DNA from: a virus
Length of the DNA stretch: 30,727 nucleotides
IMG/VR virus record: IMGVR_UViG_3300032323_002682
Span: 1-30,727 of that record
Reading direction: 5' to 3' (one strand)
The position numbers were made by a program, and so were the translations under genes. The notes under the pieces are model-generated. The model saw only the letters and a list, made by a program, of their open reading frames with translations, was not told the origin of the DNA and made no database searches. How positions within the stretch are numbered: position 1 is the first letter of the stretch; each line of letters begins with the position of its first letter. Shown piece after piece: positions 1 through 30,727 of this stretch.

Positions 1-1280
1 AGGCAGAGTAGTTTGAGTCCAATTGATACCATCATTAGAATATGCTGCTATGTCTGAAGATTGAGCAACAGCAACAAATCTACCATTACCATAGGTTACT
101 GAAGACCAAAAAGAATTAGGTAGAGTAGTTTGAGTCCAATTGATGCCATCATTAGAATAAGAAGCTGTATTACTAAACAAATCAACCGCAACAAATCTAC
201 CATTGCCATAGGTCACTGAAGTCCAAAAAGCATTAGGTATCGTAGATTGAGTCCATATTATACCATCATTTGAATAAGCAGCTATATTTGAAACAGCAAC
301 AAATTTACCATTGCCATAGGTTACTGAACGCCAGTTAGCAGTAGCAGGTAAAGTATTCTGAATCCAATTTGGATTTGTATTTAAATTACTGGTTAATAAA
401 TCTGAACTGTTGATATCAGTGAGGTAAGCTGCTATGTTTGAATTAATATTAATAATAACAAATCTACCATTGCCATAGGTTACTGAAGACCAGTTAGCAC
501 CGCTTAAAGTAGCTTCAGTCCAATTGATGCCATCATTAGAATATGCTGCTTTGCTTGTTAATGCACCATTAGCAATAGCAACAAATCTACCATTACCATA
601 GGTTACTAATGCCCATGTAGTACTAACAGGTAAAGTAGTTTGAGTCCAATTGATACCATCATTAGAATATGCTGCTATGTTTGAGCTATTAATAGCAACA
701 AACCTACCATTACCATAGGTTACTGATGTCCATCTAGCAATATTAGATAAAATAGCTTGAGTCCAATTGATACCATCATTAGAATATGCTGCTATGTTTG
801 AACCAGCACCAGCAGAATTAGTAACAACGACAAATCTACCATTGCCATAGGTTACTGAAGACCAAAGAGCACCAATAGGCAGAGTAGTTTGAGTCCAATT
901 GATACCATCATTAGAATATGCTGCTATGTTTGAACCAGCACCCGCAATAGCAACAAATCTACCATTACCATAGGTTACTGAAACCCAGTTAACAGCAGCA
1001 GTTAAGGTAGCTCGAGTCCATGTTATACCATCATTTGAATATGCTGATATGTTTGAACCTCTAGCAACAGCAACAAATCTACCATTACCATAGGTTACTG
1101 ATGTCCAGTTAGCAGTGGCAGGTAAAGTAGTTTGAGTCCAATTGATACCATCATTAGAATATGCTGCTACAGTTGAACCAACACCAGCAATAGCAACAAA
1201 TCTACCATTGCCATAGGTCACTGATTGCCAGCTAACATTAGCAGGTAAGGTAGTTTGAATCCAGTTTGGATTTGTATTAA
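1..1280 (-). repeat. About ten near-identical 110-160 bp coding repeats
   Basis: The plus-strand string ccataggt recurs near 90, 208, 315, 475, 596, 715, 847, 968, 1088 and 1210, usually flanked by the same bases that encode TYGNGRF on the minus strand. Spacing is mostly 117-132 bp (about 40 codons), with one short and one long unit. Identity at the DNA level, including synonymous positions, suggests recent duplication or ongoing homogenisation. Confidence 0.9.
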
Positions 1281-1287
1281 ACGACAT
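1..1287 (-). CDS. Beta-propeller (BNR/WD-like) repeat protein, C-terminus outside window
   Basis: Partial gene; the ATG is at 1287 and the frame stays open to base 1, so at least 429 residues. The product starts MSFNTNPNWIQ and then repeats a unit of about 40 residues built on the core SVTYGNGRFVAV, then SNIAAYSNDG, then INWTQTTLP. Ten YGNG(R/K)F cores are visible. Such short beta-strand repeats with a conserved Asp-Gly and Trp are typical of BNR/sialidase-like or related propellers; the fold is inferred. It starts 6 nt after the stop of the 846-aa fibre gene and has no promoter box of its own, so it is probably co-transcribed and coupled. A virion surface or host-binding role is likely from its place next to fibre genes, but is not shown by any catalytic motif. 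Confidence 0.8.
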   Translation of the reverse strand, partial: MSFNTNPNWIQTTLPANVSWQSVTYGNGRFVAIAGVGSTVAAYSNDGINWTQTTLPATANWTSVTYGNGRFVAVARGSNISAYSNDGITWTRATLTAAVNWVSVTYGNGRFVAIAGAGSNIAAYSNDGINWTQTTLPIGALWSSVTYGNGRFVVVTNSAGAGSNIAAYSNDGINWTQAILSNIARWTSVTYGNGRFVAINSSNIAAYSNDGINWTQTTLPVSTTWALVTYGNGRFVAIANGALTSKAAYSNDGINWTEATLSGANWSSVTYGNGRFVIININSNIAAYLTDINSSDLLTSNLNTNPNWIQNTLPATANWRSVTYGNGKFVAVSNIAAYSNDGIIWTQSTIPNAFWTSVTYGNGRFVAVDLFSNTASYSNDGINWTQTTLPNSFWSSVTYGNGRFVAVAQSSDIAAYSNDGINWTQTTLP

Positions 1288-1293
1288 AATGTA

Positions 1294-3834
1294 TTATGAT
1301 ATTCTTATTATTTTTCTATAGCTTCCTTGTAGCGGAGTTATAGATCCTGTACTAAGATTTACATTAAGAACAAAATTTACAGGTGATGCCGATGTGTTTA
1401 CATATGTTTTAATAATAGCACTAGCACTTGTACCTGATGTAAGTGTTGTTGTGGCTGGTAAATTCAATACATTATTAAATGTTATTAATCCAGCGGCAGT
1501 AGTTGCTGCAGCATTTGGTGAAATACCAGCGGCTGCTGTCTGACTGTAATTGGAAGAAACGAGAGCAAGTTGATTATTTGCCGATAAAGAATATGTTACT
1601 GTTGTTGCATCATTAACCTGATAATACAGAACATATTCTATCTCATATTGAGATCCCGAAACAAGATAATCACTTACAGGAAATGCATTATAAAAATATG
1701 ACATTCCTGTAGATATCGAAGAAGCTGTACTTTGTAAAGTAATGTATCGAGGTACACCCAATGCATATATTGGATTTGCTCCGCTCAATCCTACATAGAC
1801 ACCATTAGCGAAATTCATTGATAATGTATTTGAACCATTACCAATGTTGTTTACTGTATAACCATCTGATAAAATTACTTGATTACCATTTCCAAAATAA
1901 TTTACAGAAGAGATGGAAGGAGCACTGAGCGATGTAGTAAATACAGCAACGGCTGAATTGTTTTGAACCCATGTATTGACTGATGTATTACCTCCACCGG
2001 AAATTCCGGTTAAATTACTACCATCCCCATAAAAGGCAACCGCACTTATGGAAGGAGCACTAACGGATGTAATAAAAGTAGCAATCGCTGAATTATTTTG
2101 AACCCACGTATTGACAGACGTACTACCTCCACCAGAAATTCCGGTTAGATTACTACCATCCCCATAAAAATTACCATGTATATTTGCTGAAGCACTTAAA
2201 TTGTTTACATATGTATAATTTGATTGTGATGCGGTTATGTTTGAACCTAAGATAAATGTGTTTTCAAATGTTCCTGTATTATTTCCAGATCCACCCGCAA
2301 CGAATGTTAGGCGACTTGAAGCAATATTATTGAATCCACCGCCAATTACTGAATATGACACAGTAGCTCTATTGCACCATCCACCACCTACGAACGTATA
2401 AAGACCGGACGCAGTATTTCCTCTACCACCAGCTACTGTAGCTATGTAACCTGAGGCTGTGTTTGCTCTACCTCCTGCTACAGTGGAACTTATACCAGTA
2501 CCACAGTTTCCACTACCACCACCGACTGTAGCTTGTGTTGCTGTTGCACAGTTAGATTGACCACCAGCAACAGTAGCTATAAGACCTGTTGCTCTATTTG
2601 ATAATCCACCACCTACAAAAGAACATGCTCCAGAAGCAGTATTTGTTCTGCCACCTACAATAGATGCATACACCCCAGAAGAAGTATTTGTTCCGAGCAC
2701 CGGAGCAATTGAGTTTGTAGTATTTACTAATGTATAAGCAGTGCTAGATAATTTTGAATATCTTGTATCACCATCAGTGTATGGAATGAATTTATTACCT
2801 GTTATTTTAGAATCTGCTATTTCTACTATCCAAGAAGGATCAGAATAAGAACCTGTTGTATAAACACCATTTGTTACAGTTGTTGCATTTCCTGTTATAT
2901 CTCCTGTTACATTTCCAGAAACGTTACCAACTAATGTTCCTTCAATGTTTGCTTGAAGAGTATCTATCTTGAATGTAGGATCTGTGGTAATAATAGCCGA
3001 AAGTGGCTCAGAAGTCATTCCACTAAAAAGCGTCCATTTATTTGCTAAATGATTCCTTACAAATCCAGTATGTTGATATAACCCATCGTCAAAAGCACCG
3101 ATAAACCCTAAATCATATAAATTTCCAAGATTACCCTCACCGATATAAATTAATGGATCATTAACCGAAAAACTTTGTGTGTTAACAACATAGGACGAAC
3201 CTTGTACAAATAAAGTACCATTGATGTTAACATCACCCGGCATAACTATCGAAGTAGGAAAACTCAGTTGTACAACACCATCGGTATTAACTGAATTAAT
3301 TTGAAATATTGTACCATTTACTGCCGACACAGCAGCATATATTGAACTGTTTTTTGTAACATTTGTATAAATGTTTTGCCAATTACTAGAGATATTCTGA
3401 TATGCAGTGGTTACTAAATTCCATTGATTAGAATCGCCACTCAATGCATATATGATGCCTTGAGATTTTAATTTATTAACATATGTGGTATCATTATCAT
3501 CAGTTGTAATATTGGAACCAATAACAAATGAATTATCATGATTAACATTGTTGTTCTGACCACCCAAAACACCAGAATAATTTCCTAAATTAGTATTGTC
3601 TGTACCACCCAATATAACAGAATAAATTCCAAAAGAATTATTATTTCCTTTTGTAGGTTGTATAGAGTCGCTTCCTATTCCAAAATCATATACATCCGAG
3701 GGAATAATATTTAATACATATCCAGCCGAAAGACTTTTTGTTTGTGGCGTACTGTTTAAATTGTTTACTACAACTAATAAATCTTCTGGATTTAAAGAAT
3801 TTGTTCTTGGTAATTCTGATATTTTGACACTCAT
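1294..3834 (-). CDS. Trimeric tail fibre / YadA-head-like adhesin, 846 aa
   Basis: A TTG two codons upstream is also in frame, but ATG at 3834 (MSVKISELPR) is the likely start because it lies 7 nt after a TAAATA late-type box. Residues about 65-110 hold a short YadA-like block ending SFVIGSNI. Residues about 200-265 resemble a module common in marine T4-like virion proteins (VNINGTLFVQGSS, then SVNDPLIYIG, then GFIGAFDDG). Residues about 378-531 are a run of 14-16-residue YadA-head-like repeats of the type GGGxxNxASG, with unusual Cys in several units. Two tandem copies of FYGDGSNLTGISGGG plus NTWVQNNSA follow at about 555-640, then a beta-rich C-terminus. Most likely a homotrimeric fibre or appendage protein; the receptor is unknown. 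Confidence 0.85.
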   Translation of the reverse strand: MSVKISELPRTNSLNPEDLLVVVNNLNSTPQTKSLSAGYVLNIIPSDVYDFGIGSDSIQPTKGNNNSFGIYSVILGGTDNTNLGNYSGVLGGQNNNVNHDNSFVIGSNITTDDNDTTYVNKLKSQGIIYALSGDSNQWNLVTTAYQNISSNWQNIYTNVTKNSSIYAAVSAVNGTIFQINSVNTDGVVQLSFPTSIVMPGDVNINGTLFVQGSSYVVNTQSFSVNDPLIYIGEGNLGNLYDLGFIGAFDDGLYQHTGFVRNHLANKWTLFSGMTSEPLSAIITTDPTFKIDTLQANIEGTLVGNVSGNVTGDITGNATTVTNGVYTTGSYSDPSWIVEIADSKITGNKFIPYTDGDTRYSKLSSTAYTLVNTTNSIAPVLGTNTSSGVYASIVGGRTNTASGACSFVGGGLSNRATGLIATVAGGQSNCATATQATVGGGSGNCGTGISSTVAGGRANTASGYIATVAGGRGNTASGLYTFVGGGWCNRATVSYSVIGGGFNNIASSRLTFVAGGSGNNTGTFENTFILGSNITASQSNYTYVNNLSASANIHGNFYGDGSNLTGISGGGSTSVNTWVQNNSAIATFITSVSAPSISAVAFYGDGSNLTGISGGGNTSVNTWVQNNSAVAVFTTSLSAPSISSVNYFGNGNQVILSDGYTVNNIGNGSNTLSMNFANGVYVGLSGANPIYALGVPRYITLQSTASSISTGMSYFYNAFPVSDYLVSGSQYEIEYVLYYQVNDATTVTYSLSANNQLALVSSNYSQTAAAGISPNAAATTAAGLITFNNVLNLPATTTLTSGTSASAIIKTYVNTSASPVNFVLNVNLSTGSITPLQGSYRKIIRIS
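1905..2172 (-). repeat. Two tandem coding repeats (GDGSNLTGISGGG module)
   Basis: Two units of about 45 codons encode FYGDGSNLTGISGGG, then TSVNTWVQNNSA, then TS(V/L)SAPSIS. They differ by few residues. This kind of module is frequent between a fibre shaft and a C-terminal domain in phage structural proteins. Confidence 0.8.
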
Positions 3835-3841
3835 TATCAAA

Positions 3842-3847
3842 TATTTA
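3842..3847 (-). promoter_or_regulatory. T4-late-like promoter box TAAATA for the 846-aa fibre
   Basis: The minus strand reads GGTAAATATTTGATAATG; TAAATA ends 7 nt before the ATG at 3834. The match is to the core of the T4 late consensus TATAAATA. At that spacing the transcript would start at or next to the ATG. An AGG overlaps the box and is too far upstream to be a convincing ribosome binding site. Confidence 0.5.
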
Positions 3848-3880
3848 CCTAAAAACCCTATTAACCTTGTGTATTAATTT

Positions 3881-5758
3881 TTATGCTGGAGGCGCAGGAG
3901 CAGGTTCTGTTGCAGCAGGTGCTTCCGAAGCAGGAGCTTCACCTGCTTCTGGTGCAGCAGGTGCTTCTGGTGCAGGTTCTTCACCCCCTCCACCACCAGC
4001 ACCGCCTCCAAATTCTGGAATTTCTGATGAAGAGCCACCACCGCCTCCACCACCAGAAGGTGCGCCCATAGCTTCAGATGCTGCGTTTTCTGCTGCTTCT
4101 ATGTGATCTCTCCAGTTTGGTCCATTATTTTCGATTTTATTAAGTTCCCATCTGAGAGCCGCATCTTTTCTCTTCCATTCCATGTTTTCTCCGATCTTTT
4201 CATCGGAAAAGTCCAGATAATGACGTTGTGCAAAGGTATTGGAAATACCTTCATTGTTACTCATGTCATTGAAATTCTTTTGTTTTAATTCAAACAGATT
4301 TTGTTGTCTGAGAGCAAAGAAGTTGGAAGGTTCTGTGAAGTTAAAATTAAAATAACTCTCGTGTAATTTTAGTTCTTTCCACCATCCTCTGAGCTTAAGA
4401 TGAGTAATGAAAGCGTTCTTAAGACCATCAGAAAAATGTTGTTGAATTCTTACAATAAATTTGGCAAAACGAAGCTCTTCTCTTAACATTTCAGAACCAT
4501 CCTTGAATGGTTCGCTAGGATTAATTCGACTTACAGGTACTTTAAGACTCTTATAGAGCTTATTGACGAAATACATGAGATCTTCAAGCTCTCCGAGATT
4601 TGCACCACCATTCATCATTTCTACATCAGAACCAACTTCTCCGTTTCTTTTGGCAAACCAATAAGAATCAAGCATCGATTGTGGATTGTATTGATTGGCT
4701 GCACTTGGGTTTGAAGCATTGGAATTAAAAGTCTGTTTTGCCCAGTAATTTTGCATGAGTTGCTTGATATATGCTTCTGCCTTTGCAGGAGGCATGTTAC
4801 CAACATCGATTTTGAATTTTAATCTTTCTGGAGCACGAACCAATCTATATATTATGATGGAATCTTCCAGAAGAGATAATTGTTTATAGGCTCTTCTCGA
4901 ATTCTCAATAAAAGGAATGCGAATGGATTGATCTTCATTCCACATACCAGAGTTTATATAGGTGATCTGATTACCTTGAAGTGTAACAATCTGTTGTTGT
5001 AAAGAATTTACAGGACTTATCAAACTTTGATGTTGAGCAAGAGCAGAAGCAGGATCATTTGTCATGCTAATTGGTTTTTGGAACACAAAGTTCTGAATTA
5101 CATTATTCTGAACATTATCATATATCGGATTAATAAGTTCTCCGGGTATGTTTAATACACCAATTATTCCCTTTTCTTTATTTTCATCATGAATAATATT
5201 TTCAAAAAATAATTCACCCTCTACTAATAATTGTCTGCAATAACTCCATCCCTTGTTTTCTAGATCGAAAACATTTATGAACTTATTAAATTCTTTTAAG
5301 ATTTCGTTTCTTACTTCTTCATCCAAACCACAAAAATTTGAATATCTTAAATGAATTACCTTTCCATTTTCATCTTTACTAATAAACTCATCAGAAATTT
5401 CATCCAAACAATCGGAAATTTCTGCATAAGCTGCCATTCTTCTATATTCTGCCAAACGACGAACTTTGTCGGTATCAATATTGGCATAAATGAATCTATG
5501 ATAGGCATGATCCGATACAAATGAACCCGGATTGTAATATTCCCCATATTCATTACGCATGAAAGGTCCGGTAAGAACGGACTGCTGCATAAGACTGAGT
5601 TCTTTCCTTTTGGAAAGTCTATCAAATAATTCATATTTAGAATTACCTACATCTGGAGTGACGGCTCCTGCTATATAGGGAAGTCTCTGTAGAATCTGCG
5701 ATACGAAATTTCTACTAGAATCCGGTATTCTGTTAGATGTGGGTAAAAGGTCAGCCAT
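3881..5758 (-). CDS. 20: Portal vertex protein, T4 gp20-like, 625 aa
   Basis: Forms the dodecameric ring at the special capsid vertex through which DNA is packaged and to which the neck attaches. The identification rests on a long match to T4 gp20: QLSLLEDSIIIYRLVRAPER, then DVGNMPPAKAEAYI, then SYWFAKRNGEVGSDVEMM, then GELEDLMYF, then LKVPVSRI, then REELRFAKFIVRIQ. The N-terminal part (EYRRMAAYAEISDCLDEISD) matches the gp20 region that reads as a helical crown/wing segment. T4 gp20 is 524 aa; here about 70 extra C-terminal residues (about 555-625) are almost only Gly, Ala, Pro, Glu and Ser. ATG at 5758 follows a TAAATA box by 6 nt. Neighbours are not the usual T4 genes 19, 67, 68, 21, 22 and 23, so gene order is rearranged. 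Confidence 0.95.
   Translation of the reverse strand: MADLLPTSNRIPDSSRNFVSQILQRLPYIAGAVTPDVGNSKYELFDRLSKRKELSLMQQSVLTGPFMRNEYGEYYNPGSFVSDHAYHRFIYANIDTDKVRRLAEYRRMAAYAEISDCLDEISDEFISKDENGKVIHLRYSNFCGLDEEVRNEILKEFNKFINVFDLENKGWSYCRQLLVEGELFFENIIHDENKEKGIIGVLNIPGELINPIYDNVQNNVIQNFVFQKPISMTNDPASALAQHQSLISPVNSLQQQIVTLQGNQITYINSGMWNEDQSIRIPFIENSRRAYKQLSLLEDSIIIYRLVRAPERLKFKIDVGNMPPAKAEAYIKQLMQNYWAKQTFNSNASNPSAANQYNPQSMLDSYWFAKRNGEVGSDVEMMNGGANLGELEDLMYFVNKLYKSLKVPVSRINPSEPFKDGSEMLREELRFAKFIVRIQQHFSDGLKNAFITHLKLRGWWKELKLHESYFNFNFTEPSNFFALRQQNLFELKQKNFNDMSNNEGISNTFAQRHYLDFSDEKIGENMEWKRKDAALRWELNKIENNGPNWRDHIEAAENAASEAMGAPSGGGGGGGSSSEIPEFGGGAGGGGGEEPAPEAPAAPEAGEAPASEAPAATEPAPAPPA
3884..4100 (-). repeat. 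Low-complexity Ala/Pro/Gly coding tract in the portal gene
   Basis: The 3' end of the portal gene encodes a seven-Gly run, a second Gly-rich stretch and then repeated EAPA/PEA units. The DNA is GC-richer than its surroundings and full of imperfect ggtgct/gcagga repeats. It creates spurious open frames on the plus strand that are not genes. Confidence 0.85.
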
Positions 5759-5764
5759 GTCTAT

Positions 5765-5770
5765 TATTTA
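5765..5770 (-). promoter_or_regulatory. T4-late-like promoter box TAAATA for the portal gene
   Basis: The minus strand reads GATAAATAATAGACATG, with exactly 6 nt between TAAATA and the ATG at 5758. This predicts a transcript starting at or one base from the start codon. No Shine-Dalgarno sequence is present. Confidence 0.55.
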
Positions 5771-5787
5771 TCTTAAGATATTAACTA

Positions 5788-6594
5788 TCAACTTTCTATT
5801 TTAAGGTTAACAAAGTTCTCTGTCAATATAAATTCTCCAAATTCTGTTATAAAGTCATAATAATTATTGTATTCTACCTGTGTCCAATCGGTAACATAAG
5901 AGTTATTTGCATCTATTACAAAGAAGGGAAGAAATCCATTTACCTCTGATACTTGGGGTATTTGTAGATCTAAAATATTCAAACTCATAAGACCAAAAGA
6001 CCCTTTACTGTTTCTAAGAATAAAGGAAACATTGAATGTTTTGGTATCTGAATTATATGTTAACTTTGGATTTTCTAAAACAAACGAATGTTCACTTTCT
6101 CTCCAGCCTTCGGAATATGTGTAAACTAAGTTTATTTTCTTTAATAAAATTACGGAAACTTTTCCTGTAAAACAATCAAAAGATTTAAAAATTAAATTAA
6201 AATCAAAAGTATTATTTTGTACAAAAATACTAGGTTGTGTATAAAACAATTCTACAAAATATATTTTATTAGCAGTTTCGCTATACCAATAATCTGTTGT
6301 TGTATTTTTTCTTGTATTAAAAAGATTTAATTGATTATATGGTTTTATTTGTGAATTAGTGTCTATGTAAAACTTTTCAAAAATATATCCGCTTTTTGTT
6401 TCTAGAAAAATAACGTCATATATAACATCAAAACGATTTATTTTATTTGATGTTAATTCTGTGAAAAAAGAATTATTAATAGTTTGATATTTTAAATAAA
6501 TTGATGACAATACTTCATGTGCAGGAGATACGTTATCGCTAAGATCTCTTAACCAAAGTTCACCGGGAATTTGTTTGTTATAATAACTGTTCAT
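5788..6594 (-). CDS. Virion-region protein of unknown function, 268 aa
   Basis: I do not recognise this family. The protein is soluble-looking, rich in Asn, Phe, Tyr and beta-prone stretches, with no signal peptide, membrane segment or metal motif. Its N-terminus MNSYYNKQIPGELWLRDLSD is followed by alternating hydrophobic strands. The ATG at 6594 lies 2 nt after the stop of the gene upstream (stop at 6597), with no ribosome binding site and no late box, so translation is probably coupled to it. It sits directly upstream of the portal gene, so a head, neck, tail or baseplate role is plausible by location only. Confidence 0.8.
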   Translation of the reverse strand: MNSYYNKQIPGELWLRDLSDNVSPAHEVLSSIYLKYQTINNSFFTELTSNKINRFDVIYDVIFLETKSGYIFEKFYIDTNSQIKPYNQLNLFNTRKNTTTDYWYSETANKIYFVELFYTQPSIFVQNNTFDFNLIFKSFDCFTGKVSVILLKKINLVYTYSEGWRESEHSFVLENPKLTYNSDTKTFNVSFILRNSKGSFGLMSLNILDLQIPQVSEVNGFLPFFVIDANNSYVTDWTQVEYNNYYDFITEFGEFILTENFVNLKIES

Positions 6595-6596
6595 GA

Positions 6597-7271
6597 TTAT
6601 TCTAATGAAATTGATGGACTTCCGTTGTCTGGATTATCATAAGGACCTTCATAAGCAAGTGAATCTATATTTGTGCCCGTATTTATAGAAGTTAATCTTT
6701 CATTTTCAAAAGGATTTAGTAGCTTATAAGGACGGTATTTAGAGATTACTGTCTTAGGAGGTGGTGGAATAATAGGTCTTGCATCCCAATTAACTAATGC
6801 AGGTATTGTTTGATCTTTATTAATACTTTCAAACATATATAAAATATCATTATTTGGACCAAACATTCTTGTTCCCATTAAATGCATTTCTTGGAAGAAA
6901 CCTGATAGAACACCAGATTCTGTTTGATCGAATATATTAGTCTCCATCTCAGGAGCTAATAAATTTAAATCAATATTAAATTTCTGAGGTTCACTAGATC
7001 CCATTGTATATACATTAACAACAATGTTTATTTTTTTGAAAATAGTATCTGTTAAATAGTAGGTGTGGATTTGTGGTATATAAAGAGGATCTCCACCTTC
7101 ATCAATTGTTAATCTTTGATTTATTGTGGTTTCCTCATCTAATATATATTCTATGTTATAAACTTTATTAGAAACTGACACAGAAGAAGGAATTATGGAT
7201 AAAGTAAAAGGAGCAAAGCCAGATAAGGTTTGGTTTGCTGAATCCAGAAAAACTATTTGATTATAATTCAT
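6597..7271 (-). CDS. Virion-region protein of unknown function, 224 aa
   Basis: Not recognised. The first 110 residues look like beta-sandwich strands; the C-terminal third contains NWDARPIIPPPPK, a proline run followed by SKYRPYKLLNPFENERL, which looks like an extended arm. No membrane or catalytic motif. ATG at 7271 follows a TAAATA box by 6 nt, and the next gene starts 2 nt after this stop, so the two form a late bicistronic unit. A structural or connector role is inferred from position. Confidence 0.8.
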   Translation of the reverse strand: MNYNQIVFLDSANQTLSGFAPFTLSIIPSSVSVSNKVYNIEYILDEETTINQRLTIDEGGDPLYIPQIHTYYLTDTIFKKINIVVNVYTMGSSEPQKFNIDLNLLAPEMETNIFDQTESGVLSGFFQEMHLMGTRMFGPNNDILYMFESINKDQTIPALVNWDARPIIPPPPKTVISKYRPYKLLNPFENERLTSINTGTNIDSLAYEGPYDNPDNGSPSISLE

Positions 7272-7277
7272 TAATAA

Positions 7278-7283
7278 TATTTA
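7278..7283 (-). promoter_or_regulatory. T4-late-like promoter box TAAATA for the 224/268-aa gene pair
   Basis: The minus strand reads ATTAAATATTATTAATG; 6 nt separate TAAATA from ATG 7271. The spacing is the same as at the portal gene and the 1888-aa gene. Confidence 0.55.
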
Positions 7284-7309
7284 ATGAAAAAGATTGGTTT
7301 ATCAATATT

Positions 7310-9988
7310 TTAAGAAAATGCCGATCCAGCCATTGTAATCCAATTTGTTGAATCCGATTGAAGCCATGCCCATCTTCCATTGGCAGCAGCCGTTAAAATA
7401 GTATTACCAGCGGCTCCACCAGTAAAAGGAACTACATCGTTACTATTACTGGATATCGTAAAGTTTCCTGTAGCCTTTATGTATAACCATCTGCCAGTAA
7501 ATGTAGATGCGGATGGAAGAATTAAAGTGGATGCAGATGTGCAGATAATACTGTTTGTACTTCTATTGGAAATATCGACTAGTACACCACCAGATGTGAA
7601 TGGCACAAGAGTTTCAAATGGTCCATTTACAGAAACTACACCGTTTAGATTTGTAGTAGAATTTGAATTTCCAAGATTCAAGGAACCTGTTATTGCGCCT
7701 GTATGGATATTTGTAGTAGATGCGCTTGTGGTAGATCCTGTGTTAATATTAACATTAGCAGTTGTGGCAGTAGAACTATTAATGTTGGTTGCACCTGTGA
7801 GTGTTATTGCACTTCCGTTTATATTGGTTGCACCACTATTATTACCTAGTCCAAGAGCAGATGTATTTGTAGCAGTATTGATGTTGGTCGCAGCATTTCC
7901 TGAACCTGTGTTTATATTCACAGCAAAGTTTGTTGTGCTGTTTGCTGTGAATGTTCCATTAACATCTAAAACAGAAGTTGGAGTTGATTTATTAATACCA
8001 ACGAATCCATTAGCCGAAAGGAACATTGTTGTGGAGGGATTGGATAATCCGGGGCCGTTACTATAAAATGCCAAGGATTCGTTTGGTCCGGTTCCGTTCC
8101 CTACACTTATTCTTCCTAAACCCTGAACATAATCTAATATTATACCATCACCACTAACACCTGAGTAATTACTATATATCCATATTCCAGCAGTATTAAT
8201 ATTTCCGGTTGTAGAAATATTATTTACATATGTAAAGTTTGGTTGTGAGGCGGTTAAATTACTACCAATAATAAATGAATTTGCTTGACTGTTCGTTGTA
8301 TTATTTTGTCCACCAATAACGGCAGAATAATTTCCAGAAGCAGTATTACTACTACCTCCTAATACAGAAGAACGACTACCAGAAGCAGTATTGCCAATAC
8401 CACCACCGACTATAGCATAATTTCCAGAAGAATTATTACTACCCCCACCCATGATAGTTGCACCATAATTAGATGCAGTATTGTTTTGACCGCCTCCTAT
8501 GTTTGAACGTGTACCACTAGCAGTATTATTTCTACCACCACCTACAATCGAATTATTTCCAGATGCAGTATTGTTTTGACCACCAGCTACTGTACTATAT
8601 GATCCACTTGCAGTATTGTTAAATCCTATCTGTAATCTTTGTGAACCACTAATAGACCCAACAACTGTGAGAGGGTTATTAGGCAGAAGTGTTCCCATAC
8701 CAACCCAACCCGGACGAGCACTCTGTCCACAAACAATGAAGGCAGGATAACTAGAAACACCCCCCATAAAACTTCCACCATCATAAACTTCCATTACATT
8801 GTTTTCTCCAGTGTTTGATACAAACAATGCAGGAGATTGGTTGGAATTATTCGATAATACGATTTGGGTTGAACTAGTGACAAATACTTGTGTATCTAAG
8901 TATGTGAAATCTCTTAATACTGAAAGATTTCCTGTTATGGTTACATGACCATCAAATAATGATCCTCCGGTTACATGGAAAGCCGAAAGAGGATTTTCGG
9001 TAAAGATACCAGTTCTATTATTTAAGACATTTTTTGATCTATAGTTTGGTCCCACATATGGAGTCAAGGGATTTGGATAAACAGCATTAACTCCCGGATT
9101 TGTAGAAAGAGCAACTGTATTACTTGAAACTACAATACCAATGTTACCACCAAAAGCACTCAAGGCAATGTTTGGAGAGCCTACTGCTATACCAACAGAA
9201 CCACCAAAAGCAGACAATCCACGACTAGGAGAAGATACCGAAGCACCGATATTATTACCCCAAGCAGAAAGAGCTATGTTTCTACTATAAAACTCACCAG
9301 CAACCACACCACCGTTTGCACTAATTGCACTATTAGGGGAAGCAACATCAAGTCCTATACGTCTTCCATAGGCACTAACGGCTCTTACAGTACTATAGAT
9401 ATCAGCACCAATAACGTTACCTAATGCAGAAATTGCTCTGACATCGGAATAAAATTCTCCACCTACAGATCTACCATAAGCACTGATGGCTCTCACAGGA
9501 CTAAAAACATCAACACCAACTTGTCCTCCATAGGCACTAATAGATCTTACTGGACTATAGATATCAGCACCAATGACGTTACCTAATGCAGAAATTGCTC
9601 TGACATCGGAATAAAATTCTCCACCCACAAAACCACCATAAGCACTAACTGCTCTTCTTGATGAACCTACATCCAAACCTACTAAAGGTCCCCAAGCAGA
9701 AAGACCTGTGGAAGTAAAACTATATGCCTCTGCGCCCAAATATCCATTACTATAAAACAATCCACCACGAACACCAGCAAAAGCACATAAAGCAGTGTAA
9801 TCACTATAAAGAAACGCAGCGAATGCACTTGCAGGAGCAGTGGCACTTAATGAACCACTTAAACAAAATTCTCCTAAAAATGGTTGTGGTTGGCTTGCTA
9901 TGGGATCGTGTCCAGCATCAGGATTACTACCATTACCGTAGGTATGGTGATTACGTCTATGCCATTTTGTGTGAAATCTATTGCTCAT
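7310..9988 (-). CDS. Trimeric tail fibre with 18-residue repeats and YadA-like head, 892 aa
   Basis: The N-terminus MSNRFHTKWHRRNHHTYGNG is strongly basic and His-rich. Residues about 90-290 form at least ten tandem 18-residue units of the pattern xxRAISAYGGxVGxxxYS. Residues about 335-370 (NVLNNRTGIFTENPLSAFHV, then VTITGNLSV) resemble phage fibre shaft modules. Residues about 449-586 are YadA-head-like repeats (GGGxNNTASG) ending SFIIGSNLTASQ, then YVNNIS, a junction also found in the 846-aa fibre. Residues about 685-790 are low-complexity TNIN/NTGS/NLGNS repeats, followed by a compact C-terminal domain with TSGGVLVDIS and WAWLQSDSTNWI. Most likely a trimeric host-contact fibre. The only late gene here with a clearly separated promoter (box at 10057-10064). 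Confidence 0.85.
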   Translation of the reverse strand: MSNRFHTKWHRRNHHTYGNGSNPDAGHDPIASQPQPFLGEFCLSGSLSATAPASAFAAFLYSDYTALCAFAGVRGGLFYSNGYLGAEAYSFTSTGLSAWGPLVGLDVGSSRRAVSAYGGFVGGEFYSDVRAISALGNVIGADIYSPVRSISAYGGQVGVDVFSPVRAISAYGRSVGGEFYSDVRAISALGNVIGADIYSTVRAVSAYGRRIGLDVASPNSAISANGGVVAGEFYSRNIALSAWGNNIGASVSSPSRGLSAFGGSVGIAVGSPNIALSAFGGNIGIVVSSNTVALSTNPGVNAVYPNPLTPYVGPNYRSKNVLNNRTGIFTENPLSAFHVTGGSLFDGHVTITGNLSVLRDFTYLDTQVFVTSSTQIVLSNNSNQSPALFVSNTGENNVMEVYDGGSFMGGVSSYPAFIVCGQSARPGWVGMGTLLPNNPLTVVGSISGSQRLQIGFNNTASGSYSTVAGGQNNTASGNNSIVGGGRNNTASGTRSNIGGGQNNTASNYGATIMGGGSNNSSGNYAIVGGGIGNTASGSRSSVLGGSSNTASGNYSAVIGGQNNTTNSQANSFIIGSNLTASQPNFTYVNNISTTGNINTAGIWIYSNYSGVSGDGIILDYVQGLGRISVGNGTGPNESLAFYSNGPGLSNPSTTMFLSANGFVGINKSTPTSVLDVNGTFTANSTTNFAVNINTGSGNAATNINTATNTSALGLGNNSGATNINGSAITLTGATNINSSTATTANVNINTGSTTSASTTNIHTGAITGSLNLGNSNSTTNLNGVVSVNGPFETLVPFTSGGVLVDISNRSTNSIICTSASTLILPSASTFTGRWLYIKATGNFTISSNSNDVVPFTGGAAGNTILTAAANGRWAWLQSDSTNWITMAGSAFS
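8230..8640 (-). repeat. YadA-head-like coding repeats (NNTASG units)
   Basis: About nine units of 42-48 bp encode variants of GGGxNNTASGxxSxV. Plus-strand strings such as gcagtattg and ccaccacc recur at each unit. The equivalent block in the 846-aa fibre is at about 2240-2700. Confidence 0.85.
9120..9665 (-). repeat. 54-bp coding repeats (18-residue SAYGG units)
   Basis: Ten to eleven consecutive 54-bp units encode the 18-residue pattern (P/D)VRAISAYGxxVGxDxxS. A nearly identical 72-bp stretch occurs at 9392-9463 and again at 9554-9625, exactly 162 bp (three units) apart, so part of the array arose by a recent three-unit duplication. Confidence 0.85.
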
Positions 9989-10056
9989 ATTATTCTCAAG
10001 TCTCCAATATTTGGGAACCGTTTATTACTAAAGGTCACTAATCTTGAATATATTAA

Positions 10057-10064
10057 TATTTATA
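10057..10064 (-). promoter_or_regulatory. Full T4-late consensus TATAAATA upstream of the 892-aa fibre
   Basis: The minus strand carries a perfect TATAAATA overlapping the stop codon of the 1888-aa gene. It is 68 nt from the ATG at 9988, so the predicted leader is about 60 nt. Within that leader GGAGA lies 12 nt and GAG 5 nt before the ATG, the nearest thing to a Shine-Dalgarno sequence in the late half. Confidence 0.5.
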
Positions 10065-13000
10065 CTGGAGGTATTACTTTTTCACAACACGATGAAACTG
10101 CTTCGCCCCATTTTTTGGTCGGAGCATAACTTACAGGAAAATTAGCTTCTAATTCTGCATATGTGATTGGATTTATACTACATATTCTCACAAGAGGTAA
10201 TGTTAAGTTATAACAAGACATTGCTTTCCAAGACCAACAAAAATCAGAAGTACAAGTACTGTTATTTCCATCATTTACATTATAATTTGTTATATCGAGG
10301 AAAGTTGTTAAACTAGATACTGCATCATAGAACTTTACTAACTCCTTGTTTATAGTCTGAGGAACATGTAATTCATTTACACCAACACCAACATTTTCCA
10401 ATTCAATGTTTTTATTGAAAGTAGGAAGTTCGTTCCTAGAAATAGGAGCTATAGCAAAGTAAGTGACTACATTTGTGGATGTTTGCTCTGTTGCAAGCAC
10501 CAACTTAGCATTCAATGAATTTCTAAAAGTTTTCATATTCTGTGCAAGTCTTATGAAAGAACGGTTATAGTTTAAATCAGAAGAAAATTCATCTCTACTA
10601 ACCATCAATTGATCTTTAGACCAATATGTTGTGGGAAGACCATCACCCACAGTATATGTTTCTAAAATATCTTGTACCTTGATTATATAAGTGTTTCCAA
10701 AGAATAGAAGTGATCTATTTGAAGTTTGTTTACCACCATTAAAAGTAATATCTGTTGGTAAATTTAGATTAGTTATGTAATATCCATCAACAGAATATTT
10801 GTAAATTGTTGAAGATGTTACTATATAGATAAAATCACCATTTTCATCAAAAATTATTTTGTTTATATCTATAGGCGATACTATCTGGTTTAAAGTAAAT
10901 GATGAAAGGAATTCGTTGGATCTTTCCTCAAATATATAAACAGTATTTGATTCACATAATATGTATACATAATTGAAATGAGGATGAACTGCAATATTAA
11001 CAGGTCTATCCGTATTAAATGTATCTATATAATATGTGAATCTCCATGCCAAATCAGAATTAAATTCTTTTACACAACGATTATTGTAATCTAATACATA
11101 TATAATATTGTTAATATACACAATTTCAGAAGGAGAATTAAATTTATTTGTATCATCTTTAGATCCCAAACCACCACAAGTAAGTGATGGATTTATATCT
11201 GGTAATGTTTTATATAAATCTATCTCATATCTGAAAACTCTATTATTTGGTGGATCACAAATAAACATCATAGTTTCATTATTATCTACTTCTATTGATA
11301 TTGGATTTATAAGAGTATTACCAAGATCAGAAAGACCCACAAGATCTATTTCAATTGGAATTTTTCCAGCAGAGAATGCTCTTAAGTTTTTTCCATCTAA
11401 AACAAATATATGATTTTTTGTTTCTTTCACATCTCTTAAATTTGAGAAATAAGATGTTCCTTGAGAAACTGCAAAATTTGGAAACGGATAATAGTTGGGA
11501 TAAAAACTTTCAGTATGCCATTTAATTCCATCTGCCAATTCGAGTGTATTGCTACCTAACCAACCAAAATACACAGTCGGAGAATTTGTATTTAATGTTT
11601 TTAAATTATTTGATAGATAATCTATACATTCCTGTATTCTTGTGATTGATGTATTAAATATATCCGCATCACCAAATTCGTTAGGTTGTATTTCGATTTC
11701 AGTTTGAGTATATGGAATAGTGAGCTTTGCATTCTCTACTTTTCTAAGAGTATTCGGATCATATGTGTTCCAAGTGTTTGATACTATTATGGGAACACTG
11801 TTTTGGAAAACAGCAATTGTGTTATCAGTAAATACAGCACTATAATTTATATAATATGTTCCGGGTGTTGAGTATTGATACTTTAAAACCTCATCAAATG
11901 CACAGACTTTAGTAGATTCTTCAAAGTCTTCACCGAAATCTACAATATAAGCTGCTATATTATAATTATCCAAAATATAAGGTGTCTCAAATTCAACAAA
12001 AATATTATTTCCTGTTAATGTATAAACAGTTGAAATAAAGACTTGCGGAATAACTCCTGTTAAATTTGCATATATTGTTCTTGTTGGTGTAATAATATAA
12101 TTGTTAACAGGATTCCAAAGATCTTTGTTGGGATAGTTGGGATAATCTACAAAAGTAGATGCTGGTATTTGTGTTATTATCTGAGCACTTGCTCCTATTG
12201 TTAAAACATTATTAACAATTTTACTAACAGTAAGCGGAAGTGCTGCATCGCCCACACTTAAATTAAACAAATCAAATGTTCCATTTACTGCTGGTACTGT
12301 TGTTTTTGCAGTCCAATATTCTGTTGATAATGTATAAACAACAGTACCACCTATTGGTTGCACTGGCGATTCAAATGTACTTGTAGATATTGTTTGTGTT
12401 ATAGATATAGTGGTTTGTTTATCTAAAGTCAAAGAACTATTAACAGTTGTAAATGTAAATGTAGGGTTTCCGTAAGGAATTGTTCTGGGAGAACGATAAA
12501 AAGTTTTACTATTTATTAAGGAAGTATTGAATGGTATTGTTTTTGATGTTATGTAAAAAGGTAATTCCATTAATTCATTATCAACAGGAGCAATATAATA
12601 AATTCCATTGCGTTTTGGATATGATGTATTGTTAAAAGCTGATAATGAAATTTGCAAACCAGAAAAGGAAGAAAGATCAGAATAATAAGGAATATCTACC
12701 AGTTGTAAGAAAGAACTTACTGAAGTTAAATTAGTATAACTACTACCAAAACGATAATCGTACTGATCAAACATTGATTTATTTGAAGAAAGATAAAATG
12801 TTTGACTATTTGATTTTTTATTTTGATATGCAGTAGGAGCAAGTGCTAATGTATAATTTGAAGTATTTGCCAATGTTGCTTTTCTTCCATTATTCCAAAA
12901 ATATTCAGGATATACAACAATATCAAGTGGTTTGGTAAATTCTTGATAATCGAATATATAAAACTTTACAGAACTTTGTGTATTATGAGCACTAACCCAA

Positions 13001-15726
13001 CCCGGCGGGATTGCTTCCACAGAAGATAACGTAATGGTTGTTACAGAGGGATTTGATAATATGTATCTTAATTCAAGACCAGATAAAGCAGTTACTAATG
13101 GATAAAACGTAGAATTTACAGCCCAAAGTAAATTTGTTTTGTAAGCAGCACCAGAAATATCTTTATATGGTGTTAAAGTATAATCATTATATGGAAGATT
13201 AGGTCTAGTAATAACAGGTTCAAAATCTGTTCTTGTAGAAGCTAATGGAGTATCTTTATATTTTGTGTAATAAGTATAAAAATCTGCATTAAAAATTTTA
13301 GGTGAAGGAAAATCATCTACCTGAAAATCATATCTACCTTGTAATAAACCTTTGGGAGTATCGATATTAGCAATGAAAGAAACATTATGTATTGCTGGTG
13401 AAGTTTCAGCATAGTCTGGGATAAGCTTAACACTGATTGTGCTTATCGTTTGTGCTCTTGATGTTTGTCCGAATGGATAATATTCGGAAAATACATCATA
13501 TGCACTTATTGGAAGCTCTGTATATAATGAATTAAAATCATATGTCCATGTCCAGTTCACCAATGTGTTTAAGGGTAGATCATACACTCTTCCTTTATAC
13601 GGAACCGAAACGTCAAAAGCTATTGTTCTGACATAATTACGATTTTCTAATTTAACTTTAGGTATAACTAAAACTTTATTTTCTACAAAATAATCAAACA
13701 ATGAAGGAACCGTAGACAAAGAAGCTGTTTCATTATATTTCTGTGAAGATAATGTTATTACAGTTGCTACAGGACCATATCCTGAAAGAACCACAGATGC
13801 TGTATTTAGTCCCCAAAGTATAGGTGTATTTTGCGTAATAGGTTGTATATAATTTCCACTTAAATCAACGGAATACATCCCCAATGATGGACTTAAAGGA
13901 GAAGCAGACCAAGTTATGTATGAATTTGTTAAATCTCTTGTAGGCCATGAAGATACTGAATTCAAAAATGAAGAATCAACTTCCATGTAATCAGCATATT
14001 CTTCTGTTTTTGTTATAAAAATGTTTTGTCCGGGATTATAAGGTAAAAGGGTTGGTGCTAAAGTTATTTGTGTTGATGTGAACGCATCGAGTTGTCCTGC
14101 CAGCGAAGATAAAGAAGGTCTTAAAACAAAAGAAATTTCTCCATTTGTTGTTACTGGATAAGAAATTAAAAAGTTAACTGCAGAAGATGCAGGTATCCAA
14201 GTAGGAGATGCTAGATTATATGGAATATTTAAATTTTTTCCATAATAACAACATAATGAATTGAAAATAGTTGGCGTATTGGTCAACGCATTAAATTTAA
14301 TAAAATCTGATGGCATGTTTATATCAGAATAATCATAACCAATTATATTAAAGTTTGATCCTAAATAATTGTGCAATGTAACGGATGTTACAATTCCTGA
14401 ATTTGTATATGTTGCCGAGAGTGTGGAAGCACAGAGAGAGAATGTAAGATCTGCTGTTTCTCTTGAGGACAAAGCATGATTTACAGTTGCTTTAAAGCCG
14501 TAATAATGTGGTGGATATTTCGTTTTCCATGTAACATTAGTAGCACCTGTAGGAACACCCAGATTTGCATTAGTTAGCTGCATGAATGTGGATTCCCATG
14601 TTTCATTGGATAGAGCAAATGTTGGACAATCAGCAATATAACTAAACCCTATGAAAGTATTTGGAATACCTGTCGTGTTGTTAACTATAGTAAGATTAGG
14701 AGTTTGATAAAAGTTACTATAATATTTTATATTTGTATTATTTAAATTTGCTACACTACTTAAAATACAATATCTAGCATCACTCAAAAAGTTATTTGTG
14801 TTGTCTTGTTTTAATTGAACAAGTTGAAAAGTTTGAATGTTATCTACAGTATTTTGAACAAGAATATAACTGCTTGTAAAACTTTTTTGTGTTTGAATTA
14901 CTGTATCTGGTCTTCTCTGCGCCAAAACAAGATAATTTATTCTTGTACCATCATTAAAATAATAAGCATTATTGAATGAAACGAAAGTAGAATATGGTCT
15001 TAATTTACAGGAAGGAAGCAAGTACGGTGCTTGTTCGAGTATTGTTGAAGTATAATAAGGATTTTGGTTATTAGTAAAAGATACTATGGGAACTTCTACT
15101 CTGGTTCTAGATGCACATAGATTATATGTTATAGTAGAACTAGATACTACATAATTTTCTCTCTCAGGAGGATATTGTAAATATCTATACAATTCGTTTA
15201 CGGAAGGCACGGCAGGTGCGCCTGTTGTAGAATAGAAAAAACTTTTGGCTTTTGTTATTTTTGTTGTTGTATTAAAACTCCATCCAGAGGCACTATAAGT
15301 AGGTTTTGTGGTGGGTTCTAATAACAATCTTCTTGGTAAGAATAAATAAGAATAATAAACTTTTCCTTCAGGAGCAAGCCCAAATTTTGCAGAATTTGTA
15401 CTTGGTGTTGAATCAATATAAAAACTGTTTACAGTATATCCAATGTCATTTTTTATTCTATCAGAACTTATATTCCATTTAAAGGTTGTGGTATTTGTAG
15501 TTCCAATTATAGCCAAACCACCATCAGTAATAAAGGGACTACAATCAATGTATGAAAAATCTGCTAAACTGGTTGTTTCGTTGGTTGGATTTTCAAGATA
15601 TCTAAAATAATTTGCAGCAGGAAACGGACCGTTATTAGGATTAACAATGTTAGCACATAATGCGATAGAATATGTTTCATTAGGCCATTCACCTTCTTGA
15701 GATATGTAAAACGCAGATAATGACAT
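10060..15726 (-). CDS. Giant virion protein with PKD-like domain and NHL-like propeller, 1888 aa
   Basis: Very long beta-rich protein, high in Ser, Thr, Asn and Tyr, with no signal peptide or membrane segment. The first 1200 residues look like a chain of Ig-like sandwich domains with recurring short strands, but I recognise no named family. At about 1240-1310 a PKD-like domain shows VDFGEDFEE and then YQYSTPGTYYINYSAVFTDN. At about 1400-1690 there is an NHL/SMP-30-like propeller: NPISIEVDNNETMMFICDPP, NNRVFRYE, SPSEIVYINNIIYVLDYNNR, and NIAVHPHFNYVYILCESN. The C-terminus (about 1840-1888) contains several Cys, including CSINP and SSCCEKV. ATG at 15726 follows a TAAATA box by 6 nt. Probably a tail or baseplate-associated adhesin or spike; this is inference from size, composition and location. 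Confidence 0.8.
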   Translation of the reverse strand: MSLSAFYISQEGEWPNETYSIALCANIVNPNNGPFPAANYFRYLENPTNETTSLADFSYIDCSPFITDGGLAIIGTTNTTTFKWNISSDRIKNDIGYTVNSFYIDSTPSTNSAKFGLAPEGKVYYSYLFLPRRLLLEPTTKPTYSASGWSFNTTTKITKAKSFFYSTTGAPAVPSVNELYRYLQYPPERENYVVSSSTITYNLCASRTRVEVPIVSFTNNQNPYYTSTILEQAPYLLPSCKLRPYSTFVSFNNAYYFNDGTRINYLVLAQRRPDTVIQTQKSFTSSYILVQNTVDNIQTFQLVQLKQDNTNNFLSDARYCILSSVANLNNTNIKYYSNFYQTPNLTIVNNTTGIPNTFIGFSYIADCPTFALSNETWESTFMQLTNANLGVPTGATNVTWKTKYPPHYYGFKATVNHALSSRETADLTFSLCASTLSATYTNSGIVTSVTLHNYLGSNFNIIGYDYSDINMPSDFIKFNALTNTPTIFNSLCCYYGKNLNIPYNLASPTWIPASSAVNFLISYPVTTNGEISFVLRPSLSSLAGQLDAFTSTQITLAPTLLPYNPGQNIFITKTEEYADYMEVDSSFLNSVSSWPTRDLTNSYITWSASPLSPSLGMYSVDLSGNYIQPITQNTPILWGLNTASVVLSGYGPVATVITLSSQKYNETASLSTVPSLFDYFVENKVLVIPKVKLENRNYVRTIAFDVSVPYKGRVYDLPLNTLVNWTWTYDFNSLYTELPISAYDVFSEYYPFGQTSRAQTISTISVKLIPDYAETSPAIHNVSFIANIDTPKGLLQGRYDFQVDDFPSPKIFNADFYTYYTKYKDTPLASTRTDFEPVITRPNLPYNDYTLTPYKDISGAAYKTNLLWAVNSTFYPLVTALSGLELRYILSNPSVTTITLSSVEAIPPGWVSAHNTQSSVKFYIFDYQEFTKPLDIVVYPEYFWNNGRKATLANTSNYTLALAPTAYQNKKSNSQTFYLSSNKSMFDQYDYRFGSSYTNLTSVSSFLQLVDIPYYSDLSSFSGLQISLSAFNNTSYPKRNGIYYIAPVDNELMELPFYITSKTIPFNTSLINSKTFYRSPRTIPYGNPTFTFTTVNSSLTLDKQTTISITQTISTSTFESPVQPIGGTVVYTLSTEYWTAKTTVPAVNGTFDLFNLSVGDAALPLTVSKIVNNVLTIGASAQIITQIPASTFVDYPNYPNKDLWNPVNNYIITPTRTIYANLTGVIPQVFISTVYTLTGNNIFVEFETPYILDNYNIAAYIVDFGEDFEESTKVCAFDEVLKYQYSTPGTYYINYSAVFTDNTIAVFQNSVPIIVSNTWNTYDPNTLRKVENAKLTIPYTQTEIEIQPNEFGDADIFNTSITRIQECIDYLSNNLKTLNTNSPTVYFGWLGSNTLELADGIKWHTESFYPNYYPFPNFAVSQGTSYFSNLRDVKETKNHIFVLDGKNLRAFSAGKIPIEIDLVGLSDLGNTLINPISIEVDNNETMMFICDPPNNRVFRYEIDLYKTLPDINPSLTCGGLGSKDDTNKFNSPSEIVYINNIIYVLDYNNRCVKEFNSDLAWRFTYYIDTFNTDRPVNIAVHPHFNYVYILCESNTVYIFEERSNEFLSSFTLNQIVSPIDINKIIFDENGDFIYIVTSSTIYKYSVDGYYITNLNLPTDITFNGGKQTSNRSLLFFGNTYIIKVQDILETYTVGDGLPTTYWSKDQLMVSRDEFSSDLNYNRSFIRLAQNMKTFRNSLNAKLVLATEQTSTNVVTYFAIAPISRNELPTFNKNIELENVGVGVNELHVPQTINKELVKFYDAVSSLTTFLDITNYNVNDGNNSTCTSDFCWSWKAMSCYNLTLPLVRICSINPITYAELEANFPVSYAPTKKWGEAVSSCCEKVIPPV

Positions 15727-15732
15727 TTGTAA

Positions 15733-15738
15733 TATTTA
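15733..15738 (-). promoter_or_regulatory. T4-late-like promoter box TAAATA for the 1888-aa gene
   Basis: The minus strand reads CTAAATATTACAAATG with 6 nt between the box and ATG 15726. No ribosome binding site is visible between them. Confidence 0.55.
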
Positions 15739-15781
15739 GATTAAAATTCTTATTTATCTACAAACAAAGAGACAAATCGTT

Positions 15782-15952
15782 TTAATTATTATTTTGATCT
15801 TCAATAATTTCTTCTATTAATGTTATTTTCTCAACATTGTTATCTGCACTTGTTGTTACAGGGCAATTTGTAATCGCACCCGTAGCTATTGGAAAAGATC
15901 CTATATCAACAGTATTGTTTTTTGTATATTTTGTTAAAATTTCGATAGACAT
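15782..15952 (-). CDS. Small protein of unknown function, 56 aa
   Basis: The frame runs from ATG 15952 to TAA 15782 and encodes a product beginning MSIEILTKYTKNN and ending in an acidic, Asn-rich tail (LIEEIIEDQNNN). It starts 5 nt after the stop of the 1549-aa gene and has no late box of its own, so it is likely the second cistron of that unit. The family is not recognised; a single Cys-Pro (NCPV) is present. It fills most of the gap between the two giant genes, which supports it being real. Confidence 0.65.
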   Translation of the reverse strand: MSIEILTKYTKNNTVDIGSFPIATGAITNCPVTTSADNNVEKITLIEEIIEDQNNN

Positions 15953-15957
15953 ACTTT

Positions 15958-18900
15958 TTAATTTTCTCTTATATTAGGTAATTGAATTGGAGGATTAAAT
16001 TCAAAAACATGTTGTGATGAATTACTATATACTATTTGATCTACAGAAACACCAGCAATGCCACATCCTTGAGAAGATGCACTCAAACCTCCCAGATTAA
16101 CGGAATAAACTGTTGGTATATCTTCAACAGTTCCATTTGTTTTAAATAAACCATAATTATTTCCAAATATATCAATTTTCCATTCGGTCATCACTCCTTT
16201 ATCTACTAAAAGTTCTTTTTTACGATTCTCATACGAGGATGCTAAAAGTTCTTTTCTGAATGTTACGGGATATTTTTCCGGACTATCCCATACACTAGGA
16301 TATATCGGATCCCAAAAAGCAAAATCATCATTTTGTCTACATAATCCCAATGTATTCTTCTTGGTTATTTCATATTTGGATTGATATGGTGTATACTTTT
16401 GATTGTTTAAAGTATCAACAATTGTTCCTGCAATTGTTGATGTGCTATATGATTTATACATCCACCTATTATCAACATAATCAACAACTACGGGTGAATA
16501 CTGATCTTTTTTTGTAAGACCTCTGTTTCTTGATCCGTATTTTTCTACATTTAGAAACATTCTTTCCGCACTAATACTATCTATAAATGTTAATGTGTCA
16601 CCATTAACATTAATCTCATAACCTCTTCCACGATAATTAGAAACTCCTAATTTTTCTGGTAATAAATATTCACCTGTTTGTTTATCGCTGACTGTTAATG
16701 AAACCAATGATGCGTTTGCAACTGTTGGATAATGAACATTAACTAAATTTAAATATGGTTCTGTTGCTTTTATGGCTACTGCTGTGTTAAATTGCACAAA
16801 AGTATTAGAACATCTGTTTTGAAAATACAAATCTTCAGTATATGTTAGAGGATTTCTGGCGAAATAATTGTATTTATTTGGTGTAAATAATGAATAACTT
16901 TCTAAAGTAATAGTACTAGGTTCGTGTGAACTATATGCAATAAAGTCGGAAACATTTCCTATTCTGAATAAATCATTTAAATTAGAAACACCCTCATAGA
17001 ATATTATTTTATTCCATTGATAACTAGAAATAGAAACATCAAACGTGAGTGGTTGATTCCATATTAAGTTTGTATTTTTCTTTCTTTGATATTGAAGAAA
17101 ATTTCCATTCTCTAACACCATTGGTGATACTGTAGGTTGATGTATCGGAAGATAATCATCTATAAACCTAACCTGACCACCATAAGACATATGACCTTTA
17201 TAGAATTTATTATTTAAATTAGGATCAGGAATATTGTTGCTTATTGCCCAGAAAGGTTTGGCTCCAAATGAACGACCGATCCATTCTGAAGAATACGTGC
17301 TGGTGGAATAATCCCAACCATTTAATTTTGAATTAAATGCAAATGAAATGGAGGGCAATGAAAATGATGTGATAGCATCATATCCAACAAAATTTGCCAC
17401 AGATCTATGAACATACACCAAATAATCACCGGGATAAAAATTCATATCACTGATTTCATATGTCTCTTTCCAATTTCCATCTGATCCTCTTATTGCTTTA
17501 TACCATGTTGGATAAACAGCATTACAACTGAAATATGAAGCAAGTCTTTGGATAAAACTATTCACATCTCCATCGCTTAATGTTAAATATTTTTCTAAGT
17601 TAAAATAACTATTTGGTGATGCTATCTGCTGCATCACATCTGTAAAGTAAGAATTAGTTCCGACCGAAACCGGAATTATTTCTACTCCTTGTTGTTTTAA
17701 TCTGTCTGCTTCTGGTAAAGCTTTTCCAATATCTAATGTTTCATAACCATCACTAAACAGCATTATAGTTTTTACAGCGTTTTCTTGAGGAAAATTTGTA
17801 TTTGTAGAACGAGATCCTTCTGCTTCTATAATTGCATTCAAGTCAGAACACAACCCATAAAAATTTCTTGTTTTAGATTTTTTACTATTAGTTCCTACTT
17901 CTTGTGTTAAAAGTGATTCTGATATTTGAAAAGCTCCGTATATATCTGTTAATGAATCAGCAGCTAAATTTGTTGGAACGGAATCTATTGCAAAATTTAA
18001 TATTGTAAGATCGGAAGTTAAATAAGTTTTTATGGTTGTGTTTTTATCAAAATATACTATTGAAATTTGTACTTCAGGGTTTGCTATTTTGTTAATTAAT
18101 CCCTTTATAACTTTAATTGTAGTTTCTATAAAAGTTTTTTCAGAACCACTAGCATCAATTAATATTATTATATCACGAGATTTACAAGGATTGAATCTTG
18201 CTTGTAAATTTTTATAAGCATATGTTATTATTATATATGGTGTGACTCCAACATTATCTGTGCGAAGTGGTGTTCTATAATATGTATATCTTCTCCCGGT
18301 TTTTAGTATCATAGGTGTGCCAGTTCCTGTCTGCCACTTTCCACTTCCAAAACCAACACCAACATCACCTTCAACACCATCTAAACGATAATATGAAAAT
18401 TGAGGACTTGTTAGTGGTCCAAAACCACGTGTATCTTTCCATGTATTTAATGCAAAGTCAGAACCCAAACCTTGAGGATCGGCAAACAAATAATCTGCCA
18501 TCGAATTAAATTGTGTCAAGTTTGAACCCGAATGTCCTATTGGTGAATAATGAACAGATTTACATCTACATTGTTTCCAAGGATATAAGTTGTCTATTAT
18601 TGGATTTGGATTTTGGTAATCTTGATCAGTATAATAATCTTTTGATCCACCTTTATTATACGGACAATCAACAGAATGTTTTCTATAAAAAATAACTTCA
18701 TCTGCTGGTGTGTCTTCATCCATCCAAACAAAGGAAACAAACCCAGAATCTATTTTTGTTGATAATCCTGCTTGAATATTTCCATTTAAATACTCCGCAC
18801 ATTGTACTGCAGAAGTATCATATACATTTAAAGTAGATTGTATGTCTAATTCTTGAATAGACCCAGAACCAAGCCATGCAGCTTCTGTAGGTTCTGATGT

Positions 18901-20607
18901 TCTGGAATTCAATCTATAAATTATATCAGAATCACTAAGATCTGATCCAGCAACAGCACCCAACATATCACTAGAAACGGAAAGTTCTGAGAGAGCTACA
19001 GGAAGGCAAGTATCTTCTAAAACAGTTATTGGAATATTATCAGAAGGAGAAAAATTGTCGATAGGCCAATATATGTAATTAGCTCCTATGGATATGGGAA
19101 TATCGGTAGAAGATAGTGCAAATAAGAAAGCTTGTTGTATCTCTCCTGATAAAGCATCACTATAAACATTATTTAATTGTTGATTATTTTGTTTTTTTGA
19201 TATTATATCTGAATTTTCTGAAGAAGACCCTGCATGTGCTCCATCATAAACAAGTGTTGTGTTATTGATATATATTGGTAAAGATGCGGAATTTGGAAGT
19301 GTTGTTGTGTAATAATCTTTTAATATTTCTACTTTCTGTGCTTCTGTTAATTTTTGATAAACCAAATAATCAGAATCATCTATACTATGTGTTTCAAATG
19401 AAGTACCTTTAAAGGAAAGATTGAATCCGGGGTATGGGTATAAAAATTCTCTATATTCACCAGCATTTATAGTGAGTCTCATATTTCCTTGTGAATTTTC
19501 TACACGAGGACCCATCAACCATGCACCTTCTACAATTCCAGCTTGATCGGTGAATATAAGATCAGAATTTGTATAATCATCACCACCAGTAGCACTACAT
19601 TTTACAAAATTAGAACTATTAATATCAATGGGATCATATATATTATTAAATATAGAATCATTTAAAACTCTATCACCACTAGGCCAATAGAACCAATTGT
19701 TTCCGGTTTGGAATGGTAAGGAAAAAACATAATCAGGGGTATCGGTCTCGCTTAATCGAACAGCTGTTAACCCGTATACAGTTTCACCCAAATATTTTTG
19801 GGATGCTGCTATTTGATTATAAATTGTTTGATATGATGTAGAAGAAAGTGCTGCCGTTGAAAGGGTTGGCACTTCCATGAGATATTGATTAAATAAACGA
19901 GAAAGCGGTGTATCTGCAACTCTAGAAAGAAATCTACTAGAAAGTATACCAATCAAGTCTTCTTCAGATATATTTTCAAATGGAATATCATTAAGAACCT
20001 GAGAAATATCCACATAATCAGTAATTGGAACAGATGGATCCGAATCATGGTATGATTGAGAATCATGCAATTCTTCCAATTCTATGAAAAAGTTACCATT
20101 TACAGAAGAAAGGGCGGGAAAAAATTGAGTAAGAGAAGAGATTGGTATTTGTGTTATATTGTTTTCTTTTGTGGTAAACCCGTTTAAAATATATTGATAG
20201 AGTAAAGTTTCTAATCCATTATTAGAACCTATCAAGTTATATCTTAATTTTGCGTTTTTTACCGATTCTCTCTTATAAGATAATATCTTAGATACTTCCT
20301 TAAGTTTTTTTACAAAATACGGAATGGCTATTGTTATTTCTTCATCATTAGTATAATCTAACTGCGATAGAAACAAATCCTTCTCATCTTTATTAAAAAG
20401 AAAACTCAAATCTTTTAATAATTGAATATAGTCTTGTTTTATCTGATTTGATACTGTTGTGGAAGATGATGCTATTTTATTCACAGCATACCACTCTTTT
20501 AAGTATTGGGTATATAATTGCACTGAAATATCAGGCGTAAGTGTTGTCTGATATTTTAACCAAGTCGGATAACTCAATGGAGAGCTTGTATTAATCGGTG
20601 CGGACAT
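15958..20607 (-). CDS. Giant virion protein with von Willebrand A domain, 1549 aa
   Basis: The frame is open 20 codons further upstream (to 20667), but that start overlaps the previous gene; ATG 20607 (MSAPINTSSPLSYP) is preferred. The N-terminal 150 residues are helical (YTQYLKEWYAV, then FVKKLKEVSKILSYKRESV) and resemble an assembly or oligomerisation region. A vWA domain spans about 808-1010: strand IIILID, MIDAS motif DASGS at D818-S822, a Thr in SLTDIYGAF, and Asp953 in LFSDGYE. The rest is beta-rich with many Trp/Tyr. All three metal-site motifs look intact, so Mg-dependent protein binding is plausible. A baseplate or tail role is inferred from the neighbours; I cannot assign a T4 counterpart. 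Confidence 0.82.
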   Translation of the reverse strand: MSAPINTSSPLSYPTWLKYQTTLTPDISVQLYTQYLKEWYAVNKIASSSTTVSNQIKQDYIQLLKDLSFLFNKDEKDLFLSQLDYTNDEEITIAIPYFVKKLKEVSKILSYKRESVKNAKLRYNLIGSNNGLETLLYQYILNGFTTKENNITQIPISSLTQFFPALSSVNGNFFIELEELHDSQSYHDSDPSVPITDYVDISQVLNDIPFENISEEDLIGILSSRFLSRVADTPLSRLFNQYLMEVPTLSTAALSSTSYQTIYNQIAASQKYLGETVYGLTAVRLSETDTPDYVFSLPFQTGNNWFYWPSGDRVLNDSIFNNIYDPIDINSSNFVKCSATGGDDYTNSDLIFTDQAGIVEGAWLMGPRVENSQGNMRLTINAGEYREFLYPYPGFNLSFKGTSFETHSIDDSDYLVYQKLTEAQKVEILKDYYTTTLPNSASLPIYINNTTLVYDGAHAGSSSENSDIISKKQNNQQLNNVYSDALSGEIQQAFLFALSSTDIPISIGANYIYWPIDNFSPSDNIPITVLEDTCLPVALSELSVSSDMLGAVAGSDLSDSDIIYRLNSRTSEPTEAAWLGSGSIQELDIQSTLNVYDTSAVQCAEYLNGNIQAGLSTKIDSGFVSFVWMDEDTPADEVIFYRKHSVDCPYNKGGSKDYYTDQDYQNPNPIIDNLYPWKQCRCKSVHYSPIGHSGSNLTQFNSMADYLFADPQGLGSDFALNTWKDTRGFGPLTSPQFSYYRLDGVEGDVGVGFGSGKWQTGTGTPMILKTGRRYTYYRTPLRTDNVGVTPYIIITYAYKNLQARFNPCKSRDIIILIDASGSEKTFIETTIKVIKGLINKIANPEVQISIVYFDKNTTIKTYLTSDLTILNFAIDSVPTNLAADSLTDIYGAFQISESLLTQEVGTNSKKSKTRNFYGLCSDLNAIIEAEGSRSTNTNFPQENAVKTIMLFSDGYETLDIGKALPEADRLKQQGVEIIPVSVGTNSYFTDVMQQIASPNSYFNLEKYLTLSDGDVNSFIQRLASYFSCNAVYPTWYKAIRGSDGNWKETYEISDMNFYPGDYLVYVHRSVANFVGYDAITSFSLPSISFAFNSKLNGWDYSTSTYSSEWIGRSFGAKPFWAISNNIPDPNLNNKFYKGHMSYGGQVRFIDDYLPIHQPTVSPMVLENGNFLQYQRKKNTNLIWNQPLTFDVSISSYQWNKIIFYEGVSNLNDLFRIGNVSDFIAYSSHEPSTITLESYSLFTPNKYNYFARNPLTYTEDLYFQNRCSNTFVQFNTAVAIKATEPYLNLVNVHYPTVANASLVSLTVSDKQTGEYLLPEKLGVSNYRGRGYEINVNGDTLTFIDSISAERMFLNVEKYGSRNRGLTKKDQYSPVVVDYVDNRWMYKSYSTSTIAGTIVDTLNNQKYTPYQSKYEITKKNTLGLCRQNDDFAFWDPIYPSVWDSPEKYPVTFRKELLASSYENRKKELLVDKGVMTEWKIDIFGNNYGLFKTNGTVEDIPTVYSVNLGGLSASSQGCGIAGVSVDQIVYSNSSQHVFEFNPPIQLPNIREN

Positions 20608-20618
20608 TGTATTATTAA

Positions 20619-20624
20619 TATTTA
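20619..20624 (-). promoter_or_regulatory. Possible late box TAAATA for the vWA gene
   Basis: The minus strand reads ATTAAATATTAATAATACAATG; the box is 11 nt from ATG 20607, the longest spacing among the close late boxes, giving a predicted leader of only a few nt. It favours ATG 20607 over the longer open frame, which starts upstream of the box. Confidence 0.45.
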
Positions 20625-20648
20625 ATCTAAAAATGCAGCTTTCTAACT

Positions 20649-21365
20649 TTAAATAGGATAAACACAACTTCCATCATTTATATATGCATTTGGATTATAA
20701 TTTAATGCGTTTGGATCCATACACCCATAAACGTTTTGACTACATAATAAAGGAACTTCAAAAGTGTTTGTAGCTGGACATGCATTATATACTAATCTAC
20801 CAATTCCATCTTCTATATAAACCCAAGGAACATTGTTGTGACATTCACCAAACCCCCAATATTGTGTTCTAACATTTGGTGGAATAGCACATATGAGTTG
20901 TAAAGTCATAGATTCACTGCTATTACTAAGATTTAATCTAGGATATACATCAGAAGTTATTAAAAGTGTAGTGCTTCTATCTCCTCCATCACTCTGATTA
21001 TTTAAATCAATAAGTCCTATGTTAATGTTATTAACAAGAAGATAAAATATAGCAGCATTACAACGATGTCTTTGAGGACAAGGACCTAATGTATTGCTAA
21101 ATTTTACCGATATTTGCATTCCTACTATAAAACAATCAAAATATTCACACGAACCATCATCTATGTTTGCTTTTGGATCAAAATTCGTTGCTTTAGGATC
21201 CATACATCCATATATTATTTTTTCTTCGATTAATTCATATTTTCTCTTTTCTTCTTTAACACTAACATTACATTTAATCGGAGATTCGGTTGAAATTAAA
21301 AAATCTCCAGTAATCAAAGATTCTCCGCTTTGATAACTTGTTATATTTTCAATATTATTTGACAT
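20649..21365 (-). CDS. Virion-region protein with two GCMDP-type repeats, 238 aa
   Basis: Two copies of a 24-26-residue motif are present: YGCMDPKATNFDPKANIDDG plus SC at residues 52-75, and YGCMDPNALNYNPNAYINDG plus SC at 213-238, the second ending the protein. This GCxDPxAxNYxPxAxxDDGSC pattern recurs in secreted bacterial proteins and in marine phage virion proteins; it is rich in Asp and paired Cys, suggesting a small Ca-binding or disulphide-bonded knot. The middle (76-212) is a Cys-containing beta domain with GPCPQRHRC, QYWGFGECHNNVPWVYIED and NACPATN. ATG 21365 follows a TAAATA box by 8 nt. Likely an exposed virion component; function inferred. Confidence 0.8.
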   Translation of the reverse strand: MSNNIENITSYQSGESLITGDFLISTESPIKCNVSVKEEKRKYELIEEKIIYGCMDPKATNFDPKANIDDGSCEYFDCFIVGMQISVKFSNTLGPCPQRHRCNAAIFYLLVNNINIGLIDLNNQSDGGDRSTTLLITSDVYPRLNLSNSSESMTLQLICAIPPNVRTQYWGFGECHNNVPWVYIEDGIGRLVYNACPATNTFEVPLLCSQNVYGCMDPNALNYNPNAYINDGSCVYPI

Positions 21366-21373
21366 TCTTAATA

Positions 21374-21379
21374 TATTTA
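21374..21379 (-). promoter_or_regulatory. T4-late-like promoter box TAAATA for the GCMDP-repeat gene
   Basis: The minus strand reads CCTAAATATATTAAGAATG; 8 nt separate the box from ATG 21365. Confidence 0.5.
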
Positions 21380-21387
21380 GGTTTAAA

Positions 21388-21870
21388 TTACCACTTACCT
21401 ATAGGACACACAGAAGTATCTAATCTGAGCTTTGCTTGGGTTGAACAACCACATTTTTCACACTTTCCTGTATTAGCAAACGCAGAAGAATCCCAAAACT
21501 CACAAGACTCACATATTTTTAATCTCTCATTAAACATTTTTCTAGTAGCCACAGGCATACCTTCAAGTCCCCATTCTACAAGACTTTCAGTAAAACTTTT
21601 TGCTTTTTGTAACAAAGAAGGAGGTTTTGGTTCTTTTTCTATTTTAGGAGGATTCTCCAAAGATGAATTGACATATTTTAACCAAATGTCACACACAAAA
21701 GATTTGATTTCTTCGTCAGTTTTAATTTTATTACTCCAATATTTTAATAGATTATCGGGAGTTATCTTCTTGAATCCCTTGTCTATCCACCTCTGACGGT
21801 TTTTAGGTCTTAACTGTAATGTAACAAAATACATTATAATTCTTAATTGTTTGTCTGTTATATCACACAT
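21388..21870 (-). CDS. Phage protein with C-terminal zinc ribbon, 160 aa
   Basis: The N-terminal half is helical (KNRQRWIDKGFKKITPDNLL, then LLKYWSNKIKTDEEI). A Pro/Lys linker near residues 72-85 leads to a C-terminal zinc-ribbon region: ICESCEFW, then GKCEKCGCS, then TSVCPIGKW. The Cys spacing and the closing CPxGKW are familiar from small zinc-binding proteins beside structural genes in T4-like phages. The substrate is unknown. This is the first gene of the minus-strand half; a TAAATA box lies 9 nt before ATG 21870. Confidence 0.8.
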   Translation of the reverse strand: MCDITDKQLRIIMYFVTLQLRPKNRQRWIDKGFKKITPDNLLKYWSNKIKTDEEIKSFVCDIWLKYVNSSLENPPKIEKEPKPPSLLQKAKSFTESLVEWGLEGMPVATRKMFNERLKICESCEFWDSSAFANTGKCEKCGCSTQAKLRLDTSVCPIGKW

Positions 21871-21879
21871 ATCTTTATC

Positions 21880-21885
21880 TATTTA
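21880..21885 (-). promoter_or_regulatory. T4-late-like promoter box TAAATA for the zinc-ribbon gene
   Basis: The minus strand reads ATTAAATAGATAAAGATATG; the box ends 9 nt before ATG 21870. It lies in the 60-bp divergent region shared with the first plus-strand gene. Confidence 0.45.
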
Positions 21886-21895
21886 ATAATATTAC

Positions 21896-21924
21896 TAGAC
21901 AATCAATACTTTATGTTATAAATA
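21896..21924 (+). promoter_or_regulatory. Divergent-region promoter, TAGACA plus TATAAATA
   Basis: TAGACA at 21896-21901 is 15 nt from TATAAATA at 21917-21924, and 6 nt (ataaac) then lead to ATG 21931. The site can be read as a sigma70-like promoter or as a perfect T4-late box. Either way the transcript would start at or close to the ATG. The bases around the -35 box (tactagaca) recur at the 23648 promoter. Confidence 0.5.
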
Positions 21925-21930
21925 ATAAAC

Positions 21931-22128
21931 ATGGATACATTTTCTTCAGACTCTATAAGAAACCAAACAGGCATGGTTGCTAGTAATGCACGAACCTTTT
22001 CAAGAAACATAGAGATTCCTATAAAGATTGTAAACAAGAAAAAGATCGGTTCAAAACAAAAAAAACAAATAAAAGAAATATCCAATCTTATCCTTAAACT
22101 AGCAGAGACTTTGAATAAAGTAGCTTGA
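21931..22128 (+). CDS. Small basic protein of unknown function, 65 aa
   Basis: The product starts MDTFSSDSIRNQTGMVASNA and carries a basic stretch (IKIVNKKKIGSKQKKQIKE) followed by a short amphipathic helix, NLILKLAETLNKVA. No family is recognised; the Lys-rich centre would suit nucleic-acid binding, but that is a guess. First gene of the plus-strand half. Its stop TGA (22126-22128) is nested inside the TTGACA of the next promoter. A 78-aa open frame on the opposite strand overlaps it fully and is rejected because this frame has the promoter. Confidence 0.65.
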   Translation: MDTFSSDSIRNQTGMVASNARTFSRNIEIPIKIVNKKKIGSKQKKQIKEISNLILKLAETLNKVA

Positions 22129-22152
22129 CATAAAACCAAATAGCAGTATCAT
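22125..22152 (+). promoter_or_regulatory. Sigma70-like promoter TTGACA-N16-TATCAT
   Basis: TTGACA 22125-22130, 16-nt spacer, TATCAT 22147-22152, then 6 nt (gggtct) to ATG 22159. The A of the ATG would be the +1 base, so the mRNA should be leaderless. The -35 box contains the stop codon of the preceding gene. Confidence 0.65.
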
Positions 22153-22158
22153 GGGTCT

Positions 22159-22917
22159 ATGAAAATACAATTCATAGCAACCTCCAGAGAACTTCTTGAT
22201 ATACTGGACAGTAAACCTCATCCAGCAAATAGGATACTACCTGAATGGGTTGCTAAAATGCCTTCGTATGCAGGAGGTAAACAAGGAGTAGATGACAATG
22301 CAGATCCTAACAGCACCATTAAAAAATGTATGCCTGTAATTGATTCTATGACTGCTGGATATTATATGCCATTGTTCTGTGATCTTTGGATTGAAAGAAA
22401 GGATCATATATCTTTTAAGTGGTCAATGGATACACTTCCATTGATAACTGCACAAAATCCAGATCGATATACCGAATATCCTATTCCAGAGGGATATCAC
22501 CAAATGGCTTTTAAGTTCAATAATCCTTGGATTATTAAAACACCACCCGGTTGGTCGTGTTTATTTACTCATCCTCTTAATTATGATGATCTTCCTTTTA
22601 GATGTATTCCTGCAATTGTTAGTACAGATAAGTTTCCTGCGCCTGTTCATTTCCCATTCTTTTTAAAGGAAGGATTTCAGGGATTGATTGAAAAGGGAAC
22701 TCCTTTGGTTCAGGTTATTCCTTTCAAAAGAGAAACATTCAAATCTGAATTTTCTTATGATAAAGGAGAAAAGCTTTCCAAAATTTGGAAGAGAGCAGAA
22801 AGTGTCTTCTTCGGAAGATATGTTAAATTCTTTAGGGAAACATCGAAATATACAGAGGGTTCACTGAAAACAGAATCTAAATGCCCCTTTGCAAATATGT
22901 TCGGAGGGAGTAAATAA
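22159..22917 (+). CDS. Phage protein of unknown function, 252 aa
   Basis: Soluble Trp/Pro-rich protein. Distinctive stretches are PHPANRILPEWVAKMPSYAG near residues 20-40, the segment IKKCMPVIDSMTAGYYMPLF, NPWIIKTPPGWSCLFTHPLN and FPAPVHFPFFLKEG. The overall pattern recalls an uncharacterised protein family seen in T4-like and marine phages (I think the DUF6065 type, but I cannot verify this). No catalytic or metal motif is obvious. Head of an early operon with the two short genes that follow at 6-nt gaps; predicted leaderless from the TTGACA promoter upstream. Confidence 0.8.
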   Translation: MKIQFIATSRELLDILDSKPHPANRILPEWVAKMPSYAGGKQGVDDNADPNSTIKKCMPVIDSMTAGYYMPLFCDLWIERKDHISFKWSMDTLPLITAQNPDRYTEYPIPEGYHQMAFKFNNPWIIKTPPGWSCLFTHPLNYDDLPFRCIPAIVSTDKFPAPVHFPFFLKEGFQGLIEKGTPLVQVIPFKRETFKSEFSYDKGEKLSKIWKRAESVFFGRYVKFFRETSKYTEGSLKTESKCPFANMFGGSK

Positions 22918-22922
22918 AACAT

Positions 22923-23117
22923 ATGCAACAAACATTAACAATGATTCACGAAACCAAGTATCCGTCCGGTACTTCTTATGCAAAGAGAGAAGCTGCTATA
23001 AATAATGATCTCATTTCAATTCAAAATACATTGAGAACTCGTGGCTTTTATATGCTTGGGCACGATGTCACATCAAAAACCGATACAAAGGCAGTTATCA
23101 AAGTACTTTACAGATAA
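22923..23117 (+). CDS. Small protein of unknown function, 64 aa
   Basis: ATG 22923 lies 5 nt after the upstream stop. The product starts MQQTLTMIHETKYPSGTSYA and includes AKREAAINNDLISIQNTLR, a helix typical of small phage regulatory or accessory proteins. It ends TDTKAVIKVLYR. No motif is recognised. No promoter of its own; it belongs to the operon begun at 22159. A GGAGGG in the end of the previous gene is 15 or more nt away, too far for a normal ribosome binding site. Confidence 0.7.
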   Translation: MQQTLTMIHETKYPSGTSYAKREAAINNDLISIQNTLRTRGFYMLGHDVTSKTDTKAVIKVLYR

Positions 23118-23123
23118 AAACCT

Positions 23124-23261
23124 ATGGCTGGCAAAGGAGATCGACCAAGAATTGGAGATAGAAAAGCATTCAATCAGAATCATGATGCTATTAAATTTCC
23201 AAATAAAAAAAACTCCGATGGTTTTGTAAAACTCAAAGGAAAAATTACTAAAAAGTATTAA
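23124..23261 (+). CDS. Small MAGKGDRPR-type phage protein, 45 aa
   Basis: The product begins MAGKGDRPRIGDRKAFNQNH and ends GKITKKY. A start of the type M-x-GKGD-(K/R)-x-R followed by a short basic body is a recurrent small phage and prophage protein of unknown role, which supports it as real despite its length. It follows the 64-aa gene by 6 nt and ends the operon; a four-hairpin region lies immediately after. No ribosome binding site is visible. Confidence 0.7.
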   Translation: MAGKGDRPRIGDRKAFNQNHDAIKFPNKKNSDGFVKLKGKITKKY

Positions 23262-23308
23262 TCGTGAGTGGTAAAAAACCAATTATATATTATTTTTGGC
23301 TTACTTAT

Positions 23309-23326
23309 TATGTTTTAAGAAACATA
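23309..23326. repeat. Inverted repeat 1 of the hairpin region
   Basis: TATGTTT and AAACATA flank the 4-nt loop TAAG: a perfect 7-bp stem. First of four in 155 bp. Confidence 0.75.
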
Positions 23327-23343
23327 CACCATATAATATATCT

Positions 23344-23363
23344 ATATCTCTATAGAGAGATAT
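23344..23363. repeat. Inverted repeat 2 of the hairpin region
   Basis: ATATCTCT and AGAGATAT flank the loop ATAG: a perfect 8-bp stem. AATATA upstream and TATATT downstream could extend it across a 3-nt bulge. Confidence 0.8.
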
Positions 23364-23403
23364 TATATTTACGTTTAATTATATTCCATATTTTCGGATT
23401 ATA

Positions 23404-23421
23404 ATATCTTATATAAGATAT
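23404..23421. repeat. Perfect 18-bp palindrome, hairpin region
   Basis: ATATCTTAT is followed directly by its reverse complement ATAAGATAT, with no loop. It fits a dimeric protein operator at least as well as an RNA hairpin. Confidence 0.8.
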
Positions 23422-23442
23422 AAGATTAATATTAAAAAGATA

Positions 23443-23462
23443 ATCAGTATTTAATTACTGAT
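23443..23462. repeat. Inverted repeat 4 of the hairpin region
   Basis: ATCAGTA and TACTGAT flank the loop TTTAAT: a perfect 7-bp stem, ending 17 bp before ATG 23480. It occupies the place where other genes here have their -35 box. Confidence 0.75.
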
Positions 23463-23479
23463 AAGTATTAATAGGTTCG

Positions 23480-23644
23480 ATGAGTGCCTATTTTCCAATT
23501 AAAATCAGAGGGAAAGATTACATTGTAATCCAGAAAGGCAACCTCATCGAATTAGAATATAAAGAAGATAGTGATAAGGATGTTCCTGAAAGAGAATCCG
23601 AGATTATCATCATGTATTTGATGGATGAAGGTTTCATCAAATAA
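23480..23644 (+). CDS. Small acidic protein of unknown function, 54 aa
   Basis: The product starts MSAYFPIKIRGKDYIVIQKG and continues as beta strands then a charged segment (EYKEDSDKDVPERESE) and a hydrophobic helix (IIIMYLMDEGFIK). It resembles a small single-domain beta-barrel followed by a helix, but no family is recognised. It has no TTGACA-like box; instead it sits just after four inverted repeats, so it may be controlled differently from the other early genes. A weak AGG lies 4 nt before the ATG. Confidence 0.65.
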   Translation: MSAYFPIKIRGKDYIVIQKGNLIELEYKEDSDKDVPERESEIIIMYLMDEGFIK

Positions 23645-23647
23645 TAC

Positions 23648-23675
23648 TAGACATATCATTATTTTGAAATATACT
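23648..23675 (+). promoter_or_regulatory. Sigma70-like promoter TAGACA-N16-TATACT
   Basis: TAGACA 23648-23653, 16-nt spacer, TATACT 23670-23675, then 8 nt to ATG 23684. An overlapping TACTAT at 23672-23677 would leave exactly 6 nt. Both predict a leaderless or nearly leaderless transcript. Confidence 0.6.
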
Positions 23676-23683
23676 ATACTCCT

Positions 23684-23851
23684 ATGTACAAAGTAAAATA
23701 CATCCTTGCAACTTTATTGGTAAAATTTAATTTATTGTTTACTAAGAAGAATTCTAACAGATATTACAGATACACATTCCTCTTAGAGGATATTCAAGAC
23801 GAAAAAAACCACGAAACCATATGCAAACAAATGAAGAAAAATTGGATTTAG
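23684..23851 (+). CDS. Small protein of unknown function, 55 aa
   Basis: The product starts MYKVKYILATLLVKFNLLF, a hydrophobic stretch with two Lys that could be a signal anchor or amphipathic helix, then a basic segment (KKNSNRYYRY) and an acidic-to-basic tail. It ends at TAG 23849-23851. The start is supported by the promoter 8 nt upstream. The next gene begins inside it at 23821 in another frame. No family is recognised. Confidence 0.6.
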   Translation: MYKVKYILATLLVKFNLLFTKKNSNRYYRYTFLLEDIQDEKNHETICKQMKKNWI

Positions 23852-23964
23852 AATGGTATAGGAAATACAGGGCAGAATTCCTAAAACTTCAGCCCGTGAA
23901 CACTTTTAATGAAAAGAAACATAAAAAATCTAGAAGAGCAAATCAAAAGTCATATAACAAATGA
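23821..23964 (+). CDS. Small basic protein of unknown function, 47 aa
   Basis: The product starts MQTNEEKLDLEWYRKYRAEF and ends in a Lys/Arg/Asn-rich tail (KKHKKSRRANQKSYNK). It overlaps the previous gene by 31 bp and the next by 56 bp, in different frames. The WYRKYRAEF stretch and the basic tail look like a real short phage protein, but the heavy overlap on both sides lowers confidence. No ribosome binding site is visible. Confidence 0.45.
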   Translation: MQTNEEKLDLEWYRKYRAEFLKLQPVNTFNEKKHKKSRRANQKSYNK

Positions 23965-24274
23965 AGAGCTTAAAGAGAAGTTAAAAAAACTTAAATTAAA
24001 AATAAAAAAGAAAGATAGTGTTAAAAACTATGTTCTTGAGCCTTTTTATAATTCTTTTGTTCCTTTTATTATAGATCAATACAAAAGATATAGCGATCAA
24101 CCCAGAAAGGAAAGATATATAACAGACAATAAAGCAGAGTTTATGAAAAAATATATTAATATTATTTCAAATAATATCATGGACGATTATAATGATAAGA
24201 AAATAGATAAACAATCCTTCATAACGGCTATGAAAACTATGCTGGATATTAAAAAGGACTTTTGGGTTTTATAA
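23909..24274 (+). CDS. Helical protein of unknown function, 121 aa
   Basis: The first 40 residues are a strongly charged coiled-coil candidate (LEEQIKSHITNEELKEKLKK, then LKLKIKKKDS). The rest is helical with many Tyr, Lys and Asn (VLEPFYNSFVPFIIDQYKRY, then EFMKKYINIISNNIMDDYND). No catalytic motif or family is recognised. No in-frame ATG closer to the end of the previous gene keeps the N-terminal helix, so ATG 23909 is kept despite the 56-bp overlap. It ends one base before the next TTGACA promoter. Confidence 0.7.
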   Translation: MKRNIKNLEEQIKSHITNEELKEKLKKLKLKIKKKDSVKNYVLEPFYNSFVPFIIDQYKRYSDQPRKERYITDNKAEFMKKYINIISNNIMDDYNDKKIDKQSFITAMKTMLDIKKDFWVL

Positions 24275-24275
24275 C

Positions 24276-24303
24276 TTGACAACAAGGTTTGTCGTTCTAT
24301 AAT
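24276..24303 (+). promoter_or_regulatory. Consensus sigma70 promoter TTGACA-N16-TATAAT
   Basis: TTGACA 24276-24281 and TATAAT 24298-24303 both match the consensus perfectly, with a 16-nt spacer. Only attatt separates the -10 box from ATG 24310, so +1 should be the A of the ATG. It is the strongest-looking promoter in the window and drives the longest run of overlapping small genes. Confidence 0.8.
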
Positions 24304-24309
24304 ATTATT

Positions 24310-24522
24310 ATGAATGGTTTTAGTAAAAACACAATGGCTGAAATCATAGAAGGCTATGGTGAGATCAAACCAACCGATATGTCCGAATATCTAGAGCAAT
24401 TAGATCATATCGAAGAGATTGTCCCAGACACCTTTCAGCCTGTACAACAGAAAATTGTTGTGCAAAAAGAAGAAGACAATCCATTCACCAACACTATAAA
24501 AAATAAATTAGGAATTAAATGA
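24310..24522 (+). CDS. Small acidic protein of unknown function, 70 aa
   Basis: A TTG seven codons upstream is in frame but lies inside the promoter, so ATG 24310 is chosen. The product (MNGFSKNTMAEIIEGYGEIK, then MSEYLEQLDHIEEIVPDTFQ) is acidic and ends in a basic peptide, TIKNKLGIK. Possible short helices; no family recognised. First cistron of an operon of four overlapping small genes. Its TGA overlaps the next ATG as ATGA. Confidence 0.7.
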   Translation: MNGFSKNTMAEIIEGYGEIKPTDMSEYLEQLDHIEEIVPDTFQPVQQKIVVQKEEDNPFTNTIKNKLGIK

Positions 24523-24725
24523 TTATGATAAAAGACATATTATTAGTATTAACATCAAACATAACATCAATATCTTGTTCTGTGGGAGCTTCTTTTCTTG
24601 CATATAACCATATATCCGGATGGGGTTGGTTTTTATTTGTAGCTTGTATAACCGTAGTAACCCCAAGAATAACAGCAGAGGTTAAAAATAAAAAAGAAGA
24701 CAAAGTAGAATTACTAGTAGAATGA
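24519..24725 (+). CDS. Small membrane protein, 68 aa
   Basis: Two hydrophobic segments are visible, at about residues 5-30 (ILLVLTSNITSISCSVGASF) and 33-48 (GWGWFLFVACITVVTP), followed by a charged C-terminal tail (EVKNKKEDKVELLVE) probably in the cytoplasm. It could be an inner-membrane protein acting in host takeover, superinfection control or lysis, but no holin family is recognised and no endolysin gene is in the window. Start and stop both use 4-bp ATGA overlaps with the neighbours. A weak AGGA lies upstream of the ATG. Confidence 0.7.
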   Translation: MIMIKDILLVLTSNITSISCSVGASFLAYNHISGWGWFLFVACITVVTPRITAEVKNKKEDKVELLVE

Positions 24726-24892
24726 TAGGATTAGACGAAGAAACTTTAAAACGAATAGAAGAAGATCTTGAAAGAGATTTTGCACCTGTTCGTGAACGGA
24801 TACAAAAGGCTTTGAACAAGGTTCCAAAACTTATAACATTCAAAGAAGCACAAGAGCAGATAAATAAATTTAAATATGAACACAAACATTAA
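24722..24892 (+). CDS. Small helical protein of unknown function, 56 aa
   Basis: The product starts MIGLDEETLKRIEEDLERDF and continues APVRERIQKALNK, then ITFKEAQEQINKFKYEHKH: highly charged and almost wholly helical. No family is recognised. It starts in an ATGA overlap with the membrane-protein gene and its end overlaps the next gene by 17 bp. Confidence 0.65.
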   Translation: MIGLDEETLKRIEEDLERDFAPVRERIQKALNKVPKLITFKEAQEQINKFKYEHKH

Positions 24893-25109
24893 CCCTTCTG
24901 TATTGGGAGAAATTATAGGAAATTGTCCAAAAATAAACGAAAAAGTATCTTACCTCGAAAGCGATAGTGTAAAGGCAATAGAGGAAGTCATGAACAATAA
25001 TGAGTTGACCGAAGAACAAAAATCAACGATCATTTCATATATAAAAACTTCCAAAAAAGATAACTTTATAAAACCTACCATTAATATTTTAAACGAAAAT
25101 TTGGTTTAA
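24876..25109 (+). CDS. Small helical protein of unknown function, 77 aa
   Basis: The product starts MNTNINPSVLGEIIGNCPKI, then SYLESDSVKAIEEVMNNNEL and TEEQKSTIISYIKTSKKDNF: a compact helical domain with one Cys. No known motif. Last cistron of the operon that starts at 24310; the next promoter begins 9 bp after its stop. Confidence 0.65.
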   Translation: MNTNINPSVLGEIIGNCPKINEKVSYLESDSVKAIEEVMNNNELTEEQKSTIISYIKTSKKDNFIKPTINILNENLV

Positions 25110-25117
25110 AAATAATA

Positions 25118-25146
25118 TTGACATTATCAATTATATAATCTATTAT
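25118..25146 (+). promoter_or_regulatory. Sigma70-like promoter TTGACA-N17-TATTAT
   Basis: TTGACA 25118-25123, 17-nt spacer, TATTAT 25141-25146, then 6 nt (tgaata) to ATG 25153. Predicted +1 is the A of the ATG. Confidence 0.7.
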
Positions 25147-25152
25147 TGAATA

Positions 25153-25314
25153 ATGAAATCCTACCAACGAAAAACTTTTATTATTGTGAATGGTGAACAG
25201 ATAGATACGACAAAAGTTGAGTTTCTTAATATAGAAGAAGATATTTCAGGTAGGGATTTGATGACTTTTGTTTATGAGGGTAAAACCTATCAAAGTTTTG
25301 TTTTAATTAAATGA
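25153..25314 (+). CDS. Small protein of unknown function, 53 aa
   Basis: The product starts MKSYQRKTFIIVNGEQIDTT and ends YEGKTYQSFVLIK. Strand-rich pattern with a central acidic loop (LNIEEDISGRD). The general shape (strand-turn-strand, then an EGKTY hairpin) resembles that of the 54-aa product at 23480, without clear identity. The promoter 6 nt upstream decides the start; the stop overlaps the next ATG as ATGA. Confidence 0.65.
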   Translation: MKSYQRKTFIIVNGEQIDTTKVEFLNIEEDISGRDLMTFVYEGKTYQSFVLIK

Positions 25315-25532
25315 AATATCATATAGATACAGAAACAGCAGACAATATCTGTAAGGATGTATTAAGGAATACCATTAAACAATTAAAACAAAATATACAA
25401 AAAAATAAAAAACAAATCAAAGCAAAAGGTTCAACCGAACATCTTGCTTGGCTTGAAGACATTGCATGGGATGAAAAATATCTCGAAGCAGCAAAAGTAT
25501 TATACCAATATTTTGAATGTAAAATAAAATGA
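25311..25532 (+). CDS. Small helical protein of unknown function, 73 aa
   Basis: The product starts MKYHIDTETADNICKDVLRN, then a Lys/Gln-rich helix (IKQLKQNIQKNKKQIKAKGS), then HLAWLEDIAWDEKYLEAAKV and YQYFECKIK. Two helices joined by a short turn, possibly an antiparallel coiled coil. No family recognised. ATGA overlaps at both ends tie it to the genes on either side. Confidence 0.7.
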   Translation: MKYHIDTETADNICKDVLRNTIKQLKQNIQKNKKQIKAKGSTEHLAWLEDIAWDEKYLEAAKVLYQYFECKIK

Positions 25533-25816
25533 ATGAACAAGAAAACTTTGAAATCGTTCCCATTATAGAGATAGGAACCGCATATGATTCTGAAGGAGAA
25601 AAACAGGACATTATAACTTGTAAATTTCTTGACGGAGAGCTTACAGCACCGATGGTTGTGGCTATATGTTTGGGAGTCATAGATACCTTTGTAAAAAAGG
25701 TAGATGAAAATTATCAAATAGAAATAGAAGATGCCATCTTCTCCACCCTCAATGAAGAGAGGGACAGAAGACATGACTATATTGATGGTATTGATTATGG
25801 AGACGATGAAGAATAA
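25529..25816 (+). CDS. Acidic protein of unknown function, 95 aa
   Basis: The product starts MNEQENFEIVPIIEIGTAYD, has a central hydrophobic helix (APMVVAICLGVIDTFVKKVD) and a very acidic end (RRHDYIDGIDYGDDEE). The hydrophobic stretch is short and probably packs inside a domain rather than crossing a membrane. No known motif. Third cistron of the operon begun at 25153. Confidence 0.7.
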   Translation: MNEQENFEIVPIIEIGTAYDSEGEKQDIITCKFLDGELTAPMVVAICLGVIDTFVKKVDENYQIEIEDAIFSTLNEERDRRHDYIDGIDYGDDEE

Positions 25817-25919
25817 AATTATTCGTCATTTGCTTATTAACTTGCAAGAGTATTTGTATACTACAATATCTCTAACTGTTATCATATATACTATATTAGA
25901 ACTTAAAAAATATATATGA
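25806..25919 (+). CDS. Tiny membrane protein candidate, 37 aa
   Basis: The product starts MKNKIIRHLLINLQEYLY and continues as a hydrophobic helix, TTISLTVIIYTILEL, ending KKYI. Basic ends around one membrane segment. It overlaps the previous gene by 11 bp, and its TGA overlaps the ATG of the phosphatase gene as ATGA, the same junction used elsewhere in these operons; that is the main support. A longer in-frame start at 25731 lies deep inside the previous gene and is unlikely. Confidence 0.5.
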   Translation: MKNKIIRHLLINLQEYLYTTISLTVIIYTILELKKYI

Positions 25920-26341
25920 TAGAAGTCAAAAAGGTAATCACTGTAGATTGGGATGATACTCTTTTTGAAGATCCAGCATACATGTCATATGGACTTTGGA
26001 TTCCAGCAGCAACCGGAGCACAACCAATAGAACGTATTCATGATTATATAAAAAAGAAATCGGATGAAGGGTTTGAAATTCATGTGGTTTCATTCAGGGA
26101 AGAAAAAGATAAACAGGAAATGATTGATTTGGCAGGTCTGTACAATCTTCCTATAAAAACTTTTATATGCACTTCTGGAAAATCAAAAACATCCTTTCTT
26201 AAAAAACTAGGAAGTCAACTTCACATCGATGATAACGTAGAAGTTTTGGTTTTAGCCAAACAAGCGGATATTGATGGTTTACTGGTCGATCACAACCAAC
26301 AAGACATAAACTGTACGGCAACTCTTTTTGATAAAATTTAA
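25916..26341 (+). CDS. HAD-superfamily phosphatase-like protein, 141 aa
   Basis: HAD motif I is clear: ITVDWDDTLFE, with nucleophile Asp11 and acid/base Asp13. VVSFREE fits motif II (Ser), the Lys in SGKSKTSFLKKLG fits motif III, and HIDDNVEVL near residues 103-111 fits motif IV. A complete but minimal HAD core without a large cap, which suits large substrates such as nucleic-acid ends or proteins as well as nucleotides. It ends with a region (DHNQQDINCTATLFDKI) of unknown role. An RNA ligase gene lies 660 bp downstream, so RNA 3'-phosphate removal is possible, but there is no kinase domain and the link is only by proximity. Starts in an ATGA overlap. Confidence 0.8.
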   Translation: MIEVKKVITVDWDDTLFEDPAYMSYGLWIPAATGAQPIERIHDYIKKKSDEGFEIHVVSFREEKDKQEMIDLAGLYNLPIKTFICTSGKSKTSFLKKLGSQLHIDDNVEVLVLAKQADIDGLLVDHNQQDINCTATLFDKI

Positions 26342-26344
26342 TTG

Positions 26345-26372
26345 TTGACTTTATGTTAAAATGTTTTATCCT
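26345..26372 (+). promoter_or_regulatory. Weaker sigma70-like promoter TTGACT-N16-TATCCT
   Basis: TTGACT 26345-26350, 16-nt spacer, TATCCT 26367-26372, then 11 nt to ATG 26384. The least perfect of the nine early promoters; predicted leader is about 5 nt. Confidence 0.4.
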
Positions 26373-26383
26373 TGGTAAAACAT

Positions 26384-26578
26384 ATGACAAAAAAATCATT
26401 TACAAAGATTATCCTAAACCTTCAACTTGCTCGTAAGAGGTCTCGTGATCTTTATAAACTTGGAATTGATCTCATGCAATATGATGAGAGCTATGAACAT
26501 GTTATTGATGAACTCTTCAGAGCAGCTTTTATAATAAAACTCAAGCATGAAAACATTAATTTCCATACAATTCAATGA
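26384..26578 (+). CDS. Small helical protein of unknown function, 64 aa
   Basis: A TTG four codons upstream is in frame, but ATG 26384 is more likely. The product (MTKKSFTKIILNLQLARKRS, then RDLYKLGIDLMQYDESYEHV, then IDELFRAAFIIKLKHENINF) is helical with a basic N-terminal half, like small DNA- or RNA-polymerase-binding phage proteins, without a recognisable helix-turn-helix. The next gene starts 32 bp before its stop. Confidence 0.65.
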   Translation: MTKKSFTKIILNLQLARKRSRDLYKLGIDLMQYDESYEHVIDELFRAAFIIKLKHENINFHTIQ

Positions 26579-26933
26579 CAACAAATATTTCATTAGTTTG
26601 AAAAAAGCTACTTCTGCTTGGGATTTGGATTACTATAATTGCAAAGCAGGGGGTTTCAAAATAGAATATAAACTTCCAAAATGGAAAACTTTAGGTCCAG
26701 AATATAAAGATTTTGCCGATCTTTATTTCCGAAAAGTATTTAAGAAAAGAAAGAAATACAATATTCCTCCGGTCGCACTTGAAGTTCCGTCTATGTATAG
26801 AAGAGAGGATATCTGTGAGGAAGCAACCGAAAACATGGAAAAGATTCACAAAATGAATCAAGAGGTATATTCTAGAATACGGGAAATTGCGAAAAACATA
26901 CCCGAAACCGAATTCAGAAAATTAGGATCATGA
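26547..26933 (+). CDS. Basic protein of unknown function, 128 aa
   Basis: The product starts MKTLISIQFNDNKYFISLKK, then WDLDYYNCKAGGFKIEYKLP and FRKVFKKRKKYNIPPVALEV, then a helical C-terminal third (ICEEATENMEKIHKMNQEVY). The single Cys and aromatic-rich strands suggest a small mixed domain. No family is recognised. No later in-frame ATG preserves the N-terminal strands, so the 32-bp overlap is accepted. Stop overlaps a 16-codon frame as ATGA. Confidence 0.7.
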   Translation: MKTLISIQFNDNKYFISLKKATSAWDLDYYNCKAGGFKIEYKLPKWKTLGPEYKDFADLYFRKVFKKRKKYNIPPVALEVPSMYRREDICEEATENMEKIHKMNQEVYSRIREIAKNIPETEFRKLGS

Positions 26934-26980
26934 AACACGTAGAACCAGAGCTATATAAACCTCTTGACACCTCCTCCTAA
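26930..26980 (+). CDS. Possible 16-residue micro-ORF
   Basis: ATG 26930 overlaps the previous stop as ATGA and the frame encodes MKHVEPELYKPLDTSS before TAA. It spans the -35 box of the RNA ligase promoter. The coupled start is in keeping with the rest of the operon, but at this length the frame may be chance. Confidence 0.2.
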   Translation: MKHVEPELYKPLDTSS

Positions 26981-26992
26981 AGCATATAGAAT
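26964..26992 (+). promoter_or_regulatory. Sigma70-like promoter TTGACA-N17-TAGAAT
   Basis: TTGACA 26964-26969, 17-nt spacer, TAGAAT 26987-26992, then 9 nt (acaacaatt) to ATG 27002 of the RNA ligase. Predicted leader is 0-3 nt. A CCTCCTCC run lies in the spacer, not in the transcript. Confidence 0.7.
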
Positions 26993-27001
26993 ACAACAAT
27001 T

Positions 27002-27991
27002 ATGAAACTCGCATCTCTTGAAGTAATCAAGTCTATTAAGGAACACCCGAATGCTGATTCGTTAGAAATCGCTCAGGTTTTAGGTTGGCAGACTATTGTA
27101 AAGAAGGGAGAGTTCAAGGAAGGGGATAAGATTATCTTCATTGTGATTGATACCATTCTTCCCAAGGCTCCTTGGTCTGATTTTCTTGCTGATAAAAAAG
27201 ATCCTGAGAAGCCTATTAGACTCAGAACAATTAAATTGAGAGGGCAGCATTCTCAGGGACTTGTCCTTCCATTATCTGTTCTCTATGGTAATACCTTTGC
27301 TGCCTCTACTTGGCAGATTGGTGCTGATGTGGGTGCAGAGCTTGGTGTTAAGCGATATGCTAAGGAGCTACCAGCTTCATTATCAGGCGAAATTGTAGGT
27401 ACATTTCCTACCTACATGGTGTCTAAAACTGATGAAGACAATGGTCTTTCTAACCCTGAGCTTGTAGCTGAAGTTCTAAAATATCCTATTACCATAACAG
27501 GTAAAATGGATGGTTCGAGTTGCACAATTATTATCAAAGATGGTAAGATTGATCAGGTGTGTTCTCGAAATCTTTCTCTCAAGGAATCCGACACCAATGC
27601 ATTTTGGAAGGCAGCAAAAAAACTGAACATCCCCGAAGGCTTCAATGGTATCATACAAGGTGAAGTCTGTGGTGTAGGGATTAATGGAAATGTTCATAAT
27701 ATTCCAGAACCAACACTGTTTGTGTTTCAGATTCGCACTCAAGATATATATATGACATATCATAATATGGAGCAGTTTTGTCAGCAGAATCTAAACTGCA
27801 ATGTTGTTCCTCTTATTGTCCATTCTGTTAGTGGAGAAGATCTTGATAGTCTTATCGAACTTGCTGATGAGCAAAGGACTAGCGAGGGACTTCCAGCAGA
27901 AGGTATTGTGATTCGACCATCGGATTATAGAGCTTCGGGTATAGGTAGACCTTTAGGGTTTAAGATTATCAATAGAAATTACAGAGATTGA
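27002..27991 (+). CDS. ATP-dependent RNA ligase, Rnl5-like, 329 aa
   Basis: Seals RNA ends through a covalent enzyme-AMP intermediate. The nucleotidyltransferase core is visible: motif I GKMDGSS with adenylated Lys168, motif III-like TLFVFQI, motif IV EGIVIRP and motif V GFKIINRNY close to the end. The first 100 residues (SIKEHPNADSLEIAQVLGWQ, then KGEFKEGDKIIFIVIDTILP) form an OB-fold-like N-terminal domain, the arrangement known from Deinococcus-type (Rnl5) ligases. The protein ends soon after motif V, as in that family. Predicted role: repair of tRNA or other RNA broken by host defence nucleases. A homing endonuclease gene follows 14 nt after the stop. Codon choice looks slightly richer in G/C-ending codons than in the preceding small genes. 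Confidence 0.88.
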   Translation: MKLASLEVIKSIKEHPNADSLEIAQVLGWQTIVKKGEFKEGDKIIFIVIDTILPKAPWSDFLADKKDPEKPIRLRTIKLRGQHSQGLVLPLSVLYGNTFAASTWQIGADVGAELGVKRYAKELPASLSGEIVGTFPTYMVSKTDEDNGLSNPELVAEVLKYPITITGKMDGSSCTIIIKDGKIDQVCSRNLSLKESDTNAFWKAAKKLNIPEGFNGIIQGEVCGVGINGNVHNIPEPTLFVFQIRTQDIYMTYHNMEQFCQQNLNCNVVPLIVHSVSGEDLDSLIELADEQRTSEGLPAEGIVIRPSDYRASGIGRPLGFKIINRNYRD

Positions 27992-28005
27992 ATGTAAATA
28001 TTAGT

Positions 28006-28863
28006 ATGAATAATACTACTAATAATCTTCCTACATTTATTAAGAATAGAAAATATACACTCAACGTAAATTACTTTTCAGCCATAGATTCTGCCGAAAA
28101 AGCATACTGGTTGGGCTTCTTGTATGCAGATGGATGTGTACATAAAAATAATCTTATTATAGGATTACAGAAAAATGATAAAGATCATTTGTTAAAATTT
28201 GCAAAAGAAATAGAAAGAAATACTGATAAACTATACTATAATAGTAAAACAAAAAGCTATACCTTAACAGTATGTAGTTGTGAATTGGTAAATCGATTAA
28301 TTGAATTGGGTTGTGTTCCTAAGAAATCTTTAATTTTAAAATATCCATCAGAGCAACAGCTACCAAAGGAATATAATTCACACTTTATAAGAGGTTATTT
28401 TGATGGAGATGGATCTATTACACATATGAATGGTGGCAGTAATGCTGAAATATGTATAGTAGGAACACTCGAATTCTTAACCAGTATTTCTAAATTCTTA
28501 GAAAAAGAAGGTGTATTATTCAATATTTATAAACATAAAAACGCAAAATCATATTACATAAGTTTTGCATCCAGAAATAGTGTCGATGCCTTTTTTAATT
28601 TTATATATAATAATAGTAACATTAGACTTGAACGAAAATATAACAAATTTAAAAGTTTTTTTGAAATATCTGAAAATCTAAAAAACAAAAGATGGCTGAA
28701 TTCTAAAAAACGATATTTTGACAAGAGAAGAAATTCGTGGATAGTTTGTTTTAATCATAATAAAAAAAGAATTAGAACAATGGGTTCATATAAAACTGAA
28801 AAAGAAGCAATTGATAAAATCAATGAATATGCTCTTGCTAATGGATTGCCTTTTATCACTTGA
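28006..28863 (+). CDS. Free-standing LAGLIDADG homing endonuclease with AP2 domain, 285 aa
   Basis: Two LAGLIDADG motifs are clear: AYWLGFLYADGCV with catalytic Asp42 and HFIRGYFDGDGSI with Asp135, so one chain forms the pseudo-dimeric nuclease. The C-terminal 45 residues (KRYFDKRRNSWIVCFNHNKK, then MGSYKTEKEAIDKINEYA) look like an AP2/integrase-type DNA-binding domain, common on homing endonucleases. A TTG six codons upstream is in frame; ATG 28006 is chosen. No promoter of its own, so it is read from the RNA ligase promoter. It lies between the ligase stop and the next gene's promoter, and its TGA stop forms part of that promoter's TTGACA. Known role of the family: cleaving unoccupied cognate alleles and spreading by recombination; the target here is probably in or beside the RNA ligase gene (inference). 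Confidence 0.88.
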   Translation: MNNTTNNLPTFIKNRKYTLNVNYFSAIDSAEKAYWLGFLYADGCVHKNNLIIGLQKNDKDHLLKFAKEIERNTDKLYYNSKTKSYTLTVCSCELVNRLIELGCVPKKSLILKYPSEQQLPKEYNSHFIRGYFDGDGSITHMNGGSNAEICIVGTLEFLTSISKFLEKEGVLFNIYKHKNAKSYYISFASRNSVDAFFNFIYNNSNIRLERKYNKFKSFFEISENLKNKRWLNSKKRYFDKRRNSWIVCFNHNKKRIRTMGSYKTEKEAIDKINEYALANGLPFIT

Positions 28864-28888
28864 CAATTTTTTAAAAATACAATACAAT
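28860..28888 (+). promoter_or_regulatory. Sigma70-like promoter TTGACA-N17-TACAAT
   Basis: TTGACA 28860-28865, 17-nt spacer, TACAAT 28883-28888, then 6 nt (aaaaac) to ATG 28895. Predicted leaderless. The -35 box contains the stop codon of the homing endonuclease. Confidence 0.72.
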
Positions 28889-28894
28889 AAAAAC

Positions 28895-29449
28895 ATGAGT
28901 CCAGATTTAGAAAAACAACTTGTAGAAAAATATCCAAACATTTTCACGGATTACAAAGGTGATCCGATTGAAACTTGTATGGCATGGGGTTGTGAACACG
29001 ATGATGGCTGGTTTAATCTTCTCGACAATCTTTGTGCATACATAGAAGAATGTGTTCGTTATCGATCCAAATACAAAGCCAATGATCAATATGTTCCCAA
29101 AGAAGGAGAACTAGATAAATGGGGATATCTGGATATCCCTTATCCTAAAGTTATTTTCACACAAGTAAAAGAAAAATTTGCAGGACTGCGTATTTATTTT
29201 CATCTGGTTGATGTTGCCACTGAGGAGCAATTAGCCAAGATTGATTTTGATTCCTATCAAAAGGCTCGTGAATTTATCTGGCAATCCGTAAGCGGTGCTA
29301 TTGAATTTACAGAATTTCTATCACACAAAACCTGTGAATTCTGTGGTAACAAAGGTCGTGTTTACCGTGATGGTTGGTTTAAAACACTTTGTCCCGAATG
29401 TGCAAAGAAACAAAATCGAGACGATTCTCACATAACCGAATTGCCATGA
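28895..29449 (+). CDS. Phage protein with C-terminal zinc ribbon, 184 aa
   Basis: An in-frame ATG at 28811 lies inside the homing endonuclease and upstream of the promoter, so ATG 28895 (MSPDLEKQLVEKYPNIFTDY) is used. Typical stretches are MAWGCEHDDGWFNLLDNLC, FTQVKEKFAGLRIYFHLVD and the zinc-ribbon KTCEFCGNKGRVY plus TLCPECAKK. This composition (GDGW/LL, QVKEKFGxLRxY, CExCG...CxxC) is a widespread uncharacterised family in phages and prophages. Its role is unknown; the zinc ribbon suggests nucleic-acid or protein binding. First cistron of a two-gene unit. Confidence 0.8.
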   Translation: MSPDLEKQLVEKYPNIFTDYKGDPIETCMAWGCEHDDGWFNLLDNLCAYIEECVRYRSKYKANDQYVPKEGELDKWGYLDIPYPKVIFTQVKEKFAGLRIYFHLVDVATEEQLAKIDFDSYQKAREFIWQSVSGAIEFTEFLSHKTCEFCGNKGRVYRDGWFKTLCPECAKKQNRDDSHITELP

Positions 29450-29679
29450 AACATCCCGCCGAACTATCATTTGAAGAATCTTGTAAACTGGAATTAAAAC
29501 TAGTTGAACAGGAAGCAATTATAAAAGCCCTGAGAGAGCAGGTTCTTTATTGGAGAAATCTCATGAAGGAGTTCTGTGATAACATGGATGATGCTCTTAT
29601 CGAAGAACATAAAGGAATTCCTTTTAGTGCCTTGGATAAGGACGGAAAATTTAAAAATATAAATTGCAATAAGCAATAA
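29446..29679 (+). CDS. Small coiled-coil-like protein, 77 aa
   Basis: An in-frame ATG lies upstream inside the previous gene, but ATG 29446 overlaps its stop as ATGA and is preferred. The product starts MKHPAELSFEESCKLELKLV, continues as one long helix (EQEAIIKALREQVLYWRNLM, then KEFCDNMDDALIEEHKGIPF) and ends basic. A short parallel coiled coil is likely. No family recognised. Confidence 0.7.
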   Translation: MKHPAELSFEESCKLELKLVEQEAIIKALREQVLYWRNLMKEFCDNMDDALIEEHKGIPFSALDKDGKFKNINCNKQ

Positions 29680-29695
29680 TCCCCATAAAAAAATA

Positions 29696-29723
29696 TTGAC
29701 ACTGATCAAAAAACATATAGACT
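29696..29723 (+). promoter_or_regulatory. Sigma70-like promoter TTGACA-N16-TAGACT
   Basis: TTGACA 29696-29701, 16-nt spacer, TAGACT 29718-29723, then 8 nt (ataaaaat) to ATG 29732. Predicted leader is 0-2 nt. Confidence 0.65.
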
Positions 29724-29731
29724 ATAAAAAT

Positions 29732-30088
29732 ATGAAGTACCAAATCCGAAAAGTAGAAGAAATCACTATTTGGCAAGCAACCGAAGTTGCAGAACTTGAT
29801 CCAGAGTGGTTTAAAACCCTTGAAGCAAACCCCTACACTGGTGATAGTGAGGAGGATTTCCTAAAGTATATTCAAGAGTTTATTAATACTTGCCGTTGGG
29901 ATGGATTCCCCGATGACCTTGATGGTGAGGCAGCAGACGAACTCGACAAGATGATTGAGAACGTCAAATGGACAGAGTATGCCAATTCCTGCGAGAAGGG
30001 CGAGTCTTCTTGGTATCAGAGTGGCGAGAAGAACGAGGAGTATCGCAAAACTGGTGGGTTCAAAGTTAATTTTGATGTTGAAAACTAA
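29732..30088 (+). CDS. Acidic protein of unknown function, 118 aa
   Basis: An in-frame start 12 codons upstream overlaps the promoter, so ATG 29732 (MKYQIRKVEEITIWQATEVA) is used. The protein is acidic and Trp-rich: ELDPEWFKTLEANPYTGDSE, then RWDGFPDDLDGEAADELDKM, then GESSWYQSGEKNEEYRKTGG. No catalytic motif is recognised. From about 29900 its codons use many G/C-ending forms (GAG, AAG, GAC, TAC), unlike the AAA/GAA-heavy small genes at 24-26 kb, hinting at a different origin. It is followed directly by the next ATG without a gap. Confidence 0.75.
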   Translation: MKYQIRKVEEITIWQATEVAELDPEWFKTLEANPYTGDSEEDFLKYIQEFINTCRWDGFPDDLDGEAADELDKMIENVKWTEYANSCEKGESSWYQSGEKNEEYRKTGGFKVNFDVEN

Positions 30089-30559
30089 ATGAAAAAAATA
30101 GTAATCAATAAATGTCATGGAGGCTTTGGTCTTTCCCCAAAGGGATTGAAGCGTTGGGCAGAACTTAATGGACAGGAATGTTATTTCTTTAAAAACTCAT
30201 TTTCTTCTGAGAAGAATACTCCTCTTAGTCTTGAAGAGGCTACAAAGGAAAGAGTCTTCTGGACTGCTTTCAATATTCCTAATCCAGAGGAGCTTATTCC
30301 CGATCAAAGCAACTGGCACGAGTTGACTGATGAGGAGAAGACGAAATCCAATGAAGAGTATAACAAGTATTCTCTTTGTGCCAGAAGTATTAAGAGAGAT
30401 GATCCTAATCTGATTAAGGTTATCAAGGAACTCAAGAAGGAAGCCAACGGATTTGCCGCTGATTTAAAAGTAGTATCTATTCCGGATGATGTTGATTGGG
30501 AAATAGAGGAATATGATGGTTTGGAGTGGGTACAACGTAAAACTGAAAAGTGGTATTAA
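30089..30559 (+). CDS. Phage protein of the INKCHGGFGLS type, 156 aa
   Basis: The product starts MKKIVINKCHGGFGLSPKGL. A start with a beta strand, Cys and GGFGLS is shared by an uncharacterised family found in many phages and some bacteria. The rest is helical and charged (LSLEEATKERVFWTAFNIPN, then IKVIKELKKEANGFAADLKV) and the end is beta-like with Trp (DDVDWEIEEYDGLEWVQR). Function unknown. The ATG is immediately after the previous stop, so coupled translation is likely. Like its neighbour it uses more G/C-ending codons than most of the plus-strand half. Confidence 0.78.
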   Translation: MKKIVINKCHGGFGLSPKGLKRWAELNGQECYFFKNSFSSEKNTPLSLEEATKERVFWTAFNIPNPEELIPDQSNWHELTDEEKTKSNEEYNKYSLCARSIKRDDPNLIKVIKELKKEANGFAADLKVVSIPDDVDWEIEEYDGLEWVQRKTEKWY

Positions 30560-30567
30560 TCTTCAAT

Positions 30568-30727
30568 ATGACCAACAGACCAAATTTAACAGAAGAAGAG
30601 AAAGAGCATTACAATAAGGTTGCTATGGATATGATTCATAACAAAACTCCTAGAACAGATAAAGCTGAACCACAAATTCGATTTATTAAAAGTGGTTGGG
30701 TTAGATCAGATTTTGCAAGAGAACTGG
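30568..30727 (+). CDS. Partial gene of unknown function, N-terminal 53 residues
   Basis: ATG 30568 begins MTNRPNLTEEEKEHYNKVAM and the frame stays open to the window edge (SGWVRSDFARELQ-like end, incomplete). It follows the previous stop by 8 nt with no promoter of its own. Too short to classify; the visible part looks helical and charged. Confidence 0.6.
   Translation, partial: MTNRPNLTEEEKEHYNKVAMDMIHNKTPRTDKAEPQIRFIKSGWVRSDFAREL

Follow-up and report, generated by a model that had tools for sequence, protein, structure and literature searches.

A probable T4-type late promoter placed onto start codons in an uncultured lineage of the T4 superfamily

In the stretch of viral DNA analysed here (the window, 30,727 nt), the hexamer TAAATA stands a few nucleotides before the start codons of late genes, which raises the question of whether a phage late promoter has come to lie so close to its genes that their messengers have almost no leader. 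The late transcription of phage T4 is a textbook system, normally coupled to translation led by a Shine-Dalgarno (SD) sequence by way of a leader some 20 nt long. The reading favoured here, at a probability of about 0.82 on the evidence of sequence, is that a T4-type late promoter has been moved onto the start codons in an uncultured lineage of the T4 superfamily, with TAA(A/G)TA (hereafter TAARTA) being read by gp55.

TAAATA was found 6–11 nt before the ATG at seven of the eight minus-strand transcription-unit heads of this 30.7-kb fragment, and an earlier note's list of these seven sites, with their positions and distances, proved exact on recount. The boxes at 5765–5770, 7278–7283 and 15733–15738 each stand 6 nt before an ATG, at 5758 for the 625-aa T4-type portal protein gp20 (3881–5758; Pfam Portal_T4, E = 3e-96; phrog_213, E = 4e-98), at 7271 for a 224-aa protein, and at 15726 for an 1888-aa protein (10060–15726), respectively. 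Orthologues of these genes carry the box as well, with TAARTA 9–17 nt upstream in the other nine of the clade's 10 portal records, a box at 6 nt in 6/7 orthologues of the 224-aa protein, and a box at 6–12 nt in 7/7 orthologues of the 1888-aa protein. The other boxes of the minus strand lie at 3842–3847, 7 nt before the ATG at 3834 of an 846-aa protein (1294–3834); at 20619–20624, 11 nt before the ATG at 20607 of a 1549-aa protein (15958–20607; box in five of the seven orthologues); at 21374–21379, 8 nt before the ATG at 21365 of a 238-aa protein, whose single other orthologue has no box at its start as called; and at 21880–21885, 9 nt before the ATG at 21870 of a 160-aa protein with a weak DUF6171 match. 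Divergent from this last promoter, a plus-strand TATAAATA (21917–21924) lies 6 nt before the ATG of a 65-aa ORF (21931–22128), the orthologue of which, G002_208, has its box at 10 nt. No box precedes the operon-internal late genes that start at 6594 (5788–6594, minus strand; 6/6 orthologues also without one) and 15952. The sole late head without TAARTA is that of an 892-aa protein (7310–9988, minus strand), which is possibly SD-led, since GGAG lies 13 nt and CAAATA about 20 nt before its ATG, as judged by eye.

The comparison was extended to 11 related records, in which late and early heads were named by homology; G004 was left out as a duplicate of the G002 phage (99.995% identity). Genes were called by our own script, in which the box was not used, and some starts are wrong (the window portal and several gp23), so that the late counts are lowered rather than raised; two gene callers were used, and models and counts differ between them. 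TAARTA occurred at 4–18 nt before 50 of the 66 late heads and 0 of the 49 early heads (Fisher p = 9e-19, 11 records), and at 4/66 late heads in each of the control ranges of 19–33 and 34–48 nt. Seven of the 16 late heads without a box at 4–18 nt are gp23, and an eighth is the window portal, the start of which was miscalled. The positional peak that the earlier note had called for in a wider set of late genes was recovered in sharp form at 5–17 nt, the pooled distances comprising nine heads at 4 nt or less, 42 at 5 and a maximum of 62 at 6, down to four at 17 and none at 18–19. A hard lower limit of this kind is to be expected if transcription starts about 6 nt downstream of the box, and the edge at 5 nt is consistent with such a start. 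Conserved gene clusters, in addition, are nearly all-or-none for the box (for example, 9/9, 7/7 and 6/6 versus 0/7 and 0/6).

Taken over the whole group, SD is near background, record G009 showing a modest excess (18/172 vs 5/172); it is found in 43–44% of the genes of the outgroups G012 and G013 and in 41% of those of the sister record G011. Both modes are mixed in G011, where genes with a close box have no SD and those with a box at 15–30 nt have one, an opposition that is partly geometric because the two signals compete for the same bases. In trees of gp43 and gp20, G011 groups with the clade (100/100). Both trees, however, contain long branches that meet, and the clade is drawn with an open base, which leaves the order G011-then-clade unproven. 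The major capsid gene, gp23, has no close box and a conserved SD. If transcription starts as in T4, the predicted leaders are 0–12 nt long, and the late class is therefore best described as leaderless or nearly so; the proposal that it is leaderless thus holds for the shortness of the predicted leaders and not for a length of zero throughout, given that about 43% of the boxes would yield 4–12 nt.

The early genes also look leaderless, as TTGAC occurs 106 times within the 99 nt that precede the ATG of heads without a box, and 63 of these copies start 34–38 nt before it (a hand sum), which agrees with the suggestion that both promoter types had been set onto the start codons. For example, the promoter TTGACA-N17-TAGAAT at 26964–26992 (plus strand) ends 9 nt before the ATG at 27002 of the RNA ligase gene, and the identical 29-nt sequence recurs in relatives. 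Late and early genes alike have a −10-like element no more than about 10 nt away from the start codon, together with a lack of SD, gp23 excepted, as is characteristic of leaderless genes.

The existence of a late sigma factor was borne out by gp55-family homologues in seven of the 11 related records, the other four being fragments; the gene lies outside the window fragment. The nearest solved structure to the clade protein is that of T4 gp55 (E = 2e-8), and the C-terminal clamp-binding motif of T4 is missing from the clade's gp55. The late signal is weak in the neighbourhoods of gp55 (29 of 47 near loci and 17 of 31 far ones, once near-duplicates had been removed) because these are early regions. 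No sequence match to the sliding clamp gp45 was obtained in the clade records, and a PCNA-like fold is predicted for a conserved protein of 249–252 aa encoded near gp32 (Foldseek E = 5.7e-10, mean pLDDT 63), this putative clamp being present in six of the 11 records. Two other clamp candidates were set aside, namely the tandem genes of about 250 aa between gp46 and gp47, which by eye look to be of glycosyltransferase type, and the gene of 433–438 aa between gp46 and gp43, which is glycosyltransferase-like (phrog_7162). HMM and profile-profile searches found no coactivator gp33 in the clade, while one was identified in G012 and in G013. G008_152 (98 aa, between the gene in the T4 rnh position and gp32), a gp33 candidate by synteny, was set aside for want of support from a profile comparison that covered the 111 clusters with three or more records, its own two-record cluster lying below this cut. 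The search proposed earlier for all three T4 factors has therefore yielded gp55 and a clamp-like predicted fold, and not gp33.

An AT-rich hexamer such as TAAATA could in principle arise before start codons by chance in DNA of 67% A+T, or through start miscalls near AT-rich stretches. When the regions upstream of the eight heads were dinucleotide-shuffled 300 times, no hexamer reached more than four of them in any 6-nt distance range, in comparison with the seven observed, which upholds the earlier estimate that the position is unlikely to be fortuitous. The window holds 57 TAAATA sites against 71.6 expected, and with no over-representation it is therefore the position alone that is special. 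Without recourse to gene calls, TAAATA ranks first among the 15 permutations of its own letters, and TAAGTA leads all hexamers 5–11 nt before any ATG in six records, with TAAATA in second place; together with the contrast between late and early heads, these results leave chance a negligible probability. It is also very unlikely that TAARTA acts in translation initiation, standing in for the SD as an A/U-rich signal like that of SD-poor bacteria, on an mRNA that starts further upstream. The lack of SD in the group and the A-rich bases just before the ATG, which extend to operon-internal genes, are what such a signal would lead one to expect, but TAARTA precedes 0/81 early genes and 0/7 copies of the operon-internal gp6, its distances are cut off sharply at the low end and tail off far at the other, instead of showing a two-sided optimum, and the SD-using outgroups carry the same box mostly 20–43 nt upstream. 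Both of these readings were rejected after testing.

The box might otherwise be a −10 variant read by one of the host's own sigma factors, whether vegetative or alternative, gp55 being uninvolved. TTG is weakly enriched at the −35 position, 27–28 nt upstream of the end of the box (72/366 vs about 28 expected), most strongly in the portal promoters (9/10, by eye), as a host −35 element would be; however, most late promoters have no TTG there, and a full −35 element for all of them was rejected on this ground. In these same phages, moreover, the early genes that could be named have TTGAC promoters and no TAARTA, and the distribution of gp55 homologues (absent only from fragments) also weighs against this explanation, which is considered quite unlikely.

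Under the favoured reading, that of a relocated T4-type late promoter, TAARTA would be its −10-like box, recognised by the gp55-family sigma factor with the host RNA polymerase, and the phage sliding clamp would probably activate these promoters. With a start site 6 nt downstream of the box, as in T4, transcription would begin at the start codon or up to about 12 nt ahead of it, which would leave late mRNAs no room for an SD; the ribosome would then start on the leaderless end, and these mRNAs would be translated as leaderless or ultra-short-leader messages. The early sigma70-type promoters would be placed likewise with respect to their own start codons. The sequences themselves show the box and where it lies, that it is confined to late genes, that relatives carry gp55 homologues and that SD is lacking.

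The clade shares with the T4 late system (TATAAATA, gp55/gp33/gp45) the TAAATA core, an AT-rich downstream segment, the restriction to late and structural genes, a gp55 homologue and a clamp-like protein. The earlier match to the T4 consensus holds for the core, as TAA(A/G)TA with A or G in the fourth position, and not for the 5' TA of T4, which is neither conserved nor required before the clade box; the clade also differs from T4 in that gp33 is not recognised. TATAAATA spans −13 to −6 in T4, according to the passage on it in PMC1524935. T4 boxes peak at 23–28 nt before the ATG, and a count over 31 T4 late genes gave 15 boxes before 14 of them, most at 23–39 nt; the clade boxes lie at 5–17 nt, without SD. 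T4 late promoters have no conserved −35 (PMC2988020), from which the TTG excess of the clade differs. Passages on Aeromonas phage Aeh1 (CTAAATA; PMC1524935) and cyanophage S-PM2 (NATAAATA; PMC2984593) describe late promoters with a variant 5' end and the same TAAATA core as in the clade, and placement at the start codon is not seen in what those passages say of either phage. In another cyanophage, S-MbCM7, the distances from TATAAATA to the ATG cluster weakly near 35–38 nt. Leaderless genes with a −10 motif adjoining the ORF are described, in the relevant parts of the sources, for Deinococcus-Thermus and Actinobacteria (PMC3160421; PMC12340547). The clade resembles these, as so described, in having a −10-like element a few nucleotides before the start codon and no SD, but their element is the −10 of a host sigma factor, whereas the clade implies a phage late sigma alongside sigma70-type early promoters. 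The Thermus phage phiYS40, an unrelated phage with unrelated promoters, has leaderless transcripts like the mRNAs expected for the clade.

A broader view is put forward tentatively, as possible but doubtful: that the lineage is wholly leaderless in both promoter classes and has kept a conserved SD on the major capsid gene, that capsid translation could thereby be set separately through the state of the initiation factors or the ribosome, and that G011 is a surviving intermediate. Scans of genome contigs for the host found no relative.

A lineage without leaders on its late and early genes would mean that promoter position and translation mode can be rewired together in the genome of a large lytic phage, and the presence of both modes in G011 makes the order of events testable. 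The box also offers a practical rule for finding the true start codons and the late genes of these uncultured phages. Finally, it gives a clue to the host, the ribosomes of which would be good at leaderless initiation and probably able to use an SD for the capsid gene.

An earlier note had claimed that late genes of the window carry a TAAATA box directly before their start codons, so that the late class would be leaderless like the early one. The seven boxes and their distances to the ATG proved exact on re-check, and when the eight upstream regions were dinucleotide-shuffled 300 times, the best hexamer in any 6-nt range reached at most 4/8, against the observed 7. The window is a complete virus record (30,727 bases) with a T4-type portal gene; its closest relatives are uncultured viruses, and no record in the phage collection reached 60% identity to the portal or covered 80% of it.

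Searching for relatives with the portal gave 15 loci, and with gp55 237 loci, of which 80 were retained; from the 14 records read end to end, G004 was left out as a duplicate of G002. The clade, window included, comprises 11 records (G000-G003, G005-G010 and G014), set beside the sister record G011, the outgroups G012 and G013, and the named references T4 and cyanophage S-MbCM7; G011 and the clade grouped at 100/100 in both the gp43 and gp20 trees, which carry long-branch warnings. Two relatives have tmRNA genes (Rfam RF00023) and many tRNAs, namely G008 (L170 5194-5653, minus strand) and G007 (L158 14708-15159, minus strand), and about ten sugar/glycosyltransferase-like genes, judged by eye, lie between gp46 and gp47 of G008 (141870-151068). 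The window also bears a LAGLIDADG homing-endonuclease-like ORF (27988-28863, plus strand) immediately 3' of the RNA ligase gene.

At this wider scale the positional peak is present: when late and early genes are named from their T4/S-MbCM7 homologues, 50/66 late transcription-unit heads and 0/49 early heads have TAARTA 4-18 nt before the start codon by the clade gene calls (58/91 and 0/81 with tightly packed genes included), and control windows at 19-33 and 34-48 nt each give 4/66 late heads. Independently of gene calls, in six records, TAAGTA is the most enriched hexamer 5-11 nt before ATG (55 vs. 12.8 expected), and TAAATA is among the top two (158 vs. 90.4), ranking first of the 15 permutations of its own letters. 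Across all clade heads, named or unnamed, the nearest box lies at 0-4 nt in 9 cases, at 5 to 17 nt, one by one, in 42, 62, 25, 25, 22, 18, 22, 17, 11, 8, 6, 8 and 4, and at 18-19 nt in none.

The box may be read as a promoter or as a translation signal. It fits a promoter, given that it was not found before named early genes or operon-internal late genes (e.g., gp6, 0/7), that conserved gene clusters are nearly all-or-none for it, that its distances show a sharp near edge and a tail, and that in the outgroups, which use Shine-Dalgarno (SD) sequences, this box mostly lies 20-43 nt before the start codon. SD sequences are near background in the clade (e.g., G002, 18/233 vs. 21/233 in a control window), although G009 modestly exceeds it (18/172 vs. 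5/172), and occur in 56/137, 125/290 and 101/229 genes of G011, G012 and G013. In G011 both modes stand side by side, SD-like bases being present in 0/10 genes whose box lies 4-9 nt before the ATG, 0/3 at 10-14 nt and 14/17 at 15-30 nt, a contrast that is partly geometric. Among the widely conserved clusters, only gp23 (major capsid) has a strong SD (G001, G002, G003, G006, G007, G008 and G009): with starts corrected via the conserved N-terminus, AGGAG occurs in 6/7 and AGGAA in the seventh, within ~12 nt of the ATG, and a close box in 0/7; the gene begins 38-85 nt downstream of the preceding one. Given this conserved SD, the host ribosomes probably have a usable anti-SD.

The early promoters also end at the start codon, as had been suspected. 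Of the 514 heads that lack a close box, 69 have TTGAC starting 32-41 nt before the ATG, compared with 6 for a shifted window, and 63 of the 106 occurrences within the last 99 nt (hand-summed) fall in a peak at 34-38 nt; among named heads TTGAC precedes 8/49 early (vs. 0/49) and 1/66 late. Together, the TTGAC and late box positions place the ends of both promoter classes at the start codon. One 29-nt early promoter, TTGACACCTCCTCCTAAAGCATATAGAAT (window 26964-26992, plus strand), recurs in relatives with its spacer conserved, in 23 copies with at most 4 differences, 16 of them identical, over five records (G001 7; G003, G007 and G009 5 each; and the window), and 20/23 finish 6-9 nt before an ATG. 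In 9/10 clade portal promoters (e.g., window 5765-5797, minus strand), and in loci L008 and L011, a TTG judged by eye lies 27-28 nt upstream of the end of the box and is possibly a -35-like element.

Of the T4 late-transcription proteins to which the earlier note pointed, the sigma factor gp55 was found in 7/11 clade records, the remaining four being fragments; its sigma-2 core is conserved and its closest solved structure is T4 gp55 (E 2e-8). The T4 C-terminal clamp motif is absent from it, as from S-MbCM7 gp55, the coactivator gp33 was not recognised in clade searches, and gp45 was not found there by sequence; a conserved 249-252 aa protein near gp32 is predicted to fold like a sliding clamp (mean pLDDT 63), its best match being the PCNA of African swine fever virus (E 5.7e-10). 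We therefore infer that gp55 would read TAARTA and that the clamp would activate late transcription.

Leaderless phage mRNAs as such are already known, and phage transcripts are often leaderless according to parts of PMC5312081 (portions of PMC2988020, PMC7892883, PMC2984593, PMC12340547 and PMC3160421 were also drawn on). In a search with few subscription journals, no paper joining "leaderless mRNA" with "T4-like" was found, and, judged by titles and the starts of abstracts, none of those listed described leaderless T4-type late genes. In T4, the distance from TATAAATA to the ATG peaks at 23-28 nt, and in S-MbCM7 it groups weakly around 35-38 nt. As the T4 late box spans -13 to -6 relative to the transcription start, according to part of PMC1524935, a distance of 5 nt sets the A of the ATG at +1 and one of 17 nt corresponds to a 12-nt leader, and the 155/272 clade boxes at 5-8 nt are thus predicted to yield leaders of 0-3 nt.

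What the first reader, a model, noticed from the sequence alone, without database searches (positions are those of the whole stretch)
21896..29734. Nine early promoters placed so that transcription starts at the ATG: a leaderless early programme
Seen directly: -35-like boxes (six TTGACA, two TAGACA, one TTGACT) begin 35, 34, 36, 34, 35, 39, 38, 35 and 36 nt before the ATGs at 21931, 22159, 23684, 24310, 25153, 26384, 27002, 28895 and 29732. Spacers are 15-17 nt and -10-like boxes end 6-11 nt before the ATG. Established: in sigma70 promoters the -10 hexamer ends about 6 nt before +1. The start codon would therefore be at or within a few bases of +1 in every unit. Leaderless phage messages are known one by one (lambda cI from PRM); a whole early region built this way would be unusual. 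It could let phage messages bypass 30S recruitment through leaders and use 70S initiation.
Basis: partly seen in the sequence, partly recalled or inferred. Interest (0 to 1): 0.85.

Follow-up and report, generated by a model that had tools for sequence, protein, structure and literature searches.

The report
Phage genes transcribed from start codon
In a large uncultured group of T4-related phages, promoters of both early and late genes sit exactly where RNA synthesis would start at the first letter of the protein-coding sequence, so most primary messages should lack the leader that usually guides ribosomes; this has been inferred from DNA only and no RNA has been mapped.

Summary
All nine -35/-10 pairs are at the stated places. 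Sliding the gene starts gives 0.49 such genes on average, not 9. The window is a fragment of a T4-superfamily phage (portal Pfam E 3e-96). Relatives in IMG/VR show the same rule. Among 4096 hexamers, CTTGAC and TTGACA are the two most often followed by ATG at 34-40 nt. In 287 first genes TTGACA peaks at -35 and TATAAT at -12. Of 67 copies of a conserved promoter cassette, found by a scan blind to ATG, 45 have their ATG exactly at +35. Late genes behave alike: the T4-late box TATAAATA peaks at -13/-14 before ATG, the T4 position for +1 = A of ATG. Shine-Dalgarno sequences are nearly absent. T4, a cyanophage and RM378 lack the pattern; SAR11 phage HTVC008M has it in part. Best reading: a largely leaderless T4-like clade, early and late, with start-stop coupling inside operons. 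The early cassette is also a recombination joint before 51 unrelated ORF families. The 70S mechanism is untested and the host unknown.

The parts
21896..21931 (+). TAGACA + TATAAATA (21917-21924, exact T4-late box) before ATG 21931; early/late class ambiguous
22125..22161 (+). TTGACA-16-TATCAT, -10 ends 6 nt before ATG 22159 (phrog_7084 protein)
   Evidence: orthologues L042 (TTGACA at -34) and L133 (TAGACA at -37)
23648..23686 (+). TAGACA-16-TATACT, 8 nt before ATG 23684
24276..24312 (+). TTGACA-16-TATAAT (12 of 12), 6 nt before ATG 24310
25118..25155 (+). TTGACA-17-TATTAT, 6 nt before ATG 25153
26345..26386 (+). TTGACT-16-TATCCT, 11 nt before ATG 26384 (weakest; most orthologues with 44-80% identity lack a promoter here, one has the cassette)
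26964..27004 (+). Conserved early cassette TTGACACCTCCTCCTAAAGCATATAGAATA before ATG 27002 (RNA ligase)
   Evidence: orthologue in G003 has TTGACA at -35 with an unrelated spacer
28860..28897 (+). TTGACA-17-TACAAT, 6 nt before ATG 28895
   Evidence: G003 orthologue TTGACT at -35
29696..29734 (+). TTGACA-16-TAGACT, 8 nt before ATG 29732
   Evidence: four orthologues with TTGACA at -35..-41
5765..5770 (-). Late box TAAATA at -12 of portal gene (ATG at 5758)
   Evidence: several relatives have a leader of about 5-10 nt here
7278..7283 (-). Late box TAAATA at -12 of gene starting 7271
   Evidence: kept in three orthologues
15733..15738 (-). Late box TAAATA at -12 of the 1888-aa gene starting 15726
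   Evidence: box kept close before the ATG in four orthologues
21374..21379 (-). Late box TAAATA at -14 of gene starting 21365
21880..21885 (-). Late box TAAATA at -15 of gene starting 21870
9989..10059 (-). Exception: 71-nt leader with two predicted hairpins upstream of the 892-aa gene starting 9988

Best explanation
The window is part of an uncultured T4-superfamily phage clade in which most promoter-proximal genes are leaderless or nearly so (0-5 nt). Early genes carry a sigma70-type promoter and late genes a T4-late box, each placed so that +1 falls on, or within a few bases of, the A of the AUG. With no leader there is no Shine-Dalgarno site. The ribosome must take the 5'-terminal AUG of the first gene, and later genes in an operon follow by stop-start coupling (four-base ATGA overlaps and near-zero gaps). 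For early genes the promoter and ATG form one module of about 38 bp with no gene-specific part, which recurs as a recombination joint in front of unrelated ORFs. Shown by sequence: positions, conservation, absence of SD, cassette shuffling. Inferred: actual 5' ends, use of gp55 and host RNAP, translation from the terminal AUG. Not tested: 70S initiation.
For: Gene-call-free hexamer test: CTTGAC and TTGACA rank 1 and 2 of 4096. Upstream profiles: TTGACA at -35, TATAAT at -12, TATAAATA at -14 (near clade) and -13 (79 farther loci), none in operon-internal genes. In T4 the first T of the late box is -13 (PMC2988020), so the match to +1 = A(ATG) is exact. -10 end to next ORF-ATG peaks at 6 nt (37 sites against about 3 per position). 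Late box to ATG: 202 of 810 boxes have ATG 4-8 nt after in the far clade, against T4 1/92, cyanophage 0/36, RM378 2/65. Leaderless-positioned promoters in 33% (near) and 47% (far) of first genes with gap >=25, against 0/84 in T4 and 0/70 in the cyanophage; SD in 2-6% against 29% in T4. Cassette: 66 of 67 with ATG at +29..+47, 45 at +35. Orthologues keep the register with different spacer sequence. A gp55-type sigma is present in relative G003, E 4e-27. Base -1 is a pyrimidine in 71% of first genes against 60% of internal genes, as expected for an initiator.
Against: No RNA 5' end was mapped. Half to two thirds of first genes have no recognised promoter at the leaderless position, although TATAAT still peaks at -12 among them; gene starts came from a home-made caller. 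Some promoters leave a short leader (26384: 11 nt between box and ATG; portal in relatives about 5-10 nt of leader; cassettes at +40..+47). The major capsid gene keeps an AAGGA/AGGAG element and gene 9988 a structured leader, so the rule is not total. Early and late classes are inferred from promoter type and gene content only.
Confidence: 0.8

Rival explanations
1. Passive loss: the host ribosome does not use Shine-Dalgarno sequences (as in Bacteroidota), so leaders have no function and a compact phage genome has lost them; nothing special such as 70S initiation is selected.
For: SD is nearly absent in first and internal genes alike. One relative (75% portal identity) lies in a Chitinophagaceae MAG. 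Published host predictions for Far-T4-like phages point to Bacteroidota.
Against: Mapped Bacteroidota transcriptomes are only 3.7-5.5% leaderless or nearly so, so absence of SD alone does not remove leaders. The early boxes are TTGACA/TATAAT, not the Bacteroidota TAnnTTTG -7 box. Only 1 of 396 Chitinophagaceae genomes has such a portal. A crAss-like Cellulophaga phage shows no such register in 50 kb, 20 genes.
Confidence: 0.4
2. Short-leader model: transcription really starts 5-15 nt upstream of the ATG and leaders are short but present.
For: Portal in several relatives (box about 16 nt upstream) and cassettes with ATG at +40..+47.
Against: The modal distances are exactly those for +1 = A of ATG in both promoter classes (-35/-12 and -13/-14).
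Confidence: 0.15
3. The AT-rich box before the ATG is a translation-initiation signal (A-rich, Kozak-like) and not a promoter.
For: A at -3 and -6 tunes initiation in F. johnsoniae; the region here is A/T-rich.
Against: The -35 hexamer is kept in register, the late motif is the known T4-late consensus, and both are missing from internal genes translated by the same ribosomes.
Confidence: 0.04
4. The phage simply mirrors a host whose own genes are mostly leaderless (as in Deinococcus-Thermus or Actinobacteria).
For: TA-like signals at about -12 mark leaderless genes in such bacteria (PMC3160421; PMC12340547).
Against: The one putative host MAG shows only weak TTTGC signals at -8 (5 of 139 genes), and the host is not established; the phages have 31-36% GC.
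Confidence: 0.2
5. Chance: AT-rich DNA throws up promoter-like boxes near any ATG.
For: Promoter-like sites overall exceed shuffles only slightly (55 against 44.7).
Against: Slide test, hexamer ranking, cassette and T4/cyanophage controls.
Confidence: 0.01

Closest known systems
Leaderless (TA-led) genes of bacteria, e.g. Deinococcus-Thermus and Actinobacteria (PMC3160421, PMC12340547)
   Same: -10 box about 12 nt before the start codon, no SD, start codon at +1
   Different: There the feature is cellular; here it is a virus lineage and includes -35 boxes and a phage-specific late promoter
T4 early/late transcription (sigma70 early, gp55/TATAAATA late; PMC2988020)
   Same: Late box consensus, a gp55 homologue in a relative, T4-type portal and capsid
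   Different: In T4 the boxes lie 20-37 nt upstream of ATGs that have SD sites; here they abut the ATG and SD is nearly absent
Pelagibacter phage HTVC008M (isolated SAR11 T4-like phage)
   Same: Eight late boxes exactly 5 nt before an ATG
   Different: SD in 39% of first genes; no early leaderless promoters above control; so a mixed system
Mobile regulatory cassettes of T4-type phages (Arbiol et al. 2010, from memory and citation only; the paper was not readable)
   Same: Short repeated early-promoter elements that act as joints for gene shuffling
   Different: Here the repeated element ends in the start codon itself, with no leader
Lambda cI from PRM and other single leaderless phage messages (own knowledge)
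   Same: AUG at the 5' end of the mRNA
   Different: Single genes against a clade-wide arrangement

Membership tests
Leaderless (TA-led) genes | -10-like signal at about -12 relative to the start codon | tested here: met
   TATAAT peak at -12, 47 of 287 against a mean of 10.2 per position
Leaderless (TA-led) genes | No Shine-Dalgarno site | tested here: met
   SD 4-mers 17 of 284 against control 20; 2% against T4 29%
Leaderless (TA-led) genes | Mapped 5' end at the start codon | not testable with these tools
   No RNA data
T4 superfamily phage | T4-type portal (gp20) | tested here: met
   PF07230 3e-96; about 23-26% identity to T4 and cyanophage
T4 superfamily phage | T4-type major capsid (gp23) | tested here: met
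   In relatives G001, G003, G004, G011, G013, G014, E down to about 1e-66; outside the window
T4 late transcription | TATAAATA-type box at late genes | tested here: met
T4 late transcription | gp55 late sigma | tested here: met
   G003/G008 E 4e-27, tblastn match in G014; not in the window fragment
Far-T4 phages (Roux 2015) | gp23 clade with Lake Pavin contigs and RM378 | tested here: inconclusive
   Pavin contigs not held; RM378 is no closer than cyanophage or HTVC008M in gp20/gp23
Bacteroidota-type early promoter | TAnnTTTG -7 box | tested here: not met
   De novo peaks are TTGACA/TATAAT; TTTG shows no matching peak in the far clade
T4-type mobile regulatory cassette | Repeated promoter element at joints of shuffled genes | tested here: met
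   51 ORF families in 64 sites; flanks decoupled
T4-type mobile regulatory cassette | Stem-loop in the leader (from memory) | tested here: not met
   No room: ATG at +35 in 45 of 67 sites

The most novel reading that the evidence does not exclude
A virus lineage has set both its transcription systems, host-type early and gp55-type late, to start at the A of the AUG, so that infected cells run a separate translation channel: 5'-terminal AUG for the phage, leaders for the host. The few genes that keep leaders (major capsid with an SD, the 892-aa gene with a structured leader) would be the regulated exceptions.
Probability: 0.2. Interest if true: 0.87.

Novelty: new variant of a known kind. Interest (0 to 1): 0.72.

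Why it matters
Leaderless phage messages are usually treated as single curiosities. A widespread aquatic T4-like clade that places both early and late promoters on the start codon would be a natural system for studying leaderless initiation. It also offers a simple account of rapid gene exchange: a promoter-plus-ATG module of about 38 bp expresses any ORF joined to it. Practically, promoter position can correct gene starts, and absence of SD should not be used to reject genes in these phages. HTVC008M, which has a cultured host, makes part of it testable now.

Tried and rejected
Close relatives in INPHARED: none by megablast. Searches with RNA ligase gave no loci and with phrog_7084 only one, so relatives were reached through the portal. 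Far-T4 assignment was tried and left open. Host: one Chitinophagaceae MAG contig, not backed by 396 family genomes; host MAG promoters are weak and different. The first gene caller truncated 22159 and was replaced. A translation-signal reading of the box was rejected because internal genes lack it. RM378 and a Cellulophaga phage were tried as Bacteroidota comparators and do not show the pattern. Rfam gave nothing relevant in the window. No literature report of a leaderless T4-like clade was found in the papers searched; the library lacks most subscription journals and preprints.

Full report
What was checked. The nine boxes are real and at the stated coordinates. In a neutral consensus scan the only five sites with 11-12 matches in 9.4 kb are all ATG-adjacent. 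Nine of 24 gene starts on the + strand carry a -35 and a -10 in the claimed register; sliding all starts together gives a mean of 0.49 and reaches 9 at only one of 8855 offsets, next to zero shift. Unit 21931 has TATAAATA, the exact T4-late box, so it may be late or dual; 26384 is the weakest unit.

What it is part of. G000 is a 30.7-kb virus record. The - strand carries structural genes, including a T4-type portal (PF07230, 3e-96); the + strand carries small genes, an RNA ligase and a LAGLIDADG endonuclease. Portal relatives at 70-80% identity were fetched, among them contigs of 74.8, 202.9 and 111.6 kb, and at least 588 portal relatives exist in IMG/VR. The clade is about 22-26% identical in the portal to T4, RM378 and a cyanophage. 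Its gp23 is nearest to HTVC008M and the cyanophage at 30-34%.

The rule in relatives. Without any gene calling, CTTGAC and TTGACA are the two hexamers of all 4096 most enriched for an ATG 34-40 nt later. In 287 genes with an upstream gap of 25 nt or more, TTGACA peaks at -35 (18 against 2.1 per position), TATAAT at -12 (47 against 10.2), TAAATA at -12 (22 against 2.0) and TATAAATA at -14 (17 against 2.7); genes with a gap under 10 nt lack these peaks. In 79 further loci, most of them more distant, TAAATA peaks at -11 (76 against 3.9) and TATAAATA at -13 (58 against 4.2). The T4 review puts the first T of the late box at -13 (PMC2988020), so this position means +1 = A of ATG. The same holds for sigma70: -35 and -12 are the textbook positions of the first bases of the two hexamers (own knowledge).

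Controls. T4 through the same pipeline shows SD at -11/-12 and scattered late boxes. First genes with a leaderless-positioned promoter: near clade 112 of 344 (early 61, control 5.2; late 58, control 5.7), far clade 188 of 398, T4 0 of 84, cyanophage 0 of 70, RM378 1 of 56, HTVC008M 9 of 57. Base -1 is a pyrimidine in 71% of first genes. Among genes with no recognised pair, TATAAT still peaks at -12.

The cassette. TTGACACCTCCTCCTAAAGCATATAGAATA recurs in the window (RNA ligase, 26964), G001, G004 and G011. A scan of IMG/VR for its -35 to -10 part, blind to the ATG, gave 67 distinct sites; 45 have the first ORF-ATG at exactly +35 and 66 lie within +29 to +47. It stands before 51 unrelated ORF families in 64 sites. 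Sixteen of 17 pairs with homologous upstream flanks have unrelated downstream ORFs, and 13 of 14 pairs with homologous ORFs have unrelated flanks. So it behaves as a joint of gene shuffling, and its lack of a leader makes it complete in about 38 bp. That reading of its advantage is inference.

Orthologues. RNA ligase in G003 (55%) has TTGACA at -35 with an unrelated spacer. The 28895 orthologue (31%) has TTGACT at -35. Four 29732 orthologues have TTGACA at -35 to -41. The 22159 orthologues have TTGACA at -34 and TAGACA at -37. Late genes 15726 and 7271 keep TAAATA close before the ATG in all orthologues found. The portal has a leader of about 5-10 nt in several relatives, and most 26384 orthologues lack a promoter.

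Mechanism. Shown: box positions, conservation, absence of SD, stop-start overlaps inside operons (51 four-base overlaps), a gp55 homologue in G003. Inferred: host RNAP reads the early boxes, gp55-RNAP the late ones, and both messages begin at the AUG; ribosomes then start at a 5'-terminal AUG and re-initiate downstream. A host that does not use SD could produce the same pattern passively, yet mapped Bacteroidota mRNAs are only 3.7-5.5% leaderless or nearly so, and the early boxes are not of Bacteroidota type. The host is unknown: one Chitinophagaceae bin holds a relative, but 395 other family genomes do not.

Exceptions. gp23 keeps AAGGA/AGGAG some 13-18 nt before ATG in several relatives. The 892-aa gene at 7310-9988 has a 71-nt leader after a TAAATATT box, with two hairpins that keep pairing through sequence changes, judged by eye, in six sequences; single folds are only mildly better than shuffles (z -0.35 to -1.67) and no Rfam family matches.

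Novelty. Leaderless genes, T4 transcription and mobile T4 cassettes are all known. The clade-wide combination, early and late, was not found in the papers searched. It is filed as a new variant of a known kind.

Noticed in passing
window 9989-10059 (-); L005, L006, L008, L010, L027: Leader of the 892-aa late gene with two consecutive hairpins that stay paired through sequence changes in six sequences, then GACTTGAGAATAAT before the ATG (replaced by GACTAAAAAAT in L008); a candidate structured cis-RNA with no Rfam match. Pair counts were not run on a curated alignment.
   Followed up: partly
gp23 start in G001, G003, G004, G011, G013: Major capsid gene keeps an AAGGA/AGGAG element 13-18 nt before ATG although SD is otherwise nearly absent.
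   Followed up: no
HTVC008M (L208, L210, L211): Cultured SAR11 phage with eight late boxes exactly 5 nt before ATG next to many SD-led genes: a mixed case that can be tested.
   Followed up: partly
L171-L206, cassette sites: Promoter+ATG cassette at joints between shuffled early genes; 51 ORF families in 64 sites. Its spacer CACCTCCT resembles the anti-Shine-Dalgarno end of 16S rRNA, probably by chance.
   Followed up: yes
window 28006-28863 (+): LAGLIDADG endonuclease directly behind the RNA ligase gene; probable homing endonuclease.
   Followed up: no
window 15958-20667 (-): 1569-aa protein with a von Willebrand A domain among structural genes.
   Followed up: no
window 23262-23480 (+): AT-rich gap of about 200 bases with repeated ATATAT stretches and no called gene; not examined.
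   Followed up: no
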